Shown here in pieces: positions 1-52,385 of a stretch of DNA of 52,385 nt. Source of the stretch: a virus; the IMG/VR virus record IMGVR_UViG_3300035070_002282, positions 1-52,385 of that record; one strand, given 5' to 3'. Numbering within the stretch: the first letter of the stretch is position 1; every line of letters begins with the position of its first letter. A model generated the notes under the pieces. The model saw nothing but the letters and a program-made list of their open reading frames with translations, was not told the DNA's origin and searched no databases. Made by a program: the position numbers and the translations under genes.

Positions 1-3000
1 GAAGCAATTGACGCAGGATTATATGATCCAAGTGGTTATGCTCCTGATTGGAATACAGATCCAGAGAAAGCGGCAGTGGCATACACAGAATACACTTACT
101 TGGTAAACTGGTCAATGTGGGATATGAGTGTATACTGGGATGGCGGCTCTCTAAGTCCTGAATGGGACGACAGTTTAAAAACACCGGCAGGTATGTTAGC
201 AAATAACCCATTAGGTTATGCATTGTTCAATACATACTTTGCTCCAGTGTTGAGCAAACCAGATTTTGCCACAATAGAAAGTATCTTTGGCGAAAATGAC
301 ACAGGCGTGTCGGGATATGTTGTAGACGTATTATCAGAAGGTTCACCGGAAATACCAGCAATACCAGCAATACCAGGAAATTCGCAATTGTCTCCTACAA
401 ATCCAAATGCTCGTATGTTACCAATTACAGGTGCAGGACAAACAGGTATTGCATTGTATGATGATGACACTGAAGTTGCATCAAACATTATCGTACTTGA
501 CGAAGATGCAGTTCCGACCAATGACGGTGATGTTTTAATCTTTAGAAAGACAACTTCAGATGGTAGCTTTATTGCAGATCCTGAAAGTTACGATAGTGCT
601 ATCGATGGTGGCAATTTAGCTTACAGCAATGCAACTGGATTGCGCTCAGAAGATATTAACATTGATGGCGACGGATTTGTAACACCTACAACATCAAAAG
701 GTCCAGAAGAGGTTGTTCCGGGACAAGTAATGGACACATTAGATATCCAAGTATTTGAAAAGCCAATGGGCGGAGCAAGTCAAATTACTTCCTTAAATTA
801 TATTGGTAACGGTGTTACTAAAGTATTTAATATTGGATCAACTCCAGGAAAGAAAGAAAACTTATTTGTTAAGGTTGGCAATCAGCTAAAAACTAATAAC
901 GATTTTGCTATTGATTTTGTACGTAAAGAAATTGTGTTTAACACTGCGCCAATCGACGGCAGCAGAGTTAACATAGTTAATGTTGGGTTGTCGGCAGCTA
1001 GTATATTAGACATTGACAACTATATCGGCGACGGAGCAACTAATGATTTCTTAACAAATGCACGTTGGGAAGATAATGCAACAGCATATGTAACAGTAGA
1101 CGGAGTTACAACTGAAGTCGCACTGATTAAATCCGACGAGTCTTATGCATATCCAAATAACTTTATCATCTCGTTTCCAGTTACTCCACGAGCAGGTGCA
1201 AACATTAGAGTACTGTTAGCTGTTGGCGGCATAGATGTACTTGAACAGTACAGTCAAGTAACTGTAGATACACTTACAGCTGACGGCAGCACTATGCAGT
1301 TTGATTTAACATCTGCGCCGTTTGAACAACAGCCGGAAAGTGCGTATACCTTAGTTAAGGTTAATAATAGAATACTTAGCCCGGGCTATAGTGAACGCTT
1401 TGAAGTTACTAATAGTAGACAATACCAATTAGATTTAACACAAATTCCTGTCGGTGCTGCTAATGCTTACGATCTTGCTGTTTACCTAAATGGAACGGAA
1501 ATAGAATATATTCAGTCTTGGACATACGAAGGTGCTGGAATTTTTGATTCAACAGTTGATCCACAATCACAACCGGGCAGTACAATTACACTTGAAGCAG
1601 GTATCGGCGACCCGGGCGATGTACTAACTGTCTTTGTTTTAACAGACGGTGAGTATAGAATGGGATATTACGAAAGCGATAACACTTATGTTAAAACACC
1701 GGGCGTGTTGCATTTAGATAGTGCATATAGTGAAGGTGATGTTATTACAGTGTATCAATTTAGTAATCACAATAGTCAAGGATTTGAACGTCAAGTTATT
1801 ACAGTAGAAGAAAAAACTGAATTAACTATCGGAACTCCTCAGTACTATAAGTATAACTGGGTGAAACAAGGATACATTAAACTACGTAAGCCTGCTATTG
1901 ATGCACAATATGTGTGGGTAATTTTAAATGGCGAACTTTTATCACCAAACATTGAATACACTGTAACTGGTACTAACGATTATGTAAGATTGCAACAGCA
2001 GCCAAATGAAGGTGATGTTATTCAAATACTTCACTTTGGTAACAGTGTAGTTACTAACAAGTTTGGATTTAGAATCTTTAAAGATATCTTAAATCGTGTA
2101 CACTATAAGCGTCTTGAAGAATTATACGAACTTGCACAACCTTTAAATTGGTATGACACTTCTATTCATGTTGTTGATGCTAGTGATTTACCGAATCCAG
2201 AGTATAACACAAAATATCCAGGCGTTATTTTTATCGAAGGTGAAAGAATCGAATACTTTGGCAGAAATGACAATGAATTATTACAACTTCGTAGAGGAAC
2301 ACTAGGTACAGGAGTTAAGGAAACTTATGCAACAGGTAGTAAGTTTATGGAGCAAGGTAGAGCAACTACTATTCCGTACAAGGATACTACTAATAATATT
2401 TCTGTAACAGCAGGTGGATATAGTTTAGGTTCAACACTTTACGAAAACAGTATTAATGTAACAGTTACAAATATCGAATACGATTTTAATAACAACACTG
2501 CGTTTCCTTTAGGAGGCCAAGTGTGTACAGTGACTGGAACAGGATTTACTGATCGTGCTGAAATTTATGTTGGCGAAACACAAGTAACAACTACGTTTGT
2601 ATCAGAAACTGAACTAACATTTATTACTCCTGCACTACCTGTAGGAGCATATGATTTAATTGTTGTAAATCCGTTTACAAACGTTCCGATTGACACGCCA
2701 CAAACAAGCTATGTTGCTAATGGCGCGATTAAGTATGTACAAGTACTTCTACCGTTTGCTCCAATTCCAAATCCTGCAAGTGCAGTAGGATGGTATAAAG
2801 ATACAATTCCAGAAGAGTATTGGGAAGCACAAGACATCGAAGTGATTGTTGCAGGACGTAGATTGCGTAAGACACCTATTGATTTATACACTTATACAGC
2901 ACAAGATAGTCCAGAAGGCGACACGCGAGTTGAAGCAGAATATGCAGTAAACAAAGCTGTAGGAGCATATGTACGTTTAACTACACCACCGCCACAAGGC

Positions 3001-3123
3001 ACAACAGTTAATATTATAAGAAAGATAGGAACAAACTGGTCTGAAGAAGGCTCAACACTTGCACAAAGCAATTCAGACGTTGCAAAATTCTTACGTGAGA
3101 AGACAACCGACTTACCTCGATAA
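1..3123 (+). CDS. large virion structural (tail/baseplate-type) protein, 5' end outside window
   Basis: The reading frame is open from the first base, so this is the C-terminal 1040 residues of a larger protein; the GTG at 76 is an internal valine, not a start. Roughly six copies of a beta-rich module recur, each with a core like V-x-V-N-x-x-x-L-x-P-x-x-x-Y (for example near residues 280-295, 450-465, 635-655 and 945-960). An IPT/TIG-like immunoglobulin domain lies at about 835-893. No enzyme motif, signal peptide or membrane segment is visible. Repeated beta-sandwich modules and the position directly before the tail-fibre genes suggest an extended virion part such as a baseplate or fibre protein. 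Exact role unknown. Confidence 0.75.
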   Translation, partial: EAIDAGLYDPSGYAPDWNTDPEKAAVAYTEYTYLVNWSMWDMSVYWDGGSLSPEWDDSLKTPAGMLANNPLGYALFNTYFAPVLSKPDFATIESIFGENDTGVSGYVVDVLSEGSPEIPAIPAIPGNSQLSPTNPNARMLPITGAGQTGIALYDDDTEVASNIIVLDEDAVPTNDGDVLIFRKTTSDGSFIADPESYDSAIDGGNLAYSNATGLRSEDINIDGDGFVTPTTSKGPEEVVPGQVMDTLDIQVFEKPMGGASQITSLNYIGNGVTKVFNIGSTPGKKENLFVKVGNQLKTNNDFAIDFVRKEIVFNTAPIDGSRVNIVNVGLSAASILDIDNYIGDGATNDFLTNARWEDNATAYVTVDGVTTEVALIKSDESYAYPNNFIISFPVTPRAGANIRVLLAVGGIDVLEQYSQVTVDTLTADGSTMQFDLTSAPFEQQPESAYTLVKVNNRILSPGYSERFEVTNSRQYQLDLTQIPVGAANAYDLAVYLNGTEIEYIQSWTYEGAGIFDSTVDPQSQPGSTITLEAGIGDPGDVLTVFVLTDGEYRMGYYESDNTYVKTPGVLHLDSAYSEGDVITVYQFSNHNSQGFERQVITVEEKTELTIGTPQYYKYNWVKQGYIKLRKPAIDAQYVWVILNGELLSPNIEYTVTGTNDYVRLQQQPNEGDVIQILHFGNSVVTNKFGFRIFKDILNRVHYKRLEELYELAQPLNWYDTSIHVVDASDLPNPEYNTKYPGVIFIEGERIEYFGRNDNELLQLRRGTLGTGVKETYATGSKFMEQGRATTIPYKDTTNNISVTAGGYSLGSTLYENSINVTVTNIEYDFNNNTAFPLGGQVCTVTGTGFTDRAEIYVGETQVTTTFVSETELTFITPALPVGAYDLIVVNPFTNVPIDTPQTSYVANGAIKYVQVLLPFAPIPNPASAVGWYKDTIPEEYWEAQDIEVIVAGRRLRKTPIDLYTYTAQDSPEGDTRVEAEYAVNKAVGAYVRLTTPPPQGTTVNIIRKIGTNWSEEGSTLAQSNSDVAKFLREKTTDLPR

Positions 3124-3126
3124 ATA
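3119..3126 (+). promoter_or_regulatory. T4-type late promoter (GATAAATA)
   Basis: GATAAATA matches the T4-family late promoter core (TATAAATA; variable first base in marine relatives). It overlaps the TAA stop of the upstream structural gene and lies 19 bases before the next start codon, with a ribosome-binding sequence (AGGAAGAG) between. The same arrangement recurs at 7676 and 9192, which makes chance unlikely. Confidence 0.6.
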
Positions 3127-3145
3127 GTATACAGGAAGAGAAAAA

Positions 3146-3760
3146 ATGGCAGATAAATTAAATGATTTAAACGGGGTATTGCTCCAGGGGCATATCAAAA
3201 TACACAACCCAGAAACTGGGGAAGTATTAATAGATAAGCGCAATGCAATTCACTACGAAAATATGAGTATCTCTCTAGCAGAGTCGCTGGGCAACGGCGG
3301 TACTGGGTGGATTTATGAAATGGCGTTTGGCAACGGCGGAACGTCGGTTGACCCCACAGGCATCATTACATACTTAACTCCTAACAGTACAGGAACTAAT
3401 GCTAGTTTGTATAATCAAACATATTCTAAAGTAGTTGACGATAGAAGTGTTAACAACCTTGATCCAATTCGTAATAAGATTGAAACAAGACACGTTAGCG
3501 GAACAAACTATACTGACATTCTTGTTAGTTGTTTGTTAGACTATGGTGAACCAAATGGACAAGATGCATTTGACAATGCTACAGATGAAACAAGTTCTTA
3601 TATCTTTGATGAACTTGGATTAAGAGCTTATTCAGCAGCAGGTACAGGACGTCTGCTCACACACGTTATCTTCCACCCTGTACAAAAGAGCTTAAACAGA
3701 CTTATCCAAGTTGATTATACTGTGAGAGTACAATCACTTAGCGGTTTTAACGAGGTGTAA
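3146..3760 (+). CDS. virion structural protein, tail region
   Basis: A 204-residue protein without transmembrane segments or catalytic motifs. It starts at ATG behind AGGAAGAG and a late promoter, and ends three bases before the tail-collar fibre gene. The N-terminus (residues 1-35) contains a short segment of the kind seen in phage proteins that bind a fibre or baseplate (GHIKIHNPETGEVL). The middle is rich in G, N, T and S and the end is beta-rich. Position in the late structural operon is the main support for a virion role, perhaps a fibre connector or baseplate component. I do not recognise a named family with certainty. Confidence 0.6.
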   Translation: MADKLNDLNGVLLQGHIKIHNPETGEVLIDKRNAIHYENMSISLAESLGNGGTGWIYEMAFGNGGTSVDPTGIITYLTPNSTGTNASLYNQTYSKVVDDRSVNNLDPIRNKIETRHVSGTNYTDILVSCLLDYGEPNGQDAFDNATDETSSYIFDELGLRAYSAAGTGRLLTHVIFHPVQKSLNRLIQVDYTVRVQSLSGFNEV

Positions 3761-3763
3761 TAG

Positions 3764-5809
3764 ATGCCATATACGATTCCATATTCAGACGAAGCAAACA
3801 ACGGTACTATTACAGTAGTTGACAATACAGTTGATCAAACTACAAGTTTAAAGTTTCCAGGCAGAAATTCCACATCATATGGTACTGCAATTGCTGAAAA
3901 CTTTTTACATTTATTAGAAAATTTTGCTAGTGCTACACAACCAAATCGTCCTACTGAAGGACAAATGTGGTATGACACTACTCCAGGCGCAGAGCAACTT
4001 AAAGTTTATGACGGAACAGTGTGGATCCCGAGTGGGGGCCTAAACAGAGCACCAACTGCTCCTGATGTTGCGTTTTCACAATCAGGTGATTTGTGGGTAG
4101 ATACAGACAATCAGCAATTATATCTTAACTCAGGTTCGGGTTGGGTGCTTGTTGGTCCTACATTTAGTGATGGTCTTGCAACTGGCGCAAGTCCGTTAAC
4201 TGTTACAGGTACAGATAACGAACAACATACAGTAGTGCAAGTAGAAGTAAATGCACAACCTGTTGCATTAATTGCAACTGACTCCTTTACACCAAAATCA
4301 GTTATTCCGGGTTTTACAGTAATTAACCCAGGAATTAATTTAGCTAACAAAGACATCACTGGCGACGGCGCTCCTAAATTCTACGGAACAGCTGAAAAAG
4401 CAGAAAACTTAATTGTTAATAATATTAGTGTTGCTGCTGGAAACTTTTTACGAGGTGACGTAACTAGTACAACACTATTTCCTGTAAACGTACAAAACAA
4501 TACAGGACTTGTTATTGGCACTGATGCTGCAATCAACATAGGAGTTGAAGGCCAAGCTGGTATTATTAGACACCAGATTGAAGGATCAAATATCGATCTT
4601 CAAGTTAAGAATTCGGGCAGTACTAAAACTGTATTACGTGTTGATTCTAATTTGCGTGTAGGCATTAATAATGAAGCCCCAGACGAAGCACTTGATGTTA
4701 CTGGCAATATTCAAACTGATTCAAACTTATTTGTAAACGGAACAACTCAAAGTACAACTATTGGCACAGGTAGTGTTATTGTTAAAGGCGGAGTTGGCAT
4801 TGCTAAAAATGTAAACGTTGGCGGCGCAGCACAGGTATTAGGTGTTACTACATTAGCAAATACTATTCCAGACGGCAACAACACTCGTAACTTAGGATCT
4901 GCCACATCTAAATGGCAAAATATGTATGCAACAACATTTATTGGTAACTTAACTGGTAATGTTAATGGTACAGTTTCAGGTATTGCTGGATCAGCAAATA
5001 AACTAACTTCGGCATCTACCTTTAGAATCACAGGAGACATTGTTGCAGATGACGTTACGTTTGACGGGCAAACAGGCGGCTCGTTAAAAACATTTACAAC
5101 TAGAATCGGTAACGCTATTATTTCGGCTCGAGATGCTACTACTAGTACACAAATTGATGATGAAATGATCATTAACCGAGTTTCGGGTAGTACAGGGTTA
5201 TACAAAACATCTAGAAAAACATTATTATCAGCAGTACCAATTAATCCGGCAGGAGTATTGATGCCATATGCGGGCACAAGTGTTCCAAGAGACTGGCTAT
5301 TATGTGACGGTGGCCAATATAGAATTTCAGAATATAGTAGTCTGTTTGATGCTATTGGTTATAACTTTGGCGCTCGTGTTTCACTTCCGTCAGGGTTTTT
5401 TAAAGTACCAGACATGCGTGGTAGAACACCACTGGGTGCTGACAATATGGGCGGAACAAACGCAAATGTTGTAAACGCAGACTATGCACAAAGTATTGGA
5501 CAAATAGGCGGATCAGAATTTGAAGTAATCGATACTACTAATTTGCCAGAACACAAGCACGATTTGCGTGCAGGCGACACAAAAACAGGACCACAATTTT
5601 ATGCAGTCCAAAGAGATTCAGACGAAACTCCAGAAGGATCAATTTACTTTGGGTTAAATCCTGCAGACTCAGTTACGTCTGCATACGGCCTACCTAACTC
5701 TGGAGGACTTTTAGTTGACCCAGACACAGACGTAGGACAACCTTTAAATGTTATGAATCCAACAATGACATTTAACTATATCATCTATACTGGCAGGGCA
5801 ATATCATGA
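3764..5809 (+). CDS. tail fibre protein with C-terminal phage tail-collar domain
   Basis: A 681-residue fibre. Residues 1-195 are the N-terminal domain shared with the next two fibre genes (conserved NFLHLLENFA, GQMWYDT, SGDLWVDT, WVLVGP). The centre carries shaft-type segments (LDVTGNIQTDSNLFVNG; LGSATSKWQNMYATTF). Residues about 490-565 are a phage tail-collar domain: a G-x-x-x-P-Y-A-G run, the W-L-L-C-D-G motif, then the P-D-M-R-G-R-T-P-L-G signature, followed by LPEHKHDL. Collar domains occur in T4 short tail fibres and other receptor-binding fibres, so a role in host attachment is likely. Its stop overlaps the next start (ATGA). Confidence 0.88.
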   Translation: MPYTIPYSDEANNGTITVVDNTVDQTTSLKFPGRNSTSYGTAIAENFLHLLENFASATQPNRPTEGQMWYDTTPGAEQLKVYDGTVWIPSGGLNRAPTAPDVAFSQSGDLWVDTDNQQLYLNSGSGWVLVGPTFSDGLATGASPLTVTGTDNEQHTVVQVEVNAQPVALIATDSFTPKSVIPGFTVINPGINLANKDITGDGAPKFYGTAEKAENLIVNNISVAAGNFLRGDVTSTTLFPVNVQNNTGLVIGTDAAINIGVEGQAGIIRHQIEGSNIDLQVKNSGSTKTVLRVDSNLRVGINNEAPDEALDVTGNIQTDSNLFVNGTTQSTTIGTGSVIVKGGVGIAKNVNVGGAAQVLGVTTLANTIPDGNNTRNLGSATSKWQNMYATTFIGNLTGNVNGTVSGIAGSANKLTSASTFRITGDIVADDVTFDGQTGGSLKTFTTRIGNAIISARDATTSTQIDDEMIINRVSGSTGLYKTSRKTLLSAVPINPAGVLMPYAGTSVPRDWLLCDGGQYRISEYSSLFDAIGYNFGARVSLPSGFFKVPDMRGRTPLGADNMGGTNANVVNADYAQSIGQIGGSEFEVIDTTNLPEHKHDLRAGDTKTGPQFYAVQRDSDETPEGSIYFGLNPADSVTSAYGLPNSGGLLVDPDTDVGQPLNVMNPTMTFNYIIYTGRAIS

Positions 5810-7662
5810 GTTATAAATTAAACAAAACCGACGGCGAGCTGTTAGTTGAATTAGCAGACGGCATTGTAGACAACGTTACAACAGACATTACGTTAGTAGG
5901 TAAGAACTACAAAGGTTTTGGCGAATTTTTAAACGAAAATTTTATTAAGATAATGGAAAATTTTGCTGGAACTTCAACGCCAGGCGCACCATTGTTAGGG
6001 CAACTTTGGTATGACACAGGCGAAGCAAGGTTAAAATTATACGATGGCAGTACATTTAGAACTGCTGGTGGACCAATTGTAAGCAATACAAGACCACAAA
6101 TGGTCGCAGGCGACATTTGGATTGACAATGAAAACAATAAAATGTACTTTTTTGACGGTACAGACTTAGTATTAGTTGGACCCGATTATGATTCTGGACA
6201 AGGACAAACTGGGTTTGAAGTTTCATCAGTAATTGACATTTCAGCACGTGAGCGTGTTGTACTAAAGATATGGATTGGCGGCACATTATTTGGCGTTATT
6301 ACAAAAGAAGAATTTAGATTATCCGGCGAGAATAAAATTCCTAGTTATCCAGATGACGCAGACGATATTGTTATTCCAAAACGTCAGTTGTTTGAAAAAG
6401 GATTTAATTTAGTTGATGACAACTTTTGGTATAGAGGTACATCACAGAAAACTCGTTCATTAGTTGACGCTGACGGTCAAGCATATACATCAGCAGACTT
6501 TTTGCCAACAACCGATAACGGCGAAACTGTAGGTTCTATTAATATTAAAAATAGTAATGGACTAATAGTTGGTGTTGCTGACACTACATATGTACAACTA
6601 AAAGTTAACGGTTCGACGACTGTAATCGAGACACAGCAAAGTAATACAGACTTTGCTATCAGAACACGATCAGGAAATACATTCCGAGATGCACTTTATG
6701 TTGATGCCAGTTCAAATAGGATTGGCCTATTTAATCGCTTACCAGAACATACACTAGATGTTAATGGATCATTTAGGTCAAAAGGCGATGCAATAATTGA
6801 CGGCAACCTAACTGTTAACGGTGAAGCAACTTATGTTAATGTTGCTAATATTCAAGTTGAAGATGTTAACATTGAATTAGGAGTATCAGAAGGATCAGCA
6901 GGAGACAACGCTGCTATTGACGGCGGCGGCATTATCTTAAAATCATCTGAAGGCGATAAGTCTATATTGTTCGACAATGCAACAAGTTCATTTGATGCTA
7001 ATTTAAATTGGAACTTGACTACAGGCAACTCTTATAAAATTAACGATTCGTTAGTACTAAGCACAACTGAATTAGGTAATTCAGTAACACTCGCTAGTGG
7101 ATTAAACGAACTAGGCACATTAATTTATCTTAATGTAGACAACATTAGATTAGACGGAAACACTATTACTACGTTTGGTTCTGGGTTAACTATTAATCCA
7201 GCAGGTAACATAAGTGTAAGTGCTTCAAAAATTACAGATGTAGTAGATCCTACACTAGCACAAGATGTAGCAACAAAAAATTACGTAGATGTAACAATAA
7301 GTAGTGAACCGGTAGTACTAGCATTAGACGTTACTGGGTTAAGTGCGCCAGCAGTAAACAATCCGTATACTGATGTTGCAGCGATTATTGAAACACTATC
7401 TCCAGCAGCTAATAAAGCTGACGGAACACAGGCCAGGGTACACTGTACATCATATGCAAATGTGCAAGTTACAGGAATTGATGTACAAACAGCAATGAGT
7501 AAAAGTTATTTGTCGGTATTAACAGATGACTCAACTGCACAATCAGTTGTGCAAGACATTAACTTTGCATCAGTTGATGCAAACGCAAACTTAACACCAA
7601 CAAGGTCAACAATGACATTCCAAGTATTGGGCAATGCGTGGAGTTGGGTGAGTACTGCGTAA
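5806..7662 (+). CDS. tail fibre protein, second paralogue
   Basis: A 618-residue protein starting in an ATGA overlap with the collar-domain fibre, so translation is probably coupled. Residues 1-130 match the N-terminal domain of the fibres on either side (NFIKIMENFAGT, GQLWYDT, AGDIWIDN, LVLVGP). The middle has shaft elements (LDVNGSFRSKGDAIIDGNL; TVNGEATYVNVANIQVEDV). The C-terminal about 130 residues share nothing obvious with the neighbours and may be the variable distal tip. No collar or peptidase motif is seen. Likely a virion fibre protein; whether the three paralogues form a heteromeric fibre or separate fibres is not decidable from sequence. Confidence 0.8.
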   Translation: MSYKLNKTDGELLVELADGIVDNVTTDITLVGKNYKGFGEFLNENFIKIMENFAGTSTPGAPLLGQLWYDTGEARLKLYDGSTFRTAGGPIVSNTRPQMVAGDIWIDNENNKMYFFDGTDLVLVGPDYDSGQGQTGFEVSSVIDISARERVVLKIWIGGTLFGVITKEEFRLSGENKIPSYPDDADDIVIPKRQLFEKGFNLVDDNFWYRGTSQKTRSLVDADGQAYTSADFLPTTDNGETVGSINIKNSNGLIVGVADTTYVQLKVNGSTTVIETQQSNTDFAIRTRSGNTFRDALYVDASSNRIGLFNRLPEHTLDVNGSFRSKGDAIIDGNLTVNGEATYVNVANIQVEDVNIELGVSEGSAGDNAAIDGGGIILKSSEGDKSILFDNATSSFDANLNWNLTTGNSYKINDSLVLSTTELGNSVTLASGLNELGTLIYLNVDNIRLDGNTITTFGSGLTINPAGNISVSASKITDVVDPTLAQDVATKNYVDVTISSEPVVLALDVTGLSAPAVNNPYTDVAAIIETLSPAANKADGTQARVHCTSYANVQVTGIDVQTAMSKSYLSVLTDDSTAQSVVQDINFASVDANANLTPTRSTMTFQVLGNAWSWVSTA

Positions 7663-7675
7663 TAATTTGAAATAC

Positions 7676-7683
7676 GATAAATA
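7676..7683 (+). promoter_or_regulatory. T4-type late promoter (GATAAATA)
   Basis: GATAAATA lies in the 46-base gap between two fibre genes, 25 bases before the next start codon, with AGGGG as ribosome-binding sequence in between. Same core and similar distance as the sites at 3119 and 9192. Confidence 0.6.
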
Positions 7684-7708
7684 CGTTATATAACAGGGGT
7701 TCAAAAAG

Positions 7709-9196
7709 ATGGCATACACTATCGACAAATACAATAGACAGATCCTAACCGTAGTAGAAGACGGTACGATTGATCAAACAACTGATCTTAAATTAGTTGG
7801 TAAAAACTACGCAGGATACGGCGAAATTCAAAACGAGAATTTTGTTTACTTGCTAGAAAACTTTGCAGGAGCAACTGCTCCGCCTAAGCCAGTCGGCGGG
7901 CAAGTATGGTTTGATTCTAGTCAAAGTAAACTTAAATTCTACGATAGTAGTAAATGGCGAACAACAGGTGGCGCAGAAGTACTTGCTAGTGCTCCTTCAG
8001 GACTAACAGAAGGCGACTTTTGGTGGGATACATCAAATGAACAACTCTATGCATATAACGGTACAGATTTTGTACTAGTAGGACCCCAAGATGCTGGAGA
8101 TGGTATTACACAGATGCAATCACGTTCAGTGCGTGACACCAACGGTGTAACACATTCGATTATTGCTTCTGTTGTAGAAGACACAGTTGTACATATTATT
8201 TCAAATGACACATTTACTATCGATAGTAGTGATGCAGAAAATAGAATTCCGGGATTTGACACTGTTAAACAGGGTATTACATTAGTTAATACATTAGCAT
8301 CAACAAACGGCGTAACAGCAACTAACCACGTTTTTTGGGGTACTGCACAAAACGCAAATAAATTAGGCGGCGTTGACGCTACTAACTTTATTCAAGCAGG
8401 CAGTGCATCATTTGCTACTCTTGCTAGTTTTAGTGACTTTGGTATTGCAATTGGCGACTCAAATGACTTCAAACTTGTTATTGAAAACGACAACCAAGTA
8501 GTAATGTCCAACGAGGTTGGCACTCAAATTTCTATTAAAGCAAAAAATACACTAGGACAACTAATTAATCCAGTTATTTTTAAAGCAAACGCAATCGAGC
8601 CAGGGTTACAGAGCGATGATGTAACAAGAGAAACAGTTACACTTGGCACACCAACAGCACCGTTTAATAATGTATATGCTAATAACTTTACTGGCACTGC
8701 TGAAAAAGCAACGTTCCTTGTTGTTTCAGGTTCTAACAAATCAGGATCAGTTGCAGCAAATGCAGATAGTGTTGCAGTTCGTGATGCAAGCGGCGATCTA
8801 CGTGCAAACTTATTTAGAGGTACTGCATTATCCGCAAAATTTGCTGACTTGGCAGAAAAATATTCAACACCAACCGAACTTCCAGCAGGTACAGCAGTAG
8901 CAGTATGCAGAAATGAAGACCATGATGTAGATACAGCAAGTGCTGGGCAGCATTGTATTGGTGTAGTTTCAACAGATCCTGCATTAAAAATGAATAGCGA
9001 AGCTGAAGGACAGTATATTGCACTTAAAGGGCGTGTTCCGGTAAGAGTAAAAGGTCCTGTTTCAAAAGGCATGGCAATTTATGCTTGGCAAGACGGAGTT
9101 TGTACCACTATTGCTGCTACAGCATTAGTAGGAATTGCATTAGAGACTAACAATTCAGAAGAAGAAAAATTAGTCGAGTGTGTTCTAAAAGTATAA
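7709..9196 (+). CDS. tail fibre protein, third paralogue, DLAEKY-type C-terminal domain
   Basis: A 495-residue protein. Residues 1-200 repeat the fibre N-terminal domain (NFVYLLENFAGA, GQVWFDS, EGDFWWDT, FVLVGP, then IPGFDTVKQGITLVN, which parallels IPGFTVINPGINLAN in the first fibre). The shaft includes LGTPTAPFNNVYANNFTGT. The C-terminal about 115 residues begin ADLAEKY and continue with PAGTAVAV and GVVSTDPA. That resembles the terminal domain often found on marine phage fibres, similar to peptidase-G2/chaperone-like self-assembly domains. I see no certain catalytic residues for self-cleavage. Expressed from its own late promoter at 7676. Confidence 0.8.
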   Translation: MAYTIDKYNRQILTVVEDGTIDQTTDLKLVGKNYAGYGEIQNENFVYLLENFAGATAPPKPVGGQVWFDSSQSKLKFYDSSKWRTTGGAEVLASAPSGLTEGDFWWDTSNEQLYAYNGTDFVLVGPQDAGDGITQMQSRSVRDTNGVTHSIIASVVEDTVVHIISNDTFTIDSSDAENRIPGFDTVKQGITLVNTLASTNGVTATNHVFWGTAQNANKLGGVDATNFIQAGSASFATLASFSDFGIAIGDSNDFKLVIENDNQVVMSNEVGTQISIKAKNTLGQLINPVIFKANAIEPGLQSDDVTRETVTLGTPTAPFNNVYANNFTGTAEKATFLVVSGSNKSGSVAANADSVAVRDASGDLRANLFRGTALSAKFADLAEKYSTPTELPAGTAVAVCRNEDHDVDTASAGQHCIGVVSTDPALKMNSEAEGQYIALKGRVPVRVKGPVSKGMAIYAWQDGVCTTIAATALVGIALETNNSEEEKLVECVLKV

Positions 9197-9199
9197 ATA
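9192..9199 (+). promoter_or_regulatory. T4-type late promoter (TATAAATA, perfect core)
   Basis: TATAAATA is the exact T4 late promoter core. It overlaps the TAA stop of the third fibre gene and is 23 bases upstream of the next start, with GAGGAAAAG as ribosome-binding sequence. Confidence 0.7.
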
Positions 9200-9222
9200 T
9201 ACGTATATAATGAGGAAAAGAC

Positions 9223-10209
9223 ATGGCAGTTTCAAAAGGTGACCTAATTTCAGCAGCCCAGTTTAACGGGATGCAAAGTAGAATCGCAACAGTATTAGGT
9301 AATGGTTCTGGTAATTACGGTTATGGACAAACTGTTACTAGTGTTCAAGTATCAACAGGAACCGATACAATTACAGCAGCACAAATTGATTTATTAAGAG
9401 CCGATATGGCTAAAGCATATACACACCAAAACGGTGTTCTTTTACCGCTTAGAAATATTTCTCCAGGTGATGTTATTGGCGCCGACGTATCAGGTACAGA
9501 TATTACATACGATAATATTGGCAATGACACAGTAGTTAATTCTGACATCCAAGGCGGCGTAAATGATTATTTAGATGTATTAGACGATCTCGAAACTTAC
9601 CGTTTTACTATTGATGACTCACAAGATACTATTGCTGATGCATTAACCGATACTAGAACAAGCAATTGGAATTCTTCAATAACTGGAATATACCGGGCTT
9701 CGTTTACAGACGCAAATCATAGACGTCACTTTTTTAACTCTGGCGGACAGATTAGAATCTATCTTACTATGGCAAATGCTGTTTCGTCAAAAGATACTAA
9801 TTGGCAAACTATAATTACTAATCCGGGAACTGTTCTTTTTGGACATGACTATGTATCAGTTACGGGTAGTACAACTGGTGTTACAATTAATCCTGTCGGC
9901 AATTATGAGATAATCAGTGGTGCTACAACAGTGTTCACTAAGACGGGCAACAGCGGTGTGTATGCAGAAAACAATTGGCGAGTACAATTTTGGGAGGAAA
10001 ATTCTTCCACAATTAGATTCGCTGTTATCTTAGAGGACGCCGATACTGGTGATGAACCAGTTGTTCCAGTTCCGGATGGCGGAATTCCAGGGGGCGTCGA
10101 CGAACAAATTACAGGCGACATTACAGTTAATGTAGGGTCACGTAGAGCTTCTGGATCTAATGTTTCTGTTGTTGCTCCTGCATTTACAACAATCAGCACA
10201 TTAGAATAA
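9223..10209 (+). CDS. virion structural protein, end of the tail operon
   Basis: A 328-residue protein with an alpha-helical start (residues 1-65, QFNGMQSRIATVLGNG and AAQIDLLRADMAKAY) followed by a long beta-rich region high in T, S, N and G. It has its own perfect late promoter and a strong ribosome-binding site. No enzymatic motif, no collar domain. Position as the last gene of the late tail cluster and the composition suggest a fibre-associated or decorating virion protein. The family is not recognised. Confidence 0.6.
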   Translation: MAVSKGDLISAAQFNGMQSRIATVLGNGSGNYGYGQTVTSVQVSTGTDTITAAQIDLLRADMAKAYTHQNGVLLPLRNISPGDVIGADVSGTDITYDNIGNDTVVNSDIQGGVNDYLDVLDDLETYRFTIDDSQDTIADALTDTRTSNWNSSITGIYRASFTDANHRRHFFNSGGQIRIYLTMANAVSSKDTNWQTIITNPGTVLFGHDYVSVTGSTTGVTINPVGNYEIISGATTVFTKTGNSGVYAENNWRVQFWEENSSTIRFAVILEDADTGDEPVVPVPDGGIPGGVDEQITGDITVNVGSRRASGSNVSVVAPAFTTISTLE

Positions 10210-10230
10210 TAAACATCTGTCAATAAGAGC

Positions 10231-10259
10231 TTGACATAATACTCCTTTTCATATATACT
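10231..10259 (+). promoter_or_regulatory. strong sigma70-type promoter for the accessory gene run
   Basis: TTGACA (10231-10236), a 17-base spacer, then TATACT (10254-10259): a full consensus -35 and a five-of-six -10. The predicted start of transcription is about 10266. It stands in the 76-base gap between the late tail genes and the coupled accessory genes, so it probably drives early transcription of the accessory run by host RNA polymerase. Confidence 0.75.
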
Positions 10260-10285
10260 AGTATGTATATGACTAGGAGTTTTTT
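10241..10285 (+). promoter_or_regulatory. long hairpin plus T-run over the ribosome-binding site
   Basis: ACTCCTTTTCATATATA (10241-10257) can pair with TGTATATGACTAGGAGT (10264-10280) around the loop CTAGTA: 17 positions with two mismatches and one G-U pair. TTTTT (10281-10285) and the ATG follow at once. The AGGAG ribosome-binding sequence lies inside the right arm. On read-through RNA from the tail genes it could act as an intrinsic terminator or hide the binding site. RNA started at the sigma70 promoter lacks the left arm. Confidence 0.6.
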
Positions 10286-10639
10286 ATGGACGAACGATTA
10301 GAAAAGGCATTGCACTTTTCAAACTATATGGTCACGTTGAACAATCAAAAGCGTGTGCTTAAAGAAAGATTTCGCGAGCAAACGTTATACTATTATCAAG
10401 GTGGCCAGTTTACTGTAACAAAAGAACTTATGACTTTTGTTGGTATGTTAGTAGAACAAGGCAATGATGAAGATATTGTTTTAGTAGACGATAACGAAAC
10501 TCCGATTATGGTAAAAGATTTGACAGAGTTTCAAGGTGAGATCTTAAATACTTATTTTGCAGCAGCAAATGAATATCATGCAGAGTATCAAAATTTAAGA
10601 AAAAACAGAAGCGTGGAGGCACTAGTTGGTTACGAGTAA
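10286..10639 (+). CDS. conserved small phage protein of unknown function
   Basis: A 117-residue, mainly helical acidic protein (MDERLEKALHFSNYMVTLNN at the start). It is the first gene after the sigma70 promoter and has TAGGAG seven bases before its ATG. No cysteines, membrane segments or catalytic motifs. It overlaps the following glycosyltransferase by 14 bases. I recall similar short helical proteins next to tail genes in marine T4-like phages but cannot name a function. Its leader carries the hairpin described at 10241-10285, so its translation may differ between early and read-through transcripts. Confidence 0.65.
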   Translation: MDERLEKALHFSNYMVTLNNQKRVLKERFREQTLYYYQGGQFTVTKELMTFVGMLVEQGNDEDIVLVDDNETPIMVKDLTEFQGEILNTYFAAANEYHAEYQNLRKNRSVEALVGYE

Positions 10640-11513
10640 AGGTGTGCTTGTGTTTGCCCGCAATAATGCTCAGATAGATTATTGCAAACAGGCGTATGCA
10701 CTTGCAAAACGTGCCCGCAAATTTCTCGATGTTCCTACATCTATTGTAACCGATAGTACTGAATTTTTACTTAATGAATATCCGGATGCAGAACAAGTAT
10801 TTGACAAAATTATTAGTATTGTTTGGAAAGAAGAAGACTTAGCAGAAAATACTACATTATCAAAAACTGAAAATCATGCACTAAGAACATTCTATGATGG
10901 CACGTTAATTGAAAAAAAATTACATTTTAAAAACGAAACTCGTACACTAGCATACGAACTTAGTCCGTATGACGAAACATTGGTATTAGACACCGATGTT
11001 GTTATATGCAACAGCACTCTTAAGAAGTGTTTTGACCGAACACACGACTTTTTAATATATAGAACTTCATACGATCTAGCAAATAACGATCGTTCTACTG
11101 ACTTTGAACGTATATCTGACACTAGCGTAGATTTTTACTGGGCTACGTGTGTATTTTTTAGAAAGACTCCTACTAATAAATTGTTCTTCGATTTGTTGCA
11201 GCACATTCAAGAAAACTGGCCGCATTACAATAATATATTTCAAATTAATACACCTTATTATCGTAATGATTATAGCTTTGCTATTGCTATACATATAATG
11301 AATGGTTATCAACGAGGTGATTTTGCAAAAGATATGCCCGGAGTGCTATATTATACAACAGACAAAAGCATTTTATGGAAACTTAACGATACCGACATGT
11401 TATTGTTATTAGATAAACAAGGATACAGTGGAGAGTACACTCCGATTCGTACTAAAGGTGCAACTGTGCATGTTATGAATAAGTTTAGTTTGAATAGGTG
11501 CATCGATGGATAA
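10626..11513 (+). CDS. putative glycosyltransferase (GT-A fold, DxD), paralogue 1
   Basis: A 295-residue protein. The chosen start is TTG, placed six bases after a strong GGAGG (10615-10619) within the end of the preceding gene. The fold looks like a GT-A nucleotide-sugar transferase related to family 8: an N-terminal strand-helix unit (GVLVFARNN, QAYALAKRA), TSIVTDS, then L-D-T-D-V-V with the metal-binding D122-x-D124. It is clearly paralogous to the next gene (shared KQAY, TSIVT, FDKII, PYxET, VLDxDV). Probable substrate is a nucleotide sugar with Mn2+; acceptor unknown. Neighbouring transferases and the GDP-mannose epimerase point to glycan synthesis. Confidence 0.72.
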   Translation: MVTSKGVLVFARNNAQIDYCKQAYALAKRARKFLDVPTSIVTDSTEFLLNEYPDAEQVFDKIISIVWKEEDLAENTTLSKTENHALRTFYDGTLIEKKLHFKNETRTLAYELSPYDETLVLDTDVVICNSTLKKCFDRTHDFLIYRTSYDLANNDRSTDFERISDTSVDFYWATCVFFRKTPTNKLFFDLLQHIQENWPHYNNIFQINTPYYRNDYSFAIAIHIMNGYQRGDFAKDMPGVLYYTTDKSILWKLNDTDMLLLLDKQGYSGEYTPIRTKGATVHVMNKFSLNRCIDG

Positions 11514-12336
11514 AGGATTTTTAATTTTTGCACAAGGCGAAGAATATATAAAGCAAGCATATCTAGCTGCATTAAGTATTACTGCTACAAAAAATTCTTA
11601 TCGCACTAGTATTGTTACATCTGATGTAGTTCCAAACGAATACAAGTGGGCATTTGACAAAATTATTCCTATTCCTTGGTATGAAGAAACCGATAGTAGA
11701 TTTCAAACTGAGCATCGTTGGAAATTGTATCATGCAACTCCCTACAACGAAACAATTGTATTAGATGCAGACGTATTAGTATTGCAAGATTTAGATTACA
11801 TATGGAAGTTTTTTGAAAATTACGATTTATACTTTCCTACTAGGGTGTTTACGTATAGAAAAGATTTAGTAACTAGCGATTTTTATCGAAAAGCATTTAC
11901 AGCAAACAACTTGCCTAATGTATATAATGCTTTACATTTCTTTAAAAAGAGCGAGAAAAGTAAAGAATTTTATACATGGGTAGAACTTATTACTAATAAC
12001 TGGGAATTGTTTTATGGAAAATTTTGTAAAGAGTTTTTTCCTAAACAGCCTAGTATGGACATTACGTGTGCAATTGCTGCAAAAATTATGGACATAGATG
12101 CAGATATTACAAATGTAAAACAAGACATGCCGATGTTAGTACACATGAAACCTAAAATACAAAATTGGGTACAGGATACTGAAACTTGGGGTAATAGAGT
12201 TGGCATATATCTAACTGACGACTTAAAACTCAAAGTAGGTAACCATTTACAAGATACTGTGTTTCATTATGTAGATAACGATTTTGTTACAGATAAAATT
12301 ATAGGAAAATATGAAAATGCAGTTCGTAACATTTAA
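11506..12336 (+). CDS. putative glycosyltransferase (GT-A fold, DxD), paralogue 2
   Basis: A 276-residue paralogue of the preceding protein, overlapping it by 8 bases. D87-A-D89 in the segment ETIVLDADVLVL is the expected metal/nucleotide-sugar site. A later CAIAAKIMD segment (about residue 189) and HMKPKIQNW (about 209-217) would correspond to the family 8 acceptor-side H-x-x-x-x-x-K region, though this match is loose. No membrane anchor, so a cytoplasmic enzyme is likely. The duplication suggests that two related sugars or two positions of one glycan are added. Confidence 0.72.
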   Translation: MDKGFLIFAQGEEYIKQAYLAALSITATKNSYRTSIVTSDVVPNEYKWAFDKIIPIPWYEETDSRFQTEHRWKLYHATPYNETIVLDADVLVLQDLDYIWKFFENYDLYFPTRVFTYRKDLVTSDFYRKAFTANNLPNVYNALHFFKKSEKSKEFYTWVELITNNWELFYGKFCKEFFPKQPSMDITCAIAAKIMDIDADITNVKQDMPMLVHMKPKIQNWVQDTETWGNRVGIYLTDDLKLKVGNHLQDTVFHYVDNDFVTDKIIGKYENAVRNI

Positions 12337-12880
12337 CAAAGATACAGGAGAAATCATTAGTATTGGTAACGAGGCTGATGAAGGATCAAATTATATTGAA
12401 GTAGAACTAGATGCAGTGCGTTCACTTAAGAAAGGTATTGAACCTTTTTCTAATTATCGTGTAGAATATAATCCTAAAACAAAAACAATAGAACTTATAT
12501 CTGTTGCAGAAAATATCTTTGATGTAGCGTCTGTTACAGATTTTATATATGAAATTCCACAGGACGAAATATCAGAACCTGACATATCTATAATTCAAGA
12601 CATACCTAATAAGTGTTGGAAAATTGCTGTCGGCAAAACGTTAAGAAGAAATATTAGAGAAAAGGGCATAAGTTTAAATACTTCAATGATGTTTAGTATA
12701 ACTGCTAACGGTGACCCCAACGTATTATACAAAACTCTGATTGTACACACAGGGCAGACTGTTAACGATAACTACTGTATAATGCCGTTTTCAATGCCGT
12801 TTGAAACTACTAATGAACCTGTAAGCATATACACTGCTAGAAGGTTTGACACTTACCAGTTTAAGAGGTTGTATGAATAA
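12311..12880 (+). CDS. hypothetical protein inside the glycosyltransferase run
   Basis: A 189-residue protein (an ATG six bases later is an equally possible start). It overlaps genes on both sides and is therefore probably translated by coupling. The first about 65 residues look beta-rich (FVTFNKDTGEIISIGNE, YIEVELDAV). The rest has no recognisable motif, membrane segment or cysteine pair. Its tight packing between two glycosyltransferases argues that it is real and belongs to the same process, but I cannot assign a function. Confidence 0.55.
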   Translation: MKMQFVTFNKDTGEIISIGNEADEGSNYIEVELDAVRSLKKGIEPFSNYRVEYNPKTKTIELISVAENIFDVASVTDFIYEIPQDEISEPDISIIQDIPNKCWKIAVGKTLRRNIREKGISLNTSMMFSITANGDPNVLYKTLIVHTGQTVNDNYCIMPFSMPFETTNEPVSIYTARRFDTYQFKRLYE

Positions 12881-13766
12881 GATTAGAGTTGTTGACCAGG
12901 ATATAATTTTTTTAAGTTATGACGAACCCAACGCAGAAAAAAACTATGCAGATTTGTGCAATAAAATTCCTTGGGCAAAGAGAGTTCACGGAGTTGACGG
13001 CAGTGATGCTGCACACAAAGCATGTGCTGATTTATCAGAAACTGAATACTTTGTTACTGTAGATGCAGACAACATTGTTAATCCAGAATTTTTAAACGTT
13101 GAGATTGACTTAGACAGTCTTGGTCTAACTTCGGACTATGTGTTTAGTTGGTGCGGCAAAGTACACGTTAACGGACTAATGTATGGCAATGGCGGATTAA
13201 AATTATGGACACGTAAATTTGTTCATAATATGAAAACACACGAAGCGTCAGCAGACGACGATGACAAAGGTTTAGTAGAGTTCTGCTTTGACGACAAATA
13301 TCATCAGTTTAATGAAAGCTACAGTACATCATATACCAATGCAACGCCGTGGCAATCTTGGAGAGCAGGATTTCGTGAAGGTGTTAAAATGTGCTTAGAC
13401 CAAGGCACGAAAGTAAAAGATCTGCGTAAGACTTGGTGGCAAAATTTTGACCGACAGCGTATTTGGTGCTCAGTAGGTGCTGATGTAGAAAACGGTATGT
13501 GGAGTATGTTTGGCGCTCGCCAAGGGCTATACATGACAATGTGTACAGATTGGAATCATGCAAATGTGCGTGATTTTAAATATCTAAATACATTTTGGGA
13601 TCAACTCGAAGTAACAGAAGAAAATTTATTAGAAACAATCGAAGACTTAGGCGATAAAATTAGATCAAACTTAGGCATTGAAATTGGCGAACTAGATGCA
13701 AATAGCAGTCACTTTTTTAAATCAGTTTATCAAAACACACCGAGGGTGGTAAGAACACGCAAATGA
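12873..13766 (+). CDS. putative glycosyltransferase, VDAD family, paralogue 1
   Basis: The ATG at 12873, behind AAGAGG, is preferred to the TTG 27 bases upstream, giving 297 residues. Sequence order: IIFLSYDEPNAEKNY, AKRVHGVDG, then V-D-A-D (D64, D66) and VNGLMYGNGGLKL. All of these recur in the gene at 21059, which fixes them as family-conserved positions. The D-x-D after a hydrophobic strand and the later G-N-G-G segment are typical of GT-A nucleotide-sugar transferases. Substrate unknown. It ends in an ATGA overlap with a radical SAM gene. Confidence 0.62.
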   Translation: MNKIRVVDQDIIFLSYDEPNAEKNYADLCNKIPWAKRVHGVDGSDAAHKACADLSETEYFVTVDADNIVNPEFLNVEIDLDSLGLTSDYVFSWCGKVHVNGLMYGNGGLKLWTRKFVHNMKTHEASADDDDKGLVEFCFDDKYHQFNESYSTSYTNATPWQSWRAGFREGVKMCLDQGTKVKDLRKTWWQNFDRQRIWCSVGADVENGMWSMFGARQGLYMTMCTDWNHANVRDFKYLNTFWDQLEVTEENLLETIEDLGDKIRSNLGIEIGELDANSSHFFKSVYQNTPRVVRTRK

Positions 13767-15142
13767 ATAATGAACTAGACAGAATTAAAAATGTAATACC
13801 GATTACAAATAAAGCAGTCAGTCCAACTTTTTGCATGGCAAAGTGGCATCACACTACAATTTATTTGCAAACAGGTGAAACACATAGTTGTTATCATCCA
13901 GCCCCACATAAGATTCCACTTGAAGAAATTGCAGATAATCCAAGTGCATTACACAACACAAAAGAAAAAAAAGATCAACGCAGGCAAATGATGCAAGGCA
14001 AACAGCCAGCTGGTTGTAACTATTGTTGGAAAATTGAAGCAATGGGTAAAGACTATGTTAGCGATAGGCATATTAAAACAGCGAGTATCTATACTCCTGA
14101 AAGACTAACAGAAATTAAAGATAATGGATTTAATTATGACATCAACCCTGAATATATTGAGATTAGCTTCTCTAACGAATGTAACTTTAAGTGCGGCTAT
14201 TGTCACCCCAAAGCCAGCAGCAGATACTACAACGAAATCAAAACGCACGGTCCCTACACTAGCAGCACCGACCACAGACAAGACATAGACTGGTTTAAAA
14301 TTTACCAAAAAGAAGAAGACAATCCTTATGTAGATGCATGGTGGAAGTGGTGGCCCGAAGTTAGCAAAACATTAAACATCTTGCGTATTACTGGCGGTGA
14401 ACCTCTAATGCACAAAAGTACATGGGAATTATTTGAACGGTTAGATAATGACCCTAAGCCTAAATTACAAATTGAAATAAACAGTAATATGGGAGTTAAG
14501 CCTGCTCTTGTTAAGCGTCTTACTGAAACAGTCAAGCGCCTCAAAGACGAGGGTAAGATTCGTAGTTTTAAACTGTATACAAGTATCGACACTTGGACAG
14601 AACGTGCCGAATACACACGTACTGGACTAGACATTAAGCTGTGGGAACAAAACTTAGATTACTATCTAAGTAACACAGGATGGCCAGTTACGTTTATGAT
14701 TACATTTAATCTCTTTAGTGTTACAAGTTTTAATACATTACTACAAAAGATTTTAGACTGGCGTGTAAAGTATAACAGCGATACTAACGAGTCGCAGTGG
14801 CAACGTGTACGTTTTGACACTCCTCATTTAAAAGAGCCTAGCATCTACGACATGAATATTCTTCCTAAAGAAAATTTTATGCCTTACATGCACAGTCATT
14901 TACAGTTTATTAAAGATAACATAGATGACACAGACCGCACTAAGTTCACTAGTTTAGAATTTGAAAAATTTAAACGAGTTGTTGACTATATGGAAACAAC
15001 GCACTACGAAGAAGCACGTTTAAAATCTGCACATAAAAACTTTTACAATTGGTTTGCACAGCACGATAAAAGACGCAATACTAGCTTAGTAGAATCATTT
15101 CCGGAGTTAAAAGAATTTTATGAAAACTGCAAAAACACTTAA
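13763..15142 (+). CDS. radical SAM enzyme with N-terminal SPASM/twitch-like cysteine domain
   Basis: A 459-residue protein. The radical SAM cluster motif C140-x3-C144-x2-C147 (NECNFKCGYC) follows a beta strand, and TGGEPLM is the SAM-binding GGEP motif. Before the core is a cysteine domain (C24, C43 after TGETHS, C85-x2-C88) resembling a SPASM/twitch auxiliary iron-sulfur domain but placed N-terminal instead of C-terminal. Three other proteins here (22685, 25545 and the one ending at 31154) share this order. Known SPASM-type enzymes modify peptides, proteins or sugars; the substrate here is unknown. Confidence 0.82.
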   Translation: MNNELDRIKNVIPITNKAVSPTFCMAKWHHTTIYLQTGETHSCYHPAPHKIPLEEIADNPSALHNTKEKKDQRRQMMQGKQPAGCNYCWKIEAMGKDYVSDRHIKTASIYTPERLTEIKDNGFNYDINPEYIEISFSNECNFKCGYCHPKASSRYYNEIKTHGPYTSSTDHRQDIDWFKIYQKEEDNPYVDAWWKWWPEVSKTLNILRITGGEPLMHKSTWELFERLDNDPKPKLQIEINSNMGVKPALVKRLTETVKRLKDEGKIRSFKLYTSIDTWTERAEYTRTGLDIKLWEQNLDYYLSNTGWPVTFMITFNLFSVTSFNTLLQKILDWRVKYNSDTNESQWQRVRFDTPHLKEPSIYDMNILPKENFMPYMHSHLQFIKDNIDDTDRTKFTSLEFEKFKRVVDYMETTHYEEARLKSAHKNFYNWFAQHDKRRNTSLVESFPELKEFYENCKNT

Positions 15143-16427
15143 ATTTTTATACCAATGGATTGGACCGCATGGGCCTATTACAAACACTAGAGTTCCAAAT
15201 CTAGTTGATTTTGCAGTAGCAGGTAAATTAGCAGGTGTAAATACTCCTGTTAATTCCGAGTTCGGCGATTTAAATAGACAGCCTTATTTTTATGAAAAGT
15301 TTAAAGAAGAAGATGTTGTTATTGCATCTACTTGTACTACTCCTACCGGCAAAGCATTATACGAAATAAATTTTTGTAATTACCATTATAGAGACTGGAG
15401 AAAGCTATTTTCAACATCTGACGGCATTATGCAAGAGCAACTGTTTTATATTAGAGGATTTGAAGAGGCTAATATCTATGCATTAGTAACAGTGCTCTAT
15501 GAAGGCTGGGTACACGATAAGTTTTTTGATGAACTGCATAAGTTTTTTGAGCATTTAAAATTTCCGTTAGAAAGAGTAGTGTACGTAAATAATTGTTACA
15601 ATGGTGAAGAAATTTATAAAAATTATTGTGAACGAAGAAGCATCACTCCTAGTATTAATGTAGAATATTTTCCTTCTTTTAGATTTGACAAAACTAACCT
15701 AGAGCATGTTAGTGAAAAATATAAAAACATAGAATATGTTCCTGGTCCAAGAAAGAAAGATTTTTTGTGTTTCCAGCGTAGATGGAGCGATCATAGGGTA
15801 GCATTTTATTTAGACATGCATCGTAAAGGACTGTTAGATAAGTTCTATATGAGTATGGATGCAACCCAACCTGAATCAGGCGCTTCGTATGAAAGTAATG
15901 CAGTGTACTTGGGACAACGCTATCCGCAGTTCAAATATACTACTGAAGAAATCAAAGATGCGCAAGCGTCATTGCCGTTAATTTTAGATACGCACAACTT
16001 TAGTAGTTACCCAATGGAATCAAACGAGTTCGATACTGAGCAATACTTTAAAGATTCACTAATAAATATTATTAGTGAAACATTCTTTTTCAATAAAGAA
16101 ATCCACATCACAGAAAAAACTTTTAAGCCTATTGCATTTATGCAACCGTTTATTATGATGGGAGCAGTTGGTAGTTTGCAACACGTTAAGGATATGGGAT
16201 TTAAAACATTTAGTGAGTTCTGGGATGAGAGCTACGACACTATTAGAAATGATGCAAAACGTTATGACAAGATTGTTAAACTTGTAGAAGAGATCGCAGC
16301 GTGGAGTGAAGAAAAGAAACTAGAGTTTAGTTACAATGTAAAGGATATTGTTGAGTTTAATTCAAAACATTTTGCAACAATGGAACATGTTGAACTAGAA
16401 AACTTTAAAAACAAATATGGAAATTAA
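15120..16427 (+). CDS. putative glycosyltransferase-like protein, TEK family member 1
   Basis: A 435-residue protein. The C-terminal half carries ITEKTFKPIAFMQPFIMMG, then GFKTFSEFWDESYD and a conserved R (about residue 381). Closely parallel segments occur at 17383 and 19808, so this is a three-member family here. An S/T-E-K motif followed by a conserved P-F-I and a glycine-rich turn resembles the donor-binding end of GT-B enzymes such as fucosyltransferases, but this is analogy only. It begins inside the radical SAM gene, overlapping by 23 bases. No secretion signal. Confidence 0.55.
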   Translation: MKTAKTLKFLYQWIGPHGPITNTRVPNLVDFAVAGKLAGVNTPVNSEFGDLNRQPYFYEKFKEEDVVIASTCTTPTGKALYEINFCNYHYRDWRKLFSTSDGIMQEQLFYIRGFEEANIYALVTVLYEGWVHDKFFDELHKFFEHLKFPLERVVYVNNCYNGEEIYKNYCERRSITPSINVEYFPSFRFDKTNLEHVSEKYKNIEYVPGPRKKDFLCFQRRWSDHRVAFYLDMHRKGLLDKFYMSMDATQPESGASYESNAVYLGQRYPQFKYTTEEIKDAQASLPLILDTHNFSSYPMESNEFDTEQYFKDSLINIISETFFFNKEIHITEKTFKPIAFMQPFIMMGAVGSLQHVKDMGFKTFSEFWDESYDTIRNDAKRYDKIVKLVEEIAAWSEEKKLEFSYNVKDIVEFNSKHFATMEHVELENFKNKYGN

Positions 16428-16430
16428 TAC

Positions 16431-17399
16431 ATGAAGAAAATATTAGTAACAGGCGCTGGTGGATTTATTGGATACCATTTAGTAAAAAATCTAAAACATC
16501 AAGGGCATTACGTAGTTGGAGCAGATATTAAAGAACCGTTGTATGACCAAACTCACGCTGATGAATTTTATTTGTACGACTTGCGCGATCCTCGACGAGT
16601 AGAAGAATTAATTTCTGGAAAGGAATTTGACGAAATTTACCAACTTGCAGCCGATATGGGCGGCACAGGGTATATTGCAATTAGCGACCACGATAGTGCA
16701 ATTATGCACAATTCGGCAATGATTAATTTAAATATGATTCATGCTGCTGCACAACATCTTGTTCCAAAGATTCTTTATACAAGCAGTGCATGTGTATACC
16801 CCGAGCGTAATCAGACCGATCCAGACAATCCGTTATGTTCTGAATCAAGTGCATATCCTGCAGAGCCCGATACAGAGTACGGTTGGGAAAAATTGTTTAG
16901 TGAACGCTTATATCTAACATACGCTAAAAATTATGGCATTGATGCTAAGGTAGTAAGATTGCATAATGTATTTGGCCCGCAAGGAAGTTGGAACGACGGT
17001 AAAGAAAAAGCACCAGCTGCACTATGCCGCAAAGTTGCTGAAAGTAACGGCTCAGTAGACATTTGGGGACCAGGCAATCAAACACGTAGTTTTTTATATA
17101 TCGATGAATGTGTTGAAGGGTTAAAACGAATTATGCATAGTAACATTGATTTTCCTATTAATTTAGGTAGTGAACGTATGATTAGTATTAATGACCTTGC
17201 AAGATTAATTGCACAAATTGCTGGAAAGAATACAATTGAAATTAATAATGTACAAGGACCTGTCGGTGTAATGGGACGCTCTAGTCATAACGAGCTACTC
17301 GAAAAAAGTCTAGGGTGGCGTCCTAGCGAGGATTTAGAATACGGATTGTCAAAAACATATCCTTGGATTAAGGAACAGGTAGATGCTAGTATACAGTAA
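16431..17399 (+). CDS. GDP-mannose 3,5-epimerase (NAD-dependent, SDR family)
   Basis: A 322-residue extended SDR enzyme. NAD-binding G8-x-G10-G11-x-x-G14 is present, followed by AADMGG, SSACVYPE, a Y150-x3-K154 catalytic pair, REKAPAA-like EKAPAAL with K193, and TRSFLYIDECVEG. Catalytic C121, Y150, K154 and K193 each sit exactly 24 residues before the positions I recall for the Arabidopsis enzyme (C145, Y174, K178, K217), so the whole catalytic set is conserved in register. The known reaction converts GDP-D-mannose to GDP-L-galactose (and GDP-L-gulose). It would supply an activated sugar to the surrounding transferases. This is the most specific functional call in the cluster. Confidence 0.88.
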   Translation: MKKILVTGAGGFIGYHLVKNLKHQGHYVVGADIKEPLYDQTHADEFYLYDLRDPRRVEELISGKEFDEIYQLAADMGGTGYIAISDHDSAIMHNSAMINLNMIHAAAQHLVPKILYTSSACVYPERNQTDPDNPLCSESSAYPAEPDTEYGWEKLFSERLYLTYAKNYGIDAKVVRLHNVFGPQGSWNDGKEKAPAALCRKVAESNGSVDIWGPGNQTRSFLYIDECVEGLKRIMHSNIDFPINLGSERMISINDLARLIAQIAGKNTIEINNVQGPVGVMGRSSHNELLEKSLGWRPSEDLEYGLSKTYPWIKEQVDASIQ

Positions 17400-18519
17400 G
17401 TCGGGTAAAAAATGGGGGCATGATTATGTGTTTACAGAGTATAACAAGTTAACTGATGTTAATTTAAATGATGACAACATAACATATTACCATCATCCTT
17501 ACGATAGCTTAATGGAGAACATTCCGTTACACAACGCTGTTAACGGTGCAAACTGGCAGCACATTAAAAACAATCCCACTGTAAGATTAATGCACGACAA
17601 CAATTCTGAAACATTCGATATTAGTTTTGTTAACGATGTAGTAAAAACAATTAAGATGCACGAAATTGATCCTGCACAACTAACCCTAATAGTTATGGAT
17701 GAAAATCATAGAGATTATCTTATTCGAATGTTAAAAACACACGAGATTGAAGGAGTCGATATTCAAGTTTATAATTATTTACTTACTGAAGTGGCATTGC
17801 CGCAATACGAATTATCTCCAACTAAGTTGTTTAGTTCGCTAAGTAGAAATTATAGAAATTGGAGATTAAGATTATATGTTGAACTATTAGAAAAAGGAAT
17901 TTTAGAAAACAACTTTATCTATTCTTTTTTCAATATATGGCCGTATTGTAACCCTCCTAAGACATTCTCTAAAAGTATTATGTTAGAAGATCTAAAAAAA
18001 ATAGGATTTACAAATATAACCAAGGATGTAAAAAGGTGGCTTAAACAGTGCCCACATGAATTGCCGACTGACACAATTGTAAACTCAACAGACGTATTAA
18101 ATAAATGGTCAAACATTACGTATGATGCAATTCAATCATCTAATATTCACATTATTATTGAAACACACTACGATCAAAAAGGCTACTCTGAAGAAACAAT
18201 GTACGACAGAGATTTTGCACCTAGTAGTATTACAGAAAAGGCGTATAAAGCAATCGCATGTCGCAGGCCCTTTATCGCTTTTTCAACTCCGTTTTGGTTA
18301 CAAGACTTGCGTAATTTAGGGTTTAAAACATTTAGTGGCATAATTGATGAAAGCTATGATCGTGCAACCGATAATAGTGTTCGACTAAATATGATTGTAA
18401 ATGAAATAGAGCGTATTTCAAAATTGCCTGCTGACGAACTTAACCAGTTAGTTACAGCATGTCAAGAGATTGCAGATTATAATTATAATAAATTAGTGGA
18501 AAAACAAAATGCACGATGA
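17383..18519 (+). CDS. putative glycosyltransferase-like protein, TEK family member 2
   Basis: A 378-residue protein overlapping the epimerase by 17 bases. The C-terminal part has SITEKAYKAIACRRPFIAF, LGFKTFSGIIDESYD and a following R, parallel to the genes at 15120 and 19808. The N-terminal 150 residues differ from the other members, as expected if that half binds a different acceptor. No DxD motif, signal peptide or membrane helix. Glycosyltransferase activity is inferred from the family resemblance and the neighbouring nucleotide-sugar enzyme. Confidence 0.52.
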   Translation: MLVYSKSGKKWGHDYVFTEYNKLTDVNLNDDNITYYHHPYDSLMENIPLHNAVNGANWQHIKNNPTVRLMHDNNSETFDISFVNDVVKTIKMHEIDPAQLTLIVMDENHRDYLIRMLKTHEIEGVDIQVYNYLLTEVALPQYELSPTKLFSSLSRNYRNWRLRLYVELLEKGILENNFIYSFFNIWPYCNPPKTFSKSIMLEDLKKIGFTNITKDVKRWLKQCPHELPTDTIVNSTDVLNKWSNITYDAIQSSNIHIIIETHYDQKGYSEETMYDRDFAPSSITEKAYKAIACRRPFIAFSTPFWLQDLRNLGFKTFSGIIDESYDRATDNSVRLNMIVNEIERISKLPADELNQLVTACQEIADYNYNKLVEKQNAR

Positions 18520-19204
18520 AGTTTACCAATTTTTTAATGAACTAATTAATGTAAAGCGTCCAGCAACACATTACGACGAGCCAGCACGTATATGGATAAT
18601 TGACAATTTCTTACCAGCTAATATTTTTAAAGAAGCAACAAATCAAATCAGTCTTATTACCGAATGGTTAACTTTTGAAAACGGTTACAGTAATAGCAAG
18701 CGTAAAGAATGTCGCAATTTAACAGAAGCTCCCATAGTTGAAACAATTGCAAACTGTTTTAATTCCTCCAAGACAGTTAATTGGTTAGAATCAATTACTG
18801 ACAGTGAGGGATTAATTCCTGACCCGCACTTTTTAGGTGGCGGATTATGCACTATCGCTTCTCAAAGCAAACTCGATCTACATACAGACTTTAATTGGAA
18901 CAATAGACTAAAGTTAAACAGAAGTGTAAATCTAATGTTATACTTAAACGAAGAATGGATAGAAGAATGGGGCGGAGCATTAGAGTTTTGGGACGATGAC
19001 AAAACAGAATGTATTCAAAAAGTAATGCCAAAGCCCAACAGACTTATATTCTGGGAATACGATACTAACTTAGTTCACGGATTTCCAAATAAACTAGAGA
19101 CTCCAGCGGATGTTACTAGAAATAATCTAATACATTTTTATTATACTAGTAACTCAACTTGGGACGAGGATCCTCGACGATCTCAGTTTATTAACAATGG
19201 CTAA
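18509..19204 (+). CDS. 2OG-Fe(II) oxygenase, prolyl 4-hydroxylase-like
   Basis: A 231-residue protein with the double-stranded beta-helix ligands H125-x-D127 (KLDLHTDFNW), W-G-G-A-L-E-F (about 154-160), distal H190 (NLVHGFP) and a 2OG-binding R204. This order and spacing match the prolyl 4-hydroxylase branch of 2OG oxygenases, which hydroxylate proteins or small substrates using O2 and 2-oxoglutarate. It overlaps a glycosyltransferase-like gene and a methyltransferase gene, so the substrate may be a sugar, lipid or peptide made by the cluster. Confidence 0.82.
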   Translation: MHDEVYQFFNELINVKRPATHYDEPARIWIIDNFLPANIFKEATNQISLITEWLTFENGYSNSKRKECRNLTEAPIVETIANCFNSSKTVNWLESITDSEGLIPDPHFLGGGLCTIASQSKLDLHTDFNWNNRLKLNRSVNLMLYLNEEWIEEWGGALEFWDDDKTECIQKVMPKPNRLIFWEYDTNLVHGFPNKLETPADVTRNNLIHFYYTSNSTWDEDPRRSQFINNG

Positions 19205-19811
19205 TTTTCATTTAAACTCAAAAAAATACATTGACTCACTAACTTTTGCTGACAACGAAGTTATTGTTGAAATAGGCAGCGAACGGGGCGAAGGATCTAC
19301 AGCCTGGTTTGACAATATTGCTAAAGAACGTAATGTTGATTTTTATTCAGTTGATGTTAGTACATACGCACAGCAGCATCTACAATACTTACAGCATACA
19401 AATTTTATTGTAACTAATAGCGGAAGTACTTGGGCGCACAATGACTTGCCGAAGCTAGACAAAAAAATAAAAGTTTTATATCTTGACAATTATGACTGGT
19501 TGCATACTACTAGTAATCACAACGATAATGAAATTGCAATGATTGCTGCATATAGATTACGTGGTGTTACAATGTCAAATTTAAATTGTCAACAAGAGCA
19601 TCTAATGCAAATGATTGGATGCTTGCCTTACATGGCTACTAATTCTATTATTATTTGCGACGATACTCCGTTTCAAGAACATAGCGGAGTTTATATTGGA
19701 AAAAATGGCGCAGTAGTTCCTTATCTATTAAATTATGGGTATGATGTTGCATTTGGTCGCAGTCCTACTACAACGTGTAAAGAGGACAACGGGATTATTT
19801 TAGTAAGATGA
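19197..19811 (+). CDS. SAM-dependent methyltransferase-like protein (class I Rossmann)
   Basis: A 204-residue protein. Motif I reads VEIGSERGEGST (residues 24-35), an acidic strand end FYSVDV follows, then VLYLDNYDW and IIICDDT where the catalytic-side strands would be. The layout fits the class I methyltransferase fold, closest in feel to the MT24 group, although the SERGEG glycine loop is unusual. It overlaps neighbours on both sides by a few bases. Possible role: O- or N-methylation of the cluster product. The acceptor is unknown. Confidence 0.65.
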   Translation: MANFHLNSKKYIDSLTFADNEVIVEIGSERGEGSTAWFDNIAKERNVDFYSVDVSTYAQQHLQYLQHTNFIVTNSGSTWAHNDLPKLDKKIKVLYLDNYDWLHTTSNHNDNEIAMIAAYRLRGVTMSNLNCQQEHLMQMIGCLPYMATNSIIICDDTPFQEHSGVYIGKNGAVVPYLLNYGYDVAFGRSPTTTCKEDNGIILVR

Positions 19812-21040
19812 AATTTTATTTTGATCGAAAAAACGAAGTTAACTTGTCCCATGTTGACGAAATTAAAAATGTTCGTCCTTATACTCAACTAGAAAACTAT
19901 TATAAAAAACGGCAAGCTGAGTTTGTTGTTTCTAAAGATTATAATGCAAACGGAATATATCTTGTAGAAACTAGTAAACTAACACATCAGTGGACTAACG
20001 GGCCATTCGATAGCGCTTTCAGCTTAATCAACAATATTCCATATATTACTAGAGTAGGAATTCAAACAGGCGTATTGCGACTTGTAATACTATCTATTGT
20101 TGAAGGTGATTCGTTTGTTAAGCACAACTGGGACGGTTTTCGAGCATTAACTGATCAAGTAAAAGGAGCAAGATTTCCAAAATTTAGTGTACTAGTAGTG
20201 TCAGGAAATGTTAAAGTACAAGAGGAATATGCTAAATGGTGCAAGGATAATAACGAACAACCTTACATTGAATTTATTGGAGGCTGCGAAGGCCCCTATG
20301 CAACTGAAGTTCACCGAGACTGGCAAGATCGTATTGCAAACTCAAAAGCAAGAGACCAACACGATCCTTATATGTTTAGTAGTTTGAATAGAGCGCATCG
20401 CCCTCATAGAACAGAACACTTGTTTGCAATTGCACGTTTAGGATTACTTAATAAAGGATTAGTTAGCGGCGGGATGTATTTTAAACAGCATGGCGTCGGC
20501 AGTCCTAAATATATAGAGACTTCGCCAGACACTTGGCGAAAGTTTTTATTACATAACTATCCTAGGACAGTTGACGTAGACAATTTGCGAGAACTAAACC
20601 CTGCTAACGATATTAATTTGTCTATATACGAAAATGCTATATTATCTATTGTTACAGAAACATTTTTTGAAGAGACAGGTCTGTTTATTACAGAAAAAAC
20701 TTGGAAACCAATTTCAGTTGGTAGTCCTCAAATGGTTCTTGCACAACGCGGTTTGGCAACCTATATAAACAAAAAATTTGGTATTAATATTATTCTTCCA
20801 GGACTTGATCAAAGATACGATACAGCGCGAGATCCTACTGAACGATTTTTATTATTTCACGAGTCATTAGAAGCATGGTGCAAAATGCCGTTTGTACTAA
20901 AACACAAACTATCTGTGATCTGGGACGAACAGTTAATGCGTAACCAACAAATCTTAAAAGATACTGATTTTAAAGAAGTAATTGTAAAAGACATAATTAG
21001 ATCTACTAATGATTACTTTTTACTTGACATCAACGGCTAA
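19808..21040 (+). CDS. putative glycosyltransferase-like protein, TEK family member 3
   Basis: A 410-residue protein starting in an ATGA overlap with the methyltransferase. FITEKTWKPISVGSPQMV (about 292-310) and a later YDTARDPTERF parallel the TEK segments at 15120 and 17383, though this copy has LPGLDQRYD instead of FKTFSGIIDESYD. A middle segment SSLNRAHRPHRTEHL resembles the F-L-C-F-Q-R-R-W-S-D-H-R region of member 1, a basic stretch that could bind a nucleotide phosphate. No membrane segment. A gap of 18 bases follows before the next gene. Confidence 0.5.
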   Translation: MKFYFDRKNEVNLSHVDEIKNVRPYTQLENYYKKRQAEFVVSKDYNANGIYLVETSKLTHQWTNGPFDSAFSLINNIPYITRVGIQTGVLRLVILSIVEGDSFVKHNWDGFRALTDQVKGARFPKFSVLVVSGNVKVQEEYAKWCKDNNEQPYIEFIGGCEGPYATEVHRDWQDRIANSKARDQHDPYMFSSLNRAHRPHRTEHLFAIARLGLLNKGLVSGGMYFKQHGVGSPKYIETSPDTWRKFLLHNYPRTVDVDNLRELNPANDINLSIYENAILSIVTETFFEETGLFITEKTWKPISVGSPQMVLAQRGLATYINKKFGINIILPGLDQRYDTARDPTERFLLFHESLEAWCKMPFVLKHKLSVIWDEQLMRNQQILKDTDFKEVIVKDIIRSTNDYFLLDING

Positions 21041-21058
21041 TGAGTATATAATTAAACA

Positions 21059-21745
21059 ATGTACGATATTGTCTTTATTAGTTATGGTGAAACATATGCT
21101 GACCACAATTGGGATCTACTAAAAAGTAAATTTCCAACAGCAAAGCGTGTTGACGGCGTAAAAGGAATACACCAAGCACACATTAAAGCAGCAAAAAAAT
21201 GTTTTACTAAAATGTTTTGGGTAGTTGATGCAGATGCACAACTTGTAGACGATTTTAATTTTGATTACGAAGTAGATGCATGGAATTTAGAGACAGTGCA
21301 TGTTTGGCGTAGCATTAACCCTGTAAATGGATTAGAATACGGAAACGGTGGGGTAAAATTATTACCCCGTAAACTTACTCTTAAAATGGATCTTACTAAA
21401 CCGGATATGACCACAAGTATATCCGATAAGTTTAAAGTAGTTGAACGCATTTCAAACGTAACTGCATTTAATACAGATGAATATTCAACTTGGCGTAGTG
21501 CATTTAGAGAATGTGTTAAACTAGCAAGTAAAACAATAGACCGACAGGACGAGGACGAAACAAATGAAAGGTTACGTGTTTGGCAAACAGCCAGAAGCAA
21601 TAGCCCTTATGGAAGCTATGCTATTAAAGGCGCTCAGGAAGGTTCTTCCTACGGAAGAGCAAATCAAAACAATACAGAAGCACTTAAACAAATAAACGAT
21701 TACGATTGGCTATATGAACAATTTTCAAAACATACCCTGGGATAA
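21059..21745 (+). CDS. putative glycosyltransferase, VDAD family, paralogue 2
   Basis: A 228-residue protein paralogous to 12873-13766. Shared segments in the same order are IVFISYGETYADHNW, AKRVDGVKG, VVDADA with D57-x-D59, and VNGLEYGNGGVKLLPRK. The paralogue is about 70 residues longer, mainly at the C-terminus. The D-x-D and the G-N-G-G turn support a nucleotide-sugar transferase. The next radical SAM gene starts inside its last 32 bases. Confidence 0.6.
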   Translation: MYDIVFISYGETYADHNWDLLKSKFPTAKRVDGVKGIHQAHIKAAKKCFTKMFWVVDADAQLVDDFNFDYEVDAWNLETVHVWRSINPVNGLEYGNGGVKLLPRKLTLKMDLTKPDMTTSISDKFKVVERISNVTAFNTDEYSTWRSAFRECVKLASKTIDRQDEDETNERLRVWQTARSNSPYGSYAIKGAQEGSSYGRANQNNTEALKQINDYDWLYEQFSKHTLG

Positions 21746-22697
21746 TATTACTGAGTTTGGGCAGAAAACCCTCCTAAAGAGCCATCTTTTCACGGTTTCG
21801 TGGATCCTGGCTAGATTTTGTAATTATTCGTGCAGTTATTGCTGGCCATACGCTAGATCTAGTACCCCTGACCACCAAGATCTAGAATTGTACTTAAACA
21901 CCCTCGATAGCATCAAAGCACAGGCTCGTGCAAACGGATTCAAAGATTTTCACTTCTCTTTTAGCGGAGGGGAACCTACAGCATATAAATACTTTGGGAA
22001 GATCATAGATCATTATTGCAGTGATGCAACGCCCGAATACCAAAGTATCCACATGACAACAAATCTTAGCCCGGGAAGCAAATGGTGGAACAAATGGTTA
22101 GAAACTACAAGCAGTCTGCAACGTAGAAGTATAACAGCAAGCTACCATGCAGAGTTTGCTAATGAGCAAGAATTTGGAGACAAGTGCTTGCAACTTATGA
22201 AAGGAGGAACACATGTTACAATCAATCAAGTTATGGTTCCGGAAATGTTCGAAGAGCTTTACGGACGCTTGGAGCGATTTGCCGCCAGAGGTATTAATGT
22301 CACTCTCAAGCCCCAGTCCGATCCATCCGCCAGCTTCGTGGTACATGGATATACAAAAGAGCAAGTGGCAAGAATGCAAACCGGATTCCCACAACAATGG
22401 CAAGGGGAACAAGTTGCCCAAATTGCACTCAAAGACGATCAAGGAGTAGAGTACGAATTAGATCAAGCAGAACGCTTTAATGCGTTTGGATTTAATAAGT
22501 TTAAAGGTTGGACCTGCAACGCAGGCTACCAAGGATGCGTTATACGTGAGAACGAAGTTAAACGCAGCTACAGTTGCCATGATGAACCCTTAGGCACGTT
22601 AGACGGCGGATTTGAGCTGTTTAAAGCACCAGCTAAGTGCATTACTCCTACTTGTGTAAGTAGCGCAGATAGTAAGTTGCCAAAATGCAAAAAATAG
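21714..22697 (+). CDS. radical SAM enzyme with C-terminal cysteine region
   Basis: A 327-residue protein: C36-x3-C40-x2-C43 (RFCNYSCSYC), then SFSGGEPT. The C-terminal 60 residues hold several cysteines (WTCNAG, SYSCHDEP, KCITPTC, final CKK) that could bind an auxiliary cluster in the usual SPASM position. It resembles the enzyme at 27499 (HLFTVSWILARFCNY against WFLVSWTLANKCNY). Bases about 21745-22450 are visibly richer in G+C and use codons such as GCC, CTC and TCC that the neighbours avoid, which suggests a more recent acquisition. Substrate unknown. Confidence 0.8.
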   Translation: MNNFQNIPWDNITEFGQKTLLKSHLFTVSWILARFCNYSCSYCWPYARSSTPDHQDLELYLNTLDSIKAQARANGFKDFHFSFSGGEPTAYKYFGKIIDHYCSDATPEYQSIHMTTNLSPGSKWWNKWLETTSSLQRRSITASYHAEFANEQEFGDKCLQLMKGGTHVTINQVMVPEMFEELYGRLERFAARGINVTLKPQSDPSASFVVHGYTKEQVARMQTGFPQQWQGEQVAQIALKDDQGVEYELDQAERFNAFGFNKFKGWTCNAGYQGCVIRENEVKRSYSCHDEPLGTLDGGFELFKAPAKCITPTCVSSADSKLPKCKK

Positions 22698-23971
22698 AAG
22701 CATATGAATATATGAAGACATTTCCTAAACTTGAAAAAGAGTTAGACGGAAATGCAATGTGTGCAATGAAATGGATACATCAATTTGTTAACCTTGAAGA
22801 AGGTATTGTAAAGATGTGTCATAATGTTCCGCACCGTACAATCACTGAAGAAGAAATTAAACTATACGGTAAAGGCATCTTTATGAATCATCCGTATGAA
22901 CAAGAACGCCGCTTGGAAAAGTTAAACAACATAAAGCATTCGGAGTGTAGTTCTTGTTGGAAAAGTGAAAGCAAAGGTGTAAGAAGTTGTAGACTGCCAC
23001 AGCCGTTTTATGATCAGCATAGATCAAGATTCGGCGGCGATAGTATTATGCCTACTCAGCTAGAAATAGTCTTTAGTTCAACTTGCGATCTAAAGTGTAT
23101 ATATTGTTCTAGCAGTTTTAGTTCACAGTGGGATTTAGAAAATAAAAAGTTTGATGTGAATTATAAACCTAGGCCTGACGCACCTCAAGGCTTAGAAGAA
23201 ACATTTTGGCAATGGTTAGAAGAAGATGCAGTAGAACATTTACTGCAATACTATATTATGGGCGGCGAGCCTTTGTTGCAACCAAAAGTATATGACTTTT
23301 TAGAAAAGCTATTAGTGTTGTTAGAAAAACGACCTAATAGATTTAACGTTAAGCCTTCGCTGATTATTATTACAAACGGACATACTCCTAAGATTTATTT
23401 AGACAAGTGGCTGACTATAATTCCAAAACTACAACAGTACATGTCTATTCAAATGGATTATAGTATCGAAGGATATAAAGAACGTGCTGAGTATATTAGA
23501 TCTAATCTTAACTGGGAAAGATTTGTAAACAACTTTGAAAACGTTGCTAGTAAATTTCCAGATATACGATACAGATTTAGTATTACTCATTCTGCAATGA
23601 GTATTACAAGTATTTGTGATTTGTTAAAAACTATAAAATCAATAAAAGATAAAACTAATATCGAAGTTGATTTAATACGTACAAGCATTGCAAATCCAGA
23701 ATATCTTTCACCTTGGATCTTAACTAAGGATTTTTCTAGTTACATAGACGAAACATGTGATTGGATTAAAAATGAAGCACCTGAGTGGACAAGTTACATT
23801 GATCACTTAACTGCAATTAAAAATAGTTTCGGTAATCATACAGCACACGAACTAGCAGAGTTTTGTGCATTTCATGAACGTGTGAAACACCGCCGTGGAC
23901 TTGATGCAGAAGAAATATTTCCTGAGATGCAGGATTGGATTAAGTACTGTAAGGAAGGTGGCAATGTATAG
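22685..23971 (+). CDS. radical SAM enzyme with N-terminal SPASM/twitch-like cysteine domain
   Basis: A 428-residue protein. The core motif is C134-x3-C138-x2-C141 (STCDLKCIYC) with the SAM-binding MGGEPLL later. In front of it are C26, C45 (in EEGIVKMC) and C88-x2-C91 (SECSSCW), the same permuted auxiliary domain as at 13763, 25545 and 31154. Overlap with both neighbours suggests coupled translation with the preceding and following radical SAM genes, so three such enzymes may be made together and could act in sequence. Confidence 0.82.
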   Translation: MQKIEAYEYMKTFPKLEKELDGNAMCAMKWIHQFVNLEEGIVKMCHNVPHRTITEEEIKLYGKGIFMNHPYEQERRLEKLNNIKHSECSSCWKSESKGVRSCRLPQPFYDQHRSRFGGDSIMPTQLEIVFSSTCDLKCIYCSSSFSSQWDLENKKFDVNYKPRPDAPQGLEETFWQWLEEDAVEHLLQYYIMGGEPLLQPKVYDFLEKLLVLLEKRPNRFNVKPSLIIITNGHTPKIYLDKWLTIIPKLQQYMSIQMDYSIEGYKERAEYIRSNLNWERFVNNFENVASKFPDIRYRFSITHSAMSITSICDLLKTIKSIKDKTNIEVDLIRTSIANPEYLSPWILTKDFSSYIDETCDWIKNEAPEWTSYIDHLTAIKNSFGNHTAHELAEFCAFHERVKHRRGLDAEEIFPEMQDWIKYCKEGGNV

Positions 23972-24950
23972 TTTAGATAGTATAAGAGTAGTTCACTTTG
24001 AAGTAACAAGTAAGTGCCAAGCACGATGCCCAATGTGTCCAAGACGGATGCAAGGCGGCCCAATGATGCCATGGGTTACGTTAGAAGAAATTACAATAGA
24101 ACAATTTAAAGAATGGTTCCCTATTAGTTTTATTCAGCAACTAGATAGGCTATTCATGTGCGGCAACTTAGGAGATCCTATTATTGCAAAGGATACAGTG
24201 CCTATATTTAAATATCTTAGAGAGCATAATCCTAATATAAATTTGCAAATGCATACAAACGGCAGTGCTAGAGATGCAAAGTTTTGGCAAGGACTTGCTG
24301 AAACTAATGTAGTTGTTGTATTTGGACTAGACGGGCTAGAAGATACTCACAGTAAGTATCGTATTAATACCGACTTTAACAGAATTATCGAAAATGCAAA
24401 AACATTTATTAATGCAGGCGGCGAAGCTCGTTGGGATATGTTAGTGTTTGATCATAACAAGCATCAGACTGACGAATGTGAAGAATTAGCATATAGCTTA
24501 GGATTTAGCAAGTTTCAAAAGAAAGACTCGAGCAGATTTAAAGATGGAAAATACGTTGTACTTGACGATACTGGTACGCCTATCGATATCCTGTATCCAA
24601 CTAATCGCAGTATAGAGTTTATAGAAAAAGCAGAGACGTCAATCAAGGAAGAAACTCCGGTTATTACTTGTAAGGCAAAGAATAGAAGTGAATTGTATAT
24701 TGGTGCAAACGGTGCAGTAACGCCGTGTTGTTGGATAGATGTAGAATGGTTGCCACCAGTAAGTCCTGAGCGGCAAGACTATATGACAAAGTTAGGGTAT
24801 TTTCCTAATTTAAATAAACAAAGTTTAACTGAAATATTTGAATCACAGTATTTTAATGAAATAGAAAATTCCTGGGGTACAAGTTGCTTAACGACTTGTA
24901 AAAAACAATGTGGAAGTTTTGACAAGTTAGGAGCACAATTTGAAAGTTAA
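23964..24950 (+). CDS. radical SAM/SPASM-type enzyme
   Basis: The ATG at 23964 behind AAGGAAGG is the natural start (328 residues); the frame continues upstream only as a shadow. C18-x3-C22-x2-C25 (SKCQARCPMC) is at the very N-terminus. The C-terminus has a canonical SPASM layout: a cysteine (VITCKAKN), G-A-N-G-A-V-T-P-C-C-W, then TTCKKQC. Known members with this order modify peptides or act on small alcohol/sugar substrates. It overlaps the preceding radical SAM gene by 8 bases and the following gene by 11. Confidence 0.82.
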   Translation: MYSLDSIRVVHFEVTSKCQARCPMCPRRMQGGPMMPWVTLEEITIEQFKEWFPISFIQQLDRLFMCGNLGDPIIAKDTVPIFKYLREHNPNINLQMHTNGSARDAKFWQGLAETNVVVVFGLDGLEDTHSKYRINTDFNRIIENAKTFINAGGEARWDMLVFDHNKHQTDECEELAYSLGFSKFQKKDSSRFKDGKYVVLDDTGTPIDILYPTNRSIEFIEKAETSIKEETPVITCKAKNRSELYIGANGAVTPCCWIDVEWLPPVSPERQDYMTKLGYFPNLNKQSLTEIFESQYFNEIENSWGTSCLTTCKKQCGSFDKLGAQFES

Positions 24951-25545
24951 CATACAAGATGTCCTATTTTGGATGGATGCTATTCGTAACAGCGATGACA
25001 AATACCGCACACTTGAAAGTTTCTGGAAAGGCCAGGTTAACAGTAAGATTTGGCTTGCTAATGCATTACGTGTAAACTACGTTGACGATGACGCTCGTAT
25101 TGTAATATACGGAGGCTGGAACGGTGTACTAGCTAGTATTCTATTCAACAGCAATATGAGCATCGAGCATATTACAAGTGTTGACATTGACGAAGACTGT
25201 CAAGAAACTGCTTACGCAGTTAATAAGAACTATGAAATAGCAGGACGCTTTACAGCAATAACAGCAGACATGTGTACTTACACAGAACCTGCTGACATTG
25301 TTATTAACACAAGTTGCGAACACATTACGCAAGAACAATACGAGCAGTGGTTATCTAATCAGCCAGATGATGCATTGATCGTTTTACAAAGTAATGATTA
25401 CTTTGATCACGACGAACACGTTAGATGTGCAGTAGACGTTAGTGACTTTAGTCGTATGAGTAATATAACTTCATTATGGGCGGGCGTATTGCCGTTGCCT
25501 AAGTACAATCGTTTTATGTTATTCGGATATAAAAAGGAAAGTTAA
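24940..25545 (+). CDS. SAM methyltransferase-like Rossmann protein
   Basis: A 201-residue protein with a TTG start behind AGGAG, placed inside the end of the radical SAM gene; an ATG at codon 12 is the alternative. IVIYGGWNGVLAS looks like a modified motif I, SVDIDEDC supplies the acidic end of strand 2, and VINTSCEH stands where the catalytic-loop strand would be. The fold assignment is moderately firm, the methyltransferase activity less so because the glycine loop (GGWNG) is atypical. It ends with TAATG overlap to the next radical SAM gene. Confidence 0.58.
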   Translation: MKVNIQDVLFWMDAIRNSDDKYRTLESFWKGQVNSKIWLANALRVNYVDDDARIVIYGGWNGVLASILFNSNMSIEHITSVDIDEDCQETAYAVNKNYEIAGRFTAITADMCTYTEPADIVINTSCEHITQEQYEQWLSNQPDDALIVLQSNDYFDHDEHVRCAVDVSDFSRMSNITSLWAGVLPLPKYNRFMLFGYKKES

Positions 25546-26846
25546 TGACTGATTCAAAAACATTTTGTCCATTACCCTTTATACATCTAGCAACTCGGCC
25601 TAATGGAGATGTACGAGTGTGCTGTACTGCTAATGCTAGTGGTGCAGGAATATCCGACGACAAAGAAGCAGGCCTTGTTAAAAAAGATGGCATTAATATG
25701 AACTTGCGTGATCATACAATTGAAGAAGTATGGAACAGTGAACAGATGCGCAGCACAAGATTGCAAATGCTTAACGGAGAAGTGCCTGCAAGTTGTACAA
25801 AGTGCTTTGCAGAAGAAGCAAAAGGAATTAAAAGTAAACGCTCTTGGGAAACTGAAGTTTGGCAACAGAGAGTGTGCTTAGATAGCATTGTGTCGTCAAT
25901 GGACAATCACGGTGAATTGCCGGTTGACATTCCTTATTTTGATTTACGTCTAGGTAATATGTGTAACCTAAAATGTATTATGTGTAGTCCGCACGATAGT
26001 TCAAGTTGGATTAAAGATTGGAAACTACAGTATCCTAAATATGATCTTATAGACTTAAAGCAAGATCAAGGATGGGATCCTAATTATGATTACGCTTGGT
26101 ATAAAAAAGGTTCATTTATTAAAAGTGTAAAAAATCAAGCAAAGTATATTAAAGAACTATATTTTGCAGGCGGTGAGCCATTGATGATTCCTGAACACTA
26201 TTCTATTCTTGAATTTATGGTGGAAGAAGGATATGCAAAAAATTGTGTATTGCGATATAACTCAAACGGCACAGATATAAGTGACAGACTTTTAAGTTTA
26301 TGGACATACTTTAAAGAAGTTAAATTTAACTTTAGTATTGATGCTGTAGGCGAAAAGAACGATTACATTCGTTATCCTAGTAAATGGGATAGTTTGCTTA
26401 CTAATATACATAAGTTAGATAATACTGATGACAACGTTACAGTTAATATGGCGTGTGCAGTACAGTTGTTAAATGTAGGCAGTCTAGTAGAATTAGCAGA
26501 ATGGAAACTAGCGCAAAATTTTAAAAAAATTAATCGTGCTCCTTATGGTGCAGGTGTTATAGGACTGCACTTAGTATACTTACCTAGCTATTTAAATATA
26601 AAAGTACTTCCCATAAGTGTTAAGCAACAAGTATCCGAGTCTATAAGTACATTTGCTAACACATATGACACTAAAGAATTTACTACTAACAAATACGGAC
26701 GCGAGCGATGGCTAGGAATGGTAGATTTTATGAACAGTGAAGATTGGTCACACAAACTTCCAGCAGCAGTACGCTACTTAGAAATCTGCGACACAACACG
26801 CCATTTAGATTTTAGAAAAACATTTACAGAATTAAAGGACATATAA
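25545..26846 (+). CDS. radical SAM enzyme with N-terminal SPASM-like domain
   Basis: A 433-residue protein and the clearest case of the permuted architecture. N-terminal C8, G21-x4-C26-C27 (NGDVRVCC), a WNSEQMRSTR helix and C84-x2-C87 follow SPASM spacing closely. The core C140-x3-C144-x2-C147 (NMCNLKCIMC) and AGGEPLM come after it. So the auxiliary-cluster domain precedes the radical SAM barrel. It starts and ends in TAATG overlaps. Proteins of this type are usually annotated as twitch-domain radical SAM proteins in marine phages, function unknown. Confidence 0.85.
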   Translation: MTDSKTFCPLPFIHLATRPNGDVRVCCTANASGAGISDDKEAGLVKKDGINMNLRDHTIEEVWNSEQMRSTRLQMLNGEVPASCTKCFAEEAKGIKSKRSWETEVWQQRVCLDSIVSSMDNHGELPVDIPYFDLRLGNMCNLKCIMCSPHDSSSWIKDWKLQYPKYDLIDLKQDQGWDPNYDYAWYKKGSFIKSVKNQAKYIKELYFAGGEPLMIPEHYSILEFMVEEGYAKNCVLRYNSNGTDISDRLLSLWTYFKEVKFNFSIDAVGEKNDYIRYPSKWDSLLTNIHKLDNTDDNVTVNMACAVQLLNVGSLVELAEWKLAQNFKKINRAPYGAGVIGLHLVYLPSYLNIKVLPISVKQQVSESISTFANTYDTKEFTTNKYGRERWLGMVDFMNSEDWSHKLPAAVRYLEICDTTRHLDFRKTFTELKDI

Positions 26847-27502
26847 TGACCCCACAAGAAATTGAAAGAGGATTACGTTGGCAGAGTCTAGTAAATCTAG
26901 GCAACCAGGTAAAGCTCAAGTGGAAAATTGAAGAGCATCAAGTAGAACAGCAGTTAGAGCAGTTTAAAGATAACTGGTGTCCTTATAATGCTAAGAAAGA
27001 TACACACAATAATAGATGGGGATTACCGGTAACTAGTCATACAGGCGATGTTATGGATAATTACCATCTTAACAGTTTTGGACATATGCAAAAGTACCAC
27101 GACGTTGAGATGAAAGAAGAAAACTTTAATACTCCAACTGAAGTGTATAAACAGATTCCTGACATTGCAAAACTAGTAGATGTGTTTGCTCCTGACATCG
27201 GGCGTGTACATTTATTACGCATAGACCAAGGCGGCTTCTTTCCTCCGCACAGAGACTTTCACGGAACTAGCCCGGAATACTTTAGGTTACTAACTGTGTT
27301 TGGTCGTTGCAGTCCGGAGAACTATGTGCAACTAGTAGACGGTAAGCCGTTGTATCCAGAATCAGGTTATGTTTATTTTACTAATTTTCAATTAGACCAT
27401 AGTGTGTTTAGTTTTAGTGACAACCTGTATAGTCTTATTTTAACAGTAAAGTTAAATGAACGCACACAAAATCTAATACTAAACAATACAATGGCAGAAT
27501 GA
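26846..27502 (+). CDS. 2OG-Fe(II) oxygenase-like protein
   Basis: A 218-residue protein. H135-x-D137 (FPPHRDFHG) and distal H175 (QLDHSVFS) fit a double-stranded beta-helix iron site. The pattern around them (VHLLRIDQGGFFPPHRD, then SGYVYFTNFQLDH) resembles aspartyl/asparaginyl hydroxylase-type proteins. A clear 2OG-binding arginine after H175 is not obvious (a lysine, in VKLNER, is nearby), which slightly weakens the call. It sits between two radical SAM genes and overlaps both, so it probably acts on the same product. Confidence 0.7.
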   Translation: MTPQEIERGLRWQSLVNLGNQVKLKWKIEEHQVEQQLEQFKDNWCPYNAKKDTHNNRWGLPVTSHTGDVMDNYHLNSFGHMQKYHDVEMKEENFNTPTEVYKQIPDIAKLVDVFAPDIGRVHLLRIDQGGFFPPHRDFHGTSPEYFRLLTVFGRCSPENYVQLVDGKPLYPESGYVYFTNFQLDHSVFSFSDNLYSLILTVKLNERTQNLILNNTMAE

Positions 27503-28401
27503 AACTAACATACGCTGACTCAAAAAAAGAAAACTGGTTTCTTGTTAGCTGGACGCTTGCTAATAAGTGTAATTATCGATGTGACTATTGTCCTTCATTC
27601 TTACATAACGGATCTAGTGGCTGGCCAGAAAAAGAAGACGTTCTTACTTTTGTAAAATCATTTAATTTACCAGGCAAAGAAATTTGCTATAGGATCACCG
27701 GAGGTGAACCAACACACTGGAAACATTTTACAGAATTTGCAAAAGTAGTTAAACAAGAAGGACACTATTTTAGTTTTCTTACTAATGGCAGTCAAAGCGT
27801 AGAGTATTACAAAGAAATTAGTAAGTACACAGATGGCATTATTATAAGCTACCATCCTCAGTATGCTAACGTAGACCACATTGCTGATGTAGCAAACGCT
27901 ATAAGCTGTCCTGTAGCACTTAACTTAATGCTAGTACCAGAGCAGTTTAATGAGCAAGTAAGCGTTGCAGAGCGCTTATATGCGCTCACAGATGCCCTTG
28001 CAATATGGCCTAAGGTAGTAGTAGATAAAACAAGCGTTGATCATATTACTAATGAAGTGAGTAATTATACTGATGAACAAAAGTCAATAATTGCATCTTG
28101 GCCATACTTTAGAAAACTAGACGACAATGTATTACATAGAGGCGAGCTGTTATTAGACGAGGATAAGGTAACAGCTAACGATATAATTATCCGCGAGTTA
28201 AACAATCATAAAGGTTGGAAGTGCTGGGCAGGACTGCATATGATTAAAATTGACATGTATGGTAACTTGTTTAGATCCGAGTGCGAACAAGGCGGCCCTA
28301 TTGGCACATTAACTAGTTACAATTTGCCTACTCAAACAATTACTTGTGGCAAAACTGTATGTGCGTGTTTAAGCGATATCTATCTGCGTAAGGAGCTCTA
28401 A
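27499..28401 (+). CDS. radical SAM enzyme with C-terminal cysteine region
   Basis: A 300-residue protein in ATGA overlap with the oxygenase. C24-x3-C28-x2-C31 (NKCNYRCDYC) and TGGEPTHW give the core. The C-terminus has KCWAG, MYGNLFRSEC, then TCGKTVCAC: a cysteine, a G-N-x-x-x-x-x-C segment and a cluster of cysteines, much like a short SPASM domain. Nearest relative in the window is the gene at 21714. Its 3' end overlaps the convergent propeller gene by 33 bases and there is no terminator between them. Confidence 0.82.
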   Translation: MKLTYADSKKENWFLVSWTLANKCNYRCDYCPSFLHNGSSGWPEKEDVLTFVKSFNLPGKEICYRITGGEPTHWKHFTEFAKVVKQEGHYFSFLTNGSQSVEYYKEISKYTDGIIISYHPQYANVDHIADVANAISCPVALNLMLVPEQFNEQVSVAERLYALTDALAIWPKVVVDKTSVDHITNEVSNYTDEQKSIIASWPYFRKLDDNVLHRGELLLDEDKVTANDIIIRELNNHKGWKCWAGLHMIKIDMYGNLFRSECEQGGPIGTLTSYNLPTQTITCGKTVCACLSDIYLRKEL

Positions 28402-29508
28402 ACTATCGTTAAAACAAAGTACTGCTTGTGCCTTTGTTTTAGTATTATATCCAATTACTTTTATAATGTTGTTGTGAATTATAGGTCTTCCTACTAGCCA
28501 GCTGTCTAAATACTTTTCTTTAACAATAGTACCGTCGACGGATATTTTTAGTATAGGGCAACTAGGAGTACCGCTTGGAAAGAAGTAAGCATGGTTGTCT
28601 AGTGCAATGCCACTCCGATATCTATACTTGCCGCCAAACGACAGCCCAATGTCAAAGCTATAACTTTCCTTGGTAGCAGTGTCAAATACAACGCCCCAGT
28701 TACTATCGTTTGAATAGTCCTCACCGTATGGCAGCCCTATAATTTTTCCATTTACATACACTCCGCAATTATACTTTTTTGCAAAGTCGGGTATGTTTAG
28801 TTTATGCAATTTATAAATATTATGTATAGTGTCGAATTCTACAACTTCGTTAAGTCCTTCAGTTTCGCCAAACGGCAAAGCATACAATGTATTACCTACA
28901 ACAATAATGTCACTATACTTTCTTGTAACAGCATTGTCTATTCCTTCTATAGGATAAGATACAATGTCATTGCCGTTAAAACTTAATAGTAGATTATAGT
29001 CTGGATCATCACCTCTAGGCATACTCCAATATCTGCCGTTACAATAAACAGTGCCCATGTGTAATTTTTTACCAGCAATTGGCAATGGGATAGACGATAC
29101 AGTTTTGTTGATGTACAACCCTACATTAGTATCTTCGTAGCCTAACGGAAAACTAAATCCAGTTGATCCATTAGTTGCCATACTATAAAATTGTCCTTTG
29201 CCTTTAAACGACAACGCATGGTATATAGGTACGCCATTTTTAATTTGCACAACTTTGTTAACTTGATCCCATATACCGTAGGGAATAAACCAAATGTCGT
29301 CTCCAATTAGCTCGCAAGCATTTGTCTTACTAGTTGCATTACCTAAGTCTAACTGTAACTGGTCACCGTTAATATATTTTAATGTTGAGTAGTCCTTACA
29401 TAATTCAGTAGCAAACGGAGGTGAGAATAATTTGCCGTTTGCATCTTGTAGTATAAGATGTTTTATTTCCGCTTCTCTATACCAGTCTTCGAAGGCTTTA
29501 TATTTCAT
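28369..29508 (-). CDS. propeller-type repeat protein 2
   Basis: A 379-residue protein with about eight repeats of about 45 residues built around a core like G-x-x-I-Y-x-x-P-Y-G-E (for example NGRYWSMPRGDD, GNTLYALPFGET, NGKIIGLPYGED). Eight such units predict a beta-propeller. No signal peptide and no catalytic motif. It is the last gene of a reverse-strand operon (radical SAM, kinase-like, propeller 1, propeller 2) and overlaps propeller 1 by 4 bases. Possible roles are ligand or glycan binding or a substrate of the radical SAM enzyme; neither is proven. Confidence 0.68.
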   Translation of the reverse strand: MKYKAFEDWYREAEIKHLILQDANGKLFSPPFATELCKDYSTLKYINGDQLQLDLGNATSKTNACELIGDDIWFIPYGIWDQVNKVVQIKNGVPIYHALSFKGKGQFYSMATNGSTGFSFPLGYEDTNVGLYINKTVSSIPLPIAGKKLHMGTVYCNGRYWSMPRGDDPDYNLLLSFNGNDIVSYPIEGIDNAVTRKYSDIIVVGNTLYALPFGETEGLNEVVEFDTIHNIYKLHKLNIPDFAKKYNCGVYVNGKIIGLPYGEDYSNDSNWGVVFDTATKESYSFDIGLSFGGKYRYRSGIALDNHAYFFPSGTPSCPILKISVDGTIVKEKYLDSWLVGRPIIHNNIIKVIGYNTKTKAQAVLCFNDSLELLTQIDIA

Positions 29509-30743
29509 AGGATGCCTAAATCCATTGTTCTTACAACTTGTTCTTGTAATGTGTCGAATATTAATACAGTTTGAAATGCATCACTTTCACCATAAGGGAG
29601 TGCAAATATTACATCATTAACTATTACGCAATTATTGTATTTTTCTATTGTAGTTGAATCTTTAAAATATTCACTTACGTCTATAGTATAGTGCGAATCG
29701 TCTGTAGTGTCAACTACTAATATTTCTGCAAGGTCGCCTTGGCTTTTCCAAGTTTCTACTGGCTCGCATACGCATCCCCCTCTAGGAATGTAATAAATTT
29801 TTCCTTGACTGTTTTCTACACCTGCAAAATACTTTTTACTTTCCTTACCGATGCCTAAGTCTTTAGTATACCATGTATCGGTATTACTATTAACAATGAG
29901 CATTTCACTCCAGTCTTCTTCATGTCCTGCAGGCGGAAAATAAATTTTGCCATTACGTGCAACAGTGTGTGTATAATACATTCTGCTAGTAGCAGTTAAG
30001 CCTGTATGTTCGCTAAACCATTGTGTTCCGTCAAAGCGTAATAATAAATCAAACTCCGGGTTTTCACTATACGGCGGAGCATATAGTTTACGTCCTACCT
30101 TGGCTAGAGTAGTAAATTTTTTATTGGTGTAAGTTTTGTTAGCAATAGGTAGCCAATGATTGCGCATGTCAATAAGTTCGTATTGTTTAGCATTGCAGTC
30201 GTAATGAATTCTGCAATGAAACATTTCGTGTTCCCATGCTTCGCCGCGAGGCACTCCGTAAATGATTCCGTCTATTATTTGTGTAGTATGCCATTTTTTG
30301 CAATCTTCAAACGGCACGTCTATGTGTATATGCGTAAGAGAATGATCGTTTAGATTAATATGCATTGCCCAACTAAACGGTTCGTGTTCTCCGTACGGTA
30401 GTGCTACAATTTCATTACCGTGAATATGTCCTTGGATATACTTTCCTCTTCCTGGAATTGAAACAGCAATATACTCTATCTCGTCTGTTTCTGTATCTAC
30501 TACTAATATTTTACTTTCGTTGTACGGTAAGAAATAAATTAAGTTACGGTAAACAACACCTTTTTGCCACTTTTCTGTAGACTTATCGACATCAAGTTTA
30601 ATCTTTGTAATATTATATGTAACTGGATCGATCTTGAGCATATAGTCAAGCGACTCTGTTAATCCGTAAGGAGGGATGTAGATCATTCCGTTAGCACCTA
30701 CGGTAGCATAACTAAAGGCTTGTGGGGTCAAATTTATCTCCAA
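29505..30743 (-). CDS. propeller-type repeat protein 1
   Basis: A 412-residue protein with eight readable repeats: NGMIYIPPYGLT, RNLIYFLPYNES, GNEIVALPYGEH, DGIIYGVPRGEA, GRKLYAPPYSEN, NGKIYFPPAGHE, QGKIYYIPRGGC and NDVIFALPYGES, each followed by a strand such as VVDTETDEIEYI. This is a beta-propeller-like architecture with one tandem paralogue downstream. One repeat holds a C-V-C pair. The protein starts inside the kinase-like gene (32-base overlap). Propellers of this kind often bind sugars or proteins. Confidence 0.72.
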   Translation of the reverse strand: MEINLTPQAFSYATVGANGMIYIPPYGLTESLDYMLKIDPVTYNITKIKLDVDKSTEKWQKGVVYRNLIYFLPYNESKILVVDTETDEIEYIAVSIPGRGKYIQGHIHGNEIVALPYGEHEPFSWAMHINLNDHSLTHIHIDVPFEDCKKWHTTQIIDGIIYGVPRGEAWEHEMFHCRIHYDCNAKQYELIDMRNHWLPIANKTYTNKKFTTLAKVGRKLYAPPYSENPEFDLLLRFDGTQWFSEHTGLTATSRMYYTHTVARNGKIYFPPAGHEEDWSEMLIVNSNTDTWYTKDLGIGKESKKYFAGVENSQGKIYYIPRGGCVCEPVETWKSQGDLAEILVVDTTDDSHYTIDVSEYFKDSTTIEKYNNCVIVNDVIFALPYGESDAFQTVLIFDTLQEQVVRTMDLGIL

Positions 30744-31167
30744 ATGCTGATTTTAAATCGTTGTGTAGTTTATTATAAGCTATGGTCTTAGGATATAAGT
30801 TAAGATTATCCCAGTCAATCATTTCGATATTATCTCCGTCAACTACTATGTTACTTAGCACCCAGTCACCGTGTGCATAGGGTGCTGTTTGATTAATGTT
30901 GTTTATACAAAACGTGTATATACGTTTTATAAATTCAGGAGTGTGATCTAATGTACTCGCAGCAACTCCTGGAACAATTTTAGTTTCGATAAACATTGAA
31001 TTATCTTTAACGCCATGGGCTAGTACAAAATTAGGTTTAATCTTGTTTAATAAGTCAACGTGTGCAGATAGCCACAGTTCGTCTTTGTACGTCCATTCTT
31101 TACGATATCGATCACTAAGTTTATAAACGCATCGTTGTTTTTCTTTATTTTGTTTAATCAATACCAT
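30712..31167 (-). CDS. miniature protein-kinase-like phosphotransferase (APH/RIO type)
   Basis: A 151-residue protein. The C-lobe has the catalytic-loop motif H99-G-D101-x4-N106 and the metal-binding I-D118-W-D120 expected in aminoglycoside-phosphotransferase/choline-kinase-like enzymes. The short N-lobe offers K16 (VYKLSD) as the ATP-anchoring lysine and a glutamate near E30. It is far smaller than typical APH enzymes (about 260 residues) but has both catalytic motifs. It overlaps the radical SAM gene upstream by 14 bases and the propeller downstream, so phosphorylation of a propeller, a sugar or a host molecule is conceivable. Confidence 0.68.
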   Translation of the reverse strand: MVLIKQNKEKQRCVYKLSDRYRKEWTYKDELWLSAHVDLLNKIKPNFVLAHGVKDNSMFIETKIVPGVAASTLDHTPEFIKRIYTFCINNINQTAPYAHGDWVLSNIVVDGDNIEMIDWDNLNLYPKTIAYNKLHNDLKSAFGDKFDPTSL

Positions 31168-32188
31168 AGGCAGCAGCTACTTCTGGCAAATAATCTTTAA
31201 TTTTTATATTACGAAAACTATCTAACTTTCGTATATTATATCTAAATTCTTCTTGTTTTAATATGTCAGCTGGATAATTTTTCCAACTATCGATATATTT
31301 AAATTGAGACTTTAATGAATCAGGTGCGTTTTTAACATGCAAGTAATCTGGATCTCGTAAAAGATTTTCATATATTTTAAATTGCTGACTACTTGCCCAG
31401 TCTTTAATTTCGTCATAGTACGCAGCATTTAAAACACTTATACACGGGCTAATGTCTACCTTACAAAACTCTGCAAATATATTTGCGTTACGTTCTATGT
31501 CAGCCCATTTGCTGCCGTGCCTAATATACTCAATTCTTTTGCCGATGGCATCTAATGACAATGTCATTACTATTTTTGGAAATTTCTTAAGAATCTTTAT
31601 TACTTTAGGATTGGTAATAGTTGCATTTGTTGTAAATCTAATTATAACACTTGGATCGATTCTTTCTAAGAATTCTGGGAGATGTTTAATCATAAACGGT
31701 TCCCCACCTGCAAACGCTATTTCTTTAACAGGTAAATTTTCAAAATACGAAAAGAATTTTTCATCATACCAGTTTGCAACTGATTGCGGGAAGATCGGAT
31801 GTAACGGATCAATACCGTCAATCTTCATTTGTATCGCTTCTTCGTTAATGCTGCTACTAGATCCACTCCAGCAACTAATACATTTTAAATTACAACTATT
31901 ACCAAATCGTAAATCTAAATGAGAAATACCAGGACCGTAGTGATGTCTTTCTAAGCGCCTACTTTGTAAACCGGCTTCTTCTTTCCGCTTACAGCTTATA
32001 CACGCATCGGGCCAGTTACCATCTTTAAGTTGTTCTTTTGCAGTTTTAATAGGAGAACTAGTAAGCCATTCTTGCGGTGTGAGTTTATGAACAGTTTCAC
32101 CTGTGTTAACTTCCTGGCTTTCGCAGCAAAAACGATATTCACCGTTAGTAGCAACGTACACTTGGTTTTCCAATAATTTACATTCCAT
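31154..32188 (-). CDS. radical SAM enzyme with N-terminal SPASM-like domain
   Basis: The start at 32188 (344 residues) is preferred because the longer frame to 32251 would run into the divergent gene and adds nothing conserved. N-terminal C3, G16-x4-C21-C22 (NGEYRFCC) and C63-x2-C66 (DACISC) precede the core C99-x3-C103-x2-C106 (NSCNLKCISC) and AGGEPFM. This is the same permuted order as 25545-26846, which it resembles most (DLRFGNSCNLKC against DLRLGNMCNLKC). It heads the reverse-strand operon. The ribosome-binding site is weak. Confidence 0.8.
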   Translation of the reverse strand: MECKLLENQVYVATNGEYRFCCESQEVNTGETVHKLTPQEWLTSSPIKTAKEQLKDGNWPDACISCKRKEEAGLQSRRLERHHYGPGISHLDLRFGNSCNLKCISCWSGSSSSINEEAIQMKIDGIDPLHPIFPQSVANWYDEKFFSYFENLPVKEIAFAGGEPFMIKHLPEFLERIDPSVIIRFTTNATITNPKVIKILKKFPKIVMTLSLDAIGKRIEYIRHGSKWADIERNANIFAEFCKVDISPCISVLNAAYYDEIKDWASSQQFKIYENLLRDPDYLHVKNAPDSLKSQFKYIDSWKNYPADILKQEEFRYNIRKLDSFRNIKIKDYLPEVAAAYGID

Positions 32189-32227
32189 GCTATTATTTAC
32201 ATAAGTATTACTAGATAAAGGCGTATT
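32189..32227. promoter_or_regulatory. divergent intergenic region
   Basis: Only 39 bases separate two divergent start codons (32188 reverse, 32228 forward). AAAGG precedes the forward start. AT-rich elements such as TAATACT on the reverse strand could serve as a -10 box, but neither a convincing -35 nor a NATAAATA late core is present. A promoter must exist here for at least the reverse operon; its type is not evident. Confidence 0.3.
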
Positions 32228-32944
32228 ATGACTGACGAGCATTACCAACAACTACAAAAATATTGGCAACAGCATAATAAAGAATACAATTATAAGTATC
32301 CTGATATGTTTGATCCTAAGTGGACTGTAACAGAAAGCGGCTGGCCCTGGATGCGGTTAAGTTCGTTAGACAACCAGCCTTGGAAAGAAATGCATTCTGA
32401 AGCAGAAGCATTATTAGAACATTTCAAGCCACACCGTGAAGATTACGGTCACGGCTGGCAAAGTTTAACATTACACGGATTAAATGACGATACCCAAAGT
32501 CTTAATCAGTATAGCAACAACAGACAGGAGACTCTTGACCAACTTGATTGGACTTGGGTAGCAGATCGTTGCCCTACTACTAAAAAGTTTTTAACAGATG
32601 TTTGGCCTGCAGAATATCTCAATCGTGTGAGATTTATGTTGCTAGAGCCGGGCGGTTATATACTTCCGCATCAAGATAGGCCCAGTGATCAAAAACGTCT
32701 AAGTGTATGTAACATTAGTCTTAATATGCCAGATGGATGTGAGATGATTATGAAAGATAAAGGCCGTGTTCCATTTGACAACAACGGTTCTGCTATGCTA
32801 ATGGATATCTCCAATGAACATGCAGTATGGAATAGAAGCAACACTCCTAGAATACATATGATTATACATTATGAACTAGGTAGAAGGCTGCGTGATTTTT
32901 TCTATGTTCTACGTAGCAGCTATTATACAAATAGAGAACAATGA
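32228..32944 (+). CDS. 2OG-Fe(II) oxygenase, aspartyl/asparaginyl hydroxylase-like
   Basis: A 238-residue protein. MLLEPGGYILPHQD supplies H148-x-D150, followed by CNISLNMPDGCEM, distal H198 (NEHAVWN) and R208 (TPRIHMII). The order G-G-x-x-x-P-H-x-D, a central N-P-D-G-C segment and H-x-x-x-N matches the cupin-fold asparaginyl hydroxylase branch. It is the first gene of a forward operon that ends with a halogenase, and its stop overlaps the next start (ATGA). Substrate unknown, possibly a peptide or amino-acid side chain. Confidence 0.78.
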   Translation: MTDEHYQQLQKYWQQHNKEYNYKYPDMFDPKWTVTESGWPWMRLSSLDNQPWKEMHSEAEALLEHFKPHREDYGHGWQSLTLHGLNDDTQSLNQYSNNRQETLDQLDWTWVADRCPTTKKFLTDVWPAEYLNRVRFMLLEPGGYILPHQDRPSDQKRLSVCNISLNMPDGCEMIMKDKGRVPFDNNGSAMLMDISNEHAVWNRSNTPRIHMIIHYELGRRLRDFFYVLRSSYYTNREQ

Positions 32945-34413
32945 GAGATTACAATAGCATTTCAGAAGGTGAACGTTACTTCAATACTGCCCAGGTAGAT
33001 ATTCCTGTAGGCGTTAGTATGTTGGATATTAGTAGAGATATTCCTAATTATTTTGTACGTGAACAATGTTTTAGCATGACACATTGGATGATTAACCAAA
33101 GTGTAAAACAGAATCTTTGTGAGTACAGAGGGTTTAACCATAGCGTTAAAGAGTTACTATTAGCTAGTAAACGTGCAGGAGATAAAGTATGCATTATCTT
33201 AGCACAAGGAATGATGGCGCCTCGCCTCTATAAAATCATTAACAAGACTGCAACATACTTTAGAGAAAATCCTAACTTTTTCGTTGTTGGACATATTATG
33301 GCCAAACAAGAAAGATACCCAGGGTTGCATAGACAGATGCTTATAGTTAACATCGAAACTTGGGAGCGTCTTGGCGAGCCTGAATTTCTTGAGCAAGGAT
33401 TTTTTTGGGATAGAATACCGACATATCCTAACTACACATTAAGCGAAGAAACTATGAGTGCAGACTATACTCCAGCTTGGATTGCTCCTAGTAGCGGAAC
33501 GCAAAAATGTAGTGTAGTCGAAGACGGGTCAAATTGGATAGCACTGGCACTTGAAAATAACATAGTTATAGATAACTTAGATTTTGAAATGCGTGAATGT
33601 AAAGCATTTTTATATCCTTACGAAGATTCTGATTTATTAGAAAAGGCCTGGAAAAACCTACAAGACGAAACTTTAATTGATTCCATTAAAAATTATACAC
33701 AACGTGCTTGGCTAAGAAAATTAGCGTACCAAGAATTTATTGAAAAAGATAGAGTGTATGCGTATAACACAGAACGTCTTAGCGGAGAAGGTGTAAGAGC
33801 ACCTGCGCCTATAGACAGTATTTTTTCAGCAGCAGCAGGATTTAAAACCCTAGCACTATTACGAAATAACGGCTTTCACGAAAATACAATAGTTAACTAT
33901 TACGATTGGTGTGACTCTAGTATTAACTTTAAAAAGCATTTGTTAGAAACTTGGGACGGAGTTGACTTTGATAAGTGGTTACTAGAACACGACTTAGAGT
34001 ATAATTTTTCTAGTACATATCGCGGCAACTATTCAAAATTTTGGAAGAAAGAAATTGAAAAAGAATTTGAAAGTGCAGAAAAATTCAAAGAGTTATGGGA
34101 CAGATATAGAAAATTAGAACATAAGTTTTTTGTTGTCGACTTAGTTAATGAGCCAGAAAAACTTATAGAAGAAATTAATAACCAATCTGGCGTCAAAGTA
34201 TTATGGACTACTAATATTTGGCCAACTATGATGTTGCATTGGAATGTACATATAGATACCATAGAACAAAAATACTTGGCGTTTGAATCAATGCTACCTA
34301 AGGACATTGTCCTATACGGACAAGATTACCTAGCAAATGATTTGCAAGATAGGATTCGCAGTGACACTAGCGAAAGTCATCCTAGATTTAATACTGTATG
34401 GAAAGATCTATGA
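32941..34413 (+). CDS. unrecognised two-part 490-residue protein
   Basis: No motif here allows a confident family call. The N-terminal about 200 residues look like an alpha/beta domain (KVCIILAQGMMAPRLYK, FFVVGHIMAKQ, RQMLIVNIETWERLG), which could be a transferase-like fold. The C-terminal about 200 residues contain AAGFKTLALLRNNGF, IVNYYDWCDSS and FFVVDLVNEPEKL, which could be a degenerate Rossmann domain. There is no C-x3-C-x2-C, H-x-D or D-x-D motif. It is flanked by 2OG oxygenases in a coupled operon, so it is real and probably acts on the same substrate. Confidence 0.5.
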   Translation: MRDYNSISEGERYFNTAQVDIPVGVSMLDISRDIPNYFVREQCFSMTHWMINQSVKQNLCEYRGFNHSVKELLLASKRAGDKVCIILAQGMMAPRLYKIINKTATYFRENPNFFVVGHIMAKQERYPGLHRQMLIVNIETWERLGEPEFLEQGFFWDRIPTYPNYTLSEETMSADYTPAWIAPSSGTQKCSVVEDGSNWIALALENNIVIDNLDFEMRECKAFLYPYEDSDLLEKAWKNLQDETLIDSIKNYTQRAWLRKLAYQEFIEKDRVYAYNTERLSGEGVRAPAPIDSIFSAAAGFKTLALLRNNGFHENTIVNYYDWCDSSINFKKHLLETWDGVDFDKWLLEHDLEYNFSSTYRGNYSKFWKKEIEKEFESAEKFKELWDRYRKLEHKFFVVDLVNEPEKLIEEINNQSGVKVLWTTNIWPTMMLHWNVHIDTIEQKYLAFESMLPKDIVLYGQDYLANDLQDRIRSDTSESHPRFNTVWKDL

Positions 34414-35057
34414 AACGATATATAGAACAGCACGACTCAATAGAACTTGGCTGGAAAATTAAACCTTGGTTTCCTGTCGATCTTGATTTACTACGTGCGT
34501 GGTATGATAATTTAGAAACTAATTTTATTGATTGGAAGTTTATTGTCGGAGAAAATAAACACATATGGCAATTTCCAATTAGCGATCCGGATGCAAAGAC
34601 TGGGCATAGATTTATGGACGACACTGCATATTATACCTTATGTTGGAATAGTAATGAGCCCGGACCTAAGCCGTTTGAGCAAGGATGTGCCAAGGAAGAA
34701 TATCGCGACGATGACAACGATGAATTAAATCCACGTAAATGTTTTGACGGTTATGCATTAGATATTGTACAAAGTCTTCCAGTACGCAGTAAGAAATGGT
34801 TAGTAACTATCCATACACCTGGGACAAAATTAATTACCCATCAAGATTCTCCTGACAAAATTCGTGTACATATTCCTATACATACTAACAAAGATAGTAA
34901 TTGGATTATCGACGGCGAAGAAATACATATGGAACCAGGCTGGGCATATCTTGTAAATACAACAATCCCACATAGTGTAGAAAATAAAGGCACTACTGAT
35001 AGGATACATTTATATGGCAAAGTTTGGACAGACGATGTACAAAAACTTTTTAGTTAA
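34410..35057 (+). CDS. 2OG-Fe(II) oxygenase, paralogue A of a trio
   Basis: ATG at 34410 is chosen: it is in ATGA overlap with the previous stop and has GGAAAG before it (215 residues). Iron ligands are H144-x-D146 (ITHQDSP) and H188 (IPHSVENKG), with R198 (TDRIHLY) for 2-oxoglutarate. The string VNTTIPHSVENKGTTDRIH recurs almost unchanged in the genes at 35014 and 36007, so these are recent paralogues. The pattern belongs to the aspartyl hydroxylase-like cupin group. Probable hydroxylation of a peptide or amino acid. Confidence 0.8.
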   Translation: MKRYIEQHDSIELGWKIKPWFPVDLDLLRAWYDNLETNFIDWKFIVGENKHIWQFPISDPDAKTGHRFMDDTAYYTLCWNSNEPGPKPFEQGCAKEEYRDDDNDELNPRKCFDGYALDIVQSLPVRSKKWLVTIHTPGTKLITHQDSPDKIRVHIPIHTNKDSNWIIDGEEIHMEPGWAYLVNTTIPHSVENKGTTDRIHLYGKVWTDDVQKLFS

Positions 35058-35604
35058 AGAACTTGATATTAATTTTAACTTAGAGTATGCTTTAGAATAT
35101 TTAAATATTTTAGAAAGCAAATTTAACCATCTTCGGTGGAACGTTGAAGATGAAATTAATTCAGTAAGAGATGCAGATTTACAAGACAGTATAAAAGGAG
35201 TTTATGGATGGGGAATTCAAAGCAATTTAGAAGATCTCAATGCACCGTGTCCACCTTATAATATACATAAAAATAGTAGCGATGTATATCGTAATACTCC
35301 ACTGGTATTTGGATTTGCAGAACAACTTTTGCAAATGTTTCCGTCTGCCAGGCAACTAAGTATTGCAGCACACCCGCCAGGTACAAAAATTAGGACACAT
35401 ACTGACACTGACACCTGGCTAAAAATACATATTCCTTTAATCTCGACAGAGAACAGTTGGTTTATATTTGATGACAAAAAGTTTTATATGAAGCCAGGAA
35501 AGATGTATTTGGTAAACACATCAGTTCCGCACAGTACTAATAATGAAGGAACTGACACTAGAATTCATTTGTTTTTTAAAGTACCATCGGACATTGACTT
35601 ATGA
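35014..35604 (+). CDS. 2OG-Fe(II) oxygenase, paralogue B of a trio
   Basis: A 196-residue protein; the ATG at 35035 is an alternative start with less overlap. H129-x-D131 (RTHTDTD), H173 (VPHSTNNEG) and R183 (TRIHLFF) give the complete iron and co-substrate set. PGTKIRTHTD and VNTSVPHSTNNEGTDTRIH align with the neighbours on both sides. The N-terminal 110 residues differ from those of paralogues A and C, which suggests different substrates for a shared catalytic core. Confidence 0.78.
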   Translation: MAKFGQTMYKNFLVKELDINFNLEYALEYLNILESKFNHLRWNVEDEINSVRDADLQDSIKGVYGWGIQSNLEDLNAPCPPYNIHKNSSDVYRNTPLVFGFAEQLLQMFPSARQLSIAAHPPGTKIRTHTDTDTWLKIHIPLISTENSWFIFDDKKFYMKPGKMYLVNTSVPHSTNNEGTDTRIHLFFKVPSDIDL

Positions 35605-36020
35605 TTAATGTTTTTTCTAGAGACGATATGATTGAGTATGTTAAAACACACGGAGTATTAAAGGACCAATTTTATATATCTATACTTTCGACTGGCGGTC
35701 CTAAAGGTATTCCTATATTCGAAGATCTGCCTAATGTAATTACAGAAGTGTTTGATGACGTCGAGTACGATTGTATTAAAACACAGTACCCGGATGGTAC
35801 AGCTCTTAGATTTGCAAGAGCTTTGACAAGTAAACAAGCAGACAATATAGCAGCCTTTATTAATGCTCTTCCATCTAATTATATATTAAATATACATTGC
35901 GTACACGGTGCTTCTAGAAGTGTTGCAATTGCTGAAGCAATTAAAAACAAACCGTGTTCTAAAGATGTAAACAAGCGAGTTTATAAAATGGTCAAGGAGC
36001 GACTAGATGGCATTTCATAA
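35601..36020 (+). CDS. cysteine-dependent protein phosphatase-like protein
   Basis: A 139-residue protein with the dual-specificity/tyrosine phosphatase signature H99-C100-x5-R106 (HCVHGASRS), followed by a helix (VAIAEAI) as expected after the P-loop. The helical segment SKQADNIAAFINALP precedes the strand leading into the loop. A general-acid aspartate is not obvious. Size fits small bacterial and phage phosphatases. It lies between two 2OG oxygenases in an operon ending with a halogenase. It may act on a phosphopeptide, phospho-sugar or RNA cap-like substrate. Confidence 0.72.
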   Translation: MINVFSRDDMIEYVKTHGVLKDQFYISILSTGGPKGIPIFEDLPNVITEVFDDVEYDCIKTQYPDGTALRFARALTSKQADNIAAFINALPSNYILNIHCVHGASRSVAIAEAIKNKPCSKDVNKRVYKMVKERLDGIS

Positions 36021-36678
36021 GACTAAAGAAGAATTAGAAAATGACAACAGTTGGCACTTTATTGAACTAACAAAGATGCACATTGATGTTCCTAAATTAA
36101 CTAAGTGGTATGATGATGTACTAACAACATTGCCTCATTTACGTTTTAATTTTGATAGACAAGATTTAGTAAAGCCCGGAGTAATGCAAAATATTTTATT
36201 AGGCCCAATGCATAGCTTTGGCATGAGTTGGCCAGTAGAACAAGAATTACCTATACCTCCTAGATATGCAGCATTGCCATATTTATATCCAGAAACGTTA
36301 GTTGATGAAGATTTATTTTCGAGTCAAATGAAAGTTATGGAACAATACAAGTTTGGATACTTTAAAGAATTATTTGAGTTATACGGAGAAGATTTCTTTT
36401 CTTGGGCACGAATAACAGTACACGAGTCTACAGCAAAGATTGATCCACATAGTGATTCAGAAGGCGGCGATGATATGTATAGATTGCACATTCCTATTAT
36501 AACTAACGATGATGCAATGTTCAATTGGGATGATTCGAGTTACAATTTTAAAGTAGGCAAGGCGTATCTAATTAACACTAGTATTACACATAGTACGCAT
36601 AACAAAGGCACTACAACTAGATCGCATATTATTTCACATCCTAAAAATATAAAATGGATTTTAGAGAACTTAGCATGA
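36007..36678 (+). CDS. 2OG-Fe(II) oxygenase, paralogue C of a trio
   Basis: A 223-residue protein. H148-x-D150 (IDPHSDSEGG), H195 (SITHSTHNKG) and R205 (TTRSHII) are present; YRLHIPIITNDDAMFNWDD and VGKAYLINTSITHSTHNKG follow the same order as in paralogues A and B. It also resembles the canonical aspartyl/asparaginyl beta-hydroxylase core (R-L-H-x-P-I). The halogenase gene starts in an ATGA overlap with its stop codon, so the two are translated together. Confidence 0.8.
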   Translation: MAFHKTKEELENDNSWHFIELTKMHIDVPKLTKWYDDVLTTLPHLRFNFDRQDLVKPGVMQNILLGPMHSFGMSWPVEQELPIPPRYAALPYLYPETLVDEDLFSSQMKVMEQYKFGYFKELFELYGEDFFSWARITVHESTAKIDPHSDSEGGDDMYRLHIPIITNDDAMFNWDDSSYNFKVGKAYLINTSITHSTHNKGTTTRSHIISHPKNIKWILENLA

Positions 36679-37874
36679 ATAAAACAATATGTATTGTTGG
36701 CGGAGGCAGCGCAGGGTGGATGGCTGCTGCGTATTTGGCAAAAAACACTCCGCATACTATTAGCCTTATTGAAAGTAAGAACATTCCTATAATCGGTGTA
36801 GGCGAAAGTACCTTTGCAAGTATGCCGACATTTCTAACAGAGTTGGGTATTACTGACGAAGACATTTACAAGGATTGTAGTGCTGTTAGGAAGTATGCAA
36901 TTAAGCATCACAATTGGAACGGCGACGGCGAAACTTGGACACATCGCTTTTGTTATAGTGACGACGACATAGAACAGCAGGATGCGTTAATGAACGATTA
37001 CGCAATTCCAGAAGAGAAATGGCGTTACGGGTTCCATTTAGATGCTACAAAGTTAGGACTATTAATTAAAGAAAAGTCTGCTATTCCAAATGGCGTAGAG
37101 CACATTATAGATGATATTATTGACGTTAATGTTACTAATGGGCAAGTAGATAGTATTGTGGGCAATAACGCAGTGTATACAGCAGATATGTTTGTAGACT
37201 GTACTGGATTTAAAGCATTACTTAGGGGAAAACTTCCTGCAGAATATAAATCGCACAACGCACTAATTAACAATTGTGCAGTATGCGGTCCGGGAACATA
37301 TGACAACGATGAAGCTCCGTTACCGTATACCGAAACATGGGCAATGGACTACGGGTGGAAGTGGAGAGTATGTTTACAGCATAGAACAGGAAACGGATAT
37401 GCTTTTAATAAAGACATGATTTCTGTAGAAGAAGCAACGCAAGAATTTATTAAAACAACACCGGGACTTAACAAAGATAAAATTTTTGTTGTAGATATAA
37501 ACAATACATACAACCCCGAACCATGGAAGGGTAATGTAATTTCGTTTGGACTTAGTTGCGGATTCTTAGAGCCACTTGAAGCAACTGGGCTGTACTTAGT
37601 GTACGGACCTTTAGAATTTTTTACGAGATTACTTGATGATCCAAAAGGTGCTCAAAAGTTTAATAGATTATGGAATCGGTTGTATACACATGTTACAGAA
37701 TTTGTGTCACATCAATTTACAACTAGTAAACTGAATCATACAGAATATTGGAGAAGTATTCCTAAAGTTGACAAAGTTGAACCTAAACACGTTCATTTTA
37801 ATAATAGTGTGTTTACTTACTACAATTATAAGTTACTTGCAGATGTGAGAAACTTGCCTCTAGTTGTTAAGTAA
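36675..37874 (+). CDS. flavin-dependent (tryptophan-type) halogenase
   Basis: The start at 36675 (399 residues) gives the usual short N-terminus before the FAD motif G9-x-G11-x-x-G14. G41-V-G-E-S follows. The proposed catalytic lysine of tryptophan halogenases aligns to K73 (VRKYAIKHHNW, compared with the known x-F-K-x-x-V-K-F-x-N-W region). The halogenase W-x-W-x-I-P motif is present but modified to WKWRVC (228-233). CGFLEPLEATG (295-305) is the strongest signature. Phage halogenases are known (VirX1 of a cyanophage). The substrate may be a free aromatic molecule or a tryptophan/tyrosine in a peptide. It requires reduced flavin, for which no reductase is seen here. Confidence 0.85.
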   Translation: MNKTICIVGGGSAGWMAAAYLAKNTPHTISLIESKNIPIIGVGESTFASMPTFLTELGITDEDIYKDCSAVRKYAIKHHNWNGDGETWTHRFCYSDDDIEQQDALMNDYAIPEEKWRYGFHLDATKLGLLIKEKSAIPNGVEHIIDDIIDVNVTNGQVDSIVGNNAVYTADMFVDCTGFKALLRGKLPAEYKSHNALINNCAVCGPGTYDNDEAPLPYTETWAMDYGWKWRVCLQHRTGNGYAFNKDMISVEEATQEFIKTTPGLNKDKIFVVDINNTYNPEPWKGNVISFGLSCGFLEPLEATGLYLVYGPLEFFTRLLDDPKGAQKFNRLWNRLYTHVTEFVSHQFTTSKLNHTEYWRSIPKVDKVEPKHVHFNNSVFTYYNYKLLADVRNLPLVVK

Positions 37875-38404
37875 TTTTCTACATTTAATCTATACAAATT
37901 TTGAGTAGTGTAATACAGCTCAATACCTTCGTGTTCTAAAGTTAGTAATCCACGTTTAACCATAAGCGGTGCTATAGATCTTGTAAGCCTGTAGCTGCTA
38001 GGAGCATGAGTATTCTTATGTGTATTTGTACTAATATATAATTTAGCATTAGGATTGTGTCGAGTTATTTCTTGCACTTGTTCGTGTAATAAGTATGACC
38101 AGTGTACACTGCTCTTAAAGTAATTTTTAGACATACCGACAGGATTGTAGTTAGGTAGTTGTGCACCTCTGAATAATACACGATACGAGTTGCTATCTAG
38201 CTCAAGTTTATGATAACCTGCTAGAGAATAAATTTCATTATTGTCAACAGCAGCAAACCATTTGCCCTGCTGCCATTTCATCTTTTCTAAAGAACTGTTG
38301 TTTTCGATGCCAAGGGCACTGCATTTATTACAGAATTCTACAACACGATCAATGTCAGACTCATTTAGTTTAATAATATGTCTATTAGGATTATTAAAAA
38401 TCAT
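37826..38404 (-). CDS. possible GNAT-like acyltransferase
   Basis: A 192-residue protein. The middle reads KWFAAVDNNEIYSLAGYHKL, then YRVLFRGAQLP and a long segment with LYISTNTHKN, which is compatible with the central sheet of a GNAT acetyltransferase. The R/Q-x-x-G-x-G/A acyl-CoA loop is not recognisable, so the fold call is weak. It overlaps the miniature adenylate-forming gene upstream by 11 bases. If that enzyme activates an acid, this protein could be the transferase partner. Its 3' end overlaps the convergent halogenase gene by 49 bases. Confidence 0.4.
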   Translation of the reverse strand: MIFNNPNRHIIKLNESDIDRVVEFCNKCSALGIENNSSLEKMKWQQGKWFAAVDNNEIYSLAGYHKLELDSNSYRVLFRGAQLPNYNPVGMSKNYFKSSVHWSYLLHEQVQEITRHNPNAKLYISTNTHKNTHAPSSYRLTRSIAPLMVKRGLLTLEHEGIELYYTTQNLYRLNVENYLTTRGKFLTSASNL

Positions 38405-39032
38405 TTTTCCATGTACTCTTATTACTAGTATCTAGTCTATGTAAAAACGTTTTTGTTTCTAAATCAAATATATCTCCGGTATGAAACCCGTTTATAACAC
38501 ATTCGCCTTCTGCTGTAAATTCCACAGCGTATCCGTCTTTAGGCGTAAAATCAAATGAACTTGTGTTATAACCTACAAATACCGGAGGAGGCATCTCTGT
38601 CAATCCGTACCAATTTGCTACTGTTTCGACGCCTTTATTTCTAAATGCATCAATCATTGCTTGATCAATTGCTCCGCTTCCTACAACCATGTAGCGAACA
38701 CAATTCATATCTAGTTCGTGCCAACCTTTAGTCTTACTTAATATTTCGTAGTGTCGTGGTACTAAACTAATAACTGTGGGTTGAAATTCATTAAACGATT
38801 TAACATAATTGTAAGGATCAAAGTTAGTGCTAAATAAATGTGCGCCTGCGGTTAACGCTGGCATTGCAGTCACAGTGTAGTTTGCAATCACATTTGCTGG
38901 AAATACATTTAGAACACGATCATGCTTTGTAAGACCTATTTCTTTTATAGATCGTTGTACATGTTCAGTAATAGATTTATGATGTATTAACTTAGGTTCT
39001 TTAGTACTTCCGCTAGTGTGCAGTGTAATCAT
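38394..39032 (-). CDS. miniature adenylate-forming (ANL) enzyme
   Basis: The start at 39032 (212 residues) is chosen because a late-type promoter at 39064-39071 would start RNA near 39058. TSGSTKEPK (residues 6-14) is the ATP-binding P-loop of acyl-CoA synthetases and relatives; WYGLTE (141-146) and FHTGDIF (183-189) are the other two core motifs, and LHRLDTSN near 197-204 looks like the hinge. The usual N-terminal about 150 residues and the C-terminal about 100-residue lid are both missing, so this is about half the normal size. It may adenylate an acid that a partner protein accepts. Confidence 0.7.
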   Translation of the reverse strand: MITLHTSGSTKEPKLIHHKSITEHVQRSIKEIGLTKHDRVLNVFPANVIANYTVTAMPALTAGAHLFSTNFDPYNYVKSFNEFQPTVISLVPRHYEILSKTKGWHELDMNCVRYMVVGSGAIDQAMIDAFRNKGVETVANWYGLTEMPPPVFVGYNTSSFDFTPKDGYAVEFTAEGECVINGFHTGDIFDLETKTFLHRLDTSNKSTWKNDF

Positions 39033-39063
39033 AAATTTTAATCCAATTATTGGTTTGCACAAA

Positions 39064-39071
39064 TATTTATA
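39064..39071 (-). promoter_or_regulatory. T4-type late promoter, reverse strand (TATAAATA)
   Basis: The complement of TATTTATA is the perfect late core TATAAATA, 32 bases before the adenylate-forming gene start at 39032. It lies directly beside the forward late core at 39072-39079, giving a back-to-back pair. Confidence 0.6.
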
Positions 39072-39079
39072 GATAAATA
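39072..39079 (+). promoter_or_regulatory. T4-type late promoter, forward strand (GATAAATA)
   Basis: GATAAATA lies 40 bases upstream of the SGNH hydrolase-like gene at 39120. The same first-base variant is used at 3119 and 7676. Immediately adjacent to the reverse-strand core. Confidence 0.58.
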
Positions 39080-39119
39080 ATTAAAGCAGCATATAATGTG
39101 AACAATGGAATACTAAATT

Positions 39120-39947
39120 ATGATTGAACAAATACACTTTTTTGGATGTAGCGTTACCGCGGGCAACGAACTATGGGAAGAAGCACACGTTACGGGGTAC
39201 AATGACCTGTCGTTTAAAGAAGCACGTAAAGTTGCTAAAGACGCAGATCAGAATCTTATTGACCCGTATAATTATAATAATTCGTTTCCTGCGCTAACTG
39301 CTAAACTACTAAATGTAGATAATTTTAAAAATCACGCAATTCCTGGAATTTCTAATAAAGAAATTGCTGCAAGAGCAATTGCCGCTTTTCCCGAAGACAA
39401 ATACACTAACACAGTTGCGCTAATTCAGTTTACTACGCACAATAGAATGGTGTTACGATACAAAGAAACTGACACTAGCTCAACAGTTGGTAGCTTTGTT
39501 ATTCATCCAACTGCCGGACACGATAGTAGACTTTCACGCAAGCAGGGTAATTTGTTAACAGAAATGTTCTTTGAGTTTTTTAACGAGTCGTTATTATCTC
39601 AAGATGATCATATGTTTGTGTACTACGCAGTAGAAGTATTGAGAAATAAAGGAATTGATGCGCACATTTTATGGTGCGACATTCAAGTCGGCGACTGGAT
39701 TCACTGGGATCACGATGCAGGTGCAGCTGACAATAATAAAGAAATTAGTATTAAGTCAGATATAGAACCTGACTATATGCAACCTGTTAATACATTTATT
39801 GCTAAAGAGTACCATAAATACAATCCAATAGGGAAAACTTTTAACGACGTAGTAGGCAACAATCAAAGATTGCCAAGATTTCACTATTCGCAAGCATCAC
39901 ATGTTTTGATTGCCAACGCCCTAGCAGAGAGGTTTAAAGATGTTTAA
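39120..39947 (+). CDS. SGNH/GDSL hydrolase-like protein
   Basis: A 275-residue protein. FFGCSVTAG has S11 at the nucleophile position of the G-D-S-L block (GCSxTxG variant). NHAIPGISNKEI (71-82) would be block II, and a threonine-histidine-asparagine near N108 corresponds to block III. SQASH near residue 261 supplies a possible catalytic histidine, but the usual aspartate three residues before it is absent. SGNH enzymes act as esterases, deacylases or O-acetyl transferases on glycans. A second SGNH protein is at 44321-45100. Confidence 0.65.
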   Translation: MIEQIHFFGCSVTAGNELWEEAHVTGYNDLSFKEARKVAKDADQNLIDPYNYNNSFPALTAKLLNVDNFKNHAIPGISNKEIAARAIAAFPEDKYTNTVALIQFTTHNRMVLRYKETDTSSTVGSFVIHPTAGHDSRLSRKQGNLLTEMFFEFFNESLLSQDDHMFVYYAVEVLRNKGIDAHILWCDIQVGDWIHWDHDAGAADNNKEISIKSDIEPDYMQPVNTFIAKEYHKYNPIGKTFNDVVGNNQRLPRFHYSQASHVLIANALAERFKDV

Positions 39948-40032
39948 TTGGATTCGAACACTATATATTAAAATTAAATATAGAAAAAAACTTAAAGAGC
40001 TATCGAAAAGATCACCGTATATTTACAGATAA
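39940..40032 (+). CDS. possible 30-residue basic peptide
   Basis: Start overlaps the preceding stop and GAGAGG stands just upstream, so translation by coupling is plausible. The peptide (MFNWIRTLYIKIKYRKKLKE, then LSKRSPYIYR) is strongly basic and aromatic, unlike random readthrough. It sits immediately before a B12-type radical SAM gene. It might be a leader or modification substrate, but such short ORFs are often spurious, so this is tentative. Confidence 0.35.
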   Translation: MFNWIRTLYIKIKYRKKLKELSKRSPYIYR

Positions 40033-40044
40033 AATAGGTAACTA

Positions 40045-42006
40045 ATGAATTCTTCTAAAAAGAAAGTAGTGATTTATGTACCTGATTCAACTAGCGGCAT
40101 CTATCTTCCGCTGCTTTGGGCCAGTGCTAAAAGCTACTATGAAATTAAAGGACAGCGGCCTGACGAGTACGAATGGATTCATCCGCGCATTAATTATGAA
40201 TTCAATTTTGAAAAACTTAAAGAACAATTACTTAAAATAAAACCAGATGTATTTGGTATTAGTATGTACATCTGGAACGATGTACAATGCCTTGAAGCAG
40301 CTAAATGGGTTAAAGAAACTTTTCCTAACTGTTTAGTAATAAGCGGCGGCCCACAACAATATTTTAAACATGAAAGAGATTGGTTTGAAAAGTACACATT
40401 CCTTGACGCAAGTCTTGATGGCGGACAATATGGCGAAGTTACTATTGCAGATATCCTAGATAATCTAACTGACGATAACAAAGTTGATTGGGATTTAGTT
40501 ACTGAAGTAGTTTATCCTGGAAAAACTATTCTGCCAAAAACAGATCGAGGAATTCTTAAAAGTAAAAAGCGTATTAACAAACGAGCCTTTATGTGGGATT
40601 ACAGTCCTTATGATATGCAACGAGATGTTATATTAGAGTGTTCTAATGAAATTAGATCGCTAACTAGCGAGAATGAAACGTATGACGTTAATGCATATGT
40701 TAATGGAAAATTAGAAACAACTCGAGGTTGTCCTTATGCGTGTGCGTTCTGTGATTGGGGCGGAGGCATTGCATCAAAGGTTATTCAAAAATCTGTAGAT
40801 AAAGTTAAGTTAGATATTAATGTTTTAGAAGAAGCAGGTTGTTCTTATATTTTCCTTTGTGATGCAAACTTTGGAATAATGCGTGACCGAGATATTGAAA
40901 TTATGAACTATCTTGCTGAACGAAAAAAGAAAAATCCATTTTTGTTTCATGTATACTTTGGCGGCTTTGCTAAATCAGACAAGCACACTGAAGTCATAAA
41001 AGAAATTTTAGACATTGATGCAAGGCATAATCTAACATGGGATTTAAGCTACAAAGCTAGTATACAAAGTATTCATAAAGATATTTTAGATAACATTAAA
41101 CGTACTGACATTTCTTTTGAAAAGCACATTTATTTGGCCAAACATCTTAAAGATAATTATAATTTTTCTTCATATGCTGAATGTATTAGTGGTCTTCCGG
41201 GAATAACTCCTGACAGATGGTACGAAGAAATGAATGTTTTTGCATCGCACAATATGGACATTTGTTTGTACAACTGGCATATGCTTCCTGAAACACCGAG
41301 TTACGATCAAGCATTTAGAGATAGAATGGGCATTAAAACTGTTGAAAAGTTTAATAACATGCAAACTAATAACTCTACATTACGTAAGAGTGAAGTAGTA
41401 GTAGAAACTTTTAGTTATACTAAAGAAGATTATAAAGAAATGTGGATGGCATATGCTATTCAACGATCGTTTTGGGCAACAGGCCTATTAAGAAAAACAA
41501 TCAAACAGATCTTAAAACAGTCAGACATTGGCTACGGCGACTTTGTTAAAATGTTTTATAGAGATTTTTTAAGAGGCAACCCCGGACCTGTATTTAAAAA
41601 ATATGTAGATCAGGTTGATAAACAGTATGCTGATTATTATGATCCAAACAGCGATGTTAGTAATTTGTCAATTATGTTTCCTACAGCTAATGTGCCAATG
41701 CAAAGTTCTCTTATGCTATTTTATTTTTACAATCTCGACAACTGTAGAGATACATTAGTGTCATGGTTAATACATAACTTTCCGTACCTTAATGAAAAGG
41801 CAATTAACAAAGAGCTTGACAAATTTATTACTGTAAACAATAGATACACTACTAAGTTCAGTTTAACTAGAGCAATTAGTTTTAACAACAGTGTTATTGA
41901 CCAATTTAAAAAAGACACAGAAGGTAACTTAGTAGACTTTATAGTTACTCAAATGGAAACTTATACTAACACCAATTTCTTGACAGCAAGGGCAATAGGT
42001 GTATAA
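40045..42006 (+). CDS. B12-binding-domain radical SAM enzyme
   Basis: A 653-residue protein. Residues about 5-140 are a Rossmann-type domain like the B12-binding domain of class B radical SAM enzymes (PDVFGISMYIW, LVISGGPQQYF), but the D-x-H-x-x-G cobalamin ligand motif is absent. The radical SAM motif is C229-x3-C233-x2-C236 (RGCPYACAFC). The core continues with FLCDANFGIM and GLPGITPDRW. A C-terminal about 200 residues are helical and unrecognised. Enzymes of this class commonly methylate unactivated carbons or phosphinates. Coupled to TauD-like and methyltransferase genes. Confidence 0.8.
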   Translation: MNSSKKKVVIYVPDSTSGIYLPLLWASAKSYYEIKGQRPDEYEWIHPRINYEFNFEKLKEQLLKIKPDVFGISMYIWNDVQCLEAAKWVKETFPNCLVISGGPQQYFKHERDWFEKYTFLDASLDGGQYGEVTIADILDNLTDDNKVDWDLVTEVVYPGKTILPKTDRGILKSKKRINKRAFMWDYSPYDMQRDVILECSNEIRSLTSENETYDVNAYVNGKLETTRGCPYACAFCDWGGGIASKVIQKSVDKVKLDINVLEEAGCSYIFLCDANFGIMRDRDIEIMNYLAERKKKNPFLFHVYFGGFAKSDKHTEVIKEILDIDARHNLTWDLSYKASIQSIHKDILDNIKRTDISFEKHIYLAKHLKDNYNFSSYAECISGLPGITPDRWYEEMNVFASHNMDICLYNWHMLPETPSYDQAFRDRMGIKTVEKFNNMQTNNSTLRKSEVVVETFSYTKEDYKEMWMAYAIQRSFWATGLLRKTIKQILKQSDIGYGDFVKMFYRDFLRGNPGPVFKKYVDQVDKQYADYYDPNSDVSNLSIMFPTANVPMQSSLMLFYFYNLDNCRDTLVSWLIHNFPYLNEKAINKELDKFITVNNRYTTKFSLTRAISFNNSVIDQFKKDTEGNLVDFIVTQMETYTNTNFLTARAIGV

Positions 42007-43085
42007 TGAAGGTAACAAAGTTTCCTGTAGGTAATTATGGAGTTATTATTGACGATTTAGACCTCGATAATATTACTAATGAAGAATGGGAAGAAATTGG
42101 TAAACTCCATTTAAAGAACTTAGTTACAATTATACGAGGCAGTAAGTGCAACGTAGACCAATTTTCTAAACTTATACACCAATGGGGTCCTGAGTTTTGG
42201 AGTTTAAAATATTCATTACTTAAAAAGTATAATCTAAACTGGAGTACTTTTCAAGCAGCAGTACTAGCTGACTTACCTATTATTGAACCAATAGATAAAG
42301 AAATTTTAGACATTCTTTACAAGGCAAGTGTAACTGCTGAGAATGGTAAAAGCATTAATTTTTTTAGTTCGTCAAAAGACGAAAAAGGTGATTACGGATT
42401 ATACGGCGGCCAAGAATTAGACTGGCATATGCACAGCAGCGGCAACTATGTTTTTGAACATGCTGTTAGCTTACTAGCTGCTAAGAACGTTGTAGGCACT
42501 GCTACGGGCTTTGTAAGCACTGCTGATTACTATGAAAGTGTCTCAGAAAGTTTTAGATCAGAACTTAATGACATGATTGTATTACACAAATACGATAGTG
42601 CAGATGTAGACCCTCCTTTTAGACCAAGTGAAGAAGCAGTACTTAAATTTAAAATGTGCCCAGTGGACTATAATGAAGTGCCTATGGTAATACAAAGTCC
42701 TGGAGGAATTAAAGGATTGCACTTTTCTCCTCCTACTATGTACAAAATTAAAGATGCAACTGAAAAAGAAAGTCAGAAAATATTTAATACTATTTCAAAA
42801 AAATTGTTTAGTAAGAAATATATTTATGATCATTGGTATACGCAAGACGGCGATTTTTTAACATTTGACAATAGCATCACACTACACAGACGAGTAGGTC
42901 AAACAGACGACAGAAAAATATATAGAATAGAACACACCTACGATAATCTGTTAGATAAATTTTACGAACCGTTTTTACAAGAAAAGTATGCTAAACAACA
43001 TAGAAAAATGATTAGACAAATTATGAATCTAGATAAAAGTTCTGGATTTATTAAGCCTCCATTTAAGATTAAGGATTTATTATGA
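42006..43085 (+). CDS. TauD/TfdA-like oxygenase with H-x-H metal motif
   Basis: A 359-residue protein whose layout matches TauD/TfdA-family 2OG dioxygenases: N-terminal beta region, a metal site after W140, then TFDNSITLHRR with distal H294 and R303/R307 (DRKIYRIEH) for 2-oxoglutarate. The first two ligands read H141-M142-H143 instead of the normal H-x-D. The bases at 42426-42434 (CAT ATG CAC) confirm this. It overlaps the radical SAM gene (TAATG) and the methyltransferase gene (ATGA). Activity cannot be assumed because the acidic ligand is replaced. Confidence 0.72.
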   Translation: MKVTKFPVGNYGVIIDDLDLDNITNEEWEEIGKLHLKNLVTIIRGSKCNVDQFSKLIHQWGPEFWSLKYSLLKKYNLNWSTFQAAVLADLPIIEPIDKEILDILYKASVTAENGKSINFFSSSKDEKGDYGLYGGQELDWHMHSSGNYVFEHAVSLLAAKNVVGTATGFVSTADYYESVSESFRSELNDMIVLHKYDSADVDPPFRPSEEAVLKFKMCPVDYNEVPMVIQSPGGIKGLHFSPPTMYKIKDATEKESQKIFNTISKKLFSKKYIYDHWYTQDGDFLTFDNSITLHRRVGQTDDRKIYRIEHTYDNLLDKFYEPFLQEKYAKQHRKMIRQIMNLDKSSGFIKPPFKIKDLL

Positions 43086-43765
43086 CACCTAAAGAAAAAC
43101 AAATTAAAGAGTTTTACGACACTATTACATTTCCGGGATTATATAAATCTATAGATGTTGTTGAGTATGGTGACTATTTAATCTACGAACGTTACTTGAG
43201 ATTCTATGAAGATAATGATGTAACTACAGTTCTTGACATTGGGTGCGGCAGCGGATTTGTCACTAATGTTATTGCGTATAATAATCCGCATCTAAAAATT
43301 ACTGCTATTGATTTCAGCGACACTATTGAGCACGGAAAGAAAATTGCAAAAGAGTTAGGCATTAAGAATATTAAATGGGTCAAAGCAAACTTTTTAACAA
43401 AGAAATTTAATAACACATATGACGTAGTGTTTGCTAACGGCTCTTTACATCATATGCCCGAATATAAAACTGCTGTAGAAAAAGCAAAGTCGTTAACGCA
43501 TAATTTCTTATTAGTTGGGCTTTATAACAAATACGGCAAATGGATACAACGAAACATAGTCCCCAAATTTAGTACTGTTTGTTTTGAATTAGATCAAATG
43601 TCTATTCCGTTTGAACTTAGTTTTACACATAATCAATCTAAGAAAGCATTTAAAGAGTTTAAACTTGTAAAAGTTACTCCTAGTATATTTGGTGTGGGCG
43701 TAGACTTTGTAAGTCTGTTTAGAGGTAAATGGGGCGGATTTACGTTTTATACGTTTAAAAGATAA
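43082..43765 (+). CDS. SAM-dependent methyltransferase (class I)
   Basis: A 227-residue protein with a standard motif I, LDIGCGSGF (51-59), an acidic strand end KITAIDFS, KWVKANFL and then DVVFANGSLHHM, the usual post-I and catalytic-strand elements of class I methyltransferases. No target specificity is evident. It completes a tight three-gene unit (B12-type radical SAM, TauD-like, methyltransferase). Its last 19 bases overlap the convergent gene at 43747. Confidence 0.82.
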   Translation: MTPKEKQIKEFYDTITFPGLYKSIDVVEYGDYLIYERYLRFYEDNDVTTVLDIGCGSGFVTNVIAYNNPHLKITAIDFSDTIEHGKKIAKELGIKNIKWVKANFLTKKFNNTYDVVFANGSLHHMPEYKTAVEKAKSLTHNFLLVGLYNKYGKWIQRNIVPKFSTVCFELDQMSIPFELSFTHNQSKKAFKEFKLVKVTPSIFGVGVDFVSLFRGKWGGFTFYTFKR

Positions 43766-44328
43766 TCTGAAAACATAGCAACAGCTAATCCAAAACTAAC
43801 GTGTTTAGGTTCTGATTTTTCAGCAAGTGGTACTGCTAAAGTCCAACGCCCTTTGGGACCAGGACAGTATGTACTGTGTAACATTCCTACTTGTACTAAA
43901 CTAGGAATATTTGTAGGTGTCCTGTGTATTTCATTGCACTGATGAGCTTCTGCTCTTAGATAATTTACGCCAAATGTAGTTGTAATTGGTTCGGGTGCGA
44001 ATCCTTTTTTAGGTTGCCACCAGATAATTTCGCCATCACCGTATGAGATATTTAATCTTGCAATATCGCTTATATGGTCTGTATCTGCATGTAACCAAAT
44101 ACCTCCGCCGGGCGGAGTATAAAATGCCTCCCAAGATGGAATACGTAGTCCGGAAATACCTTCCATAAAGTCTACAAACTCTTTGTTAATCATTGTCTTA
44201 GGATCAAGTTCTACATGATTTAATTGATCGGGATTTTCCGGAAATAATTTAAACAGATCTATTTCCGGCATCACTGGAAGATTTAAGTACTGGTGTACAT
44301 ATGGCTTTCTTTTAAATAGATTAAACAT
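43747..44328 (-). CDS. 2OG-Fe(II) oxygenase-like protein, paralogue 2 of the SGNH operon
   Basis: A 193-residue protein. H80-x-D82 (IWLHADTDH), distal H151 (GMLHSTYCPG) and R161 (KGRWTLAVPL) make a full cupin-type iron site. It is paralogous to the gene at 45097-45702 (same order: FYTPPxGG, HxDT, WWxP, FG.xYL.A, SLVxxGxxHST, GRWTLxxxL). It is the last gene of the reverse operon 47280-43747 and overlaps the SGNH gene by 8 bases. Confidence 0.75.
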   Translation of the reverse strand: MFNLFKRKPYVHQYLNLPVMPEIDLFKLFPENPDQLNHVELDPKTMINKEFVDFMEGISGLRIPSWEAFYTPPGGGIWLHADTDHISDIARLNISYGDGEIIWWQPKKGFAPEPITTTFGVNYLRAEAHQCNEIHRTPTNIPSLVQVGMLHSTYCPGPKGRWTLAVPLAEKSEPKHVSFGLAVAMFSDYLLNV

Positions 44329-45100
44329 TAAAAAATATCTTCTTTATTTCCTCTGCTATTAACTTGTAACCTTCAATAGTAGGGTGCATGTCATTAGTCA
44401 TATAAGTAGCAGGGCCGTCCATTTTAGGATAATGATTTGCTACGGTTTCGTAGTCATCTGCGCATACGTTGTCGCGCCTTGCAAATAATCGAGCAAAACA
44501 ATCATAGTCAGTGTGACTATGTACACATCGACTCCAGTCTATCTTATTTGCAACATCGGGGCACATTTTCTTTAAATATTCTTCGCCCCGTATTTCAAAA
44601 CCGTTTCCAAATACAAAATCAAATCCATTAGCTTTGGCAAAGTTTTGTGCTTCTAAAATACAACAAGCAGTTTCTACAGCAGCAGCACTTGCACTATATA
44701 ACTTTGAATACATAATGTGAATATCTTTATGATCTAAAAAAGGCCAAAGTGTTTCAAACTTATAATGATCTTCTTTCCAGCCTTCTTTAAAAAGATCAAA
44801 CCGTTCAAAGCCTGTAAGAATTAAAACAACAGTACCGCCATTATATTCATCAAAGTCATTTAAGTATAAACTGCGCACTGCGCCTCTATTGCCAATTGCA
44901 CGTTGACCTAAATTAATTGGAGTATAATCTAATAAGTCTGCTAGTCGTTTAACCCAACTGTTTTCTTGTTCCATAGGAATTAGGTGCATAGACTCGGATA
45001 GTTTCTTCCACATGCGTCCGTTATTAGCATCCCAAACTTCTTTAGTGTAGCCACCTTCTCCCTGCGTCCAACTGTCGCCTATGCCTATTATTGTTTTCAT
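44321..45100 (-). CDS. SGNH/GDSL hydrolase
   Basis: A 259-residue protein. IGIGDSWTQGEG carries the nucleophile S10 in a classic G-D-S block. NLGQRAIGNRG (63-73) is block II and TNDMHPTIEGYKLIAEEI (235 onward) supplies the histidine H239 with D237 or N236 nearby. These are the expected SGNH blocks in order. Likely an esterase/deacylase or acetyltransferase acting on a sugar or lipid. It lies between two paralogous 2OG oxygenases in a coupled reverse operon, a context repeated loosely at 39120. Confidence 0.78.
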   Translation of the reverse strand: MKTIIGIGDSWTQGEGGYTKEVWDANNGRMWKKLSESMHLIPMEQENSWVKRLADLLDYTPINLGQRAIGNRGAVRSLYLNDFDEYNGGTVVLILTGFERFDLFKEGWKEDHYKFETLWPFLDHKDIHIMYSKLYSASAAAVETACCILEAQNFAKANGFDFVFGNGFEIRGEEYLKKMCPDVANKIDWSRCVHSHTDYDCFARLFARRDNVCADDYETVANHYPKMDGPATYMTNDMHPTIEGYKLIAEEIKKIFFNV

Positions 45101-45702
45101 ACTTGATCTTTACTCACGTATTCGCTAAGTTTATCTAATGCTTCGTCCCATAATACTCTGCGCTCGCTACCAATATGCACTAGCGCAAGACTTAATGTCC
45201 ATCGACCTTCTTCACTAGGGTTCCACGTACTATGAAATGTGCCTATGTTTACAAGGCTTGGTTTATTAATTTCTACTTCAAGTAGTTTCTTACAATGGCG
45301 TTCTTTAGCAGTAAGATACGGTAATCCAAACTCTGTTTGAAAAGTGTCAATGTATTTTTCATGTTTTGGCTCCCACCAAATTAACTTACTTTTAGGAGCA
45401 CCGTATGTCCAATTAATTTTAACAACATCAGATAGTTCAGGAGTGTCAGTGTGAATAGGAATCTTCCCCCCATAAGGCGGAGTATAAAATGCTTCAACCC
45501 AAATTGGATTAAATCCTACACCTTCAATCCATTTAATAAGTTCTAGATTAATTTCTGTATCCTCAACCGTAATGTGTCGATTGAACATAGGATCATAATC
45601 TGTTCTAGCAAATAGATCAATTTTAGGATCTACAGGTATATCGAGAAATCGATGAAAACGATTTTCTTTCTTTTTCTTTTTAAACAAATCAAACATTGAC
45701 AT
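45097..45702 (-). CDS. 2OG-Fe(II) oxygenase-like protein, paralogue 1 of the SGNH operon
   Basis: A 201-residue protein, paralogue of 43747-44328. H84-x-D86 (IPIHTDTPE), distal H157 (GTFHSTWNPS) and R167 (EGRWTLSLAL) are the predicted ligands. The N-terminus is lysine-rich (LFKKKKKENRFH). It starts inside the preceding 2OG gene by 14 bases. The duplicated pair flanks an SGNH hydrolase, which suggests the two oxygenases act before and after, or at two sites, on one substrate. Confidence 0.75.
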   Translation of the reverse strand: MSMFDLFKKKKKENRFHRFLDIPVDPKIDLFARTDYDPMFNRHITVEDTEINLELIKWIEGVGFNPIWVEAFYTPPYGGKIPIHTDTPELSDVVKINWTYGAPKSKLIWWEPKHEKYIDTFQTEFGLPYLTAKERHCKKLLEVEINKPSLVNIGTFHSTWNPSEEGRWTLSLALVHIGSERRVLWDEALDKLSEYVSKDQV

Positions 45703-46513
45703 AATTATCTATGGTGTACTTACTAACTAAGCAATGATCCTTATATTTTTCAATACTGCGATTTAGTACAGTTTCGTATTGTTCTAGATCTACAATTGCA
45801 ATAACAACTGCTAAGATTTTAGAATAATTATCGTCCTTAACGCTACCATGCACACAACGTAAGTTGTTCCACATGTAAGTATTAGTTTCTTCAAGCTGTG
45901 GTAAGAAAAACGTATCCTCTACGTTATACGGTTTAGTAGGGTTATCCATTACGTACAATGTAGACTCCGGGTTTTCATCATAAAGCGGAATTCTAAATGA
46001 ATTTGGACCATCCCACATTTCTGCACTATCTCTATGCTCAGAGAATGTTTGTACACTTGACCATAAGTTTAATGTTAGTATATCCTTTACGGGAAGCGAC
46101 TCGTGAAATTGCTGCCATAACTTTGGAAATTCTTTTTTAAACTCGTCAGTGTGCATATTTAAATCCCAGTCGTCGCCTACTTTTTGTATTAAATCTACTG
46201 AATAGAATGGACTAAATTCTGGCCCTGTGACTTGTGCTACATAATCACCGTTTTGCTTAACTGGTTTAATAGCGTGTTTAAAATACCAATCCTTAAAGTG
46301 TTCAGGATCATCAAGTTCAAACTTTGGTACGTCAATAGGCACTGCTAAGTATTTTCCAAATTTCTTCTCTATATCGTAAACTTTAGGATCGTTGCCTAGG
46401 AAGTTTTCAATTTGAAATTTTCTTTGAGTACTAATATGCTCTACTAATTTTGAACTGTCTGCTGTTTCTCTTGCTCGTGCAGCTAGTGCATTTTCAGTTG
46501 GTTCATACCGCAT
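45689..46513 (-). CDS. 2OG-Fe(II) oxygenase-like protein
   Basis: A 274-residue protein. H160-x-D162 (FSEHRDSAEMW), R174 (NSFRIPLYD), a W-N-N-L-R-C segment and H222 (VHGSVKDD) outline a cupin-type iron site. The residue after H222 that should bind 2-oxoglutarate appears to be a lysine (K232, SKILAVV). The first about 100 residues have no recognised motif. It overlaps its neighbours by one base upstream and 14 bases downstream. Confidence 0.65.
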   Translation of the reverse strand: MRYEPTENALAARARETADSSKLVEHISTQRKFQIENFLGNDPKVYDIEKKFGKYLAVPIDVPKFELDDPEHFKDWYFKHAIKPVKQNGDYVAQVTGPEFSPFYSVDLIQKVGDDWDLNMHTDEFKKEFPKLWQQFHESLPVKDILTLNLWSSVQTFSEHRDSAEMWDGPNSFRIPLYDENPESTLYVMDNPTKPYNVEDTFFLPQLEETNTYMWNNLRCVHGSVKDDNYSKILAVVIAIVDLEQYETVLNRSIEKYKDHCLVSKYTIDNYVNV

Positions 46514-47280
46514 TAGATTATTTCTCCGTACTTTGCTCTTATTTCTTTATAGTTATCTCTAGTGAACTTTTCACTAGACAGGTCAATAGTTTCGTCATAC
46601 GGATCACAAGGGGTCATTCCAATATGTGCCATATCTAAATCAATCATAAACACTACTCGCCATTCGTTAGAATTATTATACGCACTATGTGTATGTTGAT
46701 TATTAAATCCCCAAATATTATCCCAAGTAACTTCTTCGCCACTAGCTTCTAAAAATACATCTCCTTCAGGAATAATAAGAGGAATATGAATCCTAATATA
46801 TTTTCCGTCTCTGTTCTCAGGACCACTATGTCTATTTAATATAGTATGAGGAGCAAGTATAGTGTAATTAGCAATAGGACAATACTCGTTGTATTCTTTT
46901 ACTAGCTTATGTGCAGTAGGGTACTTACGAGCAATTCTATCTCCGTCACTTCTAGCAAACTGAAAATCAATCAGTTCATCATGTCTGCTGTATTTAAATT
47001 GTATGCCCTTCCAGCCCGACATGTCTTTTTCATATTCACCTGTCTCTAGGTTTTTTATTTCAACGCCTTGTACAGTTTCGTCTAATGCTACACCAAACAT
47101 ACGTAAATCTAAATTATCTGTAGAATACTTTTTACATGCTTGTTCTAAAGAATCAAATCCTTCTAGGAATTCGTCACGGAGAGCATCTTGAAAGCCCATA
47201 AGATAATCGGCGATAGGAATTTCATTTCCTCGCCAAATTTTCTTCATTTGGTAAATTTCTTCTAAGGATTTCTTATACAT
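46513..47280 (-). CDS. aspartyl/asparaginyl beta-hydroxylase
   Basis: A 255-residue protein with the family's defining core at 140-215. HTILNRHSGPENRDGKYIR has H151-x-G153: members of this family are known to use two histidines with glycine replacing the aspartate. RIHIPLIIPEGD, W-D-N-I-W-G-F-N-N, H198 (HTHSAYNNSNEWR) and R208 complete the 2OG site. The known reaction is hydroxylation of Asp/Asn side chains in proteins. It heads the reverse operon and its ribosome-binding region lies in the hairpin at 47281-47310. Confidence 0.82.
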   Translation of the reverse strand: MYKKSLEEIYQMKKIWRGNEIPIADYLMGFQDALRDEFLEGFDSLEQACKKYSTDNLDLRMFGVALDETVQGVEIKNLETGEYEKDMSGWKGIQFKYSRHDELIDFQFARSDGDRIARKYPTAHKLVKEYNEYCPIANYTILAPHTILNRHSGPENRDGKYIRIHIPLIIPEGDVFLEASGEEVTWDNIWGFNNQHTHSAYNNSNEWRVVFMIDLDMAHIGMTPCDPYDETIDLSSEKFTRDNYKEIRAKYGEII

Positions 47281-47310
47281 AATATAGCACCCTCCATCAA
47301 GTGCTATATT
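47281..47310 (-). promoter_or_regulatory. perfect 10-bp hairpin with the ribosome-binding site in its loop
   Basis: AATATAGCAC (47281-47290) and GTGCTATATT (47301-47310) are perfect inverted repeats. On the reverse strand the loop is TTGATGGAGG, which carries the GGAGG ribosome-binding sequence, and the hydroxylase ATG follows the stem with no spacer. Read-through RNA from the tail fibre gene would present the start codon next to a stable stem, which may limit translation. Confidence 0.65.
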
Positions 47311-47317
47311 ATTTATT
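47310..47317 (-). promoter_or_regulatory. T4-type late promoter-like core (AATAAATA)
   Basis: The complement of TATTTATT gives AATAAATA, one base off the perfect late core, on the reverse strand. Predicted RNA start is about 47304, inside the hairpin's left arm, so RNA made here would lack most of that arm and leave the ribosome-binding site open. Confidence 0.45.
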
Positions 47318-47325
47318 ATTAGATA

Positions 47326-48693
47326 TTATGTCCAGGTGCCATCTTTGGCTACGCGAGTCCAGTTGTTGTCTGAATGGCAAAAGTAAATATAATCAGCATC
47401 GCCTGAAACTTGTCCTGCTTTACCTGTAGCAGTAGGACCAGTTGGAACTGCAACAACAGTTGTTACTGTTTTAAAAGTAGTTCCGTCAAAGATTACAGGA
47501 GCATCGCGATCACCGCCATAACCAATTGAACCTTCTTGAGCAATTGCACCAAATCCTGCTAGTTCTGCTTCACTAGCATTATAAAACTTAACCGCAGTAC
47601 CTGCATCAAACACCCCATCAGGTTGGAACGCAAATTGACGATAGAGCCCGTCAGCGTTTAGCACACTAATTTGTAGTTTCGAACTAAAGTTTCCGCCACC
47701 AATGTCAGATTCAACAGTTGAACGTAATACACTTGCTTTTTTATATTCTGCACCATTATAAGCTTCGAAGATCATTGAACCAATTGTATCTGTGTTTATT
47801 ACAGAATTTGGCGTAGTTCCGGTGTATCGAGCAGAGTTAATTACAAAGTCTGTTCCTTGGTCACTATCTGCTATACCTCTAAGTGTTAATGGATTATTTG
47901 CCCCATCAATTAGAAATGCCTGTCTTGCGCTTGGAGAACCGATAGCAACAAGCGGCTCAAGTGATGGTAATAGCGAGTCATAATTATTAGCTACTTCTGA
48001 ACCACTAATAATGCTGCCTGCTAGAGACATTGTTCCGTTGCTAATATTACCACTAATGCCGTCAACTAGTGTAACTGAATCGTCGCCAAATACTGAGCCT
48101 TTAATACCAGCTGCTTCAACTAAGCCGGCTACAGTTAAGTCTCCGGTAGTGCCGTTGTAAATAACTGTACTGTCTGATTGAATAATACTTCCGTCTGTTA
48201 CAATATTTTCTGCAACTAGTTGACCGTTAATTGTTGCACCTGCACTAGTTAATTCACCAGTAGCAGTAATTGTTTCAGTTGTAATAGTTTGTACATGCAA
48301 GTTTCTCCAGGAAGCTGCACCGTCACCTAAGTCGTATGCGTTTGTCATCTTAGGAGTTAATGAACTGCTAATTTGTCCACCAATAATAATGTTATCTTCA
48401 ACACCATCGCCTAGATTAATATTACCACTAGCAGTAATAGTACCAGTAATATTAATATTACCTGTTCCTACAATGTTATTGCTATTGAGATCTAAATCTC
48501 CGCCTAGCTGTGGTGATGTGTCGTCTTTAACCTCACCGGAAACAATTACGCCTCCTGGTATTAGGTCGTTAGTTACACTGTCTCTTGCGCCAACATACAA
48601 CTTATTAGTGTCTGTAGCAAAAACGATTTCGCCTTCTACAAACCCAATGCCTTGTCTTTCAGCGTCCGTTCCTCGTCTTACTTGTAATGCCAT
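47326..48693 (-). CDS. tail fibre protein with Mtd/fibre-type N-terminal domain
   Basis: A 455-residue protein. The start LQVRRGTDAERQGIGFVEGE, then FATDTNKLYVG, is the N-terminal attachment domain found in many phage fibres and in Bordetella Mtd. A shaft follows (LGGDLDLNSNNIVGTGNINI, LGDGAASWRNLHVQT), like the shaft segments in the fibres at 3764 and 7709. The last about 100 residues contain GYGGDRDAPVIFDG and end KVGT-like. No reverse transcriptase or template repeat is nearby, so there is no evidence of diversity generation. Late promoter at 48729. Confidence 0.82.
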   Translation of the reverse strand: MALQVRRGTDAERQGIGFVEGEIVFATDTNKLYVGARDSVTNDLIPGGVIVSGEVKDDTSPQLGGDLDLNSNNIVGTGNINITGTITASGNINLGDGVEDNIIIGGQISSSLTPKMTNAYDLGDGAASWRNLHVQTITTETITATGELTSAGATINGQLVAENIVTDGSIIQSDSTVIYNGTTGDLTVAGLVEAAGIKGSVFGDDSVTLVDGISGNISNGTMSLAGSIISGSEVANNYDSLLPSLEPLVAIGSPSARQAFLIDGANNPLTLRGIADSDQGTDFVINSARYTGTTPNSVINTDTIGSMIFEAYNGAEYKKASVLRSTVESDIGGGNFSSKLQISVLNADGLYRQFAFQPDGVFDAGTAVKFYNASEAELAGFGAIAQEGSIGYGGDRDAPVIFDGTTFKTVTTVVAVPTGPTATGKAGQVSGDADYIYFCHSDNNWTRVAKDGTWT

Positions 48694-48728
48694 TTAATAT
48701 GCTCCTGGAAACATTCAATCTTATAATG

Positions 48729-48736
48729 TATTTATG
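48729..48736 (-). promoter_or_regulatory. T4-type late promoter (CATAAATA), reverse strand
   Basis: The complement of TATTTATG gives CATAAATA in the 52-base gap upstream of the tail fibre gene, 36 bases before its ATG, with AGGAG as ribosome-binding sequence in between. Confidence 0.58.
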
Positions 48737-48745
48737 CCTTTAAGA

Positions 48746-49051
48746 CTACTTACGCTTCTTCATAAAAATATTAGTGCGCTTTTTAATATCTTCTTTGACT
48801 CGTTGGGTATCGAGTCTAAAATCAACACTAGAAATCTCGTCTTGGTATTCGTCCATTAATCCTTCAATGGCACTTTCAATGTCAATACCCTCCGGATTCT
48901 TTTGAGGATCTATTTCCCAAATTTTTCCGTCATTGAATGTCACTCTTATGGATTGTAAGTATTCAATCGGTACAACGTCTATACTTACATCTTTAAGAAC
49001 TTCAGGCCAATGATCGATAACTTCTTGAGGTAACTTTTTTCCGTTAGCCAC
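48746..49051 (-). CDS. small conserved phage protein (GKKLP..VI.HWPEV type)
   Basis: The GTG at 49051, overlapping the preceding stop by 8 bases (GTGGCTAA), is chosen over the TTG at 49081; this gives 101 residues starting VANGKKLPQEVIDHWPEV. I remember proteins with this N-terminal GKKLP-x-x-V-I-x-H-W-P-E-V pattern as conserved in marine T4-like phages, function unassigned. Charged and mostly helical in the second half (LDTQRVKEDIKKRTNIFMKK), no cysteines. Located between tail fibre and other conserved small proteins. Confidence 0.6.
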   Translation of the reverse strand: MANGKKLPQEVIDHWPEVLKDVSIDVVPIEYLQSIRVTFNDGKIWEIDPQKNPEGIDIESAIEGLMDEYQDEISSVDFRLDTQRVKEDIKKRTNIFMKKRK

Positions 49052-49685
49052 TTTTCTTGGTCTTTTTCTTGGTCGGCACAAGCTCTTCAGCTTGTCTACG
49101 CAATGCAGCAGCTTCTTTACTCATACGATCTGCATCACTTCTATATTTAGCCGCGAGCTCTTCGTCGGTTAATACAGTGTCTTGCGCTAATGCTGCCGCT
49201 TCAACTACTGCTTGCGGAGCGTCTAAATCAATTTCTTCTAAAACAACATCTTCATTTTTAGTAGCTGCTTGTGCTGCTTTAGCTTCAGTTGACTGTGACG
49301 GATCGGTAATTGCTAAGTCTGCAATTGTAATACCTTTTTGACTAGCAATCAGTTGATTAAGTTCTGCTAAATTAACAGTATTATGATTGTCCGGAGTCAT
49401 TTCAACATCACCTTGACTTACTTTTACCATCTTGCCTGTTGCATGAAAACGTGCTAACATGTTTGCACCGTCAGGTAACCGTGTACGAGCCATAACTTCT
49501 GCAAACTCATTAGCAGACTGTCCTGCATCTGATTCTACAGCTTTAATTAGAGCATCATGCTCTTCAGCCATAAGATTTTCAGTTGTTACTACTACTGCAT
49601 TTTCTGTATCGTTAGGCAATACTCTGTATGCAACGATAACTTTTCTTTTATTCTGGACCATACGGCCTACGTGTTTAATAGCCAT
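49044..49685 (-). CDS. conserved phage protein, unknown function
   Basis: A 213-residue protein. The N-terminal about 110 residues (RKVIVAYRVLPNDTENAVVV, ALIKAVESDAGQSANEFAEV) look like an alpha/beta structural domain; the rest is acidic, alanine-rich and probably disordered or coiled (LAAKYRSDADRMSKEAAALRRQAEEL), ending in a lysine-rich tail KKKTKKSG. Translated three bases downstream of the 83-residue protein. Its position in a conserved block suggests a structural or assembly role, but nothing proves it. Confidence 0.6.
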   Translation of the reverse strand: MAIKHVGRMVQNKRKVIVAYRVLPNDTENAVVVTTENLMAEEHDALIKAVESDAGQSANEFAEVMARTRLPDGANMLARFHATGKMVKVSQGDVEMTPDNHNTVNLAELNQLIASQKGITIADLAITDPSQSTEAKAAQAATKNEDVVLEEIDLDAPQAVVEAAALAQDTVLTDEELAAKYRSDADRMSKEAAALRRQAEELVPTKKKTKKSG

Positions 49686-49687
49686 TA

Positions 49688-49939
49688 CTATTCTCCTTGT
49701 GCTTCCTGTTGCTGTTGTGCTTGTACAGCAGTTAGGAATGCTTCTAATTTGTTATAAACAGTTCCAACCTGTGCCATTTCATTTGGCTTAAAGGTGCCAC
49801 GCTGACTTGCAACATCAATAATTGCTTTCAGTGAAGACAGGTCTTGTACAGTAAGTTCTGGACCAGCTGGTGCTTGTGCTTGTGCAGCCGGTGCTTCGGT
49901 AGCAACAGCAGATTCTTTAGTTGTGTTCTCTTCGCTCAT
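49688..49939 (-). CDS. small conserved phage protein, unknown function
   Basis: An 83-residue acidic protein behind AGGAG. It has a disordered, alanine/proline/glutamine-rich start (APAAQAQAPAGPELT) followed by a helical domain (VQDLSSLKAIIDVASQRGTF, NEMAQVGTVYNKLEAFLTAV). I remember small proteins with this S-L-K-x-I-I-D-V-x-x-Q-R-G-x-F pattern in marine T4-like phages. Too small for a catalytic domain; probably an assembly or binding protein. Confidence 0.6.
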   Translation of the reverse strand: MSEENTTKESAVATEAPAAQAQAPAGPELTVQDLSSLKAIIDVASQRGTFKPNEMAQVGTVYNKLEAFLTAVQAQQQQEAQGE

Positions 49940-49974
49940 TTAATGATTCTCCTAAAATTAAGTGCGCATATTAT

Positions 49975-50268
49975 TTACTTGTATTTCAAATATGGACACG
50001 CCAAAGTGAAATAAGAAAGTTCTTTCGGATTTTCAAAAGCTATTTCAATACCTTTTTGAAATTGGTTGTTACTATCTAATGATGTAACATTTCCAACATA
50101 GAATCGACCTTTTAAATGATCATGTATCCATTTAACAATAGTCTGTTCTAAGTTGTAAATTTGTTGATCGATTGTTATCTTTTCAAAGTGCGGCGAAGGC
50201 ACTTGTAGTTGCCTTACACCATAAAAGTTTAGTGGATTAGGATCACGTATGTTACGCGGCATTGTCAT
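49975..50268 (-). CDS. hypothetical phage protein
   Basis: A 97-residue protein overlapping the VWA gene by 17 bases (start ATG at 50268; a second ATG follows at 50262). It has a basic N-terminus with NIRDPNPLNFYGVRQLQVPSPHFEKITI and a C-terminal half with IVKWIHDHLKGRFYVGNVT. No recognised motif or membrane segment. Real by its coupling and by the clean frame, function unknown. Confidence 0.52.
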   Translation of the reverse strand: MTMPRNIRDPNPLNFYGVRQLQVPSPHFEKITIDQQIYNLEQTIVKWIHDHLKGRFYVGNVTSLDSNNQFQKGIEIAFENPKELSYFTLACPYLKYK

Positions 50269-51595
50269 AGTGTGCAGTTACTCCGAATGGTGATTCTAAG
50301 TTCTTGTCATGGTGCGAGTGAATAATAAACACTGTATCGCAGTAGTCCTCATCGCCCCAGCTACCCCAGGGATATCCGTCTGTAAACATAAGAAACTTCT
50401 TAGGTGTAATGTCGTTCTCTTTCATATAATGCCAGTTAACGTCAAAGTCAGTACCGCCGCCGCCTATAATATCGTAGTCTAACAAGTCCTCGCCACCGTC
50501 TGCACTAAAGTCCTGTTCGTTGTACACCTTAGTGTCAAAGCACCAAATTTTAATATTGTAATCCGGATACTCATCCATAATACCTTTGATCTCACTTAAG
50601 AAGTCACGTGCTTGTTCATCACCAATTGAACCGCTCATGTCTAGTGAAATGCATAGATCAATTGTTTCATCAAAGTCCATGCTTGGCAAAATAGCACCGC
50701 TCATTTGTCCTTTACGTGAAGGACGGCTAAACGTGTAGTCGCTACGGATAGTACTTTGGATCTGCTGACGTAGTATTTGCCGCCAATCCATTTTAGGCTC
50801 TGTAAGCTCTTTGATCATACGCTGAATTTCAGCAGGTGTATTTCCAGCGCCGGCGGCTTGAGCGGCACTAAGCATAGACTCTTTGATCTCATCTTTGATC
50901 TTACCCATTTCATCTTTTGAGTACTTTGGGCGACCGTTGCTTACATTATTGCCATCTTTGTCTTTGCCTTCTTGATCGCCACCGTCTTCACCATTATCGT
51001 CCATGTCAAGGTGTTCGTCGAGCATTTCGCCAAGTTGTTTTAAAAACTCTTCGCCGTTCTTTTTTGCATCTTTAAATAGCTTATCGTAAACGTCTTCACT
51101 AGACCAACCTTCGTACTGAAAGTCTTGGTAACAGTCAACAATTTTAGGTGATGTTCCAATGCGATCACGCACTAGCAAATTATTAACAATATAGTCTGCG
51201 GCAATATTGTAAAGCATAGGATTACGATCTTCACGCCGTCCTAAGTGATCAAATACACAATGTAAAATTTCATGTGCAACCACAAATTCAATTTCTTTAT
51301 TATCCATTGCATTAAAGAATTGAGTGTTGTAATAAAGGTTGCGTCCGTCTACTGCGGCAGTACCTAACCAATCATCTGCGGCTAAAATTTTAAGACGTGT
51401 TGCCATATTGCCAAAGAAAGGATGGCGTAGAAGCAACCCTACTCGTGCAACAATAATACGATCGAGTACAGTTTTACGCATTTCCACAAGAGCGTCTTCT
51501 GTAATATTAGGATCTGGCTCCCAATTTTTAAGTTTACTCTGAGTTTTACTTGCAGACATCTGCATAGCTACATACTGTGGTAAAAAATCTAACAT
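50252..51595 (-). CDS. metallopeptidase-like domain plus C-terminal VWA domain (DUF2201-type)
   Basis: A 447-residue protein. The N-terminal half has H108-E-x-x-H112 (VVAHEILHCVFDH), a zinc-peptidase-type motif. Residues about 185-245 form an acidic, disordered linker (MLDEHLDMDDNGEDGGDQEG). The C-terminal half is a von Willebrand A-type domain with the metal-site D319-x-S321-x-S323 (LDMSGSIGDE), a later GGGGTDF and FTDGYPWG. This is the architecture of the partners of MoxR-type ATPases, and such an ATPase is the upstream neighbour. Together they resemble a chaperone that inserts cofactors or remodels complexes. Confidence 0.82.
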   Translation of the reverse strand: MLDFLPQYVAMQMSASKTQSKLKNWEPDPNITEDALVEMRKTVLDRIIVARVGLLLRHPFFGNMATRLKILAADDWLGTAAVDGRNLYYNTQFFNAMDNKEIEFVVAHEILHCVFDHLGRREDRNPMLYNIAADYIVNNLLVRDRIGTSPKIVDCYQDFQYEGWSSEDVYDKLFKDAKKNGEEFLKQLGEMLDEHLDMDDNGEDGGDQEGKDKDGNNVSNGRPKYSKDEMGKIKDEIKESMLSAAQAAGAGNTPAEIQRMIKELTEPKMDWRQILRQQIQSTIRSDYTFSRPSRKGQMSGAILPSMDFDETIDLCISLDMSGSIGDEQARDFLSEIKGIMDEYPDYNIKIWCFDTKVYNEQDFSADGGEDLLDYDIIGGGGTDFDVNWHYMKENDITPKKFLMFTDGYPWGSWGDEDYCDTVFIIHSHHDKNLESPFGVTAHYDNAA

Positions 51596-51628
51596 TTTGC
51601 GCCTCTCATTGTTCTAACTTATGTATAT

Positions 51629-51656
51629 ATTATAACATATTTACACTAGATGTCAA
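51629..51656 (-). promoter_or_regulatory. perfect sigma70-type promoter
   Basis: On the reverse strand TTGACA (51656-51651), 16 bases, then TATAAT (51634-51629): both boxes at full consensus. It lies just behind the terminator at 51661-51684 and ahead of the VWA gene, with GAGAGG as the ribosome-binding site before ATG at 51595. Confidence 0.82.
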
Positions 51657-51660
51657 GAAG

Positions 51661-51684
51661 AAATGGGCCAATTAAGGCCCATTT
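51661..51684 (-). terminator. intrinsic terminator after the MoxR-like ATPase gene
   Basis: AAATGGGCC (51661-51669) and GGCCCATTT (51676-51684) form a 9-bp stem with a six-base loop. In the reverse direction it follows the ATPase stop at 51693 and continues into a T-rich tract (TTTCTTCTT), fitting a Rho-independent terminator; it ends one unit before the sigma70 promoter. Confidence 0.75.
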
Positions 51685-51692
51685 TCTGTCAT

Positions 51693-52385
51693 TTATTGTG
51701 AAGCAGCCTTAATGTACTTGCCAAAACGGTCGTGGAATTCATCAAAACATTCTACTTCATCTGGATCAATAGGCAATGAATATTTTGTAATTGCCAATTT
51801 AACACCCATTACAACTAGCTCAGTTTCAAAATTGTCCATCATAAAACGTAAGAAGTTATTAACCTTGTCATCAAACTTCTTGTCATTTTTATCAGATGCT
51901 TCACGAAGTTCGTAGCACAAAGATACAGTCAAAGAGTACATAGCACTAATTTCTTTAGTGTTAAGCTCTTTTACTTTGCCGTCCAAAATATCGCTCGGGT
52001 TAGGCATGCTAGACGCAACTTTACGGTGCGCCATAAATTTAACAGCAAGTCCTTCGCCAATGGCACCTGACACAAGGTCTGTCATTGTAGTTTCAGGAAG
52101 ATTGTCTTCGAGCAACTCGGATACAAAAGACCACGAACGAGGCGTTGCAAAAGAGCGGCTAGGTGACTTAGGATCAAAGTCGTACAAGTCTTTCTTAGCA
52201 AAGGTTAAGTAACCTACTACGTCCTTGTGTTGACTGTTGTCTACTGCCCAGCTAAACCAGTCATCAAAGCTAACAGCAAGTTCCAAGTGAATAAAGCGGT
52301 TAGCCAACGGAGCAGGCATACGATAAGTAACACCTTTGTCAGCTTCGCGGTTACCTGCCGCAACAATCATAACATTGTCTGGCAG
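51693..52385 (-). CDS. MoxR-like AAA+ ATPase, 5' end outside window
   Basis: The frame is open to the window edge; about 230 C-terminal residues are present. It starts LPDNVMIVAAGNREADKG, with the sensor-1 asparagine in AAGN, then MPAPLANRFIHLEL, whose arginine is the probable Arg finger. The remaining part is the helical lid (SRSFATPRSWSFVSELL). Walker A and B are upstream of the window. MoxR-type ATPases act with VWA-domain proteins, and such a protein is the next gene. I considered the cobalt-chelatase subunit CobS often reported in marine phages but nothing here is specific to it. Confidence 0.75.
   Translation of the reverse strand: MPDNVMIVAAGNREADKGVTYRMPAPLANRFIHLELAVSFDDWFSWAVDNSQHKDVVGYLTFAKKDLYDFDPKSPSRSFATPRSWSFVSELLEDNLPETTMTDLVSGAIGEGLAVKFMAHRKVASSMPNPSDILDGKVKELNTKEISAMYSLTVSLCYELREASDKNDKKFDDKVNNFLRFMMDNFETELVVMGVKLAITKYSLPIDPDEVECFDEFHDRFGKYIKAASQ

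Follow-up and report, generated by a model that had tools for sequence, protein, structure and literature searches.

A conserved 37-kb island of tailoring enzymes between tail fibre genes in a relative of the jumbo phages

The viral DNA analysed here (the window: 52,385 nt, positions 1 to 52,385 of IMG/VR record IMGVR_UViG_3300035070_002282) comes from an uncultivated giant phage and carries an island of 41 closely packed genes, whose probable role is to remodel a coat of glycan or protein in infection. The island spans 36.6 kb (36.6 to about 37 kb) and encodes about 40 soluble enzymes, including eight radical SAM enzymes, eleven iron/2-oxoglutarate (2OG) enzymes, one flavin halogenase and several sugar transferases. 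Other viral contigs kept up to 37 of 43 genes in collinear order and at the same genomic site, and the catalytic residues of the island enzymes were invariant among orthologs; the island is no chance accumulation. An earlier note, made from the letters of this DNA, had listed most of these enzymes. They are real and conserved together: neither the scattering of genes among relatives nor the failure to fit 2OG and radical SAM folds, for which that note had allowed, was seen.

Layout and enzyme content

Genes are named by their lower coordinate in the window. Fibre genes were found at both borders, as the earlier note had claimed: a tail fibre gene on the left (7709..9196, forward strand; phrog_19602 tail fiber, E 4e-17) and a tail fibre-like gene on the right (47326..48693, reverse strand; PF18454 Mtd_N, E 5e-5, below cut-off). 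Neighbouring island genes overlap, as also described, or abut, and the widest internal gap is 97 bp. None of the 41 genes encoded a multi-TM protein, which implies either borrowed export machinery or a cytosolic target. The flippase, polymerase and initiating transferase that mark a surface-polysaccharide locus were absent from the island, and neither tRNAs nor Rfam families were found within the window.

All eight radical SAM proteins passed the PF04055 cut-off (Pfam, E 4e-8 to 2.5e-11), and CxxxCxxC was invariant across every ortholog of all eight, confirming the earlier count. Four exceeded the 170-bit cut-off of the twitch-domain family NF033640: 13763..15142 (forward, 322 bits), 22685..23971 (forward, 225 bits), 25545..26846 (forward, 405 bits; also supported by a tree) and 31154..32251 (reverse, 224 bits). 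The cut-off was not reached by 21714..22697 (forward; PF04055 E 2.5e-11), the radical SAM/SPASM protein 23895..24950 (forward; PF04055 and PF13186; likely start 23964, the position given in the earlier note), 27499..28401 (forward; PF04055 E 9e-11) or 40045 (forward), a B12-type, KedN5-like enzyme.

The eleven predicted 2OG oxygenases were likewise all supported, seven by Pfam cut-offs and four by profile, motif or fold. PF13640 or PF05118 (Asp_Arg_Hydrox) was matched by 18509 (forward; above cut-off, with no orthologs for comparison), 32228..32944 (forward; PF05118 E 1e-14), 34398-35057 (forward; PF05118 E 1e-12; formerly 34410), 35014-35604 (forward; PF05118 E 1e-14), 36007..36678 (forward; PF05118 E 3e-9) and 46513 (reverse), and TauD by 42006 (forward). 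The proline-hydroxylase-like 26846..27502 (forward) matched proline hydroxylases in PDB (E 1.9e-5) and a PF05118-type set by profile-profile comparison (probability up to 97%), with HxD...H invariant in 45 sequences. The other three lie on the reverse strand within 43747..47280. Among them, 43747 and 45097 formed a single family with invariant HxD...H...R and a profile-profile probability of up to 94% to 35014, and the AlphaFold model of 45689 (pLDDT 83) had 2OG enzymes as its listed Foldseek matches. The iron motif HxD...H was present in nine of the eleven proteins, the exceptions being 42006 (HxH) and 46513 (HxG), and the 2OG-binding Arg or Lys was conserved in seven of these nine (26846 and 18509 were not scored). 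We rejected a SyrB2/WelO5-type Fe/2OG halogenase identity for 46513, since its nearest PDB match was human AspH (E 3.5e-12), a two-His hydroxylase without halogenase activity and with the same HxG iron site. Four further window proteins matched the AspH family (PF05118) and 26846 was related to it by profile; as a point of difference, Pfam scans of the window proteins detected no EGF-like domains.

The flavin halogenase of the earlier note was also recovered. It is a tryptophan-halogenase family protein (36654..37874, forward; PF04820, 268 bits; PDB E 5e-51) in which GxGxxG and the catalytic Lys and Glu were invariant or almost invariant across 16 sequences, and the WxWxIP signature was relaxed to WKWRVC. 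It is followed by a GNAT-like protein (37826-38404, reverse), recognised by eye and with no family matches, and by a mini AMP-binding protein (38394-39062, reverse; PF00501 E 8e-18), a shortened form of 222 aa with TSGSTxxPK invariant in relatives.

The remaining assignments of that note stood in part. Its two SGNH hydrolases are mostly motif-level calls, 39120 (forward) having no family match and 44321 (reverse) falling below cut-off. Among its four methyltransferase-like proteins, 43082 (forward) gave a strong match, and 19197 (forward) and 24940..25545 (forward; PF13649) scored under the cut-offs. Its kinase (30712..31167, reverse; small, RIO/APH-like) and its phosphatase (35601..36020, forward; dual-specificity-like, CX5R invariant in 14 sequences) were below the Pfam cut-offs, yet their catalytic motifs were invariant. 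Profiles supported two of its seven glycosyltransferases, the GT8/glycogenin-like 10626-11513 and 11506-12336 (both forward; glycogenin profile E 1e-5, DxD conserved). The other five are putative and motif-based: 12846..13766 (forward; DxD), which is 33% identical to its paralogue 21059..21745 (forward), and the mutually related 15120, 17383 and 19808. PDB sequence searches with these two families gave nothing credible. An additional conserved protein (32941..34413, forward) showed a weak GT-A resemblance by AlphaFold and Foldseek (LARGE1, 4.5e-4) and a weak likeness to the PBCV-1 capsid glycosyltransferase. Two repeat-rich proteins (28369-29508 and 29505-30743, reverse), conserved in 19-21 viral loci, are probably beta-propellers judging from their sequence; a PDB sequence search with 28369 found nothing credible.

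Relatives, gene order and promoters

Collinearity with relatives was far above that of shuffled orders, and the core was collinear in at least seven relatives. Compared with the relative G029, dN/dS was 0.05-0.32, indicating purifying selection, with large dS. The island is modular, combining a common core, a right module (forward 39120..43765 and reverse 43747..47280) that was entire in three relatives (G029, G030 and G031), and a sugar module (15120..21040, forward) specific to the window and absent from all 13 compared contigs. The sugar module comprises the three related putative glycosyltransferases, an NDP-sugar epimerase (16431), the 2OG oxygenase 18509 and the methyltransferase-like 19197. 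Fibre genes adjoined the island wherever contigs extended to its borders.

Within the core, genes 21059, 21714, 23895, 24940 and 25545 (three radical SAM enzymes, a methyltransferase and a glycosyltransferase) formed a cassette that recurred across dozens of viral contigs and also in Bdellovibrionota chromosomes. In 75 viral loci with 25545, 23895 was present in 70 and 24940 in 65. Bdellovibrionota homologues matched 21059 at 41-47% and 21714 at 46-53%, and there is evidence that core genes were exchanged between viruses and Bdellovibrionota. Each Bdellovibrionota genome had 7-42 matches to NF033640, the family in which four window proteins score above cut-off, and homologues of 23895, 25545, 21714 and 24940 were grouped with a glycosyltransferase in both settings. 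The bacterial loci differ in that they are chromosomal and lack phage fibres and the majority of the 2OG proteins, and in having some membrane proteins and, as neighbours, nine GT2-family proteins, an Asn synthase and an amine oxidase.

The border genes, and gp23 of the relatives, had their best matches in the jumbo phages Phosso, PA5oct, 121Q and GAP32. The phage belongs to this jumbo T4-superfamily clade (Phosso/PA5oct), and an ordinary marine T4-like identity was rejected. The earlier note had judged the gene set far beyond the usual auxiliary complement. This holds against isolate phages, where a tblastn search of 50,697 records gave relatives of the twitch radical SAM in just 4 and none for 21714 or 46513; the best isolate matches of the tested cassette genes were absent or below 35% identity. 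It does not hold against uncultivated large phages: all 36 contigs picked for a twitch radical SAM or an adjacent island protein encoded 4-23 radical SAM proteins.

The island forms a variable block in the tail-fibre region of a T4-superfamily phage and in this resembles the host recognition cluster (HRC) of pelagimyophages, which is placed between VrlC and gp14 and has smaller radical SAM/glycosyltransferase islands (PMC7029224), and, in cyanomyophages, the hyperplastic region of Millard 2009 (cited in PMC3037559). Both are large variable islands next to tail-fibre genes with glycosyltransferases and radical SAM cassettes, and 2OG oxygenases and a tryptophan halogenase occur in such phages. 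Unlike the non-syntenic HRC, the window island has a collinear core in which only modules vary, about 40 enzymes with eight radical SAM and eleven 2OG proteins, and a jumbo-clade carrier. The uncultivated T4-like phage TARA_ERS488813_N000010 has 12 radical SAM genes (PMC5332604). Its likeness to the window is one of published description, not sequence, and its radical SAM genes were framed as Fe-S metabolism, not as a 2OG/glycosyltransferase/halogenase island (PMC5332604).

Sigma-70-like promoters were found at the island start (10231..10259, forward; TTGACA-17-TATACT, 11/12 match, also 11/12 in G029 and G011) and before the radical SAM core (21024..21052, forward; TTGACA-17-TATAAT, 12/12, likewise in G029). 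The window held three perfect 12/12 sites against 0.1 expected. The T4-late type motif ATAAATA stood upstream of the left fibre gene 7709 in all four relatives and of the right fibre-like gene 47326 in all six, and within 70 nt of all 14 orthologs of three fibre-block genes; for island genes the figure was 10 of 259, about chance. T4-late promoters for the island units were therefore rejected, TATAAATA also being unenriched in the window (5 against 8.6 expected).

Possible functions of the island

A modification factory for a glycan or peptide, as proposed in the earlier note, is still the best class of explanation. We tentatively suggest, as a reading that could well be right, a modular, early-expressed pathway of soluble tailoring enzymes at a fixed locus, acting on a surface glycoconjugate, of the host surface first and the virion second. 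Host RNA polymerase would transcribe the island early, and the glycosyltransferases and epimerase would build or lengthen a glycan on a carrier made by the cell. The radical SAM, 2OG and halogenase enzymes may then oxidise, hydroxylate, methylate and halogenate this glycan or attached amino acids, and the SGNH-like, GNAT-like, kinase and AMP-binding proteins may attach or strip acyl and phosphoryl groups. Host export machinery would deliver the product to the infected cell's surface, and there it could block rival phages and predators or prevent progeny from sticking to debris. The flanking fibre genes would co-vary with the island because fibre and surface must match.

This host-surface reading is favoured by the conserved order, purifying selection and invariant active sites, by the GT8-like enzymes and epimerase, by the perfect sigma-70 sites and lack of the late motif at island genes, and by the occurrence of the core cassette in chromosomes of Bdellovibrionota, where phage fibres are lacking. 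The glycosyltransferases of the pelagimyophage island have likewise been proposed to alter the host surface (PMC7029224). Against it, the island lacks a flippase, polymerase and initiating transferase and so does not encode the whole route to a surface glycan, and most of the glycosyltransferases are motif-level calls.

The kind of promoter and the homologues in bacteria lean to the host side, although the promoter evidence is indirect, since enzymes made early can still modify proteins made late. The fixed site between fibre genes and the AspH-like and SPASM/twitch relatives of protein modifiers fit virion proteins equally well. The soluble enzymes might act in the cytoplasm on tail-fibre or adhesin proteins, adding sugars, hydroxyl and methyl groups and halogens, which would diversify receptor binding or protect the particle. 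We consider this rather unlikely. The lack of membrane proteins, the matches of 46513 to a protein hydroxylase and of 26846 to proline hydroxylases, and the weak likeness of 32941 to a capsid glycosyltransferase are in its favour, and peptides are frequent targets of twitch/SPASM radical SAM enzymes (PMC11002830). However, the late motif marks fibre genes and not island genes, the bacterial cassettes lack fibres to modify, and the fibres carry no collagen-like repeats, rejected here as prolyl-hydroxylase targets, or other obvious target motif.

The mixture of halogenase, KedN5-like B12 radical SAM, AMP-binding protein and methyltransferases recalls natural-product pathways, and twitch radical SAM enzymes also act on aminoglycosides (e.g. 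BtrN). A diffusible small molecule derived from an amino sugar or amino acid, released in the course of infection or upon lysis and directed, for instance, at competitors or predators, is nonetheless improbable: Pfam scans found no PKS, NRPS, ACP, transporter or resistance gene, and the AMP-binding protein is truncated. Maturation of a ribosomal peptide (RiPP) by radical SAM/SPASM and 2OG enzymes would agree with eight radical SAM proteins, five of them with SPASM or twitch domains. It appears quite improbable, as the internal gaps, all under 100 bp, leave no space for a precursor gene, scans found no RRE, peptidase or transporter, and the SPASM protein 23895 scored under every RiPP maturase cut-off.

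The 2OG, glycosyltransferase and radical SAM classes hypermodify phage DNA in other systems. A role in DNA or nucleotide hypermodification is very hard to credit here, as the island 2OG proteins are of PF05118, PF13640 and TauD types, not TET/JBP, and the same cassette occurs in bacterial chromosomes; TET/JBP-type 2OG enzymes (PF12851) had no matches in 17 relatives, with control genomes silent too. Contamination or mis-assembly of a bacterial island, which the Bdellovibrionota homologues might suggest, is refuted by the recurrence of this island, with these fibre genes on either side, in several independent contigs, and by gp23 and TerL in the syntenic relatives G009 and G013.

More speculatively, and on the doubtful side, large phages and predatory Bdellovibrionota may share an undescribed radical SAM/methyltransferase/glycosyltransferase system for a new, heavily oxidised and possibly halogenated surface glycoconjugate, with genes having moved between the groups and the phage version expanded, early-expressed and re-coating infected cells. 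The shared cassette ties giant uncultivated phages to bacterial predators and is a testable lead on host and chemistry, and its conserved order defines a minimal set of five genes for expression and assay. Candidate enzymes added by the island include the 222-aa AMP-binding protein, a small halogenase, and the two-His and HxH 2OG enzymes. If the phage does carry a conserved 37-kb pathway of oxidative tailoring, it spends a great deal of genome on a single chemical product, which probably has a central part in infection or competition.

Enzyme content of the island

The block between the tail-fibre genes (10626-47280) held 41 ORFs of 139-653 aa, which abutted or overlapped with a widest internal gap of 97 bp, in agreement with the tight packing described in the earlier note. 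All eight radical SAM enzymes counted there exceeded the Pfam cut-off, and the single flavin halogenase (36654, named like all genes here by its start) scored 268 bits in Pfam. The eleven proposed 2OG-Fe(II) oxygenases (2OG) are also supported, seven by Pfam cut-offs and four by further tests. In the PDB, 26846 matched L-proline cis-4-hydroxylase (E 1.9e-5) and proline 3-hydroxylase (E 5.5e-5). Genes 43747 and 45097 formed a single family with an invariant HxD...H...R, which matched 35014 in profile-profile comparison with a probability of up to 94%. The structure model of 45689 had a pLDDT of 83 and a pTM of 0.85, and all 50 Foldseek matches listed were of 2OG type (PHD2, SnoN, PolD, ALKBH5 and HalB/HalD among them), with modest TM-scores. 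Other families claimed from the sequence held up in part. The glycosyltransferases (GT) were firm only for the glycogenin-like 10626 and 11506 and the methyltransferases only for 43082, while the remaining members of both groups, and the SGNH hydrolases, none of which is among the firm assignments, are weaker claims. Epimerase 16431 is a firm assignment.

Two 2OG proteins had unusual iron sites, HxG in 46513 and HxH in 42006. The HxG site first suggested that 46513 and its orthologs were iron halogenases. This reading was dropped because the closest solved relative, human AspH (E 3.5e-12), shares the HTGP motif, holds its iron by two histidines and gave no sign of halogenase activity. The sole halogenase candidate of the island is 36654. 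In the TauD-family protein 42006-43085 (plus strand), His-X-His replaces His-X-Asp in all ten close sequences, and distant homologues have Asn or Asp at that position. A 222-aa AMP-binding protein (38394-39062, minus strand), kept in relatives with invariant TSGSTxxPK and TGD motifs, lacks the N-terminal part and the C-terminal lid domain, and represents either a minimal form of an adenylate-forming enzyme or one recruited to another role. Two adjoining repeat-rich proteins (28369-30743, minus strand), 45-83% conserved in island relatives, had no Pfam match, and the first had no PDB sequence match. They are probably beta-propellers, possibly serving as scaffold or glycan-binding subunits.

Conservation and phage identity

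The island was compared with 13 viral contigs, with shuffled gene orders as control, and its genes were found to be kept together. The nearest contig, G029, had 37 of 43 genes in common with the window, all collinear and with matching strands. Six further contigs (G031, G030, G013, G009, G011 and G004) had 16-27 genes in common, 16-25 of them collinear where shuffling gave a mean of 6.5-8.7, and the other six had 6-19 in common. Among contigs with jumbo-type borders, the same border genes were found on the left in G029, on both sides in G013, G009, G011 and G004, and on the right in G001. At the right border of the window, a VWA/metallopeptidase-like protein (50252-51595) and a MoxR-type ATPase (51693-52370, both minus strand) form a pair conserved in jumbo phages; the PHROGs label of the former, “HNH endonuclease”, looks like a misannotation.

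The island is built of modules. Four blocks were widely shared (the left GTs, the radical SAM core, propeller/kinase and 2OG/halogenase); the right module (39120-46513) occurred only in G029, G030 and G031, and the block 15120-21040 in none of the 13 contigs. Similar genes for part of the latter were present on L164, a phage-like contig filed as bacterial. In a nucleotide comparison with G029, dN/dS was 0.05-0.32, rough values as synonymous sites were near saturation. Active-site residues showed little or no variation in the halogenase and in the radical SAM, 2OG, AMP-binding, kinase and phosphatase proteins.

The closest isolate relatives of the border genes were the jumbo phages Sinorhizobium phage Phosso, PA5oct, 121Q and Agrobacterium phage Atu_ph07. 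Contigs G009 and G013 (~185 kb each) carried border genes and island in the same order and encoded a T4-type gp23 and TerL, the gp23 of G009 being 66-71% identical to that of Phosso, PA5oct and GAP32. The phage of the window, a 52-kb viral record, therefore most likely belongs to the jumbo branch of the T4 superfamily rather than among the typical cyanophages or pelagiphages.

The core cassette in Bdellovibrionota

Relatives of the radical SAM gene 25545 were present at 75 viral loci. Within the flanks that were fetched, 70 of these loci had 23895, 65 the methyltransferase-like 24940, 45 had 21714 and 37 the putative GT 21059. The best bacterial matches of 25545 (43-49%) were Bdellovibrionota without exception, and there its homologues adjoin those of 21714, 23895, 24940 and 12846/21059. 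Homologues of 32228, 26846 and 32941 were found at other Bdellovibrionota loci. These loci are chromosomal, as shown by ABC-transporter genes on their long contigs, an argument that leaves out phage-like bacterial-binned contigs such as L157 and L164. The latter two, from a Bdellovibrionales and a Rhodobacteraceae MAG, had phage fibre-border and island genes in phage order. They are probably phage sequences that ended up in bacterial bins, or else hints of the host.

In the 25545 tree, a clade of nine viral sequences was nested within Bdellovibrionota (support 97/93 and 100/99), and genes have therefore moved between viruses and Bdellovibrionota at least once. The window fell in a separate all-viral clade, sister to the group holding Bdellovibrionota and the nine viral sequences. 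Bdellovibrionota genomes had 7-42 matches each to NF033640, a twitch-domain radical SAM family. On the Bdellovibrionota contigs L225-L234 such genes often stood in runs of several neighbours, and no description of this expansion was found in the literature. Among isolate phages, tblastn recovered four weak records for 25545, one for 26846 and none for 21714 or 46513. The halogenase family occurs in cyanophages and one pelagiphage at ~30% identity.

Transcription and possible target

The T4 late-promoter core, ATAAATA, was found within 70 nt upstream of the flanking structural and fibre genes 3146, 7709 and 47326, in the window and in 14/14 orthologs. Upstream of island genes it occurred in 10 of 259 cases, about the chance rate of 2.4%. 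Directly before the first island gene lies TTGACA-17-TATACT, with equal strength in G029 and G011, and a perfect TTGACA-17-TATAAT precedes 21059, with equal strength in G029. Perfect sigma-70-type sites numbered 3 in the window against 0.1 expected; the third (41980-42007) runs into the start of 42006 and could be there by chance. These signals suggest that the island would be transcribed early by a host-type RNA polymerase and the fibres late. Between 47326 and 46513, an inverted repeat (47281-47325), AATATAGCAC...GTGCTATATT, holds in its loop, on the minus strand, the GGAGG ribosome-binding site of 46513.

A hypervariable “host recognition cluster” in pelagimyophages combines fibre genes with glycosyltransferases and radical SAM cassettes, and host-surface alteration was proposed for it (PMC7029224). 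Cyanophages encode as many as five 2OG oxygenases, along with tryptophan halogenases (PMC3037559), and 12 radical SAM genes are known from a Tara T4-like genome (PMC5332604). The island resembles these precedents in kind but differs in being ordered, far richer in 2OG enzymes, located in a different phage lineage and tied by a link to Bdellovibrionota. No account of such a link or of the core cassette was found in open-licence papers.

The island enzymes are soluble; no multi-span membrane protein was encoded here or in the islands of most relatives, and the island has no room for a precursor peptide gene. That bacterial chromosomes lacking phage fibres also carry the core points to a cell-made molecule as its original substrate, and nine GT2 family members were found among the Bdellovibrionota neighbours scanned. 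We therefore tentatively prefer a reading in which the island modifies a glycoconjugate of the host surface, every step from enzyme families to product being one that we infer. Modification of the virion fibres is somewhat less likely; the fixed island location, the AspH-like 46513 and proline-hydroxylase-like 26846, and the weak GT-A similarity between 32941 and a viral capsid glycosyltransferase speak for it. If the host glycoconjugate is indeed the target, the phage would alter its host's surface via the host's own export route.
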